In this document: positions 1 to 64,000 of the stretch, one piece after another
Numbering within the stretch: the stretch's first letter is position 1
Layout of the letters: every line of letters starts with the position of its first letter
Assembly: GCF_029227915.1 (NCBI RefSeq)
Contig: NC_079878.1
Span: 7,626,001 to 7,690,000, forward strand
Source of the DNA: Hydractinia symbiolongicarpus
Lineage: Eukaryota > Cnidaria > Hydrozoa > Anthoathecata > Hydractiniidae
Direction: 5' to 3'
DNA length: 64,000 bases
Program-made: the position numbers and the translations under genes
The notes under the pieces: model-generated
The model's input: only the letters and a program-made list of their open reading frames with translations
What the model was told of the DNA's origin: nothing
Database searches by the model: none

Positions 1-30
1 TAATTGAAATTCCAAGTGGCGTAATAGTCA

Positions 31-114
31 GTCAGGATGGCCCAGTGGTCTAAGGCGCTGCGTTCAGGTCGCAGTCTACATTCGTAGGCGTGGGTTCGAA
101 TCCCACTTCTGACA
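31..114 (+). tRNA. tRNA-Leu(CAG), canonical
   Basis: Acceptor GTCAGGA pairs with TTCTGAC (one G:U); anticodon loop TTCAGGT gives CAG; long variable arm CTAC/GTAG identifies a class II leucine tRNA; discriminator A73. Position 13 is C instead of G. The B box GGTTCGAATCC is perfect. Confidence 0.85.
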
Positions 115-384
115 TAAAATTGAAGATTAAGGAAGATGCTCTCTAAAAGTCGTTAAAAACACGTTGCAACTCTACGTTTTCTTTATAAAAAAAGTCCCTA
201 GCAAATGCTTGATTGTTGTTCAACCGTACAGGTCTTTAATGTGGAAACACGGTCCTTTTTCGTGTTCAAACGAAAGTCAAGACCAAGGATTAAAGTTTTA
301 CTGTGAGATGTACTTTTCATTCCTTCTATTAATCCAGAATCAATATCACTTATGTACTTGACATTCGAAATGGCATAGAAGACT

Positions 385-468
385 CTCAGGATGTTCGAGT
401 GGTCTATGGTACTGCGTTCAGGTCGCAGTCTACATTCGTAGGCGTTGGTTCGAATCCCACTTCTGACA
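385..468 (+). pseudogene. tRNA-Leu(CAG)-like, C1/TTC class
   Basis: C1:C72 mismatch, D stem TTC, and a G51T mismatch in the T stem (GTTGG). Confidence 0.7.
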
Positions 469-737
469 TAGACTTGAAGATTAAGGAAGATGCTCTATAA
501 AAGTTGTTAAAAAGAAATTGCAACTCTACGTTGGCTTTATACAAAAACTCCCTAGCAAATGCTTGATTGTTGTTCTACCGTACAGGTCTTTAATGTGAAA
601 ACACGGTCCTTTTTAGGTTTAAACGAATGTAAAGACCAATGACTAGTGTTTTACCTTGAAATATAGTTTTTATTCCTTCTATTAATCCAGAATCAATATC
701 ACTTACATACTTGAAATTCCAAGTGGCGTAAAAGTCA

Positions 738-821
738 GTCAGGATGGCCGAGTGGTGTAAGGCGCTGCGTTCAGGTCGCAGTCTACATTCGTAGGCGTGG
801 GTTCGAATCCCACTTCTGACA
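738..821 (+). tRNA. tRNA-Leu(CAG), canonical
   Basis: All stems pair; one D-loop substitution (GTGGTGTAAG). Confidence 0.83.
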
Positions 822-1090
822 AAAACTTGAAGATTAAGGAAGATGCTCTCTAAAAGTCGTTAAAAAGAAGTTGCCACTCTACGTTTTCTTTCTAAAGAAC
901 CTTTCCAGCATGTTCTTGATTGTTGTTCTACCGTACAGGTCTTTGATGTGGAAACACGGTCCTTTTTAGGTTTAAACGAATGTAAAGACCAATGACTAGT
1001 GTTTTACCTTGAAATATAATTTTTATTCCTTCTATTTATCCAGAATCAATATCACTTACATAATTGAAATTCCAAGTGGCGTAAAAGTCA

Positions 1091-1174
1091 GTCAGGATGG
1101 CCGAGTGGTCTAAGGCGCTGCGTTCAGGTCGCAGTCTACATTCGTAGGCGTTGGTTTGAATCCCACTTCTGACA
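1091..1174 (+). tRNA. tRNA-Leu(CAG), T-arm variant
   Basis: Acceptor, D and anticodon arms intact; T arm GTTGG-TTTGAAT breaks the B box, so transcription is doubtful. Confidence 0.6.
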
Positions 1175-1443
1175 TAAACTTGAAGATTAAGGAAGATGCT
1201 CTCTAAAAGTCGTTAAAAACACGTGGCAACTCTACGTTTTCTTTATAAAAAAAGTCCCTAGCCAATACTTGATTGTTGTTCAACCGTACAGGTCTTTAAT
1301 GTGATAACACGGTCCTTTTTAGGTTTAAACTAATGTAAAGACCAATGACTAGTGTTTTACCTTGAAATATAATTTTTATTCCTTCTATTAATCCAGAATC
1401 AATATCACTTACATAATTGAAATTCCAAGTGGCGTAATAGTCA

Positions 1444-1527
1444 GTCAGGATGGCCCAGTGGTCTAAGGCGCTGCGTTCAGGTCGCAGTCCACATTCGTAG
1501 ACGTTGGTTTGAATCCCACTTCGGACA
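1444..1527 (+). pseudogene. tRNA-Leu(CAG)-like, T-arm variant with acceptor mismatch
   Basis: Acceptor 3' strand TTCGGAC mispairs at A4; T-arm variant; variable arm changed (TCCACATTCGTAGAC). Confidence 0.65.
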
Positions 1528-1797
1528 TAAACTTGAAGATTAAGGAAGATGCTCTCTAAAAGTCGTTAAAAACACGTGGCAACTCTACGTTTTCTTTATA
1601 AAAAAAGTCCCTAGCAAATGCTTGATTGTTGTTCAACCGTACAGGTCTTTAATGTGGAAACACGGTCCTTTTTCGTGTTCAAACGAAAGTCAAGACCAAA
1701 GATTAAAATTTTACTGTGAGATGTACTTTTCATTCCTTCTATTAATCCAGAATCAATATCACTTACATACTTGAAATTCCAAGTGGCGTAAAATTCA

Positions 1798-1881
1798 GTC
1801 AGGATGGCCGAGTGGTCTAAGGCGCTGCGTTCAGGACGCAGTCTACATTCGTAGGCGTGGCTTCGAATCACACTTCTGACA
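1798..1881 (+). pseudogene. tRNA-Leu(CAG)-like, T stem broken
   Basis: Anticodon loop TTCAGGA (A38); T stem GTGGC/CACAC has two mismatches. Confidence 0.6.
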
Positions 1882-2150
1882 TGAACTTGAAGATTAAGGA
1901 AGATGCTCTCTAAAAGTCGTTAAAGAGAAGTTGCCACTCTATGTTTTCTTTCTAATGAACCTTCCCAGCATATTCTTGATTGTTGTTCAACCGTACAGGT
2001 CGCTAATGTAGAAACACGGTCCTATTTAGGTTTAAACGATTGTAAAGACCAATGACTAGTGTTTTACCTTGAAATATAATTTTTATTCCTTCTATTAATC
2101 CAGAATCAATATCACTTACTTACTTGAAATTCCAAGTGGCGTAAAAGTCA

Positions 2151-2234
2151 GTCAGGATGGCCGAGTGGTCTAAGGCGCTGCGTTCAGGTCGCAGTCTACA
2201 TTCGTAGGCGTGGGTTCGAATCCCACTTCTGACA
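2151..2234 (+). tRNA. tRNA-Leu(CAG), canonical
   Basis: Reference-quality copy: every arm pairs, and A box TGGCCGAGTGG and B box GGTTCGAATCC are intact. The first T4 run downstream is at 2297-2300, 63 bp past the gene. Confidence 0.88.
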
Positions 2235-2503
2235 AAAACTTGAAGTTTAAGGAAGATGCTCTCTAAAAGTCGTTAAAAAGATGTTGCCACTCTACGTTTT
2301 CTTTCTAAAGAACCTTTCCAGCATGTTCTTGATTGTTGTTCTACCGTACATGTCTTTGATGTGGAAACACGGTCCTTTTTAGGTTTAAACGGATGTAAAG
2401 ACCAATGACTAGTGTTTTACCTTGAAATATAATTTTTATTCCTTCTATTAATCCAGAATCAATATCACTTACATAATTGAAATTCCAAGTGGCGTAAAAG
2501 TCA

Positions 2504-2587
2504 GTCAGGATGGCCGAGTGGTCTAAGACGCTGCGTTCAGGTCGCAGTCTACATTCGTAGGCGTTGGTTTGAATCCCACTTCTGACA
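2504..2587 (+). pseudogene. tRNA-Leu(CAG)-like, T-arm variant with D-stem mismatch
   Basis: D stem GCC faces GAC; T arm GTTGG-TTTGAAT. Confidence 0.6.
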
Positions 2588-2856
2588 TAAACTTGAAGAT
2601 TAAGGAAGATGCTCCCTAAAAGTCGTTAAAAACACGTGGCAACTCTACGTTTTCTTTATAAAAAAAGTCCCTAGCAAATGCTTGATTGTTGTTCAACCGT
2701 ACAGGTCTTTAATGTGAAAACACGGTCCTTTTTAGGTTTAAACGAATGTAAAGACCAATGACTAGTGTTTTACCTTGAAATATAGTTTTTATTCCCTCTA
2801 TTAATCCAGAATCAATATCACTTACATACTTGAAATTCCAAGTGGCGTAAAAGTCA

Positions 2857-2940
2857 GTCAGGATGGTCGAGTGGTCTAAGGCGCTGCGTTCAGGTCGCAG
2901 TCTACATTCGTAGGCGTGGGTTCGAATCCCACTTCTGACA
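2857..2940 (+). tRNA. tRNA-Leu(CAG), canonical
   Basis: C11 to T, still pairing as U:G in the D stem; the rest is perfect. Confidence 0.84.
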
Positions 2941-3209
2941 AAAACTTGAAGATTAAGGTAGATGCTCTCTAAAAGTCGTTAAAAAGAAGTTGCCACTCTA
3001 CGTTTTCTTTCTAAAGAACCTTTCCAGCATGTTCTTGATTGTTGTTATACCGCACAGGTCTTTGATGTGGAAACACGGTCCTTTTTAGGTTTAAACGAAT
3101 GTAAAGATCAATGACTAGTGTTTTACCTTGAAATATAATTTTTATTCCTTCTATTAATCCAGAATCAATATCACTTACATAATTGAAATTCCAAGTGGCA
3201 TAATAGTCA

Positions 3210-3293
3210 GTCAGGATGGCCTAGTGGTCTAAGGCGCTGCGTTCAGGTTGCAGTCTACATTCGTAGACGTTGGTTTGAATCCCACTTCTGACA
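3210..3293 (+). tRNA. tRNA-Leu(CAG), T-arm variant
   Basis: D arm GCCTAG; anticodon stem contains a G:U (TGCAG); T arm GTTGG-TTTGAAT. Confidence 0.5.
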
Positions 3294-3563
3294 TAAACTT
3301 GAAGATTAAGGAAGATGCTCTCTAAAAGTCGTTAAAAACTCGTGGCAACTCTACGTTTTCTTTATAAAAAAAGTCCCTAGCAAATGCTTCATTGTTGTAC
3401 AAGCGTACAGGTCTTTAATGTGGAAACACGGTCCTTTTTCGTGTTCAAACGAAAGTCAAGACCAAGGATTAAAATTTTACTGTGAGATGTACTTTTCATT
3501 CCTTCTATTAATCCAGAATCAATATCACTTATGTACTTGACATTCGAAATGGCATAGAAGACT

Positions 3564-3647
3564 CTCAGGATGTTCGAGTGGTCTATGGCACTGCGTTCAG
3601 GACGCAGTCTACATTCGTAGGCGTGGGTTCGAATCCCACTTCTGACA
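3564..3647 (+). pseudogene. tRNA-Leu(CAG)-like, C1/TTC class
   Basis: T arm and B box perfect, but C1:C72 and a lost G10 in the A box. Confidence 0.65.
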
Positions 3648-3916
3648 TAAGTTTGCAGATTAAGGAAGATGCTCTATAAAAGTTGTTAAAAAGAAATTGC
3701 AACTCTACGTTGGCTTTATACAAAAACTCCCTAGCAAATGCTTGATTGTTGTTCTACCGTACAGGTCTTTAATGTGGAAACACGGTCCTATTTAGGTTTA
3801 AACGATTGTAAAGACCAATGACTAGTGTTTTACCTTGAAATATAATTTTTATTCCTTCTATTAATCCAGAATCAATATCACTTACATAATTGAAATTCCA
3901 AGTGGCGTAAAAGTCA

Positions 3917-4000
3917 GTCAGGATGGCCGAGTGGTCTAAGGCGCTGCGTTCAGGTCGCAGTCTATATTCGTAGGCGTGGGTTCGAATCCCACTTCTGACA
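3917..4000 (+). tRNA. tRNA-Leu(CAG), canonical
   Basis: All stems pair; variable arm CTATATTCGTAG. The next T5 run on the sense strand is only at 4142-4146, 142 bp downstream. Confidence 0.84.
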
Positions 4001-4269
4001 TAAACTTGAAGATTAGGGAAGATGCTCTCTAAAAGTCGTTAAAAACACCTTGCAACTCTACGTTGGCTTTATACAAAAACTCCCTAGCAAATGCTTGATT
4101 GTTGTTCTACCGTACAGGTCTTTAATGTGAAAACACGGTCCTTTTTAGGTTTAAACGAATGTAAAGACCAATGACTAGTGTTTTACCTTGAAATATAGTT
4201 TTTATTCCTTCTATTAATCCAGAATCAATATCACTTACATACTTGAAATTCCAAGTGGCGTAAAAGTCA

Positions 4270-4353
4270 GTCAGGATGGCCGAGTGGTCTAAGGCGCTGC
4301 GTTCAGGTCGCAGTCTACATTCGTAGCCGTGGGTTCGAATCCCACTTCTGACA
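4270..4353 (+). tRNA. tRNA-Leu(CAG), canonical
   Basis: Perfect stems; base before the T stem is C (GTAGCC). Confidence 0.84.
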
Positions 4354-4622
4354 AAAACTTGAAGATTAAGGAAGATGCTCTCTAAAAGTCGTTAAAAAGA
4401 AGTTGCCACTCTACGTGTTCTTTCTAAAGAACCTTTCCAGCATGTTCTTGATTGTTGTTCTACCGTACAGGTCTTTGATGTGGAAACACGGTCCTCTTTA
4501 GGTTTAAACGAATGTAAAGACCAATGACTAGTGTTTTACCTTGAAATATAATTTTTATTCCCTCTATTAATCCAGAATCAATATCACTTACATAATTGAA
4601 ATTCCAAGTGGCGTAAAAGTCA

Positions 4623-4706
4623 GTCAGGATGGCCGAGTGGTCTAAGGCGCTGCGTTCAGGTCGCAGTCTACATTCGTAGGCGTTGGTTTGAATCCCACTT
4701 CTGACA
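4623..4706 (+). tRNA. tRNA-Leu(CAG), T-arm variant
   Basis: Only the T arm (GTTGG-TTTGAAT) differs from canonical. Confidence 0.6.
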
Positions 4707-4976
4707 TAAACTTGAAGATTAAGGAAGATGCTCCCTAAAAGTCGTTAAAAACACGTGGCAACTCTACGTTTTCTTTATAAAAAAAGTCCCTAGCAAATGC
4801 TTGATTGTTGTTCAACCGTACAGGTCTTTAATGTGAAAACACGGTCCTTTTTCATGTTCAAACGAATGTAAAGACCAATGACTAGTGTTTTACCTTGAAA
4901 TATAGTTTTTATTCCTTCTATTAATCCAGAATCAATATCACTTATATACTTGACATTCCAAGTGGCGTAAAAGTCA

Positions 4977-5060
4977 GTCAGGATGGCCGAGTGGTCTAAG
5001 GCGCTGCGTTCAGGTCGCAGTCTACATTCGTAGGCGTTGGTTTGAATCCCACTTCTGACA
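4977..5060 (+). tRNA. tRNA-Leu(CAG), T-arm variant
   Basis: Only the T arm differs from canonical. Confidence 0.6.
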
Positions 5061-5329
5061 TAAACTTGAAGATTAAGGAAGATGCTCTCTAAAAGTCGTT
5101 AAAAACACGTGGCAACTCTACGTTTTCTTTATAAAAAAAGTCCCTAGCAAATGCTTGATTGTTGTTCAACCGTACAGGTCTTTAATGTGAAAACACGGTC
5201 CTTTTTAGGTTTAAACGAATGTAAAGACCAATGACTAGTGTTTTACCTTGAAATATAGTTTTTATTCCCTCTATTAATCCAGAATCAATATCACTTACAT
5301 ACTTGAAATTCCAAGTGGCATAAAAGTCA

Positions 5330-5413
5330 GTCAGGATGGCCGAGTGGTCCAAGGCGCTGCGTTCAGGTCGCAGTCTACATTCGTAGGCGTGGGTTCGAAT
5401 CCCACTTCTAACA
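5330..5413 (+). tRNA. tRNA-Leu(CAG), acceptor mismatch C3:A70
   Basis: 3' acceptor strand TTCTAAC leaves one mismatch; all other arms and both boxes are intact. Confidence 0.65.
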
Positions 5414-5683
5414 AAAACTTGAAGATTAAGGAAGATGCTCTCTAAAAGTCGTTAAAAAGAAGTTGCTACTCTACGTTTTCATTCTAAAGAACCTTTCAAG
5501 CATGTTCTTGATTGTTGCTCAACCGTACAGGTCGCTAATGTAGAAATACGGCCTCTTTTTAGGTTCAAACGAATGTAAAGACAAAGGACTAGTGTTTTAC
5601 CTTGAAATATGGTTGTTATTCCTTCTATTAATCCAAAATCAATATCACTTACATACTTGAAATTCCAAGTGATGTAAAAGTCA

Positions 5684-5767
5684 GTCAGGATGGCCGAGTG
5701 GTCTAAGGCGCTGCGTTCAGGTCGCAGTATACATTCGTAGGCGTGGGTTCGAATCCCACTTCTGACA
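5684..5767 (+). tRNA. tRNA-Leu(CAG), canonical
   Basis: Perfect stems; variable arm ATAC/GTAG. Confidence 0.84.
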
Positions 5768-6037
5768 TAAGTTTGAAGATTAAGGAAGATGCTCTCTAAA
5801 AGTCGTTAAAAAGAAGTTGCAACTCTACGTTTTCTTTATAAAAAAAGTCCCTAGCATATGCTTGATTGTTGTTCAACCGTACAGGTCTTTAATGTAGAAA
5901 CACGGTCCTTTTTCGTGTTCAAACGAAAGTCAAGACCAAGGATTAAAATTTTACTGTGAGATGTACTTTTCATTCCTTCTATTAATCCAGAATCAATATC
6001 ACTTATGTACTTGACATTCGAAATGGCATAGAAGACT

Positions 6038-6121
6038 CTCAGGATGTTCGAGTGGTCTATGGCACTGCGTTCAGGACGCAGTCTACATTCGTAGGCGTGG
6101 GTTCGAATCCCACTTCAGACA
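6038..6121 (+). pseudogene. tRNA-Leu(CAG)-like, C1/TTC class
   Basis: Second acceptor mismatch from 3' strand TTCAGAC; shared with the copy at 7450. Confidence 0.65.
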
Positions 6122-6389
6122 AAGTTTGAAGATTAAGGAAGATGCTCTATAAAAGTTGTTAAAAAGAAATTGCAACTCTACGTTGGCTTTATACAAAAAC
6201 TACCTAGCAAATGCTTGATTGTTGTTCTACCGTACAGGTCTTTGATGTGGAAACACGGTCCTTTTTAGGTTTAAACGGATGTAAAGACCAATGACTAGTG
6301 TTTTACCTTGAAATATAGTTTTTATTCCTTCTATTAATCCAGAATCAATATCACTTATATACTTGACATTCCAAGTGGCGTAAAAGTCA

Positions 6390-6473
6390 GTCAGGATGGC
6401 CGAGTGGTCTAAGGCGCTGCGTTCAGGTCGCAGTCTACATTCGTAGGCGTTGGTTTGAATCCCACTTCTGACA
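6390..6473 (+). tRNA. tRNA-Leu(CAG), T-arm variant
   Basis: Unit 2 of the 1412-bp tetramer; only the T arm is altered. Confidence 0.6.
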
Positions 6474-6742
6474 TAAACTTGAAGATTAAGGAAGATGCTC
6501 TCTAAAAGTCGTTAAAAACACGTGGCAACTCTACGTTTTCTTTATAAAAAAAGTCCCTAGCAAATGCTTGATTGTTGTTCAACCGTACAGGTCTTTAATG
6601 TGAAAACACGGTCCTTTTTAGGTTTAAACGAATGTAAAGACCAATGACTAGTGTTTTACCTTGAAATATAGTTTTTATTCCCTCTATTAATCCAGAATCA
6701 ATATCACTTACATACTTGAAATTCCAAGTGGCGTAAAAGTCA

Positions 6743-6826
6743 GTCAGGATGGCCGAGTGGTCTAAGGCGCTGCGTTCAGGTCGCAGTCTACATTCGTAGG
6801 CGTGGGTTCGAATCCCACTTCTGACA
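6743..6826 (+). tRNA. tRNA-Leu(CAG), canonical
   Basis: Unit 3 of the 1412-bp tetramer; all arms perfect. Confidence 0.87.
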
Positions 6827-7095
6827 AAAACTTGAAGATTAAGGAAGATGCTCTCTAAAAGTCGTTAAAAAGAAGTTGCCACTCTACGTTTTCTTTCTAA
6901 AGAACCATTCTAGCATGTTCTTGATTGTTGTTCTACCGTACAGGTCTTTGATGTGGAAACACGGTCCTTTTTAGGTTTAAACGAATGTAAAGACCAATGA
7001 CTAGTGTTTTACCTTGAAATATAAATTTTATTCCTTCTATTAATCCAGAATCAATATCACTTACATAATTGAAATTCCAAGTGGCGTAATATTCA

Positions 7096-7179
7096 GTCAG
7101 GATGGCCTAGTGGTCTAAGGCGCTGCGTTCAGGTTGCAGTCTACATTCGTAGACGTTGCTTTGAATCCCACTTCTGACA
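7096..7179 (+). pseudogene. tRNA-Leu(CAG)-like, damaged T arm
   Basis: T stem GTTGC/CCCAC with loop TTTGAAT; D arm GCCTAG. Confidence 0.6.
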
Positions 7180-7449
7180 TAAACTTGAAGATTAAGGAAG
7201 ATGCTCTCTAAAAGTCGTTAAAAACACGTGGCAACTCTACGTTTTCTTTATAAAAAAAGTCCCTAGCATATGCTTGATTGTTGTTCAACCGTACAGGTCT
7301 TTAATGTAGAAACACGGTCCTTTTTCGTGTTCAAACGAAAGTCAAGACCAAGGATTAAAATTTTACTGTGAGATGTACTTTTCATTCCTTCTATTAATCC
7401 AGAATCAATATCACTTATGTACTTGACATTCGAAATGGCATAGAAGACT

Positions 7450-7533
7450 CTCAGGATGTTCGAGTGGTCTATGGCACTGCGTTCAGGACGCAGTCTACAT
7501 TCGTAGGCGTGGGTTCGAATCCCACTTCAGACA
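7450..7533 (+). pseudogene. tRNA-Leu(CAG)-like, C1/TTC class
   Basis: Copy of 6038, same TTCAGAC acceptor change. Confidence 0.65.
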
Positions 7534-7801
7534 AAGTTTGAAGATTAAGGAAGATGCTCTATAAAAGTTGTTAAAAAGAAATTGCAACTCTACGTTGGCT
7601 TTATACAAAAACTACCTAGCAAATGCTTGATTGTTGTTCTACCGTACAGGTCTTTGATGTGGAAACACGGTCCTTTTTAGGTTTAAACGGATGTAAAGAC
7701 CAATGACTAGTGTTTTACCTTGAAATATAGTTTTTATTCCTTCTATTAATCCAGAATCAATATCACTTATATACTTGACATTCCAAGTGGCGTAAAAGTC
7801 A

Positions 7802-7885
7802 GTCAGGATGGCCGAGTGGTCTAAGGCGCTGCGTTCAGGTCGCAGTCTACATTCGTAGGCGTTGGTTTGAATCCCACTTCTGACA
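7802..7885 (+). tRNA. tRNA-Leu(CAG), T-arm variant
   Basis: Copy of 6390. Confidence 0.6.
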
Positions 7886-8154
7886 TAAACTTGAAGATTA
7901 AGGAAGATGCTCTCTAAAAGTCGTTAAAAACACGTGGCAACTCTACGTTTTCTTTATAAAAAAAGTCCCTAGCAAATGCTTGATTGTTGTTCAACCGTAC
8001 AGGTCTTTAATGTGAAAACACGGTCCTTTTTAGGTTTAAACGAATGTAAAGACCAATGACTAGTGTTTTACCTTGAAATATAGTTTTTATTCCCTCTATT
8101 AATCCAGAATCAATATCACTTACATACTTGAAATTCCAAGTGGCGTAAAAGTCA

Positions 8155-8238
8155 GTCAGGATGGCCGAGTGGTCTAAGGCGCTGCGTTCAGGTCGCAGTC
8201 TACATTCGTAGGCGTGGGTTCGAATCCCACTTCTGACA
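8155..8238 (+). tRNA. tRNA-Leu(CAG), canonical
   Basis: Copy of 6743; all arms perfect. Confidence 0.87.
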
Positions 8239-8507
8239 AAAACTTGAAGATTAAGGAAGATGCTCTCTAAAAGTCGTTAAAAAGAAGTTGCCACTCTACG
8301 TTTTCTTTCTAAAGAACCATTCTAGCATGTTCTTGATTGTTGTTCTACCGTACAGGTCTTTGATGTGGAAACACGGTCCTTTTTAGGTTTAAACGAATGT
8401 AAAGACCAATGACTAGTGTTTTACCTTGAAATATAAATTTTATTCCTTCTATTAATCCAGAATCAATATCACTTACATAATTGAAATTCCAAGTGGCGTA
8501 ATATTCA

Positions 8508-8591
8508 GTCAGGATGGCCTAGTGGTCTAAGGCGCTGCGTTCAGGTTGCAGTCTACATTCGTAGACGTTGCTTTGAATCCCACTTCTGACA
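8508..8591 (+). pseudogene. tRNA-Leu(CAG)-like, damaged T arm
   Basis: Copy of 7096 (GTTGC-TTTGAAT). Confidence 0.6.
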
Positions 8592-8861
8592 TAAACTTGA
8601 AGATTAAGGAAGATGCTCTCTAAAAGTCGTTAAAAACACGTGGCAACTCTACGTTTTCTTTATAAAAAAAGTCCCTAGCAAATGCTTCATTGTTGTTCAA
8701 CCGTACAGGTCTTTAATGTGGAAACACGGTCCTTTTTTGTGTTCAAACGAAAGTCAAGACCAAGGATTAAAATTTTACTGTGAGATGTACTTTTGATTCC
8801 TTCTATTAATCCAGAATCAATATCACTTATGTACTTGACATTCGAAATGGCATAGAAGACT

Positions 8862-8945
8862 CTCAGGATGTTCGAGTGGTCTATAGCACTGCGTTCAGGA
8901 CGCAGCCTACATTCGTAGGCGTGGGTTCGAATCCCACTTCTGACA
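8862..8945 (+). pseudogene. tRNA-Leu(CAG)-like, C1/TTC class
   Basis: Also D-stem 3' side AGC. Confidence 0.65.
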
Positions 8946-9214
8946 TAAGTTTGAAGATTAAGGAAGATGCTCTATAAAAGTTGTTAAAAAGAAATTGCAA
9001 CTCTACGTTGGCTTTATACAAAAACTCCCTAGCAAATGCTTGATTGTTGTTCTACCGTACAGGTCTTTAATGTGGAAACACGGTCCTATTTAGGTTTAAA
9101 CGATTGTAAAGACCAATGACTAGTGTTTTACCTTGAAATATAATTTTTATTCCTTCTATTAATCCAGAATCAATATCACTTACATAATTGAAATTCCAAG
9201 TGGCGTAAAAGTCA

Positions 9215-9298
9215 GTCAGGATGGCCGAGTGGTCTAAGGCGCTGCGTTCAGGTCGCAGTCTATATTCGTAGGCGTGGGTTCGAATCCCACTTCTGACA
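9215..9298 (+). tRNA. tRNA-Leu(CAG), canonical
   Basis: Same variable-arm variant (CTATATTCGTAG) as the copy at 3917. Confidence 0.84.
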
Positions 9299-9567
9299 TA
9301 AACTTGAAGATTAAGGAAGATGCTCTCTAAAAGTCGTTAAAAACACGTTGCAACTCTAGGTTTTCTTTATAAAAAAAGTCCCTAGCAAATGCTTGATTGT
9401 TGTTCAACCGTACAGGTCTTTAATGTGAAAACACGGTCCTTTTCAGGTTTAAACGAATGTAAAGACCAATGACTAGTGTTTTACCTTGAAATATAGTTTT
9501 TATTCCTTCTATTAATCCAGAATCAATATCACTTACATACTTGAAATTCCAAGTGGCGTAAAAGTCA

Positions 9568-9651
9568 GTCAGGATGGCCGAGTGGTCTAAGGCGCTGCGT
9601 TCAGGTCGCAGTCTACATTCGTAGGCGTGGGTTCGAATCCCACTTCTGACA
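9568..9651 (+). tRNA. tRNA-Leu(CAG), canonical
   Basis: All arms perfect. Confidence 0.87.
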
Positions 9652-9921
9652 AAAACTTGAAGATTAAGGAAGATGCTCTCTAAAAGTCATTAAAAAGAAG
9701 TTGCCACTCTACGTTTTCTTTCTAAAGAACCTTTCCAGCATGTTCTTGATTGTTGTTCTACCGTACAGGTCTTTAATGTGGAAACACGGTCCTTTTTCGT
9801 GTTCAAACGAAAGTCAAGACCAAGGATTAAAATTTTACTGTGAGATGTACTTTTCATTCCTTCTATTAATCCAGAATCAATATCACTTATGTACTTGACA
9901 TTCGAAATGGCATAGAAGACT

Positions 9922-10005
9922 CTCAGGATGTTCGAGTAGTCTATGGCACTGCGTTCAGGACACAGTCTACATTCGTAGGCGTGGGTTCGAATCCCACTTC
10001 TGACA
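9922..10005 (+). pseudogene. tRNA-Leu(CAG)-like, C1/TTC class
   Basis: Additional anticodon-stem mismatch (CTGCG/CACAG). Confidence 0.65.
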
Positions 10006-10274
10006 TAAGTTTGAAGATTAAGGAAGATGCTCTATAAAAGTTGTTAAAAAGAAATTGCAACTCTACGTTGGCTTTATACAAAAACTCCTTAGCAAATGCT
10101 TGATTGTTGTTCTACCGTACAGGTCTTTAATGTGGAAACACGGTCCTATTTAGGTTTAAACGATTGTAAAGACCAATGACTAGTGTTTTACCTTGAAATA
10201 TAATTTTTATTCCTTCTATTAATCCAGAATCAATATCACTTACATAATTGAAATTCCAAGTGGCGTAAAGGTCA

Positions 10275-10358
10275 GTCAGGATGGCCGAGTGGTCTAAGGC
10301 CCTGCGTTCAGGTCGCAGTCTACATTCGTAGGCGTGGGTTCGAATCCCACTTCTGACA
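10275..10358 (+). tRNA. tRNA-Leu(CAG), canonical
   Basis: Base 26 is C instead of G; stems perfect. Confidence 0.82.
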
Positions 10359-10627
10359 AAAACTTGAAGATTAAGGAAGATGCTCTCTAAAAGTCGTTAA
10401 AAAGAAGTTGCCACTCTACGTTTTCTTTCTAAAGAACCTTTCCAGCATGTTCTTGATTGTTGTTCTACCGTACAGGTCTTTGATGTGGAAACACGGTCCT
10501 TTTTAGGTTTAAACGAATGTAAAGACCAATGACTAGTGTTTTACCTTGAAATATAATTTTTATTCCTTCTATTAATCCAGAATCAATATCACTTACATAA
10601 TTGAAATTCCAAGTGGCGTACAAGTCA

Positions 10628-10711
10628 GTCAGGATGGCCGAGTGGTCTAAGGCGCTGCGTTCAGGTCGCAGTCTACATTCGTAGGCGTGGGTTCGAATCC
10701 CACTTCTGACA
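10628..10711 (+). tRNA. tRNA-Leu(CAG), canonical
   Basis: All arms perfect. Confidence 0.87.
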
Positions 10712-10980
10712 AAAACTTGAAGATTAAGGAAGATGCTCTCTAAAAGTCGTTAAAAAGAAGTTGCCACTCTACGTTTTCTTTCTAAAGAACCTTTCCAGCA
10801 TGTTCTTGATTGTTGTTCTACCGTCCAGGTCTTTGATGTGGAAACACGGTCCTTTTTAGGTTTAAACGAATGTAAAGACCAATGACTAGTGTTTTACCTT
10901 GAAATATAGTTTTTATTCCTTCTATTAATCCAGAATCAATATCACTTACATAATTGAAATTCCAAGTGGCGTAAAAGTCA

Positions 10981-11064
10981 GTCAGGATGGCCGAGTGGTC
11001 TAAGGCGCTGCGTTCAGGTCGCAGTCTACATTTGTAGGCGTTGATTTGAATCCCACTTCTAACA
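10981..11064 (+). pseudogene. tRNA-Leu(CAG)-like, T-arm variant with acceptor mismatch
   Basis: TTCTAAC acceptor strand and T arm GTTGA-TTTGAAT. Confidence 0.6.
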
Positions 11065-11334
11065 TAAACTTGAAGATTAAGGAAGATGCTCCCTAAAAGT
11101 CGTTAAAAACACGTGGCAACTCTACGTTTTCTTTATAAAAAAAGTCACTAGCAAATGCTTGATTGTTGTTCAACCGTACAGTTCTTTAATGTGAAAACAC
11201 GGTCCTTTTTCGTGTTCAAACGAATGTAAAGACCAATGACTAGTGTTTTACCTTGAAATATAGTTTTTATTCCTTCTATTAATCCAGAATCAATATCACT
11301 TACATACTTGACATTCCAAGTGGCGTAAAAGTCA

Positions 11335-11418
11335 GTCAGGATGGCCAAGTGGTCTAAGGCGCTGCGTTCAGGTCGCAGTCTACATTCGTAGGCGTTGGTT
11401 TGAATCCCACTTCTGACA
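11335..11418 (+). tRNA. tRNA-Leu(CAG), T-arm variant
   Basis: G13 to A (GCCAAG) in addition to the altered T arm. Confidence 0.55.
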
Positions 11419-11687
11419 TAAACTTGAAGATTAAGGAAGATGCTCTCTAAAAGTCGTTAACAACACGTGGCAACTCTACGTTTTCTTTATAAAAAAAGTC
11501 CCTAGCAAATGCTTGATTGTTGTTCAACCGTACAGGTCTTTAATGTGAAAACACGGTCCTTTTTAGGTTTAAACGAATGTAAAGACCAATGACTAGTGTT
11601 TTACCTTGAAATATAGTTTTTTTTCCCTCTATTAATCCAGAATCAATATCACTTACATACTTGAAATTCCAAGTGGCGTAAAAGTCA

Positions 11688-11771
11688 GTCAGGATGGCCG
11701 AGTGGTCTAAGGCGCTGCGTTCAGGTCGCAGTCTACATTCGTAGGCGTGGGTTCGAATCCCACTTCTAACA
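11688..11771 (+). tRNA. tRNA-Leu(CAG), acceptor mismatch C3:A70
   Basis: TTCTAAC is the only stem defect. Confidence 0.65.
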
Positions 11772-12041
11772 AAAACTTGAAGATTAAGGAAGATGCTCTC
11801 TAAAAGTCGTTAAAAAGAAGATGCTACTCTACGTTTTCATTCTAAAGAACCTTTCAAGCATGTTCTTGATTGTTGTTCAACGGTACAGGTCGCTAATGTA
11901 GAAATACGGCCTCTTTTTAGGTTCAAACGAATGTAAAGACGAAGGAATAGTGTTTTACCTTGAAATATGGTTGTTATTCCTTCTATTAATCCAGAATCAA
12001 TATCACTTACATACTTGAAATTCCAAGTGATGTAAAAGTCA

Positions 12042-12125
12042 GTCAGGATGGCCGAGTGGTCTAAGGCGCTGCGTTCAGGTCGCAGTATACATTCGTAGGC
12101 GTGGGTTCGAATCCCACTTCTGACA
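12042..12125 (+). tRNA. tRNA-Leu(CAG), canonical
   Basis: Variable arm ATAC/GTAG, like the copy at 5684. Confidence 0.84.
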
Positions 12126-12395
12126 TAAGTTTGAAGATTAAGGAAGATGCTCTCTAAAAGTCGTTAAAAAGAAGTTGCAACTCTACGTTTTCTTTATAAA
12201 AAAAGTCCCTAGCATATGCTTGATTGTTGTTCAACCGTACAGGTCTTTAATGTAGAAACACGGTCCTTTTTTATGTTCAAACGAAAGTCAAGACCAATGA
12301 CTAGTGTTTTACCTTGAAATATAGTTTTTTTTCCCTCTATTAATCCAGAATCAATATCACTTACATACTTGAAATTCCAAGTGGCGTAAAAGTCA

Positions 12396-12479
12396 GTCAG
12401 GATGGCCGAGTGGTCTAAGGCGCTGCGTTCAGGTCGCAGTCTACATTCGTAGGCGTGGGTTCGAATCCCACTTCTAACA
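12396..12479 (+). tRNA. tRNA-Leu(CAG), acceptor mismatch C3:A70
   Basis: Dimer partner of the copy at 11688, 708 bp away, same TTCTAAC. Confidence 0.65.
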
Positions 12480-12749
12480 AAAACTTGAAGATTTTGGAAG
12501 ATGCTCTCTAAAAGTCGTTAAAAAGAAGATGCTACTCTACGTTTTCATTCTAAAGAACCTTTCAAGCATGTTCTTGATTGTTGTTCAACCGTACAGGTCG
12601 CTAATGTAGAAATACGGCCTCTTTTTAGGTTCAAACGAATGTAAAGACGAAGGACTAGTGTTTTACCTTGAAATATGGTTGTTATTCCTTCTATTAATCC
12701 AGAATCAATATCACTTACATACTTGAAATTCCAAGTGATGTAAAAGTCA

Positions 12750-12833
12750 GTCAGGATGGCCGAGTGGTCTAAGGCGCTGCGTTCAGGTCGCAGTATACAT
12801 TCGTAGGCGTGGGTTCGAATCCCACTTCTGACA
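12750..12833 (+). tRNA. tRNA-Leu(CAG), canonical
   Basis: Copy of 12042, 708 bp away. Confidence 0.84.
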
Positions 12834-13103
12834 TAAGTTTGAAGATTAAGGAAGATGCTCTCTAAAAGTCGTTAAAAAGAAGTTGCAACTCTACGTTTTC
12901 TTTATAAAAAAAGTCCCTAGCATATGCTTGATTGTTGTTCAACCGTACAGGTCTTTAATGTAGAAACACGGTCCTTTTTTATGTTCAAACGAAAGTCAAG
13001 ACCAAGGATTAAGGTTGTACCGTGAAACATACTTGTTATTGCTTCTATAAATCCAGAATCAATATCACTTACATACTTGACATTCGAAATGGTATAGAAG
13101 ACT

Positions 13104-13187
13104 CTCAGGATGCCTGAGTGGTCTATGGCGCTGCGTTCAGGTCGCAGTCTATATTCGCAGGCGTGGGTTCAAATCGCACTTCTGACA
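13104..13187 (+). pseudogene. tRNA-Leu(CAG)-like, C1/CCT class
   Basis: T arm GTGGG-TTCAAAT-CGCAC, B box damaged. Confidence 0.65.
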
Positions 13188-13455
13188 TGCAATTGGTGAT
13201 TAAGAAGGATGCTCTTTAAAAGTCGTTAAAGAGAAGTTGCAACTCTACGTTTTCTTTATAAAAAAACTCCCTAGCATATGCTTGATTGTTGCTCAACCGT
13301 ACATGTCTTTAATGTAGAAACACGGTCTTTTTTATGTTCAAACGAAAGTCAAGACCAAGGATTAATGCCTTACCATGAAAATGGCTGTTATTCCTTCTAT
13401 TAATCCAGAATCAATATCACTTACATACTTGAAATTCCAAGTGATGTAATAGTCA

Positions 13456-13536
13456 GTCAGGATGGCCGAGTGGTCTAAGGCGCTGCGTTCAGGTCGCAGT
13501 CTACATTCGTAGGCCTAGGTTCATCCACTTCTGACA
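13456..13536 (+). pseudogene. tRNA-Leu(CAG) with 3-nt T-arm deletion
   Basis: 5' two-thirds canonical; T arm collapsed to CTAGGTTCATCCAC. Confidence 0.7.
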
Positions 13537-13806
13537 TAAACTTGAGGATTAAGGAAGATGCTCTCTAAAAGTCGTTAAAAAGAAGTTGCAACTCTACCTT
13601 TTCTTTATAAAAAAGCTCCCTAGCAAATGCTTGATTGTTGTTTAACCGTACAGGTCTTTAATGTGGAAACACGGTCCTTTTTCGTGTTCAAACGAAAGTC
13701 AAGACCAAGGTTTAAAGTTTTACTGTGAGATGTACTTTTCATTCCTTCTATTTATCCAGAATCAATATCACTTATGTACTTGACATTAAAAATGGCATAG
13801 AAGACT

Positions 13807-13836
13807 CTCAGGATGTTCGAGTGGTCTATGGCACTG
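13807..13836 (+). pseudogene. Truncated tRNA-Leu 5' half
   Basis: C1/TTC-class copy cut after GCACTG and joined to spacer TTCACACGAAAG, making a unit of only 150 bp. Confidence 0.75.
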
Positions 13837-13956
13837 TTCACACGAAAGTCAAGACCAAGGGTTAAAGTTTTACTGTGAGATATACTTTTTATTCCTGCTG
13901 TTAATCCAGAATCAATATCACTTATATACTTGACATTCGATTTGACGCAAAAGACA

Positions 13957-14040
13957 GTCAGGATGGTTGAGCGGTGTAAGGCGCTGCGTTCAGGTCGCAA
14001 TCTACATTTGTAGGCGTGGGTTCGAATCCCACTTTTGACA
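13957..14040 (+). tRNA. tRNA-Leu(CAG), divergent D-arm form
   Basis: D arm GTTGAGCGGTGTAAGGC; acceptor 3' strand TTTTGAC pairs through G:U; base pair 27:43 is C:A. T arm perfect. Confidence 0.5.
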
Positions 14041-14285
14041 TGTAATTGGTGATTAAGAAGGATGCTCTTTAAAATGTGGAAATTGAATTTGCAACAGTAA
14101 GTGTTCTTTATGAGAAACCTTCCTATAATATCCTTTATGGTTGTTCAACCGTAAAGGTCGTTAATGTAGAAACACGGCCTCTTTTTAGGTTCAAAACGAA
14201 TGTAAAGACCAAGGTTGTTATTCCTTCCTTTAATCCAGAATCAATATCACTTACATATTTGAAATTCCAAGTGGCGTAAAATTCA

Positions 14286-14369
14286 GTCAGGATGGCCGAG
14301 TGGTCTAAGGCGCTGCGTTCAGGACGCAGTCTACATTCGTAGGCGTGGGTTCGAATCACACTTCTGACA
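14286..14369 (+). tRNA. tRNA-Leu(CAG), one T-stem mismatch
   Basis: A38 anticodon loop (TTCAGGA); T stem GTGGG/CACAC. Confidence 0.6.
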
Positions 14370-14639
14370 TGAACTTGAAGATTAAGGAAGATGCTCTCTA
14401 AAAGTCGTTAAAAAGAAGTTGCCACTCTACGTTTTCTTTATAAAAAAGCTCCCTAGCAAATGCTTGATTGTTGTTTAACCGTACAGGTCTTTAATGTGGA
14501 AACACGGTCCTTTTTCGTGTTCAAACGAAAGTCAAGACCAAGGATTAAAGTTTTACTGTGAGATGTACTTTTCATTCCTTCTATTAATCCAGAATCAATA
14601 TCACTTATGTACTTGACATTCGAAATGGCATAGAAGACT

Positions 14640-14723
14640 CTCAGGATGTTCGAGTGGTCTATGGCACTGCGTTCAGGACGCAGTCTACATTCGTAGGCAT
14701 GGGTTCGAATCCCACTTCTGACA
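14640..14723 (+). pseudogene. tRNA-Leu(CAG)-like, C1/TTC class
   Basis: T stem begins ATGGG. Confidence 0.65.
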
Positions 14724-14992
14724 TAAGTTTGAAGATTAAGGAAGACGCTCTATAAAAGTCGTTAAAAAGAAATTGCAACTCTACGTTGACTTTATATAAA
14801 AACTCCCTAGCAAATGCTTGATTGTTGTTCTACCGTACAGGTCTTTAATGTGGAAACACGGTCCTATTTAGATTTAAACGATTGTAAAGACCAATGACTA
14901 GTGTTTTACCTTGAAATATAATTTTTATTCCTTCTATTAATCCAGAATCAATATCACTTACATAATTGAAATTCCAAGTGGCGTAAAAGTCA

Positions 14993-15076
14993 GTCAGGAT
15001 GGCCGAGTTGTCTAAGGCGCTGCGTTCAGGTCGCAGTCTACTTTCGTAGGCGTGGGTTCGAATCCCACTTCTGACA
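14993..15076 (+). tRNA. tRNA-Leu(CAG), D-loop GG altered
   Basis: Stems perfect; D loop GAGTTGTC loses one of the two conserved G residues. Confidence 0.7.
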
Positions 15077-15345
15077 TAAACTTGAAGATTAAGGAAGATG
15101 CTCTCTAAAAGTCGTTAAAAACACGTTGCAACTCTACGTTTTCTTTATAAAAATAGTCCCTAGCAAATGCTTGATTGTTGTTCAACTGTACAGGTCTTTA
15201 ATGTGAAAACACGGTCCTTTCTAGGTTTAAACGAATGTAAAGACCAATGACTAGTGTTTTACCTTGAAATATAGTTTTTATTCCTTCTATTAATCCAGAA
15301 TCAATATCACTTACATACCTGAAATTCCAAGAGGCGTAAAAGTCA

Positions 15346-15429
15346 GTCAGGATGGCCGAGTGGTCTAAGGCGCTGCGTTCAGGTCGCATTCTACATTCGT
15401 AGGCGTGGGTTCGAATCCCACTTCTGACA
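15346..15429 (+). tRNA. tRNA-Leu(CAG), one anticodon-stem mismatch
   Basis: CTGCG faces CGCAT; other arms intact. Confidence 0.7.
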
Positions 15430-15699
15430 AAAACTTAAAGATTAAGGAAGATGCTCTCTAAAAGTCGTTAAAAAGAAGTTGCTACACTACGTTTTCATTC
15501 TAAAGAACCTTTCCAGCATGTTCTTGATTGTTGTTCAACCGTACAGGTCGCTAATGTAGAAATACGGCCTTTTTTTAGGTTCAAACGAATGTAAAGACGA
15601 AGGACTAGTGTTTTACCCTGAAATATGGTTGTTATTCCTTCTATTAATCCAGAATCAATATCACTTACATACTTGAAATTCCAAGTGATGTAAAAGTCA

Positions 15700-15783
15700 G
15701 TCAGGATGGCCGAGTAGTCTAAGGCGCTGCGTTCAGGTCGTAGTCTACATTCGTAGGCGTGGGTTCGAATCCCACTTCTGACA
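15700..15783 (+). tRNA. tRNA-Leu(CAG), near canonical
   Basis: D loop GAGTAGTC; anticodon stem closes with a G:U (CGTAG). Confidence 0.7.
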
Positions 15784-16053
15784 TAAGTTTGAAGATTAAG
15801 GAAGATGCTCTCTAAAAGTCGTTAAAAAAAAATTGCAACTCTACGTTTTCTTTATAAAAAAAGTCCCTAGCATATGCTTGATTGTTGTTCAACCGTACAG
15901 GTCTTTAATGTAGAAACACGGTCCTTTTTTATGTTCAAACGAAAGTCAAGACCAAGGATTAAGGTTGTACCGCGAAACATACTTGTTATTGCTTCTATAA
16001 ATCCCGAATCAATATCACTTGCATACTTGACATTCGAAATGGTATAGAAGACT

Positions 16054-16137
16054 CTCAGGATGCCTGAGTGGTCTAAGGTGCTGCGTTCAGGTCGCAGTCT
16101 ACATTCGTAGGCGTGGGTTCGAATCCCACTTCTGACA
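16054..16137 (+). pseudogene. tRNA-Leu(CAG)-like, C1/CCT 5' half with canonical 3' half
   Basis: C1:C72 and C10 mismatches but a perfect T arm, so it looks like a recombinant of two classes. Confidence 0.6.
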
Positions 16138-16406
16138 TAAACTTGAAGATTAAGGAAGATGCTCTCTAAAAGTCGTTAAAAACACGTTGCAACTCTACGT
16201 TTTCTTTATAAAAAAAGTCCCTAGCAAATTCTTGATTGTTGTTCAACCGTACAGGTCTTTAATGTGAAAACACGGTCCTTTTTAGGTTTAAACGAATGTA
16301 AAGACCAATGACTAGTGTTTTACCTTGAAATATAGTTTTTATTCCTTCTATTAATCCAGAATCAATATCACTTACATACTTGAAATTCCAAGTGGCGTAA
16401 AAGTCA

Positions 16407-16490
16407 GTCAGGATGGCCGAGTGGTCTAAGGCGCTGCGTTAAGGTCGCAGTCTACATTCTTAGGCGTGGGTTCGAATCCCACTTCTGACA
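16407..16490 (+). tRNA. tRNA-Leu(AAG), otherwise canonical
   Basis: Anticodon loop TTAAGGT: C34 to A gives AAG, still a leucine anticodon. Acceptor, D, anticodon and T stems are perfect; variable arm is slightly weakened (ATTCTTAG). Confidence 0.78.
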
Positions 16491-16759
16491 TAAACTTGAA
16501 GATTAAGGAAGATGCTCTCTAAAAGTCGTTAAAAACACGTTGCAACTCTACGTTTTCTTTATAAAAAAAGTCCCTAGCAAATGCTTGATTGTTGTTCAAC
16601 CGTACAGGTCTTTAATGTGAAAACACGGTCCTTTTTAGGTTTAAACGGATGTAAAGACCAATGACTAGTGTTTTACCTTGAAATATAATTTTTATTCCTT
16701 CTATTAATCCAGAATCAATATCACTTACATAATTGAAATTCCAAGTGGGGTAAAAGTCA

Positions 16760-16843
16760 GTCAGGATGGCCGAGTGGTCTAAGGCGCTGCGTTCAGGTCG
16801 CAGTCTACATTCGTAGGCGTTGGTTTGAATCCCACTTCTGACA
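16760..16843 (+). tRNA. tRNA-Leu(CAG), T-arm variant
   Basis: Only the T arm differs from canonical. Confidence 0.6.
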
Positions 16844-17113
16844 TAAACTTGAAGATTAAGGAAGATGCTCCCTAAAAGTCGTTAAAAACACGTGGCAACT
16901 CTACGTTTTCTTTATAAAAAAAGTCCCTAGCAAATGCTTGATTGTTGTTCAACTGTACAGGTCTTTAATGTGGAAACACGGTCCTTTTTCGTGTTCAAAC
17001 GAATGTAAAGACCAATGACTAGTGTTTTACCTTGAAATATAGTTTTTATTCCTTCTATTAATCCAGAATCAATATCACTTATATACTTGACATTCCAAGT
17101 GGCGTAAAAGTCA

Positions 17114-17197
17114 GTCAAGATGGCCGAGTGGTCTGAGGTGCTGCGTTCAGGTCGCAGTCTACATTCGTAGACGTTGGTTTGAATCCCACTTCTGACA
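17114..17197 (+). pseudogene. tRNA-Leu(CAG)-like, T-arm variant, acceptor GTCAAGA
   Basis: A5:C68 mismatch, D stem GGT on the 3' side, T arm GTTGG-TTTGAAT. Confidence 0.6.
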
Positions 17198-17467
17198 TAA
17201 ACTTGAAGATTAAGGAAGATGCTCTCTAAAAGTCGTTAAAAACTCGTGGCAACTCTACGTTTTGTTTATAAAAAAAGTCCCTAGCAAATGCTTGATTGTT
17301 GTTCAACCGTACAGGTCTTTAATGTGGAAACACGGTCCTTTTTCGTGTTCAAACGAAAGTCAAGACCAAGGATTAAAATTTTACTGTGAGATGTACTTTT
17401 CACTCCTTCTATTAATCCAGAATCAATATCACTTATGTACTTGACATTCGAAATGGCATAGAAGACT

Positions 17468-17551
17468 CTCAGGATGTTCGAGTGGTCTATGGCACTGCGT
17501 TCAGGACGCAGTCTACATTCGTAGGCGTGGGTTCGAATCCCACTTCTGACA
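17468..17551 (+). pseudogene. tRNA-Leu(CAG)-like, C1/TTC class
   Basis: T arm perfect. Confidence 0.65.
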
Positions 17552-17820
17552 AAAACTTGAAGATTAAGGAAGATGCGCTCTAAAAGTCGTTAAAAAGAAG
17601 TTGCCACTCTACGTTTTCTTTCTAAAGAACCTTTCCAGCATGTTCTGGATTGTTGTTCTACCGTACAGGTCTTTAATGTGGAAACACGGTCCTATTTAGG
17701 TTTAAACGAATGTAAAGACCAATGACTAGTGTTTTACCTTGAAATATAATTTTTATTCCTTCTATTAATCCAGAATCAATATCACTTACATAATTGAAAT
17801 TCCAAGTGGCGTAAAAGTCA

Positions 17821-17904
17821 GTCAGGATGGCCGAGTGGTCTAAGGCGCTGCGTTCAGGTCGCAGTCTATATTCGTAGGCGTGGGTTCGAATGCCACTTCT
17901 GACA
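17821..17904 (+). tRNA. tRNA-Leu(CAG), one T-stem mismatch
   Basis: GTGGG/GCCAC; variable arm as at 3917. Confidence 0.65.
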
Positions 17905-18173
17905 TAAACTTGAAGATTAAGGAAGATGCTCTCTAAAAGTCGTTAAAAACACGTTGCAACTCTACGTTGGCTTTATACAAAAACTCCCTAGCAAATGCTT
18001 GATTGTTGTTCTACCGTACAGGTCTTTAATGTGAAAACACGGTCCTTTTTAGGTTTAAACGAGTGTAAAGACCAATGACTAGTGTTTTACCTTGAAATAT
18101 AGTTTTTATTCCTTCTATTAATCCAGAATCAATATCACTTACATACTTGAAATTCCAAGTGGCGTAAAAGTCA

Positions 18174-18257
18174 GTCAGGATGGCCGAGTGGTCTAAGGCG
18201 CTGCGTTCAGGTCGCAGTCTACATTCGTAGCCGTGGGTTCGAATCCCACTTCTGACA
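18174..18257 (+). tRNA. tRNA-Leu(CAG), canonical
   Basis: Shares GTAGCC with the copy at 4270. The run 17114-18527 matches 3210-4623 unit for unit. Confidence 0.84.
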
Positions 18258-18526
18258 AAAACTTGAAGATTAAGGAAGATGCTCTCTAAAAGTCGTTAAA
18301 AAGAAGTTGCCACTCTACGTGTTCTTTCTAAAGAACCTTTCCAGCATGTTCTTGATTGTTGTTCTACCGTACAGGTCTTTGATGTGGAAACACGGTCCTT
18401 TTTAGGTTTAAACGAATGTAAAGACCAATGACTAGTGTTTTACCTTGAAATATAATTTTTATTCCTTCTATTAATCCAGAATCAATATCACTTACATAAT
18501 TGAAATTCCAAGTGGCGTAAAAGTCT

Positions 18527-18610
18527 GTCAGGATGGCCAAGTGGTCTAAGGCGCTGCGTTCAGGTCGCAGTCTACATTCGTAGGCATTGGTTTGAATCCC
18601 ACTTTTGACA
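18527..18610 (+). pseudogene. tRNA-Leu(CAG)-like, T-arm variant
   Basis: Extra changes: GCCAAG, T stem start ATTGG, acceptor TTTTGAC. Confidence 0.55.
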
Positions 18611-18879
18611 TAAACTTGAAGATTGAGGAAGATGCTCCCTAAAAGTCGTTAAAAACACGTGGCAACTCTACGTTTTCTTTATAAAAAAAGTCCCTAGCAA
18701 ATGCTTGATTGTTGTTCAACCGTACAGGTCTTTAATGTGAAAACACGGTCCTTTTTAGGTTTAAACGAATGTAAAGACCAATGACTAGTGTTTTACCTTG
18801 AAATATAGTTTTTATTCCTTCTATTAATCCAGAATCAATATCACTTATATACTTGACATTCCAAGTGGCGTAAAAGTCA

Positions 18880-18963
18880 GTCAGGATGGCCGAGTGGTCT
18901 AAGGCGCTGCGTTCAGGTCGCAGTCTACATTCGTAGGCGTGCGTTCGAATCCCACTTCTAACA
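18880..18963 (+). pseudogene. tRNA-Leu(CAG)-like, two stem mismatches
   Basis: TTCTAAC acceptor and T stem GTGCG. Confidence 0.55.
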
Positions 18964-19232
18964 AAAACTTGAAGATTAAGGAAGATGCTCTCTAAAAGTC
19001 GTTAAAAAGAAATTGCAACTCTACGTTGGCTTTATACAAAAACTCCCTAGCAAATGCTTGATTGTTGTTCTACCGTACAGGTCTTTAATGTGGAAACACG
19101 GTCCTATTTAGGTTTAAACGATTGTAAAGACCAATGACTAGGGTTTTACCTTGAAATATAATTTTTATTCCTTCTATTAATCCAGAATCAATATCACTTA
19201 CATACTTGAAATTCCAAGTGGCGTAAAAGTCA

Positions 19233-19316
19233 GTCAGGATGGCCGAGTGGTCTAAGGCGCTGCGTTCAGGTCGCAGTCTACATTCGTAGGCGTGGGTTCG
19301 AATCCCACTTCTGACA
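19233..19316 (+). tRNA. tRNA-Leu(CAG), canonical
   Basis: All arms perfect. Confidence 0.87.
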
Positions 19317-19585
19317 AAAACTTGATGATTAAGGAAGATGCTCTCTAAAAGTCGTTAAAAAGAAGTTGCCACTCTACGTTTTCTCTCTAAAGAACCTTTC
19401 CAGCATGTTCTTGATTGTTGTTCTACCGTACAGGTCTTTGATGTGGAAACACGGTCCTTTTTAGATTTAAACGGATGTAAAGACCAATGGCTAGTGTTTT
19501 ACCTTGAAATATAATTTTTATTCCTTCTATTAATCCAGAATCAATATCACTTACATAATTGAAATTCCAAGTGGCGTAAAAGTCA

Positions 19586-19669
19586 GTCAGGATGGCCGAG
19601 TGGTCTAAGGCGCTGCGTTCAGGTCGCAGTCTACATTCGTAGGCGTTGGTTTGAATCCCACTTCTGACA
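19586..19669 (+). tRNA. tRNA-Leu(CAG), T-arm variant
   Basis: Only the T arm differs from canonical. Confidence 0.6.
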
Positions 19670-19939
19670 TAAACTTGAAGATTAAGGAAGATGCTCTCTA
19701 AAAGTCGTTAAAAACACGTGGCAACTCTACGTTTTCTTTATAAAAAAATTCCCTAGCATAGGCTTGATTGTTGTTTAACCGTACAGGTCCGTAATGTAGA
19801 AACCCGGTCCTTTTTTATGTTCAAACGAAAGTCAAGACCAAGGATTAAGGTTGTACCGTGAAACATACTTGTTATTGCTTCTATAAATCCAGAATCAATA
19901 TCACTTACATACTTGACATTCGAAAGGGCATAGAAGACT

Positions 19940-20023
19940 CTCAGGATGCCTGAGTGGGCTATGACGCTGCGTTCAGGTCGCAGTCTACATTCGTAGGCGT
20001 GGGTTCGAATCCCATTTCTCAGA
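19940..20023 (+). pseudogene. tRNA-Leu(CAG)-like, C1/CCT class, acceptor lost
   Basis: 3' end reads TTTCTCAGATG and cannot pair with the 5' strand. Confidence 0.65.
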
Positions 20024-20292
20024 TGTAATTGGTGATTAAGAAGGATTCTCTTTAAAATGTGGAAAATGAAATTGCAACAGTAAGTGTTCTTTATGAGAAA
20101 CCTTCCTATAATATCCTTTATGGTTGTTCAACCGTACAGGTCGTTAATGTAGAAACACTGCCTCCTCTTAGGTTCAAACGAAAGTCAAGACCAAGGATTA
20201 ATGCTTTACCATGAATTATAGTTGTTACTCCTTCTATTAGTCCAGAATCAATACCACCTATATACTTGACATAAGTATTGGCGTAAAAGACA

Positions 20293-20376
20293 GTCGGGAT
20301 GGCTGAGTGGTCTATGGCGCTGCGTTCAGGTTGCAATCTACATTTGTAGGCGTGGGTTCGAATCCCACTTTTGACA
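20293..20376 (+). tRNA. tRNA-Leu(CAG), divergent D-arm form
   Basis: Acceptor GTCGGGA/TTTTGAC pairs with several G:U; D stem GCT; pair 27:43 is C:A. Confidence 0.45.
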
Positions 20377-20646
20377 TGTAATTGGTGATTAAGAAGGATG
20401 CTCTTTAAAATGTGGAAATTGAATTTGCAACAGTAAGTGTTCTTTATGAGAAACCTTCCTATAATATCCTTTATGGTTGTTCAACCGTACAGGTCGTTAA
20501 TGTAGAAACACGGCCTCTTTTTAGGTTCAAAACGAATGTAAAGACCAAGGACTAGTGTTTTACCTTGGAATATAGTTGTTATTCCTTCCTTTAATCCAGA
20601 ATCAATATCACTTACATACTTGAAATTCCAAGTGGCGTAAAATTCA

Positions 20647-20730
20647 GTCAGGATGGCCGAGTGGTCTAAGGCGCTGCGTTCAGGACGCAGTCTACATTCG
20701 TAGGCGTGGGTTCGAATCACACTTCTGACA
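20647..20730 (+). tRNA. tRNA-Leu(CAG), one T-stem mismatch
   Basis: Same form as 14286 (TTCAGGA loop, CACAC). Confidence 0.6.
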
Positions 20731-20999
20731 TGAACTTGAAGATTAAGGAAGATGCTCTCTAAAAGTCGTTAAAAAGAAGTTGCCACTCTACGTTTTCTTT
20801 ATAAAAAAAGTCCCTAGCAAATGCTTGATTGTTGTTTAACTGTAGAGGTCTTTAATGTGAAAACACGGTCCTTTCTAGGTTTAAACGAATGTAAAGACCA
20901 ATGACTAGTGTTTTACCTTGAAATATAGTTTTTATTCCTTCTATTAATCCAGAATCAATATCACTTACATACTTGAAATTCCAAGAGGCGTAAAAGTCA

Positions 21000-21083
21000 G
21001 TCAGGATGGCCGAGTGGTCTAAGGCGCTGCGTTCAGGTCGCAGTCTACATTCGTAGGCGTGGGTTCGAATCCCACTTCTGACA
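21000..21083 (+). tRNA. tRNA-Leu(CAG), canonical
   Basis: All arms perfect. Confidence 0.87.
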
Positions 21084-21353
21084 AAAACTTAAAGATTAAG
21101 GAAGATGCTCTCTAAAAGTCGTTAAAAAGAAGTTGCTACACTACGTTTTCATTCTAAAGAACCTTTCCAGCATGTTCTTGATTGTTGTTCAACCGTACAG
21201 GTCGCTAATGTAGAAATACGGCCTTTTTTTGAGTTCAAACGAATGTAAAGACGAAGGACTAGTGTTTTACCCTGAAATATGGTTGTTATTCCTTTTATTA
21301 ATCCAGAATCAATATCACTTACATGCTTGAAATTCCAAGTGATGTAAAAGTCA

Positions 21354-21437
21354 GTCAGGATGGCCGAGTAGTCTAAGGCGCTGCGTTCAGGTCGCAGTTT
21401 ACATTCGCAGGCGTGGGTTCGAATCGCACTTCTGACA
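21354..21437 (+). tRNA. tRNA-Leu(CAG), one T-stem mismatch
   Basis: GTGGG/CGCAC and D loop GAGTAGTC. Confidence 0.6.
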
Positions 21438-21705
21438 TGCAATTGGTGATTAAGAAGGATGCTCTTTAAAAGTCGTTAAAGAGAAGTTGCAACTCTACGT
21501 TTTCTTTATAAAAAAACTCCCTAGCATATGCTTGATTGTTGCTCAACCGTACATGTCTTTAATGTAGAAACACGGTCTTTTTTATGTTCAAACGAAAGTA
21601 AAGACCAAGGATTAATGCCTTACCATGAAAATGGCTGTTATTCCTTCTATTAATCCAGAATCAATATCACTAACATACTTGAAATTCCAAGTGGTGTAAA
21701 AGTCA

Positions 21706-21789
21706 GTCAGGATGGCCGAGTGGTCTAAGGCGCTGCGTTTAGATCGCAGTCTACATTCGTAGGCGTGGGTTCGAAACCCACTTCTGACA
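21706..21789 (+). tRNA. tRNA-Leu(TAG), stems intact
   Basis: Anticodon loop TTTAGAT: C34 to T gives TAG (Leu). T loop TTCGAAA; all stems pair. Confidence 0.8.
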
Positions 21790-22059
21790 TAAACTTGAAG
21801 ATTAAGGAAGATGCTCTCTAAAAGTCGTTAAAAAGAAGTTGCAACTCTACGTTTTCTTTTTAAAGAAACTTTCCAGCATGTTCTTGATTGTTGTTCTACC
21901 GTACAGGTCTTTAATGTAGAATTACGGCCTTTTTTTAGGTTCAAACGAATGTAAAGACGAAGGACTAGTGTTTTACCCTGAAATATGGTTGTTATTCCTT
22001 CTATTAATCCAGAATCAATATCACTTACATACTTGAAATTCCAAGTGATGTAAAAGTCA

Positions 22060-22143
22060 GTCAGGATGGCCAAGTAGTCTAAGGCGCTGCGTTCAGGTCG
22101 TAGTCAACATTCGTAGGCGTGGGTTCGAATCCCACTTCTGACA
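22060..22143 (+). tRNA. tRNA-Leu(CAG), near canonical
   Basis: D arm GCCAAGTAGTC, anticodon stem with G:U, variable arm CAAC/GTAG. Confidence 0.65.
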
Positions 22144-22413
22144 TAAGTTTGAAGATTAAGGATGATGCTCTCTAAAATTCGTTAAAAAGAAGTTGCAACT
22201 CTACGTTTTCTTTATAAAAAAAGTCCCTAGCATATGCTTGATTGTTGTTCAACCGTACAGGTCTTTAATGTAGAAACACGGTCCTTTTTTATGTTCAAAC
22301 GAAACTCAAGACCAAGGATTAAGGTTGTACCGCGAAACATACTTCTTATTGCTTCTATAAATCCAGAATCAATATCACTTACATACTTGACATTCGAAAT
22401 GGTATAGCAGACT

Positions 22414-22497
22414 CTCAGGATGCCTGAGTGGTCTATAACGCTGCGTTCAGGTCGCAGTTTACATTCGCAGGCGTGGGTTCGAATCGCACTTCTGACA
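22414..22497 (+). pseudogene. tRNA-Leu(CAG)-like, C1/CCT class
   Basis: T stem GTGGG/CGCAC. Confidence 0.65.
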
Positions 22498-22765
22498 TGC
22501 AATTGGTGATTAAGAAGGATGCTCTTTAAAAGTCGTTAAAGAGAAGTTGCAACTCTACGTTTTCTTTATAAAAAAACTCCCTAGCATATTCTTGATTGTT
22601 GCTCAACCGTACATGTCTTTAATGTAGAAACACGGTCTTTTTTATGTTCAAACGAAAGTCAAGACCAAGGATTAATGCCTTACCATGAAAATGGCTGTTA
22701 TTCCTTCTATTAATCCAGAATCAATATTACTTACATACTTGAAACTCAAAGTGGCGTAAAAGGTA

Positions 22766-22849
22766 GTCAGGATGGCCGAGTGGTCTAAGGAGCAGCGTTC
22801 AGGTTGCAGTCCACATTCGTAGGCGTGGTTTCGAAACCCACTTCTGATA
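22766..22849 (+). pseudogene. tRNA-Leu(CAG)-like, several stem losses
   Basis: Anticodon stem CAGCG/TGCAG; acceptor ends TTCTGAT. Confidence 0.65.
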
Positions 22850-23122
22850 TAAACTTGAAGATTAAGGAAGATGCTCTCTAAAAGTCGTTAAAAAGAAATT
22901 TCACCTGTACGCTTTCTTTCTAAAGAACCTTCTCAGCATATTCTTGATTGTTGCTGTTCAACCGTACAGGTCGCTAATGCGGAAATACGGTTTCTTTTTA
23001 GGTTCAAACGAATGTAAAGACCAAGGACTAGTGTTTTACCTTGAAATATGGTTGTTATTCCTTCTATTAATCCAGAATTAATATCACTAACATACTTGAA
23101 ATTCCAAGTGGTGTAAAAGTCA

Positions 23123-23206
23123 GTCAGGATGGCCGAGTGGTCTAAGGCGCTGCGTTTAGATCGCAGTCTACATTCGTAGGCGTGGGTTCGAAACCCACTT
23201 CTGACA
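23123..23206 (+). tRNA. tRNA-Leu(TAG), stems intact
   Basis: Same TTTAGAT loop and TTCGAAA T loop as the copy at 21706, 1417 bp to the left. Confidence 0.8.
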
Positions 23207-23476
23207 TAAACTTGAAGATTAAGGAAGATGCTCTCTAAAAGTCGTTAAAAAGAAGTTGCAACTCTACGTTTTCTTTTTAAAGAACCTTTCCAGCATGTTC
23301 TTGATTGTTGTTCTACCGTACAGGTCTTTAATGTGGAAACACTGTCCTTTTTCCTGTTCAAACGAAAGTCAAGACCAAGGATTAAAGTTTTACTGTGAGA
23401 TGTACTTTTCATTCCTTCTATTAATCCAGAATCAATATCACTTATGTACTTGACATTCGAAATGGCATAGAAGACT

Positions 23477-23560
23477 CTCAGGATGTTCGAGTGGTCTATG
23501 GCACTGCGTTCAGGTCGCAGTCTACATTCGTAGGCGTTGGTTCGAATCCCACTTCTGACA
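23477..23560 (+). pseudogene. tRNA-Leu(CAG)-like, C1/TTC class
   Basis: T stem GTTGG. Confidence 0.65.
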
Positions 23561-23829
23561 TAAACTTGAAGATTAAGGAAGATGCTCTCTAAAAGTCGTT
23601 AAAAACACGTGGCAACTCTACGTTTTCTTTATAAAAAAGGTCCCTAGCAGATGCTTGATTGTTGTTCAACCGTACAGGTCTTTAATGTGAAAACACGGTC
23701 CTTTTTAGGTTTAAACGAATGTAAAGGCCAATGACTAGTGTTTTACCTTGAAATATAGTTTTTATTCCTTCTATTAATCGAGAATCAATATCACTTACAT
23801 ACTTGAAATTCCAAGAGGCGTAAAAGTCA

Positions 23830-23913
23830 GTCAGGATGGCCGAGTGGTCTAAGGCGCTGCGTTCAGGTCGCAGTCTACATTCGTAGGCGTGGGTTCGAAT
23901 CCCACTTCTGACA
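23830..23913 (+). tRNA. tRNA-Leu(CAG), canonical
   Basis: All arms perfect. Confidence 0.87.
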
Positions 23914-24183
23914 AAAACTTAAAGATTAAGGAAGATGCTCTCTAAAAGTCGTTAAAAAGAAGTTGCCACTCTACGTTTTCTTTCTAAAGAACCTTTCCAG
24001 CATGTTCTTGATTGTTGTTCAACCGTACAGGTCGCTAATGTAGAAATACGGTCCTACTTTAGGATCACACGAAAGTCAAGACCAAGGGTTAAAGTTTTAC
24101 TGTGAGATATACTTTTTATTCCTGCTGTTAATCCAGAATCAATATCACTTATATACTTGACATTCGATTTGACACAAAAGACA

Positions 24184-24267
24184 GTCAGGATGGCTGAGCG
24201 GTGTAAGGCGCTGCGTTCAGGTCGCAATCTACATTTGTAGGCATGGGTTCGAATCCCACTTCTTAGA
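24184..24267 (+). pseudogene. tRNA-Leu(CAG)-like, divergent D-arm form, acceptor lost
   Basis: 3' end TTCTTAGATG. Confidence 0.6.
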
Positions 24268-24536
24268 TGTAATTGGTGATTAAGAAGGATTCTTTTTAAA
24301 ATGTGGAAAATGAAATTGCAACAGTAAGTGTTCTTTATGAGAAACCTTCCTATAATATCCTTTATGGTTGTTCAACCGTACAGGTCGTTAATGTAGAAAC
24401 ACTGCCTCCTCTTAGGTTCAAACGAAAGTCAAGACCAAGGATTAAAGTTTTACTGTGAGATGTACTTTTCATTCCTTCTATTAATCCAGAATCAATATCA
24501 CTTATGTACTTGACATTCGAAATGGCATAGAAGACT

Positions 24537-24620
24537 CTCAGGGTGTTCGAGTGGTCTATGGCACTGCGTTCAGGTTGCAATCTACATTTGTAGGCGTGGG
24601 TTCGAATCCCACTTTTGACA
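24537..24620 (+). pseudogene. tRNA-Leu(CAG)-like chimera
   Basis: 5' half C1/TTC class (CTCAGGG), 3' half from the divergent D-arm form (TGCAA, TTTTGAC). Confidence 0.6.
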
Positions 24621-24890
24621 TGTAATTGGTGATTAAGAAAGATGCTCTTTAAAATGTGGAAATTGAATTTGCAACAGTAAGTGTTCTTTATGAGAAACCT
24701 TCCTATAATATCCTTTATGGTTGTTCAACCGTACAGGTCGTTAATGTAGAAACACGGCCTCTTTTTAGGTTCAAAACGAATGTAAAGACCAAGGACTAGT
24801 GTTTTACTTTGAAATATAGTTGTTATTCCTTCCTTTAATCCAGAATCAATATCACTTACATACTTGAAATTCCAAGTGGCGTAAAATTCA

Positions 24891-24974
24891 GTCAGGATGG
24901 CCGAGTGGTCTAAGGCGCTGCGTTCAGGACGCAGTCTACATTCGTAGGCGTGGGTTCGAATCACACTTCTGACA
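24891..24974 (+). tRNA. tRNA-Leu(CAG), one T-stem mismatch
   Basis: Same as 20647; the neighbouring units 24184-24891 parallel 19940-20647. Confidence 0.6.
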
Positions 24975-25244
24975 TGAACTTGAAGATTAAGGAAGATGCT
25001 CTCTAAAAGTCGTTAAAAAGAAGTTGCCACTCTACGTTTTCTTTCTAATGAATCTTCCCAGCATATTCTTGATTGTTGTTTAACTGTACAGGTCGCTAAT
25101 GTAGAAATACGGCCTCTTTTTAGGTTCAAACGAATGTAAAGACGAAGGACTAGTGTTTTACCTTGAAATATGGTTGTTATTCTTTCTATTAATCCAGAAT
25201 CAATATCACTTACATACTTGAAATTCCAAGTGATGTAAAAGTCA

Positions 25245-25328
25245 GTCAGGTTGGCCGAGTGGTCTAAGGCGCTGCGTTCAGGTCGCAGTCTACATTCGTA
25301 GGCGTAGGTTCGAAACCCACTTCTGACA
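25245..25328 (+). pseudogene. tRNA-Leu(CAG)-like
   Basis: Acceptor GTCAGGT loses pair 7:66; T stem GTAGG. Confidence 0.55.
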
Positions 25329-25598
25329 TAAACTTGAGGATTAAGGAAGATGCTCTCTAAAAGTCGTTAAAAAGAAGTTGCAACTCTATGTTTTCTTTAT
25401 AAAAAAGCTCCCTAGCAAATGCTTGATTGTTGTTTAACCGTACAGGTCTTTAATGTGGAAACACGGTCCTTTTTCGTGTTCAAACGAAAGTCAAGACCAA
25501 GGATTAAAATTTTACTGTGAGATGTACTTTTCATTCCTTCTATTAATCCAGAATCAATATCACTTATGTACTTGACATTCGAAATGGCATAGAAGACT

Positions 25599-25682
25599 CT
25601 CAGGATGTTCGAGTGGTCTATGGCACTGCGTTCAGGACGCAGTCTACATTCGTAGGCATGGGTTCGAATCCCACTTCTGACA
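25599..25682 (+). pseudogene. tRNA-Leu(CAG)-like, C1/TTC class
   Basis: T stem ATGGG, as at 14640. Confidence 0.65.
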
Positions 25683-25951
25683 TAAGTTTGAAGATTAAGG
25701 AAGATGCTCTCTAAAAGTCGTTAAAATAAGTTGCAACTCTACGTTTTCTTTATAAAAAAAGTCCCTAGCATAGGCTTGATTGTTGTTCAACCGTACAGGT
25801 CTTTAATGTGGAAACACGGTCCTCTTTTATGTTAAAACGAAAGTCAAGACCAAGGATTAAAGTTTTACTGTGAGATGTACTTTTTATTCCTTCTATTAAT
25901 CCAGAATCAATATCACTTATGTACTTGACATTCGAAGTGGCATAGAAGACT

Positions 25952-26035
25952 CTCAGGATGCCTGAGTGGTCTATGACGCTGCGTTCAGGTCGCAGTCTAC
26001 ATTCATAGGCGTGAGTTCGAATCCAACTTCTGACA
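25952..26035 (+). pseudogene. tRNA-Leu(CAG)-like, C1/CCT class
   Basis: D stem CCT/GAC, T arm GTGAG/CCAAC, variable arm ATTCATAG. Confidence 0.65.
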
Positions 26036-26263
26036 TGTAATTGGTGATTAAGAAGGATGCTCTATAAAAGTCGTTAAAAAGAAATGCTTCATTGTTGTAC
26101 AATCGTACAGACCGCTAATGGAGAAACACAGCCTCTTTTTAGGTTCAAACGAATGTAAAGACCAAGGACTAGTGTTTTACCTTGAAATATAGTTGTTATT
26201 CCTTCTATTAATCCAGAATCAATATCACTTACATACTTGAAATTTAAAGTGGCGTAAAAGTCA

Positions 26264-26346
26264 GTCAGGATGGCCGAGTGGTCTAAGGCGCTGCGTTTAG
26301 ATCGCAGTCTACATTCGTAGGCGTGGGTCGAAACCCACTTCTGACA
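26264..26346 (+). pseudogene. tRNA-Leu(TAG) with 1-nt T-loop deletion
   Basis: Same lineage as 21706 and 23123 (TTTAGAT) but T loop shortened to TCGAAA. Confidence 0.6.
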
Positions 26347-26615
26347 TAAACTTGAAGATTAAGAAAGATGCTCTCTAAAAGTCGTTAAAATAAGTTGCAA
26401 CTCTACGTTTTCTTTATAAAAAAAGTCCCTAGCATAGGCTTGATTGTTGTTCAACCGTACAGGTCTTTAATGTGGAAACACGGTCCTCTTTTATGTTCAA
26501 ACGAAAGTCAAGACCAAGGATTAAAGTTTTACTGTGAGATGTACTTTTTATTCCTTCTATTAATCCAGAATCAATATCACTTATGTACTTGACATTCGAA
26601 ATGGCATAGAAGACT

Positions 26616-26699
26616 CTCAGGATGCCTGAGTGGTCTATGACGCTGCGTTCAGGTCGCAGTCTACATTCATAGGCGTGAGTTCGAATCCAACTTCTGACA
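26616..26699 (+). pseudogene. tRNA-Leu(CAG)-like, C1/CCT class
   Basis: Repeats the copy at 25952. Confidence 0.65.
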
Positions 26700-26968
26700 T
26701 GTAATTGGTGATTAAGAAGGATGCTCTATAAAAGTCGTTAAAACAAATTTGCAACTCTACGTTTTCTTTATAAAAAAACTCCCTAGCATATGCTTGATTG
26801 TTGTTCAACCGTACATGTCTTTGATGTAGAAACACGGTCTTTTTATATGTTCAAACGAAAGTCAAGACCAAGGATTATGCCTTACCATGAAAAATGTTTG
26901 TTATTCCTTCTATTAACCCAGAATCAGTATCACATACATACTTGAAATTCCAAGTGGTGTAAAAGTCA

Positions 26969-27052
26969 GTCAGGATGGCCGAGTGGTCAAAGGCGCTGCG
27001 TTTAGGTCGCAGTCTTCATTCGTAGGCGTGTGTTCGAAACCCAATTCTGACA
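26969..27052 (+). pseudogene. tRNA-Leu(TAG)-like, T stem broken
   Basis: Anticodon loop TTTAGGT (TAG); T stem GTGTG/CCCAA; acceptor and D arm intact. Confidence 0.6.
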
Positions 27053-27322
27053 TAGACTTGAAGATTAAGGAAGATGCTCTCTAAAAGTCGTTAAAAAGAA
27101 GTTGCTACTCTACGTTTTCTTTATAAAAAAACTCCCTAGCAAATACTTGATTGTTGTTCAACCGTACAGGTCTTTAATGTGGAAACACGGTCCTTTTTTA
27201 TGTTCAAACGAAAGTCAAGACCAAGGATTAAAATTTTACTGTGAGATGTACTTTTTATTCCTTCTCTTCATCCAGAATCAATATCACTTATGTACTTGAC
27301 ATTCGAAGTGGCAGAAAAGAGT

Positions 27323-27406
27323 CTCAGGATGGTCGAGTGGTCTATGGCACTGCGTTCAGGTCGCAGTCTACATTCGTTGGCGTGGGTTCGAGTCCCACTT
27401 CTGACA
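27323..27406 (+). pseudogene. tRNA-Leu(CAG)-like, C1/GTC class
   Basis: A and B boxes intact (T loop TTCGAGT); main defect is C1:C72. Confidence 0.55.
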
Positions 27407-27676
27407 TAAGTTTGAAGATTAAGGAAGATGCTCTATAAAAGTCGTTAAAAAGAAATTGCAACTCTACGTTGGCTTTATACAAAAACTCCCTAGCATATGC
27501 TTGATTGTTGTTCAATCGTAGAGGTTGCTAATGTAGAAACACAGCCTCTTGTTAGGTTCAAACGAATGTAAAGACCAAAAACTAGTGTTTTACCTTGAAA
27601 TATAGTTGTTATTCCTTCTATTAATCCAGAATCAATATCACTTACATACTTGAAATTCAAATTGGCGTAAAAGACA

Positions 27677-27760
27677 GTCAGGATGACCGAGTGGTCTAAG
27701 GCGCTGCGTTCAGGTCGCAGTTTACGTTCGTAGGCGTGGCTTCGAATACCAATTCTGACA
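27677..27760 (+). pseudogene. tRNA-Leu(CAG)-like, G10A with broken T stem
   Basis: D stem ACC; T arm GTGGC-TTCGAAT-ACCAA. Confidence 0.6.
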
Positions 27761-28029
27761 TAAACTTGAAGATTAAGGAAGATGCTCTCTAAAAGTCGTT
27801 AAAAAGAAGTTGCCACTCTACGTTTTCTTTATAAAAAAACACCCTAGCAAATGCTTGATTGTTGTTTAACCGTAGAGGTCTTTAATGTGGAAACACGGTC
27901 CTTTTTATGTTCAAACGAATGTAAAGACCAAGGACTAGTGCTTTACATTGAAATATAGCTGTTATTCCTTCTATTCATCCAGAATCAATATCACTTATGT
28001 ACTTGACATTCGAAGTGGCAGAAAAGAGT

Positions 28030-28113
28030 CTCAGGATGGTCGAGTGGTCTATGGCACTGCGTTCAGGTCGCAGTCTACATTCGTTGGCGTGGATTCGAGT
28101 CCCACTTCTGACA
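28030..28113 (+). pseudogene. tRNA-Leu(CAG)-like, C1/GTC class
   Basis: T stem GTGGA in this copy. Confidence 0.55.
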
Positions 28114-28383
28114 TAAGTTTGAAGATTAAGGAAGATGCTCTATAAAAGTCGTTAAAAAGAAATTGCAACTCTACGTTGGCTTTATACAAAAACTCCCTAG
28201 CATATGCTTGATTGTTGTTCAATCGTAGAGGTTGCTAATGTAGAAACACAGCCTCTTGTTAGGTTCAAACGAATGTAAAGACCAAAAACTAGTGTTTTAC
28301 CTTGAAATATAGTTGTTATTCCTTCTATTAATCCAGAATCAATATCACTTACATACTTGAAATTCAAATTGGCGTAAAAGACA

Positions 28384-28467
28384 GTCAGGATGACCGAGTG
28401 GTCTAAGGCGCTGCGTTCAGGTCGCAGTTTACGTTCGTAGGCGTGGCTTCGAATACCAATTCTGACA
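28384..28467 (+). pseudogene. tRNA-Leu(CAG)-like, G10A with broken T stem
   Basis: Second dimer copy of 27677. Confidence 0.6.
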
Positions 28468-28736
28468 TAAACTTGAAGATTAAGGAAGATGCTCTCTAAA
28501 AGTCGTTAAAAAGAAGTTGCCACTCTACGTTTTCTTTATAAAAAAACACCCTAGCAAATGCTTGATTGTTGTTTAACCGTAGAGGTCTTTAATGTGGAAA
28601 CACGGTCCTTTTTATGTTCAAACGAATGTAAAGACTAAGGACTAGTGCTTTACATTGAAATATAGCTGTTATTCCTTCTATTCATCCAGAATCAATATCA
28701 CTTATGTACTTGACATTCGAAGTGGCAGAAAAGAGT

Positions 28737-28820
28737 CTCAGGATGGTCGAGTGGTCTATGGCACTGCGTTCAGGTCGCAGTCTACATTCGTTGGCGTGGG
28801 TTCGAGTCCCACTTCTGACA
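28737..28820 (+). pseudogene. tRNA-Leu(CAG)-like, C1/GTC class
   Basis: Third dimer copy of 27323. Confidence 0.55.
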
Positions 28821-29091
28821 TAAGTTTGAAGATTAAGGAAGATGCTCTATAAAAGTCGTTAAAAAGAAATTGCAACTCTACGTTGGCTTTATACAAAAAC
28901 TCCCTAGCATATGCTTGATTGTTGTTCAATCGTAGAGGTTGCTAATGTAGAAACACAGCCTCTTGTTAGGTTCAAACGAATGTAAAGACCAAAAACTAGT
29001 GTTTTACCTTGAAATATAGTTGTTATTCCTTCTATTAATCCAGAATCAATATCACTTACATACTTTGAAATTCAAATTGGCGTAAAAGACA

Positions 29092-29175
29092 GTCAGGATG
29101 ACCGAGTGGTCTAAGGCGCTGCGTTCAGGTCGCAGTTTACGTTCGTAGGCGTGGCTTCGAATACCAATTCTGACA
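29092..29175 (+). pseudogene. tRNA-Leu(CAG)-like, G10A with broken T stem
   Basis: Third dimer copy of 27677. Confidence 0.6.
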
Positions 29176-29444
29176 TAAACTTGAAGATTCAGGAAGATGC
29201 TCTCTTAAAGTCGTTAAAAAGAAGTTGCCACTCTACGTTTTCTTTATAAAAAAACACCCTAGCAAATGCTTGATTGTTGTTTAACCGTAGAGGTCTTTAA
29301 TGTGGAAACACGGTCCTATTTATGTTCAAACGAATGTAAAGACCAAGGACTAGTGCTTTACATTGAAATATAGCTGTTATTCCTTCTATTAACCCAGAAT
29401 CAGTATCACATACATACTTGAAATTCCAAGTGGTGTAAAAGTCA

Positions 29445-29528
29445 GTCAGGATGGCCGAGTGGTCAAAGGCGCTGCGTTTAGGTCGCAGTCTTCATTCGTA
29501 GGCGTGTGTTCGAAACCCAATTCTGACA
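29445..29528 (+). pseudogene. tRNA-Leu(TAG)-like, T stem broken
   Basis: Same form as 26969. Confidence 0.6.
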
Positions 29529-29797
29529 TAGACTTGAAGATTAAGGAAGATGCTCTCTAAAAGTCGTTAAAAAGAAGTTGCTACTCTACGTTTTCTTTAT
29601 AAAAAACTCCCTAGCAAATACTTGATTGTTGTTCAACCGTACAGGTCTTTAATGTGGAAACACGGTCCTTTTTTATGTTCAAACGAAAGTCAAGACCAAG
29701 GATTAAAGTTTTACTGTGAGATGTACTTTTTATTCATTCTATTCATCCAGAATCAATATCACTTACATACTTGAAATTCAAAGTGACGTAAAAGACA

Positions 29798-29881
29798 GTC
29801 AGGATGGCCGAGTGGTCTAAGGCGCTGCGTTCAGGTCGCAGTCTACATTCGTAGGCGTGAGTTCGAATCCAACTTCTGACA
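29798..29881 (+). pseudogene. tRNA-Leu(CAG)-like, canonical 5' half with GTGAG/CCAAC T stem
   Basis: Recombinant form; two T-stem mismatches, B box starts with A. Confidence 0.55.
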
Positions 29882-30151
29882 TGTAATTGGTGATTAAGAA
29901 GGATGCTCTTTAAAAGTCGTTAAAAAGAAGTTGCAACTCTATGTTTTCTTTATAAAAAAACTCCCTAGCAAATACTTGATTGTTGTTCAACCGTACAGGT
30001 CTTTAATGTGGAAACACGGTCCTTTTTTATGTTCAAACGAAAGTCAAGACCAAGGATTAAAGTTTTACTGTGAGATGTACTTTTTATTTATTCTATTAAT
30101 GCAGAATCAATATCACTTACATACTTGACATTCGAAATGGCATAGAAGACT

Positions 30152-30235
30152 CTCAGGATGCCTGAGTGGTCTATGACGCTGCGTTCAGGTCGCAGTCTAC
30201 ATTCGTAGGCGTGAGTTCGAATCCAACTTCTGACA
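30152..30235 (+). pseudogene. tRNA-Leu(CAG)-like, C1/CCT class
   Basis: Typical of the class. Confidence 0.65.
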
Positions 30236-30505
30236 TGTAACTGGTGATCAAGAAGGATGCTCTTTAAAAGTCGTTAAAAAGAAGTTGCAACTCTACGTTT
30301 TCTTTATAAAAAAACTCCCTAGCATATGCTTGATTGTTGTTCAGCCGTACAGGTCTTTAATGTGGAAACACGGTCCTTTTTTATGTTCAAACGAAAGTCA
30401 AGACCAAGGATTAAAGTTTTACTGTGAGATGTACTTTTTATTCCTTCTATTCATCCAGAATCAATATCACTTACATACTTGAAATTCAAAGTGACGTAAA
30501 AGACA

Positions 30506-30589
30506 GTCAGGATGGCCGAGTGGTCTAAGGCGCTGCGTTCAGGTCGCAGTCTACATTCGTAGGCGTGAGTTCGAATCCAACTTCTGACA
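30506..30589 (+). pseudogene. tRNA-Leu(CAG)-like, canonical 5' half with GTGAG/CCAAC T stem
   Basis: Matches 29798. Confidence 0.55.
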
Positions 30590-30859
30590 TGTAATTGGTG
30601 ATTAAGAAGGATGCTCTTTAAAAGTCGTTAAAAAGAAGTTGCAACTCTATGTTTTCTTTATAAAAAAACTCCCTAGCAAATACTTGATTGTTGTTCAACC
30701 GTACAGGTCTTTAATGTGGAAACACGGTCCTTTTTTATGTTCAAACGAAAGTCAAGACCAAGGATTAAAGTTTTACTGTGAGATGTACTTTTTATTTATT
30801 CTATTAATCCAGAATCAATATCACTTGCATACTTGACATTCGAAATGGCATAGAAGACT

Positions 30860-30943
30860 CTCAGGATGCCTGAGTGGTCTATGACGCTGCGTGCAGGTCG
30901 CAGTCTACATTCGTAGGCGTGAGTTCGAATCCAACTTCTGACA
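30860..30943 (+). pseudogene. tRNA-Leu-like, C1/CCT class, U33 to G
   Basis: Anticodon loop TGCAGGT loses the invariant U33. Confidence 0.65.
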
Positions 30944-31213
30944 TGTAATTGGTGATTAAGAAGGATGCTCTTTAAAAGTCGTTAAAAAGAAATTGCAACT
31001 CTACGTTGGCTTTATACAAAAACTCCCTAGCATATGCTTCATTGTTGTACAATCGTACAGACCGCTAATGTACAAACACAGCCTCTTTTTAGGTTCAAAC
31101 GAATGTAAAGGCCAAGGACTAGTGTTTTACCTTGAAATATAGTTGTTATTCCTTCTATTAATCCAGAATCAATATCACTTACATACTTGAAATTTAAAGT
31201 GGCGTAAAAGTCA

Positions 31214-31297
31214 GTCAGGATGGCCGAGTGGTCTAAGGCGCTGCGTTTAGGTCGCAGTCTACATTCGTAGGCGTGGGTTCGAATCCCACTTCTGACA
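31214..31297 (+). tRNA. tRNA-Leu(TAG), fully canonical otherwise
   Basis: Anticodon loop TTTAGGT; T arm GTGGG-TTCGAAT-CCCAC, all stems perfect. Best TAG copy in the window. Confidence 0.83.
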
Positions 31298-31567
31298 AAA
31301 ACTTGAAGATTAAGGAAGACGCTTTCTAAAAGTCGTTATAAAGAAGTTGCAACTCTACGTTTACTTTATAAAAAAAGCCCCTAGCATATGCTTGTTTGTT
31401 GTTCAACCATACAGGTCTTTAATGTAGAAACACGGTCCTTTTTTATGTTCAAACGAAATTCAAGACCAAGAATTAATGTTGTACCGTGAAACATACTTGT
31501 TACTGCTTCTATAAATCCAGAATCAATATCACTTACATACTTGACATTCGAAATGGCATAGAAGACT

Positions 31568-31651
31568 CTCAGGATGCCTGAGTGGTCTATGACGCTGCGT
31601 TCAGGTCGCAGTCTACATTCGTAAGCGTGAGTTCGAATCCAACTTCTGACA
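31568..31651 (+). pseudogene. tRNA-Leu(CAG)-like, C1/CCT class
   Basis: Variable arm ends GTAAGC. Confidence 0.65.
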
Positions 31652-31921
31652 TGTAATTGGTGATTAAGAAGGATGCTCTTTAAGAGTCGTTAAAAAGAAG
31701 TTGCAACTCTATGGTTTCTTTATAAAAAAACTCCCTAGCATATGCTTGATTGTTGTTCAACCGTACAGGTCTTTAATGTGGAAACACGGTCCTCTTTTAT
31801 GTTCAAACGAAAGTCAAGACCAAGGATTAAAGTTTTACTGTGAGATGTACTTTTTATTCCTTCTATTAATCCAGAATCAATATCACTTATGTACTTGACA
31901 TTCGAAATGGCATAGAAGACT

Positions 31922-32005
31922 CTCAGGATGCCTGAGTGGTCTATGACGCTGCGTTCAGGTCGCAGTCTACATTCATAGGCGTGAGTTCGAATCCAACTTC
32001 TGACA
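31922..32005 (+). pseudogene. tRNA-Leu(CAG)-like, C1/CCT class
   Basis: 5306-bp partner of 26616. Confidence 0.65.
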
Positions 32006-32274
32006 TGTAATTGGTGATTAAGAAGGATGCTCTATAAAAGTCGTTAAAACAAATTTGCAACTCTATGTTTTCTTTATAAAAAAACTCCCTAGCATATGCT
32101 TGATTGTTGTTCAACCGTACATGTCTTTGATGTAGAAACACGGTCTTTTTATATGTTCAAACGAAAGTCAAGACCAAGGATTATGCCTTACCATGAAAAA
32201 TGTTTGTTATTCCTTCTATTAACCCAGAATCAGTATCACATACATACTTGAAATTCCAAGTGGTGTAAAAGTCA

Positions 32275-32358
32275 GTCAGGATGGCCGAGTGGTCAAAGGC
32301 GCTGCGTTTAGGTCGCAGTCTTCATTCGTAGGCGTGTGTTCGAAACCCAATTCTGACA
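32275..32358 (+). pseudogene. tRNA-Leu(TAG)-like, T stem broken
   Basis: 5306-bp partner of 26969. Confidence 0.6.
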
Positions 32359-32628
32359 TAGACTTGAAGATTAAGGAAGATGCTCTCTAAAAGTCGTTAA
32401 AAAGAAGTTGCTACTCTACGTTTTCTTTATAAAAAAACTCCCTAGCAAATACTTGATTGTTGTTCAACCGTACAGGTCTTTAATGTGGAAACACGGTCCT
32501 TTTTTATGTTCAAACGAAAGTCAAGACCAAGGATTAAAATTTTACTGTGAGATGTACTTTTTATTCCTTCTCTTCATCCAGAATCAATATCACTTATGTA
32601 CTTGACATTCGAAGTGGCAGAAAAGAGT

Positions 32629-32712
32629 CTCAGGATGGTCGAGTGGTCTATGGCACTGCGTTCAGGTCGCAGTCTACATTCGTTGGCGTGGGTTCGAGTC
32701 CCACTTCTGACA
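32629..32712 (+). pseudogene. tRNA-Leu(CAG)-like, C1/GTC class
   Basis: 5306-bp partner of 27323. Confidence 0.55.
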
Positions 32713-32982
32713 TAAGTTTGAAGATTAAGGAAGATGCTCTATAAAAGTCGTTAAAAAGAAATTGCAACTCTACGTTGGCTTTATACAAAAACTCCCTAGT
32801 ATATGCTTGATTGTTGTTCAATCGTAGAGGTTGCTAATGTAGAAACACAGCCTCTTGTTAGGTTCAAACGAATGTAAAGACCAAAAACTAGTGTTTTACC
32901 TTGAAATATAGTTGTTATTCCTTCTATTAATCCAGAATCAATATCACTTACATACTTGAAATTCAAATTGGCGTAAAAGACA

Positions 32983-33066
32983 GTCAGGATGACCGAGTGG
33001 TCTAAGGCGCTGCGTTCAGGTCGCAGTTTACGTTCGTAGGCGTGGCTTCGAATACCAATTCTGACA
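32983..33066 (+). pseudogene. tRNA-Leu(CAG)-like, G10A with broken T stem
   Basis: 5306-bp partner of 27677. Confidence 0.6.
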
Positions 33067-33335
33067 TAAACTTGAAGATTAAGGAAGATGCTCTCTAAAA
33101 GTCGTTAAAAAGAAGTTGCCACTCTACGTTTTCTTTATAAAAAAACACCCTAGCAAATACTTGATTGTTGTTTAACCGTAGAGGTCTTTAATGTGGAAAC
33201 ACGGTCCTTTTTATATTCAAACGAATGTAAAGACCAAGGACTAGTGCTTTACATTGAAATATAGCTGTTATTCCTTCTATTCATCCAGAATCAATATCAC
33301 TTATGTACTTGACATTCGAAGTGGCAGAAAAGAGT

Positions 33336-33419
33336 CTCAGGATGGTCGAGTGGTCTATGGCACTGCGTTCAGGTCGCAGTCTACATTCGTTGGCGTGGGT
33401 TCGAGTCCCACTTCTGACA
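33336..33419 (+). pseudogene. tRNA-Leu(CAG)-like, C1/GTC class
   Basis: Partner of 28030, with T stem GTGGG restored. Confidence 0.55.
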
Positions 33420-33689
33420 TAAGTTTGAAGATTAAGGAAGATGCTCTATAAAAGTCGTTAAAAAGAAATTGCAACTCTACGTTGGCTTTATACAAAAACT
33501 CCCTAGCATATGCTTGATTGTTGTTCAATCGTAGAGGTTGCTAATGTAGAAACACAGCCTCTTGTTAGGTTCAAACGAATGTAAAGACCAAAAACTAGTG
33601 TTTTACCTTGAAATATAGTTGTTATTCCTTCTATTAATCCAGAATCAATATCACTTACATACTTGAAATTCAAATTGGCGTAAAAGACA

Positions 33690-33773
33690 GTCAGGATGAC
33701 CGAGTGGTCTAAGGCGCTGCGTTCAGGTCGCAGTTTACGTTCGTAGGCGTGGCTTCGAATACCAATTCTGACA
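33690..33773 (+). pseudogene. tRNA-Leu(CAG)-like, G10A with broken T stem
   Basis: Partner of 28384. Confidence 0.6.
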
Positions 33774-34042
33774 TAAACTTGAAGATTAAGGAAGATGCTC
33801 TCTAAAAGTCGTTAAAAAGAAGTTGCCACTCTACGTTTTCTTTATAAAAAAACACCCTAGCAAATGCTTGATTGTTGTTTAACCGTAGAGGTCTTTAATG
33901 TGGAAACACGGTCCTTTTTATGTTCAAACGAATGTAAAGACCAAGGACTAGTGCTTTACATTGAAATATAGCTGTTATTCCTTCTATTCATCCAGAATCA
34001 ATATCACTTATGTACTTGACATTCGAAGTGGCAGAAAAGAGT

Positions 34043-34126
34043 CTCAGGATGGTCGAGTGGTCTATGGCACTGCGTTCAGGTCGCAGTCTACATTCGTTGG
34101 CGTGGGTTCGAGTCCCACTTCTGACA
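34043..34126 (+). pseudogene. tRNA-Leu(CAG)-like, C1/GTC class
   Basis: Partner of 28737. Confidence 0.55.
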
Positions 34127-34397
34127 TAAGTTTGAACATTAAGGAAGATGCTCTATAAAAGTCGTTAAAAAGAAATTGCAACTCTACGTTGGCTTTATAC
34201 AAAAACTCCCTAGCATATGCTTGATTGTTGTTCAATCGTAGAGGTTGCTAATGTAGAAACACAGCCTCTTGTTAGGTTCAAACGAATGTAAAGACCAAAA
34301 ACTAGTGTTTTACCTTGAAATATAGTTGTTATTCCTTCTATTAATCCAGAATCAATATCACTTACATACTTTGAAATTCAAATTGGCGTAAAAGACA

Positions 34398-34481
34398 GTC
34401 AGGATGACCGAGTGGTCTAAGGCGCTGCGTTCAGGTCGCAGTTTACGTTCGTAGGCGTGGCTTCGAATACCAATTCTGACA
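34398..34481 (+). pseudogene. tRNA-Leu(CAG)-like, G10A with broken T stem
   Basis: Partner of 29092. Confidence 0.6.
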
Positions 34482-34750
34482 TAAACTTGAAGATTCAGGA
34501 AGATGCTCTCTAAAAGTCGTTAAAAAGAAGTTGCCACTCTACGTTTTCTTTATAAAAAAACACCCTAGCAAATGCTTGATTGTTGTTTAACCGTAGAGGT
34601 CTTTAATGTGGAAACACGGTCCTTTTTATGTTCAAACGAATGTAAAGACCAAGGATTAAAGTTATACTGTGAGATGTACTTTTTATTCCTTCTATTCATC
34701 CAGAATCAATATCACTTACGTACTTGAAATTCAAAGTGACGTAAAAGACA

Positions 34751-34834
34751 GTCAGGATGGCCGAGTGGTCTATGGCGCTGCGTTCAGGTCGCAGTCTACA
34801 TTCGTAGGCGTGAGTTCGAATCCAACTTCTGACA
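34751..34834 (+). pseudogene. tRNA-Leu(CAG)-like, GTGAG/CCAAC T stem
   Basis: Like 29798 but D arm reads GTCTATGGC. The TAG unit that precedes 29798 is missing here. Confidence 0.55.
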
Positions 34835-35104
34835 TGTAATTGGTGATTAAGAAGGATGCTCTTTAAAAGTCGTTAAAAAGAAGTTGCAACTCTATGTTTT
34901 CTTTATAAAAACACTCCCTAGCAAATACTTGATTGTTGTTCAACCGTACAGGTCTTTAATGTGGAAACACGGTCCTTTTTTATGTTCAAACGAAAGTCAA
35001 GACCAAGGAATAAAGTTTTACTGTGAGATGTACTTTTTATTTATTCTATTAATCCAGAATCAATATCACTTACATACTTGACATTCGAAATGGCATAGAA
35101 GATT

Positions 35105-35188
35105 CTCAGGATGCCTGAGTGGTCTATGACGCTGCGTTCAGGTCGCAGTCTACATTCGTAGGCGTGAGTTCGAATCCAACTTCTGACA
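35105..35188 (+). pseudogene. tRNA-Leu(CAG)-like, C1/CCT class
   Basis: Typical of the class. Confidence 0.65.
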
Positions 35189-35458
35189 TGTAATTGGTGA
35201 TTAAGAAGGATGCTCTTTAAAAGTCGTTAAAAAGAAATTGCAACTCTACGTTGGCTTTATACAAAAACTCCCTAGCATATGCTTCATTGTTGTACAATCG
35301 TACAGACCGCTAATGTAGAAACACAGCCTCTTTTTAGGTTCAAACGAATGTAAAGACCAAGGACTATTGTTTTACCTTGAAATATAGTTGTTATTCCTTC
35401 TATTAATCAAGAATCAATATCACTTACATACTTGAAATTTAAAGTGCCGTAAAAGTCA

Positions 35459-35542
35459 GTCAGGATGGCCGAGTGGTCTAAGGCGCTGCGTTCAGGTCGC
35501 AGTCTACATTTGTAGGCGTGGGTTCGAATCCCACTTCTGACA
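35459..35542 (+). tRNA. tRNA-Leu(CAG), canonical
   Basis: Stems perfect, variable arm loop ATTT. It lies between two C1/CCT units and has no partner in the left 5.3-kb block. Confidence 0.85.
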
Positions 35543-35812
35543 TAAACTTGAAGATTAAGGAAGATGCTCTCTAAAAGTTGTTAAAAAGAAGTTGCTACTC
35601 TATGTTTTCTTTATAAAAAAACTCCCTAGCAAATACTTGATTGTTGTTCAACCGTACAGGTCTTTAATGTGGAAACACGGTCCTTTTTTATGTTCAAACG
35701 AAAGTCAAGACCAAGGATTAAAGTTTTACTGTGAGATGTACTTTTTATTTATTCTATTAATGCAGAATCAATATCACTTACATACTTGACATTCGAAATG
35801 GCATAGAAGACT

Positions 35813-35896
35813 CTCAGGATGCCTGAGTGGTCTATGACGCTGCGTTCAGGTCGCAGTCTACATTCGTAGGCGTGAGTTCGAATCCAACTTCTGACA
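35813..35896 (+). pseudogene. tRNA-Leu(CAG)-like, C1/CCT class
   Basis: 5661-bp partner of 30152. Confidence 0.65.
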
Positions 35897-36166
35897 TGTA
35901 ACTGGTGATCAAGAAGGATGCTCTTTAAAACTCGTTAAAAAGAAGTTGCAACTCTACGTTTTCTTTATAAAAAAACTCCCTAGCATATGCTTGATTGTTG
36001 TTCAGCCGTACAGGTCTTTAATGTGGAAACACGGTCCTTTTTTATGTTCAAACGAAAGTCAAGACCAAGGATTAAAGTTTTACTGTGAGATGTACTTTTT
36101 ATTCATTCTATTCATCCAGAATCAATATCACTTACATACTTGAAATTCAAAGTGACGTAAAACAGA

Positions 36167-36250
36167 GTCAGGATGGCCGAGTGGTCTAAGGCGCTGCGTT
36201 CAGGTCGCAGTCTACATTCGTAGGCGTGAGTTCGAATCCAACTTCTGACA
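36167..36250 (+). pseudogene. tRNA-Leu(CAG)-like, GTGAG/CCAAC T stem
   Basis: Partner of 30506; upstream reads AACAGAGTCAGG. Confidence 0.55.
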
Positions 36251-36520
36251 TGTAATTGGTGATTAAGAAGGATGCTCTTTAAAAGTCGTTAAAAAGAAGT
36301 TGCAACTCTATGTTTTCTTTATAAAAAAACTCCCTAGCAAATACTTGATTGTTGTTCAACCGTACAGGTCTTTAATGTGGAAACACGGTCCTTTTTTATG
36401 TTCAAACGAAAGTCAAGACCAAGGATTAAAGTTTTACTGTGAGATGTACTTTTTATTTATTCTATTAATCCAGAATCAATATCACTTGCATACTTGACAT
36501 TCGAAATGGCATAGAAGACT

Positions 36521-36604
36521 CTCAGGATGCCTGAGTGGTCTATGACGCTGCGTGCAGGTCGCAGTCTACATTCGTAGGCGTGAGTTCGAATCCAACTTCT
36601 GACA
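36521..36604 (+). pseudogene. tRNA-Leu-like, C1/CCT class, U33 to G
   Basis: Partner of 30860 with the same anticodon-loop mutation. Confidence 0.65.
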
Positions 36605-36874
36605 TGTAATTGGTGATTAAGAAGGATGCTCTTTAAAAGTCGTTAAAAAGAAATTGCAACTCTACGTTGGCTTTATACAAAAACTCCCTAGCATATGCTT
36701 CATTGTTGTACAATCGTACAGACCGCTAATGTACAAACACAGCCTCTTTTTAGGTTCAAACGAATGTAAAGGCCAAGGACTAGTGTTTTACCTTGAAATA
36801 TAGTTGTTATTCCTTCTATTAATCCAGAATCAATATCACTTACATACTTGAAATTTAAAGTGGCGTAAAAGTCA

Positions 36875-36958
36875 GTCAGGATGGTCGAGTGGTCTAAGGC
36901 GCTGCGTTTAGGTCGCAGTCTATATTCGTAGGCGTGGGTTCGAATCCCACTTCTGACA
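36875..36958 (+). tRNA. tRNA-Leu(TAG), stems intact
   Basis: Partner of 31214; D stem GTC/GGC with a U:G pair; variable arm CTATATTCGTAG. Confidence 0.8.
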
Positions 36959-37228
36959 AAAACTTGAAGATTAAGGAAGACGCTTTCTAAAAGTCGTTAT
37001 AAAGAAGTTGCAACTCTACGTTTACTTTATAAAAAAAGCCCATAGCATATGCTTGTTTGTTGTTCAACCATACAGGTCTTTAATGTAGAAACACGGTCCT
37101 TTTTTATGTTCAAACGAAATTCAAGACCAAGAATTAATGTTGTACCGTGAAACATACTTGTTACTGCTTCTATAAATCCAGAATCAATATCACTTACATA
37201 CTTGACATTCGAAATGGCATAGAAGACT

Positions 37229-37312
37229 CTCAGGATGCCTGAGTGGTCTATGACGCTGCGTTCAGGTCGCAGTCTACATTCGTAAGCGTGAGTTCGAATC
37301 CAACTTCTGACA
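37229..37312 (+). pseudogene. tRNA-Leu(CAG)-like, C1/CCT class
   Basis: Partner of 31568 (GTAAGC). Confidence 0.65.
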
Positions 37313-37616
37313 TGTAATTGGTGATTAAGAAGGATGCTCTTTAAGAGTCGTTAAAAAGAAGTTGCAACTCTATGGTTTCTTTATAAAAAAACTCCCTAGC
37401 ATATGCTTGATTGTTGTTCAACCGTACATGTCTTTAATGTAGAAACACGGTCTTTTTTATGTTCAAACGAAAGTCAAGACCAAGGATTAATGCCTTACCA
37501 TGAAAAATACAAGACCAAGGATTAAAGTTTTACTGTGAGATGTACTTTTTATTCCTTCTATTAATCCAGAATCAATATCACTTACATACTTGACATTCGA
37601 AATGGCATAGAAGACT

Positions 37617-37700
37617 CTCAGGATGCCTGAGTGGTCTATGACGCTGCGTTCAGGTCGCAGTCTACATTCGTAGGCGTGAGTTCGAATCCAACTTCTGACA
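37617..37700 (+). pseudogene. tRNA-Leu(CAG)-like, C1/CCT class
   Basis: The preceding spacer is 34 bp longer owing to a short internal duplication (AAGACCAAGGATTAA twice at 37477-37525). Confidence 0.65.
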
Positions 37701-37969
37701 TGTAATTGGTGATTAAGAAGGATGCTCTTTAAAAGTCGTTAAAAAGAAATTGCAACTCTACGTTGGCTTTATACAAAAACTCCCTAGCATATGCTTCATT
37801 GTTGTACAATCGTACAGGTCGCTAATGTAGAAACACAGCCTCTTTTTAGGTTCAAACGAATGTAAAGACCAAGGACTAGTATTTTACCTTGAAATACAGT
37901 TGTTTCCCTTCTATTAATCCAGAATCATTATCACTTACATACTTGAAATTCAAAGGGGCTTAAAGGACA

Positions 37970-38053
37970 GTCAGGATGGCCGAGTGGTCTAGGGCGCTGC
38001 GTTCAGGTCGCAGTCTACATTCGTAGGCGTGGGTTCGAATCCCACTTCTGACA
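37970..38053 (+). tRNA. tRNA-Leu(CAG), canonical
   Basis: A-to-G change beside the D stem (CTAGGGC); stems perfect. Confidence 0.82.
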
Positions 38054-38323
38054 TAAACATGAAAATTAAGGAAGATGCTCTCTAAAATTCGATAAAAAGA
38101 AATTACAACTCTATGTTTTCTTTATGAAAAAACTCCCTAGCATATTCTTGATTGTTGTTCATCGGTACAGGTCGCTAATGTAGAAATACGGTCCTTTTTT
38201 AGGTTCAACCGAAAGTCAAGATCAAGGATTAAAGTTTTACTGTGAGATGTACTTTTTATTCCTTCTCTTAATCCAGAATCAATATCACTTCTGTACTTGA
38301 CAATCGAAATGGCATAGAACACT

Positions 38324-38407
38324 CTCAGGATGGCCGAGTGGTCTAAGGCGCTGCGTTCAGGTCGCAGTCTACATTCGTAGGCGTGGGTTCGAATCCCAGT
38401 TCTGACA
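38324..38407 (+). pseudogene. tRNA-Leu(CAG)-like, C1 with T-stem mismatch
   Basis: D and anticodon arms canonical; C1:C72; T stem GTGGG/CCCAG. Confidence 0.6.
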
Positions 38408-38420
38408 TAAACTTGAAGAT

Positions 38421-38452
38421 GGCGCATATTCATATTCTTACACATAGCACAC
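38421..38452 (+). repeat. Private spacer replacement, copy 1 of 4
   Basis: After a C1-type tRNA, GGCGCATATTCATATTC and following bases replace roughly 70 bp of normal spacer, then the unit resumes at GCATATTCTTGATTG. It recurs without visible change at 44073, 46862 and 48238 and serves as a lineage marker. Confidence 0.8.
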
Positions 38453-38639
38453 ATAGCATATTCTTGATTGTTGTTCAACCTTACAGGTCGCAAATGTAGA
38501 AATACGGTCCTATTTTAGGTTCACACGAAAGTCAAGACCACGGGTTAAAGTTTTACTGTGAGATATACTTTTTATTCCTTCTATTAACCCAGAATAAATA
38601 TCACTTATATACTTGACATTCGAAATGACATAGAAGATT

Positions 38640-38723
38640 CTCAGGATGGTCGAGTGGTCTATGGCACTGCGTTTAGGTAGCAGTCTACATTCGTAGGCGT
38701 GGGTTCCAATCCCACTTCTGATA
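38640..38723 (+). pseudogene. tRNA-Leu(TAG)-like, C1/GTC class, degraded
   Basis: Loop TTTAGGT but stem CTGCG/AGCAG; T loop TTCCAAT; acceptor TTCTGAT. Confidence 0.6.
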
Positions 38724-38993
38724 TAAGTTTGAAGATTAACGAAGATGCTCTCTAAAAGTGGTTAAAACGAAATTACAACTCTACGTTGGCTTTATACAAA
38801 AACTCCCTAGCATATGCTTGATTGTTGTTCAATCGTACAGGTCGCTAATGTAGAAACACAGTCTCTTTTTAGGTTCAAACAAATGTAAAGACCAATGACT
38901 AGTGTTTTACCTTGAAATATAGTTGTTATTCATTCTATTAATCCAAAATAAATATCACCTGCATACTTGAAATTCAAAGTGTCGGTAAAGTCA

Positions 38994-39077
38994 GTCAGGA
39001 TATCCGAGTGGTCTAAGGCGCTGCGTTCAGGTCGCAGTCTACATTCATAGGCGTGTGTTCGAATCCCACTTCTGACA
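38994..39077 (+). pseudogene. tRNA-Leu(CAG)-like, D stem damaged
   Basis: ATATCCGAG replaces ATGGCCGAG; T stem GTGTG. Confidence 0.55.
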
Positions 39078-39346
39078 TTTAATTGGTGATTTAGAAGGAT
39101 GCTCTTTAAAATGTGGAAAATGAAATTGCAACAGTAAGTGTTCTTTATGAGAAACCTTCCTATATTATCCTTTACGGTTGTTCAACCGTACAGATCGTTA
39201 ATGTAGAAACACGGCCTCTTTTTAAGTTCAAACGAATGTAAACACCAAGGACTAGTGTTTTTCCTTGAAATATAGTTGTTATTCTTTCTATTAATCCAGA
39301 ATCAATATCACTTACATACTTGAAATTCAAAGTGGCGTAAAAGACA

Positions 39347-39430
39347 GTCAGGATGGCCGAGTGGTCTAAGGCGCTGCGTTCAGGTCGCAGTCTACATTCA
39401 TAGGCGTGGGTTCGAATCCCACTTCTGACA
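39347..39430 (+). tRNA. tRNA-Leu(CAG), canonical
   Basis: Stems perfect, variable arm ATTCATAG. Confidence 0.84.
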
Positions 39431-39698
39431 AAAACTTGAAGATTAAGGAAGATGCTCTCTAAAAGTCGTTAAAGATGTTGCAACTCTACGTTTGCTTTAT
39501 AAAAAAACTCCCTAGCATATGCTTGATTGTTATTCAACCGTACGGGTCTTTAATGTGGAAACACGGTCCTTTTTTATGTTCAAACGAAAGTCAAGACCAA
39601 GGATTAAAGTTTTACTGTGAGATGTACTTTTTATTTATTCTATTAATCCAGAATCAGTATCACTTACATACTTGACATTCGAAATGGCATAGAAGACT

Positions 39699-39782
39699 CT
39701 CAGGATGCCTGAGTGGTCTATGACGCTGCGTTCAGGTCGCAGTCTACATTCGTAGGCGTGAGTTCGAATCCAACTTCTGACA
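39699..39782 (+). pseudogene. tRNA-Leu(CAG)-like, C1/CCT class
   Basis: Typical of the class. Confidence 0.65.
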
Positions 39783-40052
39783 TGTAATTGGTGATCAAGA
39801 AGGATGCTCTTTAAAAGTCGTTAAAAAGAAATTGCAACTCTACGATGGCTTTATACAAAAACTCCCTAGCATATGCTTCATTGTTGTACAATCGTACAGA
39901 CCGCTAATGTAGAAACACAGCCTCTTTTTAGGTTCAAACGAATGTAAAGACCAAGGACTAGTGTTTTACCTTGAAATATAGTTGTTATTCATTCTATTAA
40001 TCCAAAATAAATATCACCTGCATACTTGAAATTCAAAGTGTCGGTAAAGTCA

Positions 40053-40136
40053 GTCAGGATGGCCGAGTGGTCTAAGGCGCTGCGTTCAGGTCGCAGTCTA
40101 CATTCATAGGCGTGTGTTCGAATCCCACTTCTGACA
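40053..40136 (+). tRNA. tRNA-Leu(CAG), one T-stem mismatch
   Basis: Trimer partner of 38994 but with an intact D arm; T stem GTGTG/CCCAC. Confidence 0.65.
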
Positions 40137-40405
40137 TTTAATTGGTGATTTAGAAGGATGCTCTTTAAAATGTGGAAAATGAAATTGCAACAGTAAGTGT
40201 TCTTTATGAGAAACCTTCCTATATTATCCTTTACGGTTGTTCAACCGTACAGATCGTTAATGTAGAAACACGGCCTCTTTTTAAGTTCAAACGAATGTAA
40301 ACACCAAGGACTAGTGTTTTTCCTTGAAATATAGTTGTTATTCTTTCTATTAATCCAGAATCAATATCACTTACATACTTGAAATTCAAAGTGGCGTAAA
40401 AGACA

Positions 40406-40489
40406 GTCAGGATGGCCGAGTGGTCTAAGGCGCTGCGTTCAGGTCGCAGTCTACATTCATAGGCGTGGGTTCGAATCCCACTTCTGACA
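40406..40489 (+). tRNA. tRNA-Leu(CAG), canonical
   Basis: Trimer partner of 39347. Confidence 0.84.
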
Positions 40490-40757
40490 AAAACTTGAAG
40501 ATTAAGGAAGATGCTCTCTAAAAGTCGTTAAAGATGTTGCAACTCTACGTTTGCTTTATAAAAAAACTCCCTAGCATATGCTTGATTGTTGTTCAACCGT
40601 ACGGGTCTTTAATGTGGAAACACGGTCCTTTTTTATGTTCAAACGAAAGTCAAGACCAAGGATTAAAGTTTTACTGTGAGATGTACTTTTTATTTATTCT
40701 ATTAATCCAGAATCAGTATCACTTACATACTTGACATTCGAAATGGCATAGAAGACT

Positions 40758-40841
40758 CTCAGGATGCCTGAGTGGTCTATGACGCTGCGTTCAGGTCGCA
40801 GTCTACATTCGTAGGCGTGAGTTCGAATCCAACTTCTGACA
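40758..40841 (+). pseudogene. tRNA-Leu(CAG)-like, C1/CCT class
   Basis: Trimer partner of 39699. Confidence 0.65.
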
Positions 40842-41111
40842 TGTAATTGGTGATTAAGAAGGATGCCCTTTAAAAGTCGTTAAAAAGAAATTGCAACTCT
40901 ACGTTGGCTTTATACAAAAACTCCCTAGCATATGCTTCATTGTTGTACAATCGTACAGACCGCTAATGTAGAAACACAGCCTCTTTTTAGGTTCAAACGA
41001 ATGTAAAGACCAAGGACTAGTGTTTTACCTTGAAATATAGTTGTTATTCCTTCTATTAATCCAGAATCAATATCACTTAGATACTTGAAATTTAAAGTGG
41101 CGTAAAAGTCA

Positions 41112-41195
41112 GTCAGGATGGCCGAGTGGTCTAAGGCGCTGCGTTCAGGTCGCAGTCTACATTCGTAGGCGTGGGTTCGAATCCCACTTCTGACA
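41112..41195 (+). tRNA. tRNA-Leu(CAG), canonical
   Basis: All arms perfect. Confidence 0.87.
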
Positions 41196-41465
41196 TAAAC
41201 TTGAAGATTAAGGAAGATGCTTTCTAAAAGTCGTTATAAAGAAGTTGCAACTCTACGTTTACTTTATAAAAAAAGCCCCTAGCATATGCTTGATTGTTGT
41301 TCAACCGTACGGGTCTTTAATGTGGAAACACGGTCCTTTTTTATGTTCAAACGAAAGTCAAGACCAAGGATTAAAGTTTTACTGTGAGATGTACTTTTTA
41401 TTTATTCTATTAATCCAGAATCAGTATCACTTACATACTTGACATTCGAAATGGCATAGAAGACT

Positions 41466-41549
41466 CTCAGGATGCCTGAGTGGTCTATGACGCTGCGTTC
41501 AGGTCGCAGTCTACATTCGTAGGCGTGAGTTCGAATCCAACTTCTGACA
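41466..41549 (+). pseudogene. tRNA-Leu(CAG)-like, C1/CCT class
   Basis: Dimer partner of 40758. Confidence 0.65.
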
Positions 41550-41819
41550 TGTAATTGGTGATTAAGAAGGATGCCCTTTAAAAGTCGTTAAAAAGAAATT
41601 GCAACTCTACGTTGGCTTTATACAAAAACTCCCTAGCATATGCTTCATTGTTGTACAATCGTACAGACCGCTAATGTAGAAACACAGCCTCTTTTTAGGT
41701 TCAAACGAATGTAAAGACCAAGGACTAGTGTTTTACCTTGAAATATAGTTGTTATTCCTTCTATTAATCCAGAATCAATATCACTTAGATACTTGAAATT
41801 TAAAGTGGCGTAAAAGTCA

Positions 41820-41903
41820 GTCAGGATGGCCGAGTGGTCTAAGGCGCTGCGTTCAGGTCGCAGTCTACATTCGTAGGCGTGGGTTCGAATCCCACTTCTG
41901 ACA
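41820..41903 (+). tRNA. tRNA-Leu(CAG), canonical
   Basis: Dimer partner of 41112; all arms perfect. Confidence 0.87.
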
Positions 41904-42173
41904 TAAACTTGAAGATTAAGGAAGATGCTTTCTAAAAGTCGTTATAAAGAAGTTGCAACTCTACGTTTACTTTATAAAAAAAGCCCCTAGCATATGCTTG
42001 TTTATTGTTCAACCGTACAGGTCTTTAATGTAGAAACACGGTCCTTTTTTATGTTCAAACGAAATTCAAGACCAAGAATTAATGTTTTACCGTGAAACAT
42101 AATTGTTACTGCTTCTATAAATCCAGAATCAATATCACTTACATACTTGACATTCGAAATGGCATAGAAGACT

Positions 42174-42257
42174 CTCAGGATGCCTGAGTGGTCTATGACG
42201 CTGCGTTCAGGTCGCAGTCTACATTCGTAGGCGTGAGTTTGAATCCAACTTCTGACA
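42174..42257 (+). pseudogene. tRNA-Leu(CAG)-like, C1/CCT class
   Basis: T loop TTTGAAT. Confidence 0.65.
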
Positions 42258-42561
42258 TGTAATTGGTGATTAAGAAGGATGCTCTTTAAGAGTCGTTAAA
42301 AAGAAGTTGCAACTCTATGGTTTCTTTATAAAAAAACTCCCTAGCATATGCTTGATTGTTGTTCAACCGTACATGTCTTTAATGTAGAAACACGGTCTTT
42401 TTTATGTTCAAACGAAAGTCAAGACCAAGGATTAATGACTTACCATGAAAAATACAAGACCAAGGATTAAAGTTTTACTGTGAGATGTAGTTTTTATTCC
42501 TTCTATTAATCCGGAATCAATATCACTTACATACTTGACATTCGAAATGGCATAGAAGACT

Positions 42562-42645
42562 CTCAGGATGCCTGAGTGGTCTATGACGCTGCGTTCAGGT
42601 CGCAGTCTACATTCGTAGGCGTGAGTTCGAATCCAACTTCTGACA
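42562..42645 (+). pseudogene. tRNA-Leu(CAG)-like, C1/CCT class
   Basis: Counterpart of 37617, preceded by the same 34-bp spacer duplication. Confidence 0.65.
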
Positions 42646-42914
42646 TGTAAATGGTGATTAAGAAGGATGCTCTTTAAAAGACGTTAAAAAGAAATTGCAA
42701 CTCTACGTTGGCTTTATACAAAAACTCCCTAGCATATGCTTCATTGTTGTACAATCGTACAGGTCGCTAATGTAGAAACACAGCCTTTTTTTAGGTTCAA
42801 ACGAATGTAAAGACCAAGGACTAGTATTTTACCTTGAAATACAGTTGTTTCCCTTCTATTAATCCAGAATCATTATTACTTACGTACTTGGAATTCAAGG
42901 TGGCGTAAAGGACA

Positions 42915-42998
42915 GTCAGGATGGCCGAGTGGTCTAAGGCGCTGCGTTCAGGTCGCACTCTACATTCGTAGGCGTTGGTTCGAATCCCACTTCTGACA
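42915..42998 (+). pseudogene. tRNA-Leu(CAG)-like, two stem mismatches
   Basis: Anticodon stem CTGCG/CGCAC and T stem GTTGG. Confidence 0.55.
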
Positions 42999-43268
42999 TA
43001 AACTTTAAGATTAAGGAAGATGCTCTCTAAAAGTCATTAAAAAGAAATTACAACTCTACGTTTTCTTTATGAAAAAACTCCCTAGCATATTCTTGATTGT
43101 TGTTCAACTGTACAGGTCTTTAATGTAGAAACACAGCCTCTTTTTAGGTTCAAACGAATGTAAAGAACAAGGACTAGAGTTTTTCCTTGAAATATAGTTG
43201 TTATTCCTTCTATTAATCCAGAATTAATGTCACTTACATACTTGAAATTCAAAGGGGCTTAAAGGACA

Positions 43269-43352
43269 GTCAGGATGGCCGAGTGGTCTAAGGCGCTGCG
43301 TTCAGGTCGCAGTCTACATTCGTAGGCGTGGGTTCGAATCCCACTTCTGACA
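43269..43352 (+). tRNA. tRNA-Leu(CAG), canonical
   Basis: All arms perfect. Confidence 0.87.
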
Positions 43353-43621
43353 TAAACTTGAAAATTAAGGAAGATGCTCTCTAAAATTCGATAAAAAGAA
43401 ATTGTAACTCTACGTTGGCTTTATACAAAAATTCCCTAGCATATGCTTGATTGTTTTTCAATCGTACATGTCGCTAATGTAGAAACACAGCCTCTTTTTA
43501 GGTTCAAACGAATGTAAAGACCAAGGACTAGTATTTTACCTTGAAATATAGTTGTTTCCCTTCTATTAATCCAGAATCAATATCACTTACATACTTGAAA
43601 TTCAACGTGACGTAAAAGACA

Positions 43622-43705
43622 GTCAGGATGGCCGAGTGGTCCAAAGCGCTGCGTTCAGGACGCAGTCTACATTCGTAGGCGTGGGTTCGAATCCCACCTC
43701 TGACA
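43622..43705 (+). pseudogene. tRNA-Leu(CAG)-like, D stem and pair 7:66 broken
   Basis: GTCCAAAGCG in the D arm, CTCTGAC acceptor; loop TTCAGGA. Confidence 0.55.
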
Positions 43706-43975
43706 TAAACTTTAAGATTAAGGAAGATGCTCTCTAAAAGTCATTAAAAAGAAATTACAACTCTATGTTTTCTTTATGAAAAAACTCCCTAGCATATTCT
43801 TGATTGTTGTTCATCGGTACAGGTCGCTAATGTAGAAATACGGTCCTTTTTTAGGTTCAACCGAAAGTCAAGATCAAGGATTAAAGTTTTACTGTGAGAT
43901 GTACTTTTTTTTCCTTCTCTTAATCCAGAATCAATATCACTTATGTGCTTGACAATCGAAATGGCATAGAACACT

Positions 43976-44059
43976 CTCAGGATGGCCGAGTGGTCTAAGG
44001 CGCTGCGTTCAGGTCGCAGTCTACATTCGTAGGCGTGGGTTCGAATTCCAGTTCTGACA
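43976..44059 (+). pseudogene. tRNA-Leu(CAG)-like, C1 with T-stem mismatches
   Basis: T arm GTGGG-TTCGAAT-TCCAG. Confidence 0.6.
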
Positions 44060-44072
44060 TAAACTTGAAGAT

Positions 44073-44104
44073 GGCGCATATTCATATTCTTACACATAGC
44101 ACAC
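44073..44104 (+). repeat. Private spacer replacement, copy 2 of 4
   Basis: 5652 bp right of the copy at 38421. Confidence 0.8.
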
Positions 44105-44291
44105 ATAGCATATTCTTGATTGTTGTTCAACCTTACAGGTCGCAAATGTAGAAATACGGTCCTATTTTAGGTTCACACGAAAGTCAAGACCAAGGGTTAA
44201 AGTTTTACTGTGAGATATACTTTTTATTCCTTCTATTAACCCAGAATAAATATCACTTATATACTTGACATTCGAAATGACATAGAAGATT

Positions 44292-44375
44292 CTCAGGATG
44301 GTCGAGTGGTCTATGGCACTGCGTTCAGGTAGCAGTCTACATTCGTAGGCGTGGGTTCCAATCCCACTTCTGATA
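44292..44375 (+). pseudogene. tRNA-Leu(CAG)-like, C1/GTC class, degraded
   Basis: Partner of 38640 but with anticodon CAG; stem CTGCG/AGCAG, acceptor TTCTGAT. Confidence 0.6.
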
Positions 44376-44645
44376 TAAGTTTGAAGATTAACGAAGATGC
44401 TCTCTAAAAGTGGTTAAAACGAAATTACAACTCTACGTTGGCTTTATACAAAAACTCCCTAGCATATGCTTGATTGTTGTTCAATCGTACAGGTCGCTAA
44501 TGTAGAAACACATTCTCTTTTTAGGTTCAAACAAATGTAAAGACCAATGACTAGTGTTTTACCTTGAAATATAGTTGTTATTCATTCTATTAATCCAAAA
44601 TAAATATCACCTGCATATTTGAAATTCAAAGTGTCGGTAAAGTCA

Positions 44646-44729
44646 GTCAGGATGGCCGAGTGGTCTAAGGCGCTGCGTTCAGGTCGCAGTCTACATTCAT
44701 AGGCGTGTGTTCGAATCCCACTTCTGACA
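44646..44729 (+). tRNA. tRNA-Leu(CAG), one T-stem mismatch
   Basis: GTGTG/CCCAC as at 40053. Confidence 0.65.
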
Positions 44730-44998
44730 TTTAATTGGTGATTTAGAAGGATGCTCTTTAAAATGTGGAAAATGAAATTGCAACAGTAAGTGTTCTTTAT
44801 GAGAAACCTTCCTATATTATCCTTTACGGTTGTTCAACCGTACAGATCGTTAATGTAGAAACACGGCCTCTTTTTAAGTTCAAAAGAATGTAAACACCAA
44901 GGACTAGTGTTTTTCCTTGAAATATAGTTGTTATTCTTTCTATTAATCCAGAATCAATATCACTTACATACTTGAAATTTAAAGTGGCGTAAAAGACA

Positions 44999-45082
44999 GT
45001 CAGGATGGCCGAGTGGTCTAAGGCGCTGCGTTCAGGTCGCAGTCTACATTCATAGGCGTGGGTTCGAATCCCACTTCTGACA
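44999..45082 (+). tRNA. tRNA-Leu(CAG), canonical
   Basis: Same form as 39347 and 40406 (ATTCATAG). Confidence 0.84.
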
Positions 45083-45350
45083 AAAACTTGAAGATTAAGG
45101 AAGATGCTCTCTAAAAGTCGTTAAAGATGTTGCAACTCTACGTTTGCTTTATAAAAAAACTCCCTAGCATATGCTTGATTGTTGTTCAATCGTACAGGTC
45201 GCTAATGTAGAAACACAGTCTCTTTTTAGGTTCAAACAAATGTAAAGACCAATGACTAGTGTTTTACCTTGAAATATAGTTGTTATTCCTTCTATTAATC
45301 CAAAATATATATCACCTGCATACTTGAAATTCAAAGTGTCGTTAAAGTCA

Positions 45351-45434
45351 GTCAGGATGGCCGAGTGGTCTAAGGCGCTGCGTTCAGGTCGCAGTCTACA
45401 ATCGTAGGCGTGGGTTCGAATCCCACTTCTGAAA
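45351..45434 (+). pseudogene. tRNA-Leu(CAG)-like, G1:A72
   Basis: Acceptor ends TTCTGAA; the rest is near canonical. Confidence 0.55.
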
Positions 45435-45703
45435 TAAACTTGAAGATTAAAGAAGATGCTCTCTAAGAGTCGTTAAATAGAAATTTCACCTGTGCGTTTT
45501 CTTTCTAAAGAACCTCCCTAGCATATTATTGATTGTTTTTCAACCGCACAGGTCGCTAATGTAGAAATACGGTCCTTTTTTAAGTTCAACCGAAAGTCAA
45601 GACCAAGGGTTAAAGTTTTACTGTGAGATGTACTTTTTTTCCTTCTATTATTCCAGAATCAATATCACTTATGTACTTGACAATCGAAATGGCATAGAAG
45701 ACT

Positions 45704-45787
45704 TTCAGGATGGCCGATTGGTCTAAGGTGCTGCGTTCAGGTCGCAGTCTACATTCGTAGGCGTGGGTTCGAATCCCACTTCTGACA
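45704..45787 (+). pseudogene. tRNA-Leu(CAG)-like, T1:C72
   Basis: Acceptor TTCAGGA; D arm GCCGATTGG.GGT. Confidence 0.55.
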
Positions 45788-46057
45788 AAAACTTGAAGAT
45801 TAAGGAAGATGTTCTCTAAAAGTCGTTAAAAAGAAGTTGCAACTCTACGTTTTCTTTATAAAAAAACTCCCTTGCATATGCTTGATTGTTGTTCAACCGT
45901 ACAGGTCGCTAATGTAGAAATACGGTCCTTTTTTAGGTTCAACCGAAAGTCAAGACCAAGGGTTAAATTTGTACCGTAAAATATACTTGTTGTTGCTTCT
46001 ATTAATCCAGAATTAATATCACTTATGTACGTGACATTCCAATTGGCGTAAAAGACA

Positions 46058-46141
46058 ATCAGGATGGTCGAGTGGTCTATGACGCTGCGTTCAGGTCGCA
46101 GTCTACATTCGTAGGCGTGGGTTCGAATCCCACTTCTGACA
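46058..46141 (+). pseudogene. tRNA-Leu(CAG)-like, A1:C72
   Basis: D stem GTC/GAC pairs by compensating change; only pair 1:72 is lost. Confidence 0.5.
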
Positions 46142-46410
46142 TAAACTTGAAAATTAAGGAAGATGCTCTCTAAAATTCGATAAAAAGAAATTGTAACTCT
46201 ACGTTGGCTTTATACAAAAATTCCCTAGCATATGCTTGATTGTTTTTCAATCGTACATGTCGCTAATGTAGAAACACAGCCTCTTTTTAGGTTCAAACGA
46301 ATGTAAAGACCAAGGACTAGTATTTTACCTTGAAATATAGTTGTTTGCCTTCTATTAATCCAGAATCAATATCACTTACATACTTGAAATTCAACGTGAC
46401 GTAAAAGACA

Positions 46411-46494
46411 GTCAGGATGGCCGAGTGGTCCAAAGCGCTGCGTTCAGGACGCAGTCTACATTCGTAGGCGTGGGTTCGAATCCCACCTCTGACA
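46411..46494 (+). pseudogene. tRNA-Leu(CAG)-like, as copy 43622
   Basis: Same GTCCAAAGCG and CTCTGAC changes. Confidence 0.55.
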
Positions 46495-46764
46495 TAAACT
46501 TTAAGATTAAGGAAGATGCTCTCTAAAAGTGATTAAAAAGAAATTACAACTCTATGTTTTCTTTATGAAAAAACTCCCTAGCATATTCTTGATTGTTGTT
46601 CATCGGTACAGGTCGCTAATGTAGAAATACGGTCCTTTTTTAGGTTCAACCGAAAGTCAAGATCAAGGATTAAAGTTTTACTGTGAGATGTACTTTTTTT
46701 TCCTTCTCTTAATCCAGAATCAATATCACTTATGTGCTTGACAATCGAAATGGCATAGAACACT

Positions 46765-46848
46765 CTCAGGATGGCCGAGTGGTCTAAGGCGCTGCGTTCA
46801 GGTCGCAGTCTACATTCGTAGGCGTGGGTTCGAATTCCAGTTCTGACA
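46765..46848 (+). pseudogene. tRNA-Leu(CAG)-like, as copy 43976
   Basis: C1:C72, T arm ending TCCAG. Confidence 0.6.
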
Positions 46849-46861
46849 TAAACTTGAAGAT

Positions 46862-46893
46862 GGCGCATATTCATATTCTTACACATAGCACAC
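46862..46893 (+). repeat. Private spacer replacement, copy 3 of 4
   Basis: Part of the 1376-bp tetramer; makes that unit 315 bp long. Confidence 0.8.
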
Positions 46894-47079
46894 ATAGCAT
46901 ATTCTTGATTGTTGTTCAACCTTACAGGTCGCAAATGTAGAAATACGGTCCTATTTTAGGTTCACACGAAAGTCAAGACCAAGGGTTAAAGTTTTACTGT
47001 GAGATGTACTTTTTTTCCTTCTATTATTCCAGAATCAATATCACTTATGTACTTGACAATCGAAATGGCATAGAAGACT

Positions 47080-47163
47080 TTCAGGATGGCCGATTGGTCT
47101 AAGGTGCTGCGTTCAGGTCGCAGTCTACATTCGTAGGCGTGGGTTCGAATCCCACTTCTGACA
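47080..47163 (+). pseudogene. tRNA-Leu(CAG)-like, T1:C72
   Basis: 1376-bp partner of 45704. Confidence 0.55.
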
Positions 47164-47433
47164 AAAACTTGAAGATTAAGGAAGATGTTCTCTAAAAGTC
47201 GTTAAAAAGAAGTTGCAACTCTACGTTTTCTTTATAAAAAAACTCCCTTGCATATGCTTGATTGTTGTTCAACCGTACAGGTCGCTAATGTAGAAATACG
47301 GTCCTTTTTTAGGTTCAACCGAAAGTCAAGACCAAGGGTTAAATTTGTACCGTAAAATATACTTGTTGTTGCTTCTATTAATCCAGAATTAATATCACTT
47401 ATGTACGTGACATTCCAATTGGCGTAAAAGACA

Positions 47434-47517
47434 ATCAGGATGGTCGAGTGGTCTATGACGCTGCGTTCAGGTCGCAGTCTACATTCGTAGGCGTGGGTTC
47501 GAATCCCACTTCTGACA
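47434..47517 (+). pseudogene. tRNA-Leu(CAG)-like, A1:C72
   Basis: 1376-bp partner of 46058. Confidence 0.5.
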
Positions 47518-47786
47518 TAAACTTGAAAATTAAGGAAGATGCTCTCTAAAATTCGATAAAAAGAAATTGTAACTCTACGTTGGCTTTATACAAAAATTCC
47601 CTAGCATATGCTTGATTGTTTTTCAATCGTACATGTCGCTAATGTAGAAACACAGCCTCTTTTTAGGTTCAAACGAATGTAAAGACCAAGGACTAGTATT
47701 TTACCTTGAAATATAGTTGTTTGCCTTCTATTAATCCAGAATCAATATCACTTACATACTTGAAATTCAACGTGACGTAAAAGACA

Positions 47787-47870
47787 GTCAGGATGGCCGA
47801 GTGGTCCAAAGCGCTGCGTTCAGGACGCAGTCTACATTCGTAGGCGTGGGTTCGAATCCCACCTCTGACA
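47787..47870 (+). pseudogene. tRNA-Leu(CAG)-like, as copy 43622
   Basis: 1376-bp partner of 46411. Confidence 0.55.
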
Positions 47871-48140
47871 TAAACTTTAAGATTAAGGAAGATGCTCTCT
47901 AAAAGTCATTAAAAAGAAATTACAACTCTATGTTTTCTTTATGAAAAAACTCCCTAGCATATTCTTGATTGTTGTTCATCGGTACAGGTCGCTAATGTAG
48001 AAATACGGTCCTTTTTTAGGTTCAACCGAAAGTCAAGATCAAGGATTAAAGTTTTACTGTGAGATGTACTTTTTTTTCCTTCTCTTAATCCAGAATCAAT
48101 ATCACTTATGTGCTTGACAATCGAAATGGCATAGAACACT

Positions 48141-48224
48141 CTCAGGATGGCCGAGTGGTCTAAGGCGCTGCGTTCAGGTCGCAGTCTACATTCGTAGGCG
48201 TGGGTTCGAATTCCAGTTCTGACA
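48141..48224 (+). pseudogene. tRNA-Leu(CAG)-like, as copy 43976
   Basis: 1376-bp partner of 46765. Confidence 0.6.
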
Positions 48225-48237
48225 TAAACTTGAAGAT

Positions 48238-48269
48238 GGCGCATATTCATATTCTTACACATAGCACAC
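48238..48269 (+). repeat. Private spacer replacement, copy 4 of 4
   Basis: 1376 bp right of the copy at 46862. Confidence 0.8.
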
Positions 48270-48455
48270 ATAGCATATTCTTGATTGTTGTTCAACCGTA
48301 CAGGTCGCAAATGTAGAAATACGGTCCTATTTTAGGTTCACACGAAAGTCAAGACCAAGGGTTAAAGTTTTACTGTGAGATGTACTTTTTTTCCTTCTAT
48401 TATTCCAGAATCAATATCACTTATGTACTTGACAATCGAAATGGCATAGAAGACT

Positions 48456-48539
48456 TTCAGGATGGCCGATTGGTCTAAGGTGCTGCGTTCAGGTCGCAGT
48501 CTACATTCGTAGGCGTGGGTTCGAATCCCACTTCTGACA
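48456..48539 (+). pseudogene. tRNA-Leu(CAG)-like, T1:C72
   Basis: 1376-bp partner of 47080. Confidence 0.55.
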
Positions 48540-48809
48540 AAAACTTGAAGATTAAGGAAGATGTTCTCTAAAAGTCGTTAAAAAGAAGTTGCAACTCTAC
48601 GTTTTCTTTATAAAAAAACTCCCTTGCATATGCTTGATTGTTGTTCAACCGTACAGGTCGCTAATGTAGAAATACGGTCCTTTTTTAGGTTCAACCGAAA
48701 GTCAAGACCAAGGGTTAAATTTGTACCGTAAAATATACTTGTTATTGCTTCTATTAATCCAGAATTAATATCACTTATGTACGTGACATTCCAATTGGCG
48801 TAAAAGACA

Positions 48810-48893
48810 ATCAGGATGGTCGAGTGGTCTATGGCGCTTCGTTCATGTCGCAGTTTACATTTGTAGGCGTGGGTTGGAATCCCACTTCTGACA
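48810..48893 (+). pseudogene. tRNA-Leu-derived copy with CAT anticodon
   Basis: Anticodon loop TTCATGT (CAT), stem CTTCG/CGCAG with a mismatch, A1, T loop TTGGAAT. Cloverleaf too damaged for a working tRNA. Confidence 0.6.
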
Positions 48894-49164
48894 TGTAATT
48901 CGACATTAGGAAGGATGTTCTTTAAAATGAGTAAAAGGAAATTGCAACGGTAGGTCTTTTTTATGAGAAACCTATCTTCTGGCATATGCTAGATTGTTGT
49001 TCAACTGTACAGGTCTTTAATGTAGAAACACAGCCTCTTTTTAGGTTCAAACGAATGTAAAGACCAAGGACTAGTATTTTACCTTGAAATATAGTTGTTT
49101 CCCTTCTATTAATCCAGAATCAATATCACTTACATACTTGAAATTCAACGTGACGTAAAAGACA

Positions 49165-49248
49165 GTCAGGATGGCCGAGTTGTCCAAAGCGCTGCGTTCA
49201 GGACGCAGTCTACATTAGTAGGCGTGGGTTCGAATCCCACTTCTGACA
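49165..49248 (+). pseudogene. tRNA-Leu(CAG)-like, D arm damaged
   Basis: D arm GAGTTGTCCAAAGC; T arm and acceptor intact. Confidence 0.5.
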
Positions 49249-49517
49249 TAAACTTTAAGATTAAGGAAGATGCTCTCTAAAAGTCATTAAAAAGAAATTA
49301 CAACTCTATGTTTTCTTTATGAAAAAACTCCCTAGCATATTCTTGATTGTTGTTCATCGGTACAGGTCGCTAATGTAGAAATACGGCCCTTTTTTAGGTT
49401 CAACCGAAAGTCAAGATCAAGGGTTAAAGTTTTACTGTGAGATGTACTTTTTTTCCTTCTCTTAATCCAGAATCAATATCACTTATGTACTTGACAATCG
49501 AAATGGCATAGAACACT

Positions 49518-49601
49518 CTCAGGATGGCCGAGTGGTCTAAGGCGCTGCGTTCAGGTCGCAGTCTACATTCGTAGGCGTGGGTTCGAATCCCACTTCTGAC
49601 A
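49518..49601 (+). pseudogene. tRNA-Leu(CAG)-like, only C1:C72 broken
   Basis: Everything else is canonical, including A and B boxes. Confidence 0.5.
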
Positions 49602-49870
49602 AAAACTTGAAGATTAAGGAAGATGTTCTCTAAAAGTCGTTAAAAAGAAGTTGCAACTCTACGTTTTCTTTATAAAAAACTCCCTAGCATATTCTTGATT
49701 GTTGTTCAACCGTACAGGTCGCTAATGTAGAAATACGGTCCTATTTTAGGTTCACACGAAAGTCAAGACCAAGGGTTAACGTTTTACTGTGAGATATACT
49801 TTTTATTCCTTCTATTAATCCAGAATCAATATCACTTATATACCTGACATTCGAATTAGCGTAAAAGACA

Positions 49871-49954
49871 GTCAGGATGGCTGAGCAGTGTAAGGCACTG
49901 CGTTCATGTTGCAATCTACATTTGCAGGCGTTGGTTCGAATCCCACTTCTGACA
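49871..49954 (+). pseudogene. tRNA-Leu-derived copy with CAT anticodon
   Basis: Loop TTCATGT; divergent D arm GCTGAGCAGTG; anticodon stem 3' side TGCAA; T stem GTTGG. Confidence 0.6.
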
Positions 49955-50223
49955 TTTAATTGGTGATTTAGAAGGATGCTCTGTAAAATGTGGAAAATGA
50001 AATTGCAGCAGTAAGTGTTTTTTATGAGAAACCTTCCTATGTTATCCTTTATGGTTGTTCAATCGAACTGGTCGCTAATGTAGAAACACAGTCTCTTTTT
50101 AGGTTCAAACGAATGTAAAGACCAAGGACTAGTGTTTTACCTTGAAATATAGTTGTTATTCCTTCTATTAATCCAAAATAAATATCACCTGCATACTTGA
50201 AATTCAAAGTGGCGTTAAAGTCA

Positions 50224-50307
50224 GTCAGGATGGCCGAGTGGTCTAAGCCGCTGCGTTCAGGTTGCAGTCTACATTCGTAGGCGTGGGTTCGAATGCCACT
50301 TCTGACA
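50224..50307 (+). pseudogene. tRNA-Leu(CAG)-like, D and T stem mismatches
   Basis: D stem GCC/GCC; T stem GTGGG/GCCAC. Confidence 0.55.
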
Positions 50308-50577
50308 TAAACTTGAAGATTAACGAAGATGCTCTCTAAGAGTCGTTAAATAGAAATTTCACCTGTGCGTTTTCTTTCTAAAGAACCTCCCTAGCATATT
50401 CTTGATTGTTGTTCAACCGTACAGGTCGCTAATGTAGAAATACGGTCCTTTTTTAGGTTCAACCGAAAGTCAAGACCAAGGGTTAAATTTGTAACGTAAC
50501 ATATACTTGTTATTGCTTCTATTAATCCAGAATTAATATCACTTATGTACTTGACATTCCAATTGGCGTAAAAGACA

Positions 50578-50661
50578 ATCAGGATGGTCGAGTGGTCTAT
50601 GGCGCTTCGTTCATGTCGCAGTTTACATTTGTAGGCGTGGGTTGGAATCCCACTTCTGACA
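50578..50661 (+). pseudogene. tRNA-Leu-derived copy with CAT anticodon
   Basis: Same form as 48810, 1768 bp (five units) away. Confidence 0.6.
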
Positions 50662-50930
50662 TGTAATTAGACATTAGGAAGGATGTTCTTTAAAATGAGT
50701 AAAAGGAGATTGCAACGGTATGTCTCTTTTATGAGAAACCTATCTGGCATATGCTTTATGGTTATTCAACTGTACAGGTCTTTAATGTAGACACACGGTC
50801 CTTTTTTATGTTCAAACGAAAGTCAAGACCGAGGATTAATGCTTTACCATGAAATATAGTTGTTATTCCTTCTATTATTCCAGAATCAATATTACTTACA
50901 TACTTGACATGCAATATGGTGGAAAAGTTA

Positions 50931-51014
50931 GTCAGGATGACCGAGTGGTCTAAGGCGCTGCGTTCAGGTCGCAGTCTACATTCGTAGGCCTGGGTTCAAA
51001 TCCCACTTCTGACA
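50931..51014 (+). pseudogene. tRNA-Leu(CAG)-like, G10A, T loop TTCAAAT
   Basis: B box loses its central G; T stem begins CTGGG. Confidence 0.55.
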
Positions 51015-51282
51015 TAAATTTGAAGGTTAAGGATGATGGTCTCTAAAAGTCTTAGAAAGAAATTTCACCTGTGCGTTTCCTTTCTAAAAAACCTCCCTAG
51101 CATATTCTTGATTGTTGTTCAACCGTACAGGTCGCTAATGTAGAAACACAGCCTCTTTTTAGGTTCAAACGAATGTAAAGACCAAGGACTAGTATTTTAC
51201 CTTGAAATATAGTTGTTTCTCTTCTATTAATCCAGAATCAATATCACTTACATACTTGAAATTCAAAGTGGCGTAAAAGACA

Positions 51283-51366
51283 GTCAGGATGGCCGATTGG
51301 TCCAAAGCGCTGCGTTCAGGACGCAGTCTACATTCGTAGGCGTGGGTTCGAATCCCACTTCTGACA
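51283..51366 (+). pseudogene. tRNA-Leu(CAG)-like, D arm damaged
   Basis: Relative of 43622 (GCCGATTGGTCCAAAGC) with an intact acceptor. Confidence 0.5.
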
Positions 51367-51635
51367 TAAACTTTAAGATTAAGGAAGATGCTCTCTAAAA
51401 GTCATTAAAAAGAAATTAGAACTCTATGTTTTCTTTATGAAAAAACTCCCTAGCATATTCTTGATTGTTGTTCATCGCTACAGGTCGCTAATGTAGAAAT
51501 ACTGTCCTTTTTTAGGTTCAACCGAAAGTCAAGATCAAGGGTTAAAGTTTTACTGTGAGATGTACTTTTTTTCCTTCTATTAATCCAGAATCAATATCAC
51601 TTATGTACTTGACAATCGAAATGGCATAGAAGGCT

Positions 51636-51719
51636 CTCAGGATGGCCGAGTGGTCTAAGGCGCTGCGTTCAGGTCGCAGTCTACATTCGTAGGCGTGGGT
51701 TCGAATCCCGCTTCTGACA
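51636..51719 (+). pseudogene. tRNA-Leu(CAG)-like, C1:C72
   Basis: T stem GTGGG/CCCGC; otherwise as 49518. Confidence 0.5.
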
Positions 51720-51989
51720 AAAACTTGAAGATTAAGGAAGATGTTCTCTAAAAGTCGTTAAAAAGAAGTTGCAACTCTACGTTTTCTTTATAAAAAAACT
51801 CCCTAGCATATTCTTGATTGTTGTTCAACCGTACAGGTCGCTGATGTAGAAATACGGTCCTATTTTAGGTCCACACGAAAGTCAAGACCAAGGGTAAAAG
51901 TTTTACTGTGAGATATACTTCTTATTCCTTCTATTAATCCAGAATCAATATCACTTATATACCTGACATTCGAATTGGCGTAAAAGACA

Positions 51990-52073
51990 GTCAGGATGGT
52001 CGAGTGGTCTATGGCGCTGCGTTCAGGTAGCAGTCTACATTCGTAGGCGTGAATTGGATTCCCACTTCTGACA
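51990..52073 (+). pseudogene. tRNA-Leu(CAG)-like, T arm lost
   Basis: T arm reads GTGAATTGGATTCCCAC; anticodon stem 3' side AGCAG. Confidence 0.55.
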
Positions 52074-52199
52074 TGTAATTCGAGATTAAGAAAGATGTTC
52101 TTTAAAATGAGTAAAAGGATATTGCAACAGTAAGTCTCTTTTATGAGAAACCTTTCTGGCATATGCTTTATGATTGTTCATCCGTACAGGTCGTTAATG

Positions 52200-52440
52200 T
52201 AGAAATGCGGTCCTTTTTTAGGTTCAAACGAATGTAAAGACCAAGGACTACTGTTTTATCTTGTAATATAGTTGTTATTCCTTCTATTAATCCAAAATCA
52301 ATATCCAAGTTTTCTTGATAAAAAACCTCCCTAGCACATCCTTGATTGTTGTTTAACCGTACAAGTCGCTAATGTAGAAATACGTTCCTTTTTTATGTTA
52401 AAACGGAAGTCAAGACCAAGGGTTAAAGTGGTACCGTGAA
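52200..52440 (+). other. Array unit with its tRNA deleted
   Basis: At about 52306 the pre-tRNA block (AAAATCAATATC) joins directly to post-tRNA spacer (CAAGTTTTCTTGATAAAAAA). The tRNA and about 100 bp after it are missing. Confidence 0.75.
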
Positions 52441-52516
52441 ATGTACTTACTTTGCTTCTATTAATCCAAAATCAATATCACTTATGTACTTGACATTCGA
52501 ATTGTCGTAAAAGACA

Positions 52517-52600
52517 GTCAGGATAGCTGAGTGGTCTATGGCGTTGTGTTCAGGTCGCAGTTTACATTTGTAGGCGTGGGTTGGAATCCCACTTCTGACA
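52517..52600 (+). pseudogene. tRNA-Leu(CAG)-like, degraded
   Basis: D arm AGCTGAG; anticodon stem TTGTG; T loop TTGGAAT. Confidence 0.55.
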
Positions 52601-52856
52601 TGTAATTCGAGATTAAGAAAGATGTTCTTTAAAATGAGTAAAAGGAAATTGCATTTATGAGAAACCTTCCTATAATATCCTTTATGGTTGTTCAACCGTA
52701 CAGGTTGTTAATATAGAAGTACGGTCCTTTTATAGGTTCAAACAAATGTAAAGACCAAGGACTACTGCTTTACCTGGTAATATAGTTGTTATTCCTTCTA
52801 TTAATCCAGAATTAATATCACTTACATACTTGAAATTCAAAGTGGGGTAAAAGACA

Positions 52857-52940
52857 GTCAAGATGGCCGATTGATCAAAGGCGCTGCGTTCAGGTCACAG
52901 TCTACATTCGTAGGCGTGGGTTCTAATCCCACTTCTGACA
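52857..52940 (+). pseudogene. tRNA-Leu(CAG)-like, degraded
   Basis: Acceptor GTCAAGA, D loop GATTGATCA, anticodon stem CTGCG/CACAG, T loop TTCTAAT. Confidence 0.55.
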
Positions 52941-53147
52941 TAAACTTGAAGATTAAGGAAGATGCTCTCTAAAAGTCGTTAAAAAGAAGTTGCAACTCAG
53001 CGTTTTCTTTGTAAAAGACCTCCCTAGCATATGCTTGATTGTTGTTTAATCGTACAGGTTTCTAATGTGGAATTACGTTTTTTTTATGCTCAAACGAAAG
53101 CCAAGAACAAGGATTAGTGTTTTACCTTGAAATGTAGGTGTTATTCT

Positions 53148-53195
53148 GGTCGCAGTTAACATTCGTAGGCGTCGGTTGGAGTCCCACTTCTGACA
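53148..53195 (+). pseudogene. tRNA-Leu 3' fragment
   Basis: Begins GGTCGCAG directly after spacer GTGTTATTCT. The 5' half including the anticodon is absent. Confidence 0.7.
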
Positions 53196-53464
53196 TGTAA
53201 TTCGTGATTAAGAAGGATGTTCTTTAAAATGTGGAAAATGAAATTGCAACAGTAAGTGTTCTTTATGAGAAACCTTCCTATAGTATCCTTTATGATTGTT
53301 CAACCGTACAGCTTGTTAATATAGAAATACGGTCCTTTTATAGGTTCAAACGAATGTAAAGACCAAAGACTACTGCTTTACCTTGTAATACAGTTGTTTT
53401 TCCTTCTATTAATCCAGAATCAACATCACTTACATACCTGAAATTCAAAGTGGGGTAAAAGACA

Positions 53465-53548
53465 GTCAGGATGGCCAATTGATCTAAGGTGCTGAGTTCA
53501 GGTCGCAGTCTACATTCGTAGGCGTGGGTTGAAATCCCACTTCTGACC
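53465..53548 (+). pseudogene. tRNA-Leu(CAG)-like, degraded
   Basis: D arm GCCAATTGATC, anticodon stem CTGAG, T loop TTGAAAT, discriminator C. Confidence 0.55.
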
Positions 53549-53813
53549 TGTAATTCGTGATTAAGAAGGATGTTTTTTAAAATGCGGAAAATGAAGTTGC
53601 AACAGTGTTCTTTATGAGAAACCTTCCTATAATATCCTTTATGGTTGGATAACCGTACAGGTTGTTAATGTAGAAGTACGGCCTATTTTTAGGTTCAAAC
53701 AAATGTAAAGACCAAGGACTAGTGTTTTACCATGCAGTACAGTTGTTAATCCTTCTGTTAATCCAGAATCAATATCACTTACATAATTGAAATCCAAAGT
53801 GGGGTAAAAGACA

Positions 53814-53897
53814 GTCAGCATAGCCGAGTGACCTAAGCCGCTGAGTTCAGGTGGCAGTTTACATTCGTCAGCGTGTGTCCGAATCCCATTTCTGACA
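53814..53897 (+). pseudogene. tRNA-Leu(CAG)-like, degraded
   Basis: Acceptor GTCAGCA; stem CTGAG/GGCAG; T arm GTGTG-TCCGAAT-CCCAT. Confidence 0.55.
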
Positions 53898-54167
53898 TAA
53901 ACATGAAGATTAAGGAAGATGCTCTCTAAAAGTCGTTAAAAAGAAGATGCAACTCTACGTTTTCTTTATAAAAAAACTCCCTAGCATATGCTTGATTGTT
54001 GTTCAATCGTACAGGTCTCTAATGTGGAAATACGATCTTTTTTTAAGTTTAAACGAAAGTCAAGACCAAGGGTTAAGGTTGTACCGTGAAATTTACTTGT
54101 TATTGCTTCTATTAATCCAGAATCAATATTACTTACATACTTGAAACTCAAAGCGGTGTAAAAGGTA

Positions 54168-54251
54168 GTCAGGATGGCCGAGTGGTCTAAGGTGCTCCGT
54201 TCAGGTCGCAGTCTAAATTCGTAGGCGTGTGTTTGAATCCCACTTCTGACA
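54168..54251 (+). pseudogene. tRNA-Leu(CAG)-like, degraded
   Basis: Anticodon stem CTCCG; T arm GTGTG-TTTGAAT. Confidence 0.55.
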
Positions 54252-54517
54252 TAAATGTGAGGATTAAGGAAAATGCTTTCTAAAAATCGTTAAAAAGAAA
54301 TTGCAACTCCAAGTTTTCCTGATAAAAAACCTCCTTAGCATATGGTTGATTGTTGTTCAACCGTACAGGTCTTTAATGTAAAAACACGGTCCTTTTTTAT
54401 GTTCAAACGAAAGTCAAGACCAAGGATTAATGCTTTACCATGAAATATAGTTGTTATACCTTCTAAAAATCCAGAATCAATATTACTTATATACTTGACA
54501 TGCAATATGGCGGAAAA

Positions 54518-54596
54518 GATCGAAGAGTGGTCTAAGACGCTGCGTTAAGGTCGCAGTCTACATTCGTAAGCGTGGGTTCGAATGCCACTTCTGACA
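54518..54596 (+). pseudogene. 5'-damaged tRNA-Leu(AAG)-like copy
   Basis: Last tRNA-like copy of the array. Acceptor 5' strand replaced by AAAAGATCGA; loop TTAAGGT gives AAG; T stem GTGGG/GCCAC. Confidence 0.6.
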
Positions 54597-54715
54597 TAAA
54601 CTTGAAGATTAAGGAAGATGCTCTCTAAACGTCGTTAAAAAGAAGTTGCAACTCTACGTTTTCTTTATAAAAAAAACTCCCTAGCATATGCTTGATTCTT
54701 GTTCAACCGTACAGA

Positions 54716-54982
54716 CTCACCAACAGCATTGTTGCACATGTCTCGCGTCTTGAACCTGTCAGGGGCATGCTCCAATAGGTAGGGAAATTTTTCAGCGGCC
54801 TTTTTGCACATTTCCTGCGTATTGAACCTGCCAGGGAAATACTCCAGCACCCCAGGATACTCCCCAACCAATTTTTTCCACCTTTCTTCCCTGAACCAAC
54901 TCATCTTCTCCCAGTGTATACAATTGAACCTTGAGGTGTGGACGTTTGGTTGAGGACTACTGCGCATACTTTGGGGGCTCAT
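54716..54982 (-). pseudogene. Truncated fragment of a short-repeat protein (KTxxMC repeat, DUF4116-like)
   Basis: An ATG at 54982 opens a frame whose residues 39-62 and 63-86 form two similar 24-residue repeats with P-x-x-L-E and RF-N/K-T-x-x-M-C cores (GRFNTQEMCKKA and DRFKTRDMCNNA). A third repeat starts at residue 87 and is cut off where array sequence begins (residue 90). From memory, such repeats occur in DUF4116-like multi-repeat proteins of unknown function; this is not verified. The - strand reads GTTG then GTGAGT at 54720-54715, a good splice-donor match exactly at the break, so this may be an exon whose intron contains or was invaded by the array. A second donor-like AAG-GTAAGT lies upstream at about 55009-55001. 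It could be a live exon or a relic. Confidence 0.45.
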
Positions 54983-55182
54983 ATGTTGTATGTTAGGGAA
55001 CTTACCTTGTTATGCATGACTAAGCACTGCATTTGTTAAATGATGGTGATGATCAGCGGTATTTTGTGCCATGGGGCGTGATAGAACGTTGTGACGTCAC
55101 AAACGTTTTTTTGTATGATAATTTTTATGACAGTTTGACCGTGATTGTTGAAAAAGTGTGGTTATAAACCCTCCCTTATACT
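54983..55182. other. Non-coding spacer right of the array
   Basis: No tRNA, ORF or repeat recognised. Confidence 0.5.
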
Positions 55183-55655
55183 ACTATATTGATTCTCTTT
55201 TAATACAAGGAATAAAAAATTTATTACACGATAAAACTTTAACGCTTGGTCCTGACTTTCGTTTGAACATGAAAAGGGACCGTATTTCTACATTAACAAA
55301 CTGTACGGTTGAACAACCATAAAGCATATGCTAGTGAGGTTTTTCATAAAGAACACCTACTTTGGAATTTCCTTTTACGGATTTTTAAAGGGTATTCTTC
55401 TTAATCTTCACATTCCTTTCATAAGTGGGATTCGAAGCCTGGCCTACGAAAGCAGAATCCACCTAAACGCAGCGCCTTAGCCCACACGGCCATCCGGACT
55501 TTCCTTTACGACAGTTCGCATGAGAAGTATGTAACTGAAATTAATAGTGGGTTAACACAAGGATTAACAAGTTTATTACACGATAAAACTATAACGCTTG
55601 GTCCTGACTTTCGTTTGAACATGAAAAGGGACCGTATTTCTATTTTAATAATGCC
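55183..55655 (-). repeat. 1.4 antisense, diverged array units
   Basis: Read on the - strand this gives the array spacer blocks (TCAAACGAAAGTCAGGACC, the T-rich segment, GCTTTATGGTTGTTCAACCG) in unit order. The block TTCGTTTGAACATGAAAAGG occurs twice, 369 bp apart (55259, 55611 region). It is much more diverged from array units than they are from each other, so it is an old inverted or dispersed copy. Confidence 0.8.
55417..55499 (-). pseudogene. Antisense tRNA-Leu(TAG)-like relic
   Basis: On the - strand: GTCCGGATGGCCGTGTGG, D stem intact, loop TTTAGGT (TAG), but the anticodon-stem 3' side and variable arm are scrambled, the T loop is TTCGAAT and the acceptor end does not pair. Confidence 0.6.
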
Positions 55656-55858
55656 CTTTTCAAATCATGGATGTCCTGCCTTAAAGAAACAATGATTGAA
55701 TAGTAATCTGGTGTTAACTCAGTTTGTGCTACAATTGTCTTTTTTTGTTTTTATAATGTTTTTTTCTTTTAGCCTTGCGTGACGGTATCACTTGACTACC
55801 ACCCCACCCATTTCCCCTAATTTAACGCTCTGTATTTGTTACGATTTATTGTTTCCCC
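55656..55858. other. Non-coding spacer
   Basis: AT-rich; nothing recognised. Confidence 0.4.
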
Positions 55859-55917
55859 AAAAGACCACTAGTAGTTCCCTAAAAGACCACTAATAGTTCC
55901 CTAAGAGACCACTAGTT
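55859..55917 (+). repeat. 22-bp tandem repeat, 2.7 copies
   Basis: AAAAGACCACTAGTAGTTCC-type units at 55859-55880 and 55881-55902, then a partial unit at 55903-55917, with one or two base differences. Confidence 0.85.
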
Positions 55918-57861
55918 AACTATCTTTGTATGTTTCTGGACAGAAATTTTATATACACAAAATACAAATCTACTTTTTCGCATATGTCTTCATAATTCGC
56001 AATGGTGAATGATTGAAATATACAAAGCTCGTTATATGTATAGTAATTATTAGAATTTTCTACAGGGCGCGTTTTATATGGCCTGGCGTTGCCAGGCAAC
56101 ACGAGGTTTCACGGGGAAATAATATTAACAATAGCAGAAGCTACAACCTTCTCCCCTCTCTGAGGTTAAGTGTTTATAAAATACATTTCAGAAATGTTAA
56201 GTTCGCGTAACAAAGCAGAGATTTTCACCTTTTCTTAAACATCCAAATATTGAATAGATTTATTTAAACATTAAAATTAATTAAATTAATAAATTACAAG
56301 GCTTCGTATTTAATCAATTTTTTTACATACTATAAAATGTTATAAGCTGAGAAAATAAAAAATAAAAAAGTTATATGGGTAATGGATAAAAAACATTTAT
56401 TATATTTCTTTAGCATAGTTAACATAAAGCATCAAGCTTTTTGTTTGAAAAATTCAACGAGCAGCTGAGGTTTTTAAATGCCAGCACTAGATCACTAAAA
56501 GCCTTATACCAGAACACTCAATGCGGTACGAATATGCCCATTTTAACCAGGGAAAACACTTTTTACTTCAAGCAGGGATGAGATTCCATCTGATTCCATT
56601 CTACTCGTATTTTTAACAGTGTCGTTGGAATAATTAGCAAAAAATAATCCATGTTGTAACATAACTATTTACCGGCTTTTCAGTCAGAGGGAAAGAGGTG
56701 CCTTTTTGTCGCCATTTTTTTTTTTTTGCTACTAGTAAGGTAAGAAATGGTAGTGTACCGGTACAGGCAGTTTTGTTGTGAAAAAAAGCTGTCTTTCCCA
56801 AGTTCATTTTGCGCAGTGTGGCAGTGATATTTCCATGGTGTAGGGAAACAATAATAAAATGATAAGTTCGGATGAAAAGTAACAAGTGTACCTGCTGGTT
56901 TTAAATAGATGTAATTTGAAAAGCAACATCATTTGTACTTTACAATCTTGTACAAAGGATATCAGAAAATATTTGTTCTCTGAGAGGGAAAGAGGGAAAA
57001 TATGGTGAAATTAAAAGAAATATTAAGCCGGGACAATATGTTTACCGGCCAGGTGAACTTTTGTAAGTCACTTTTTAGGAAAATAAATTTCTACAAAATG
57101 TCAAAAAATGATGCTTAATATGTAAATTCTTGTTATATTCTTGAAATTGCACCCTTTTACATTTATAGTATAAGGTTGTGAAAGTGCTTGGTGGTAAATG
57201 AATGTATGTGTTTGCTTTTATGTGGCAATCCATTCTACAAAAAAAACGAAAATTATAAACGCTTGCAAATTGAAGAAAGAGTCCCACCTTACCGTAACGA
57301 AGTTAAAAAAGAGTATTTTTAACCAAAATGAAATGAAACAGACGAAACATGAAAGGTGTAGGCTGTCAAAACAACGAGATTGATTGGTTTGCGAAAAATG
57401 GTTGTCATAAGGAGCTGATACTGTTTCCATCCTAGACAGAAAAGTATTTAAGCAAACTTATTACAATTACAGAAGATTTCGTTCGTTTTTCTTAGAAAAT
57501 ACAAAGTATGTAATAGAACGGAAGTAACAATGAGTTTTCGTAAGTTGTGCGAATGCTGAAATACTCACATAAAATTCAGAATGGAAATAGTTTCGAATAT
57601 GTAACTATGTATTTGACAACTTGTGTAACGTAAATACGAACCTGTACAATTTTCTGGTCGTTTTCATTAATCGTCAGATGCACAAGGAAGCACGATCTGC
57701 TTGATTTTAAAAAATTTTGGATCCTAATTCTTTATTGGAATTTCACATACACCGGCCGTCACGTTTTAATCCTTTTGTGAGACAACATCAAAATGTGTTA
57801 CTTTTGTACACATGGTGATTACCGAAATAGCAATCTATAAAGCTACAGGAACACAAGACCA
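55918..57861. other. AT-rich intergenic region
   Basis: No gene supported. Frames up to 83 codons exist but are low complexity and resemble nothing I know. A small hairpin GCCTGGC-GTT-GCCAGGC lies at 56081-56097 and a T15 run at about 56716-56730. Confidence 0.4.
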
Positions 57862-57901
57862 TAGGCGATAGTAACAAATTTATGTTAAATACTATCGCCT
57901 A
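57862..57901. repeat. Perfect 12-bp inverted repeat (hairpin)
   Basis: TAGGCGATAGTA (57862-57873) and TACTATCGCCTA (57890-57901) around a 16-nt AT-rich loop. It could be a collapsed foldback element or a structured RNA; no flanking direct repeat is obvious. Confidence 0.8.
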
Positions 57902-58520
57902 AAAATGTTAAATTGTGTCTTTTACGCGCGACCAATCACAATGCAGTAATTTTGCTGAATGTATTTTGTTGAATAATCAATCTTGCACATATGTGGAGAC
58001 ACAATAAAATTTTAATTTTGTTACCATTGCCTGAAAAAATTTTCTCGTGTCCCTATGGCTTACAACATCTAGCGTGTTTTTTTCACAACAAGTCTAATAT
58101 TAGTAAATGCTTATCTTCTTTTATCGATATAAACACTTGAATTCACACAATAGAAAAATCTTCGTACACCTTCAATAAGATTTTATTTTTCAATTAGATT
58201 AACTAATAATGTATACGTGACTATTATTGACTAAGTCTTTTCTTTGTGCGCACAAAAAAAACATAAAACAGCTTATACTCTTATATTTAATAGAATATTT
58301 TCACACTGCTAAAAGAAGGCATAACACGAGACTTAGAATCTTTAGTTCTTCTATAAAAAAAGAAAAATCGAATAGAAGACTGTGAACATTATGTTTTAAA
58401 GTAAGTTTATATTTCAGAAGAAAAAAATTTTAATGTTATTGGCATAGTGCTTACTGGTCAGAAAGATCACTTTAAATACCAGTGAGTAAAATAACACTGA
58501 AGCTGGTTCCTTTTCGTAAG
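57902..58520. other. 5' flank of the receptor gene
   Basis: AT-rich, no promoter motif assigned. An in-frame TAA at 58473 closes the receptor frame upstream. Confidence 0.4.
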
Positions 58521-59462
58521 ATGCTTTGGCTACATATAGTATATGTTTCTTTAATTTCAATTGGATTACCATTACATATACTTGGTGTTATATTAATGAC
58601 TGGCCTGCCATTGCGTGTAAATCCACAGAGAATATTGCTATTTAATGTTGCTGCAATCGAGATTCTCGAATGTTGTTTGACCCTGTTCGATGTGCATCTG
58701 GTAGAAGACCATCCTGTTAATACCAAAACCATTGCACTTCGATATTACATTATTATAACAGTCAGAGCGCTCGCGTTTCCTTTTATAATAAACATGTCTT
58801 TGCTAACATTTGATCGATTCTTTGCAGTGTATTCGAACATTAGATATATGAATTCGTGGCTGTATTGCCACAAGCAGAAATGTATTATGTTTGGTTGGTG
58901 TTGCTGCATGGCGTTCATAACAGTGACTATTTTTGTGTCCGAGATAAATCCAGCAATATTGATTATCATGTTTGATGTTGTGCGTAAAATAACTGCAGTA
59001 ATGTACATTGTTGTAATGATGCAATTTTTAGCTGTTTATGGCTACCTCGTCGTGGTAGTTCGAAGACTTCGTGACCAACACAGTAGAATTGATAACTTTA
59101 AAATCCTTACCCCTTTTCTTATCGTTCTAACGTTTGTGTTCCTGAGAGCAATACCTTACTCGGTGTTAACATTTGCTGGAGAAGGAGTCAGCAGAAGTAT
59201 CTTGTTTTATTATTCCATTGGAAGAATTCTTAATGTAATATTAGACCCTTTGGTATACATCTTTATCCTTAGTAATGTTAGGAGTAAATTAAAATTCCAG
59301 CGAAATGCGATTAGTAGCAAAGCACCTGACATTCTTTGCAAATCTTTCCTACAACTGCGATCAAGAAACAATCCAGTACATTCTCGAGACCGACGTTGTT
59401 CAACCAATCCAGAAACCATTGAAACGAAGTTTGATGAAAATATTAAAGTTATTTGGCAGTAA
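58521..59462 (+). CDS. Rhodopsin-family (class A) G protein-coupled receptor, divergent
   Basis: A 313-residue single-exon frame with seven hydrophobic segments at about 2-27, 37-61, 75-100, 120-140, 155-180, 194-218 and 226-250. TM3 ends in TFDRFFAVY (DRF at 98-100, the DRY position), TM6 has RAIPY (P212) and TM7 has DPLVYIF (242-248, the NPxxY position). These fix the fold and orientation: an integral plasma-membrane receptor signalling through G proteins. The frame is open from 58476, but the first ATG is 58521; it leaves almost no extracellular N terminus, so an upstream exon is possible. Oddities: no clear TM1 GN motif, E rather than D in TM2 and no obvious cysteine pair joining TM3 to loop 2. 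The tail (251-313) is Arg/Ser-rich. The ligand cannot be told from sequence. Such intronless, divergent class A receptors are common in cnidarian genomes. Confidence 0.88.
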   Translation: MLWLHIVYVSLISIGLPLHILGVILMTGLPLRVNPQRILLFNVAAIEILECCLTLFDVHLVEDHPVNTKTIALRYYIIITVRALAFPFIINMSLLTFDRFFAVYSNIRYMNSWLYCHKQKCIMFGWCCCMAFITVTIFVSEINPAILIIMFDVVRKITAVMYIVVMMQFLAVYGYLVVVVRRLRDQHSRIDNFKILTPFLIVLTFVFLRAIPYSVLTFAGEGVSRSILFYYSIGRILNVILDPLVYIFILSNVRSKLKFQRNAISSKAPDILCKSFLQLRSRNNPVHSRDRRCSTNPETIETKFDENIKVIWQ

Positions 59463-60379
59463 CTTAAATTTACTGCGCAATTCCTGCCATGCTCATGTTG
59501 AAGGGCTCGTGAAGTTACAACATGGAAACAGATGCAAGTTTTCATTATAGAAGGGAATAGAGAGACGAATTGCACAAATGTTTCGCCTCAAAGCGCCCCT
59601 GCAAAGCGTTCTGTGACTGTTTAGTCAATTTTTCACCTCTAGTAATCTCTTGATATCACCTTCGCGACTTTGGTGGTGCAGCAAATAGTTATGCGCTGCG
59701 CAATATTTTGACTGGAACTGCGACGTATTTCGCCGAGCATGATTTTGGTATAACTTTCAGACGCGTAAGAAAAGGACGAACAAGACGACGAAGGAAACCA
59801 CATTTTTGACCTTTGACTTTTTTTTACTTCTTATATTATTATTTAATTGAAAATGTCGGGTAGATGATAAATTTTAGTAAATAGTCCAGAAGTATCTCTT
59901 TAATTTTTTTTATAGACAAGCATTCAACTAGTTTATTTATCAGTTGATCGTTTGTGGTTTCACTTTGTTTCTTGTAACTTTTACACGCGAGATCTCGAGA
60001 TTTACACCTTACCTATCTTTAAGTAACTGTATATAAAAATATATTACATTTATCCAGCTAACACATTTCTTTGTTTACCCTTGTGTATTATAAACCTAAC
60101 AAAAGGATTGAATAATATAGATATTATTATGTCGCGAACATAAGCAGTTCAAAAATGCGTGTAACCACAGTAAATAGTTGTTTTGTGTTCCTGAATCCTT
60201 GGAGGCGACGTTTATGAAAGCAAATTGATTTTGTACAGCTGTAAGAAATTTGCCTGAATTTACTTTTCTAAGATATTCAACTCCGGAAATTTGAAAAGCC
60301 TAAAAATTTAGACCATTGCCCGAAAATAAACTTTACGCTTTTAAAAATCTGAAAAACAAATGTTTTCCGAAAACTTTTG
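59463..60379. other. 3' flank of the receptor gene
   Basis: No gene recognised. The nearest AATAAA I noted is at 60325-60330, too far to assign as the polyadenylation signal with confidence. Confidence 0.4.
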
Positions 60380-60383
60380 TGAG

Positions 60384-60777
60384 GGGCTGATCATATGAGG
60401 CGAGCCAGCCCAGTTAAGCAGGCTGGCTCGCTTTGCCCAAGATCTCGCTTCTAATAAAAGATTCCTCATAAAAAGTGAATTGTGATCACATGAGAAACAA
60501 GCCAGCCCGGTTTGCCGAGATCCCGCTTTGTTGAACCAAGATCTCGGTTAGACGGGCTGGAAAATTTTCATGTGTTTGCTCCAGCCCGGCTAACGGGGAT
60601 GATTTTTTGGCTCGTGCGCATGCCTAAACTTTTAAAAGATCAATATGGCGACTGCGTGACTCAACTTCAGCCCGCTTAGCCGAGCTGAGTTTTCCTCATG
60701 TGATGGCACGAAATTATCAGCCCGCCTAACCAAGCCAACCCACGTAACCGGACTGGCTTGCCTCATGTGATCAGCCC
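60384..60777. mobile_element. 394-bp non-autonomous DNA transposon (MITE) with 4-bp TGAG duplication
   Basis: Ends are inverted copies of about 28 bp: GGGCTGATCATATGAGGCGA on the left, the complement of GGGCTGATCACATGAGGCAA on the right. TGAG flanks both sides (60380-60383 and 60778-60781). The interior has several CAGCCCG/CGGGCTG sub-repeats and no ORF. Superfamily not assigned. Confidence 0.85.
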
Positions 60778-60781
60778 TGAG

Positions 60782-61211
60782 TCAGAGAAGCTCGTATTCC
60801 TGTAACAAAAAAGTATAAGTGATTTAAAATTTCAATCTATAATTTCTATTAATGCATGCTCTAAGTAAATAGATAATTTCGTATTATTACCCTAACCAAT
60901 TAGATTGTATAAATGAGACAGTAAACTCCTGGTTACACTTATTACAAAATATTATGGCCCATGTGTTTTTTCCATGAACTATGTAGCTATTATAAAATCG
61001 CATGTTAAAAAGATTTTTCCGCGTTGAACATCAAGTCGGTTTGTACGTAATAAATGGTGTATTTGTTTGTGTCTGATGTTTGCTGACAATGATGTTTCAA
61101 AATTTTGATTTCAATACAAATAGGCGATACAAAGAAGTCACAACCACACATATACAATAATTATTTTTATATGTTGAATTTAAAATAATTTTTAATTCAT
61201 AATACAACAAT
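60782..61211. other. AT-rich spacer between two MITEs
   Basis: Nothing recognised. Confidence 0.4.
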
Positions 61212-61215
61212 TTAA

Positions 61216-61799
61216 CCCTATTCGGTCCGGAAGGGGGGTACTCCGCCCCCTCCCCCTGACGGATTTTTTTTAATAACTCCTTAATACTATGCTGCATAGC
61301 TATGATACTTAATGAGTTTCAATGATAATCTATTAGACACCTGCTTGCTAAATTTTAAGGTCCCATACCTTTCAGAGGCCTTGATATTGGCTATTACTCG
61401 AAACTTCCCCTAAAAATCTCTATAATATCTCTATATATATAAACCCTTATAATAGGGGAAATATAATAACTCTTGTTAGAATTATCCTCAACTTAAAACA
61501 CAACTTTGTTTCATCAAGAAGAATCATTCTGCATCTTTGTGCAACATGTGGTTAATCCGATTTCCCTATTGTTTCGGATTTTACCCGAAAATCGGGAAAA
61601 AACAGATTTTCGGGCATTTTTTGAAAATTTGTTAAATAACATTTATTTAGCTGTCAGAACCTTCAAACAGAATGCAAACTTCACTATATAGAACTAAAGT
61701 AATTTAACTTTAAGCGGAAAGTGGCATTTTAAAGAAATTTCAATCTTTTGATGACGTCAAAGACCATAATATGTTCGAAAAACCTCGGACCGAATAGGG
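61216..61799. mobile_element. 584-bp piggyBac-type MITE
   Basis: Perfect 14-bp terminal inverted repeats CCCTATTCGGTCCG (61216-61229 and complement at 61786-61799) flanked by TTAA on both sides (61212-61215, 61800-61803). A CCC-starting terminus with a TTAA target is the piggyBac signature. A G/C-rich tract lies just inside the left end. There is no transposase frame, so it would need a related enzyme in trans. Confidence 0.88.
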
Positions 61800-61803
61800 T
61801 TAA

Positions 61804-62182
61804 AGTGGTATAAGAATAAAAAAAAGTAACCGAAAAAAAAAATTTTTAACGAGAAAATAAAGTCAAGACAAGAGGCTGGATAGACATGGAAACATTTTTT
61901 AAGTATTTTTGCCATTTCTTTTTGGCAGTAAAATAAATTACGTTTTACAAAATATATTTAATAACAATAAAAGTTTAGTACGGAAATCTCTTTTAAATGA
62001 AAATTTTTTAAACTAAAAAAACGAACACCGCTGCCATCTTTAATGTAATGGAAATTAAGCACATTTAGCGCCGATGTTTAAACACTGGGAGCTGCTGTTG
62101 CCAAGAATTTTTCAATGGTAATAAACATTGTTACGTTACTGTATTTCAATTTTAAAAATACCTTCTTTACAGGAATAAAACA
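61804..62182. other. AT-rich spacer
   Basis: Nothing recognised. Confidence 0.4.
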
Positions 62183-63580
62183 ATGCAAAGCAAAAACGTA
62201 AAATATTTTTTCATCTTGATATTATCAACACCTTCTTTCATGTTATTGATAATATATTTGAATTCGCCTTTTCAACAAAGGCCGAAAACGACGAAAAAAG
62301 ATACTGAAACAAAAAAGAAACTAATTCTGTTGTACACAAAGTACCTTCAAATAAGGATATTCAGATACAATATTAAATTTTTTAGCGCAGTATAATATTC
62401 TGGTTGGATTTTATTTAGATTTGAAGAAAATAATTATTTTGAAAACGAGGCTATTCTTAGAAAGCTCGGCTATATGTAGGATATGACCGTAGTTTTCAGC
62501 ACGGAACTGAGCCACTTAACGAACAGAAATATTAATGAATTTAGGTAATTAGTTCTACCTGTTGCTAAGGAACTTAGGGAAAAGAATCATTTTTAGTATC
62601 GACCTTTTTGATTGAGTTTGGCATAAAAAGGAAATTCAGGAAAGGTCTATTATACAACTGCTTGTAGATGTGATTTTACCCGGTGTGAATATACCTTTAA
62701 CGAAAGCCGACTTGCAGTAAGCGATGCTGTTATTTTTCAAGCAGAAAGGATGTCCTTTTACATTAATTTGGATTTTTTAAATATTATAAGGACAAAATTA
62801 CACAAAAATCAAATGTGGATATATTTTGCAGTTAACCACTTAGGTGATGTAAAAGCTGGTAGAAGTCTCCATACTCAAGACAAATACTTCATTTGGTCTA
62901 TATCTTATCGACTTAATTCAGATATACGCAGACACTTCGCAGAGATTAAAAAATTGACGAAACAAAAAACTCTAACCAACACTAATTTTGCTAAAAACAA
63001 ATCAAAACAAAACAGGTTGCTTGGATTGTAAACAAATGTGGCAGTCTGAGAGACGACTTAGCTATGAAATTAGGTAATATGGAATCACCATAAATATTTA
63101 CGGTAGATGCCGGGAAAAAAATAGCAACACTAATTTCTTAAGGTGCCGTAGTGCCACTTGCGAAAAAGAATTAAAGAAGTACAAGCTTTTTTGTTGCAGA
63201 GGAGAGACTGTGTAAAGATTTTATTACTGGGGAATATTAGCAAAAGCCATTTAATGGCAACGCGATTCCTATTGCGTTGGACGGTGTAGATTACAACATT
63301 TCAAAATTAGCAATACCAGGTTTTTTTCTTGATGCTTTGAAGTTCAAAACGCCAAAAGCATTAGCTGATCACATTAAAGAGCTCGAAAGACGACAAAAGG
63401 TATAACGAATATTTCAAATGGAAGTCTCACTATGAAAGAATTGAAGAAAAACAGGATGTTCAAAATTTACGTGTGAATTGTGTCCTAAACTTCACGAATG
63501 TTCAAGCTTTAAAGGATCAGATAAACACGCAACAATGCAACAAGACAGAAAGTGTATTTTTTAAATGGATAAAAACCTAA
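62183..63580 (+). pseudogene. Alpha-1,3-fucosyltransferase-like (GT10) pseudogene
   Basis: GT10 enzymes are type II Golgi proteins that move fucose from GDP-fucose to N-acetylglucosamine-containing glycans. The parts occur in family order but in shifting frames: a short N terminus with one membrane segment (62183-62270), a CxC..C-x-x-T region with SDAVIFQAERM (62663-62752), QMWIYFAVN and the acceptor-site-like YFIWSISYRLNSDI (to about 62930), VAWIVNKCGSLRDD (from 63016), CRSATCEKELKKYK (about 63144-63187), LCKDFITGEY (63208-63237), AIPIALDGVDY with PGFFLDALKF (63262-63348), then YNEYFKW and a C-terminal stretch ending in TAA at 63578. Breaks: the segment between 62396 and 62626 is unreadable, a frameshift lies near 63010, stops occur at 63091 and 63238 (TAG where the family has an aromatic residue), and frameshifts lie near 63110, 63200 and 63400. 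No introns interrupt the homology, so the source was a single-exon gene or retrocopy. Activity is excluded. Confidence 0.85.
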
Positions 63581-63960
63581 TGCTGATTTACCATGGCGTT
63601 AATTAAATTACCTGTAAAAGCGCTTTTAAGGAGGGATTTTCACTAAACGAATTGGACGACGAAATCGCCTGCGAAATGTCTCTGAGCATGCGCAGTTTTC
63701 GTTTTGATTTTGCTTCAAAAAATTCGCTTGGCTGTAAAGTAGAGACAATTTCTATTTTTTGGAGCGAAATATTTCGTTGTAAACTTTTAGTTAATCAGTA
63801 CACAAAATTCAGTGTTTATTCTTAACAAAACTTATTACTGGAAAGAATTTCAAATCTTTACAGCCCAAAAGAGTGCTTGCATTCAGTATTATAAATTCGC
63901 CACATTGTATCATATGAAAATCGAAAGATAATTTGCAGCTAATTCACCGCGGGAATTAGT
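63581..63960. other. AT-rich spacer
   Basis: Nothing recognised. Confidence 0.4.
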
Positions 63961-63962
63961 TA

Positions 63963-64000
63963 CAGTCGACGCTCGTTATCTCGAACTCCCAAGGGACCGA
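63963..64000. mobile_element. Left end of a probable pogo/Tigger-type (Tc1-mariner) element
   Basis: Sequence starting CAGTCGACGCTCGTTATCTC after a TA dinucleotide (63961-63962) resembles the CAGT-starting terminal repeats of pogo-like elements, which target TA. The element runs out of the window, so the other end and the second TA cannot be seen. Confidence 0.55.

Follow-up and report, generated by a model that had tools for sequence, protein, structure and literature searches.

A tRNA-Leu gene appears to have become a satellite in Hydractinia symbiolongicarpus, at a single locus where most copies are pseudogenes, a minority is intact and the array as a whole is mostly not a source of tRNA. 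We assign this reading a probability of about 0.6. The window, which is the whole 64,000-nucleotide stretch analysed, contains the right-hand part of this array and its edge:

1 to 54,715, forward strand: tRNA-Leu satellite of 353-354-bp units (TRF and monomer HMM), the right-hand part (54.7 kb) of an array of 149 kb
54,716 to 55,009, reverse strand: flank at the array edge, with a DUF4116 match in a stop-to-stop frame of 114 aa (54,665-55,009) that shares 51 bases with the last unit
55,186 to 55,534, reverse strand: inverted decayed unit past the array edge (monomer HMM)
55,537 to 55,648, reverse strand: inverted partial unit past the array edge (monomer HMM)

The TRF rows with a period of 353-354 jointly span positions 4-54,714 of the window, and the monomer HMM gave 162 matches, namely 150 full-length forward, 10 partial forward and 2 inverted and decayed. 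Even the lowest-scoring full unit among the 150 has an E value of 4.4e-80, so that chance can be ruled out for the array in the window. These counts bear out the initial annotation, which described about 155 head-to-tail units with one tRNA-Leu each. The size it gave, upwards of 54.7 kb, is correct for the part inside the window; the window truncates the array, whose left edge lies 94 kb before the window start. The whole array occupies C4:7,532,168-7,681,648 (149 kb) and comprises 399 full forward units, with inverted fragments flanking both ends. Each unit is 353-354 bp long, with a GC content of 0.38, and carries a single class II tRNA-Leu surrounded by ~270 bp of spacer; the mean pairwise identity of the units is 0.845.

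As in satellite DNA, one unit is repeated head to tail over a long distance and blocks of units have been copied locally. At an identity of at least 97%, we found, for example, duplications of 18 consecutive units at lag 19, of 15 at lag 33 and of 15 at lag 30. The median distance from a unit to its nearest relative is 18 units, compared with 129 under random placement. This block test does not tell unequal crossing-over from other duplication routes, and unequal exchange is the probable driver of the expansion. The array probably descends from a tRNA gene that worked: a tRNA-Leu(CAG) gene, together with ~270 bp around it, would have been duplicated in tandem, and unequal exchange would have enlarged the tandem to a single-locus satellite of ~400 units. 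The units lack the short T-run that normally halts Pol III just past a tRNA. Most copies would be decaying pseudogenes, and the intact minority might still give tRNA through a long-trailered precursor.

In the window, ARAGORN called 143 tRNAs, almost all Leu(CAG), and 115 Rfam tRNA matches reached the gathering score; when four units were searched with Rfam at E up to 1, their four tRNAs were recovered, along with two weak matches well under their gathering scores. A typical copy, with the upstream block discussed below, is:

3,852 to 3,893, forward strand: example of the low-diversity upstream block, its position computed from the tRNA start
3,917 to 4,000, forward strand: example array tRNA-Leu(CAG), 84 nt, 56.2 bits (ARAGORN, Rfam)

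The anticodon is not uniform along the array, since the 150 window units comprise 137 CAG, 9 TAG, 3 CAT and 1 AAG, which qualifies the initial annotation. We scored a unit as intact if it keeps all 24 stem pairs, matches the A-box and B-box regular expressions and has a CAG, TAG or AAG anticodon. By this strict rule 23/150 units are intact in the window and 49/399 in the whole array, rising to 41/150 and 92/399 if up to one broken pair is tolerated; the earlier figure of roughly 35 intact genes thus depends on the rule chosen. ARAGORN returned 384 calls on the whole C4 array, as against the 49 fully intact units, and tRNA finders therefore inflate the number of working genes here. The A-box expression matches 269 of the 399 units, and both box expressions together match 147. 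Ranked among 74 windows of the tRNA from least to most variable, the A box is 67th and the B box 38th. Base 1 is a C in 97/399 units, which breaks the 1:72 pair.

A T4 run shortly downstream, as expected of a working tRNA gene, is missing from almost all units of the C4 array. Only 5/399 units, and 0/49 intact units, have a T4 within 25 nt after the tRNA, whereas in each of the six dispersed tRNA genes inspected a T4 follows within 5 nt. The first T4 lies 60-63 nt downstream in 234/399 units, most commonly at 62 nt. A T4 within 75 nt is present in 250/399 of all units and in 39/49 of the intact ones, an enrichment that would be expected if the intact units were transcribed. We also searched for the exact 3' end followed by a T4 within 14 nt, which matched nine distinct places: one array unit, a Leu(CAG) gene at C8:5594702, three Leu(CAA), one Leu(TAA) and three on C3. 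The C8 gene and the array have different variable-arm loops. Terminated Leu(CAG) genes outside the array are thus seldom found by this pattern, which genes with differing 3' ends would escape.

The stem changes of the array tRNAs show no bias toward retention of pairing across the 399 units. The 231 distinct tRNA sequences contain 681 one-sided stem changes, of which 209 preserve a pair; the spacer spectrum predicts 224.7. Over 399 units, variability is no lower in the stems (0.112) than in the loops (0.087). Pair-keeping and pair-breaking transitions are equal in frequency (mean 12.1 and 10.3 units, p = 0.49), and stem variants that are common show no excess of kept pairs over singletons (11/46 versus 3/21, p = 0.52). 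Private mutations in the tRNA are as frequent as predicted from the spacer (37 versus 32.1). The intact units are not significantly enriched among those copied recently. Two observations nonetheless weigh against the satellite reading: at the 97% cut-off the intact share is somewhat higher for copied units (0.20 versus 0.11, rank test p = 0.165), and in the largest near-identical family, of 15 units, every member is either intact or short of one pair.

The diversity of the tRNA segment, 0.102, is half of the 0.204 predicted from spacer rates for its base composition, which is what partial purifying selection would produce. With age classes defined on a separate, independent stretch of the unit, the tRNA-to-spacer ratio is 0.39-0.56 in every class. 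A loss of constraint, read from a fall of this ratio from 1.34 in young pairs to 0.58 in old ones, proved to be a binning artefact and was dropped, because no such trend is seen with independently set ages. A comparison of pairs with defects in common was likewise given no weight as a test of constraint, since selecting pairs for similar tRNAs biases it. The 131 youngest pairs, in which both spacer parts are less than 1% apart, show no depletion (tRNA 0.0040, spacer parts 0 and 0.0032). In addition, an upstream block of 42 bp (-65 to -24 relative to the tRNA start) is depleted as strongly as the tRNA (0.086 versus 0.181 expected). By eye, this block might bear some likeness to an snRNA-type promoter element.

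Searching the genome with the whole unit recovered one locus on one chromosome (8 scored of 20 candidates). As regards a dispersal like that of a tRNA-derived SINE, the same 8 scored candidates gave four tRNA-sized matches outside the C4 array region. A 20-mer of the spacer was absent from viral and prokaryote contig collections, a weak result as the organism's own genome may be missing from them. The genome also contains dispersed tRNA genes, a 1.3-kb multi-tRNA repeat with terminators, and a second array, of tRNA-Leu(UAG/AAG), that fills 104.5 kb on C3. The near Pol III terminator is missing in both tRNA-Leu arrays, and may have been lost twice; blastn detected no sequence common to their spacers. 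In the C3 array the diversity of the tRNAs is barely reduced relative to the spacer (0.048 versus 0.052).

The array might instead be a working supply of tRNA-Leu(CAG), of the Hydractinia type, in which dead copies are tolerated, the remaining intact units being sufficient, and Pol III stops at the T-run ~60-63 nt downstream. The position of that T-run, its enrichment in intact units, the halved tRNA diversity, the fully or nearly intact copies and the small number of other terminated Leu(CAG) genes matched by the exact-3'-end pattern all agree with such a supply, which we nevertheless consider unlikely, given that stem pairs are not preferentially kept, the A box falls in one of the most variable windows of the tRNA, base 1 is a pair-breaking C in 97/399 units, and intact units are not significantly over-copied. 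The initial proposal that the array supplies tRNA-Leu is weakened accordingly, and may hold for the 49 intact units. Of its suggestions, that of a neutral satellite which had captured a tRNA agrees best with the data, because there is no near terminator and no detectable constraint on the fold, and blocks are duplicated.

Maintenance of the array as TFIIIC-type sites, or through the conserved upstream block, would make it a boundary, a replication-pause site or a centromere-like domain. The units matching both box expressions and the depleted upstream block are compatible with this, and a human tRNA tandem repeat has been proposed as a boundary (PMC4041453). The boxes, however, are no better kept than the remaining tRNA, the C3 tRNAs are hardly less diverse than their spacer, and a single locus on one chromosome, with few candidates scored, speaks against a general centromere satellite, making the explanation very improbable; the boundary or centromere role proposed at the outset thus found no positive evidence. 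Quite improbable, too, is the broader idea that the C4 (CAG) and C3 arrays belong to one class of tRNA satellites that have no terminator and that, rather than making tRNA, attract Pol III factors or give rise to long read-through RNA, the upstream block being the DNA element that is maintained in C4. A repeat collapsed or falsely expanded in assembly could account for the near-identity of certain block duplicates, and is hardly credible given that 137/150 monomers in the window and 345/399 in the array are distinct, the units at the array ends score low and the edge copies are inverted; Hydractinia RNA arrays have also been argued to be genuine (PMC11067881, section 14).

Several tandem tRNA arrays are known. 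In Hydractinia, tandem arrays covering the tRNAs for all 20 amino acids have been described (PMC11067881); searching that main text for the word 'Leu' gives no hit, and section 14 does not mention terminators or decay. The C4 array is less uniform than those published ncRNA arrays, and its spacer is at the low end for them (PMC11067881). Nematostella, a fellow cnidarian, has more than 17,000 tRNA genes and pseudogenes, with 89% of tDNAs clustered, mostly as heterogeneous neighbour pairs, whereas C4 repeats one gene (PMC2888827). The word 'unusual' in the initial annotation is therefore too strong for this animal group, given these two precedents and the other arrays of the same genome; long tRNA arrays are a known kind in such animals, and it is the decay of the C4 array that is informative. 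Maize tRNASAT_ZM (91.95 kb, chr4L) is likewise a single-locus satellite of ~100 kb named for a tRNA, in a plant (PMC10335936). In Entamoeba tRNA genes also lie in tandem arrays in which most copies are uniform, but units hold up to 5 genes and nearly all tRNA genes are included (PMC2652664); one gene per unit and the dispersed tRNA genes rule out an array of this type. The human 1q23.3 tRNA VNTR also repeats tRNA genes in tandem, including tRNA-Leu, in a GC-rich 7.3-kb unit with five genes and a CTCF site (PMC4041453), and a macrosatellite boundary with such a kb-sized unit fails for the 353-bp, 38% GC unit of C4. The passages of PMC13119343 and PMC13327316 contain nothing on tRNA arrays.

The terminator-bearing multi-gene repeat and the tRNA-Leu arrays without near terminators offer a comparison inside one genome, which makes testable at what point a tandem tRNA gene family turns into satellite DNA, and how far nominal hundreds of tRNA genes matter for tRNA supply. 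At the array edge, the DUF4116 frame has no relative at E 0.001, and a flanking 328-aa frame, without a Pfam family at E 0.1, has one relative at 92%.

The satellite found in the window by tandem-repeat search (TRF) occupies positions 1-54,715, and consists of head-to-tail units with a period of 353-354 bp, each containing a single class II tRNA-Leu. In the window, a monomer HMM gave 162 matches (150 full units and 10 partial ones in forward orientation, and 2 inverted, decayed ones), ARAGORN predicted 143 tRNAs, and 115 Rfam tRNA matches reached the gathering score. The array described in the initial annotation is present in both TRF and HMM results, and its structure stands; the window holds a little over one third of 149 kb, the total length with inverted fragments included. 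This was determined by adding 120 kb on the left and 10 kb on the right (194 kb in all), where the HMM gave 428 matches, including 399 full forward units. The features on C4, the contig in which the window spans 7,626,001-7,690,000, are:

C4:7,533,031-7,680,715, + strand, forward array (monomer HMM)
C4:7,532,168-7,532,285, inverted, fragment at the left end of the array (monomer HMM)
C4:7,681,186-7,681,648, inverted, fragments at the right end of the array (monomer HMM)
Window 55,186-55,648, - strand, the same right-end fragments in window positions, two inverted decayed monomer matches (monomer HMM)

Over the 194 kb, ARAGORN made 384 tRNA predictions, 342 of which are Leu(CAG). To the left of the window, 190 Rfam matches in 100 kb exceeded the gathering score, a count that misses units split by the borders of the scanned stretches; all of the 150 matches listed are tRNA. 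The array is interrupted by an insert at C4:7,541,050-7,542,654, where the HMM matches stop at 7,541,049 and resume at 7,542,655. This insert has a tRNA-like head followed by a CTAT run of more than 1 kb, and looks SINE-like by eye.

Among the 399 units, the anticodon is CAG in 361, TAG in 15, CAT in 13, CAA in 4 and GAG in 2, while CGG, TAA, CAC and AAG are each seen once. Standard pairing at all 24 stem positions is kept in 72/399 units; the A-box pattern was matched in 269, the B-box pattern in 212, and both in 147. Units intact by all these measures, with a CAG, TAG or AAG anticodon, number 49/399 (23/150 in the window alone). The most frequent tRNA sequence, with 31 copies, is 3 bases away from a dispersed tRNA-Leu(CAG) on another contig (C8:5594702). 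An amplified subfamily has lost the 1:72 pair, as base 1 is C in 97/399 units. Three tRNA-Leu bodies with the CAT (Met) anticodon lie in the window, and five of those in the whole array belong to one copied family:

Window 48,810, tRNA-Leu body with CAT anticodon
Window 49,871, tRNA-Leu body with CAT anticodon
Window 50,578, tRNA-Leu body with CAT anticodon

Blocks of up to 18 consecutive units are repeated at fixed lags with an identity of at least 97%, and the closest relative of a unit lies at a median distance of 18 units, and at most 40 units away for 336/399. Many families of near-identical units have common defects, and therefore defective units were copied as well; the biggest family comprises 15 units, each intact or with one broken pair. 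The zero-defect shares at three cut-offs were 0.20 vs 0.11, 0.15 vs 0.13 and 0.14 vs 0.18 (rank-test p = 0.165, 0.655 and 0.149, respectively), and copying shows no clear preference for or against intact units.

The most likely reading, to which we assign a probability of roughly 0.6, is that a tRNA-Leu gene has become a satellite in which a minority of the units is still intact. The main rival, a working but shabby array supplying tRNA-Leu, is less likely. Across 345 distinct C4 units, with the expectation taken from spacer rates by base type, tRNA diversity is 0.102 vs 0.204 expected, and that of the block from -65 to -24 is 0.086 vs 0.181. This upstream block, 42 bp long, is as low in diversity as the tRNA itself. 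Singletons are undepleted in both (37 vs 32.1 expected in the tRNA, 19 vs 18.0 in the block). In an independent binning, the lower tRNA diversity is seen in every age class (ratio 0.39-0.56) except the youngest pairs, 131 in number, whose divergence is 0.0040 in the tRNA vs 0 and 0.0032 in two spacer parts. One-sided stem changes preserve a pair in 209/681 cases vs 224.7 expected, transitions in the C4 stems show no significant excess of pair-keeping over pair-breaking changes, and stems are more variable than loops. The A box ranks 67 and the B box 38 in diversity among 74 windows. The feature conserved in the tRNA segment does not seem to be the fold, and halved diversity without fold bias could reflect constrained units mixed with dead ones, or additional homogenisation of this segment.

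With regard to termination, a run of four T (T4) in the 25 nt that follow the tRNA is present in 5/399 C4 units (3/150 in the window) and in 0/49 intact ones. The first T4 lies at +62 in 216/399 units, and a T4 occurs within 75 nt in 250/399, including 39/49 intact ones. In some animals, Pol III may terminate further on when the first T-run is missing. Dispersed tRNA genes from three loci have a T4 within 5 nt in 6/6 cases.

The initial annotation called the array unusual, and it is not unique: the same genome has two further tRNA arrays, both on contig C3, and others have been published elsewhere.

C3:30,106,001-30,210,500, second tRNA-Leu array, 1,059-bp dimer with mostly TAG and AAG genes
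C3:8,400,001-8,405,000, 1.3-kb tandem repeat with tRNA genes Asp, Lys, Ala, Leu, Tyr and Met

The second tRNA-Leu array occupies the entire 104.5 kb taken, with both ends open, and in blastn of its spacers against the C4 unit the best E was 4.5, only the tRNA parts matching. Its tRNA diversity, measured in 89 full dimers among 120 matches, is hardly lower than that of the spacer (0.048 vs 0.052), with no shortage of singletons per site in the tRNAs (0.421 vs 0.327). A T4 within 40 nt was found in 0/8 genes of a 4.5-kb stretch, and the first T4 of the consensus are at +38 and +81. In the 1.3-kb repeat, where the Leu gene (CAA) and the Tyr gene have introns, 19/23 tRNA predictions have a T4 within 18 nt, and the other 4/23, all of them copies of a single tRNA-Lys, lack a T4 in the first 60 nt; the 23 predictions derive from 7 genes, so the independent terminator cases are few. 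A genome-wide Rfam tRNA search (480.9 Mb in 76 contigs) gave 49,105 loose first-look candidates, 63 of which were scored, the listed ones being all on C3.

In the Hydractinia genome, arrays with tens to hundreds of tandem copies, including tRNAs for all 20 amino acids, have been described by authors who left their meaning open (PMC11067881). Maize has a tRNA satellite of 92 kb (PMC10335936), tRNA arrays exist in Entamoeba (PMC2652664) and at human 1q23.3 (PMC4041453), and 89% of Nematostella tDNAs are clustered (PMC2888827). Literature searches and main-text passages on such arrays showed no mention of terminator loss.

Right of the array, the window contains:

Window 58,476-59,462, + strand, single open frame of 328 aa, GPCR-like by eye, with several hydrophobic stretches
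Window 62,627-63,031, + strand, fragment with a match to PF17039 (fucosyltransferase N-terminal family)

The 328-aa frame matched no Pfam family at E 0.1, and has one 92% relative.
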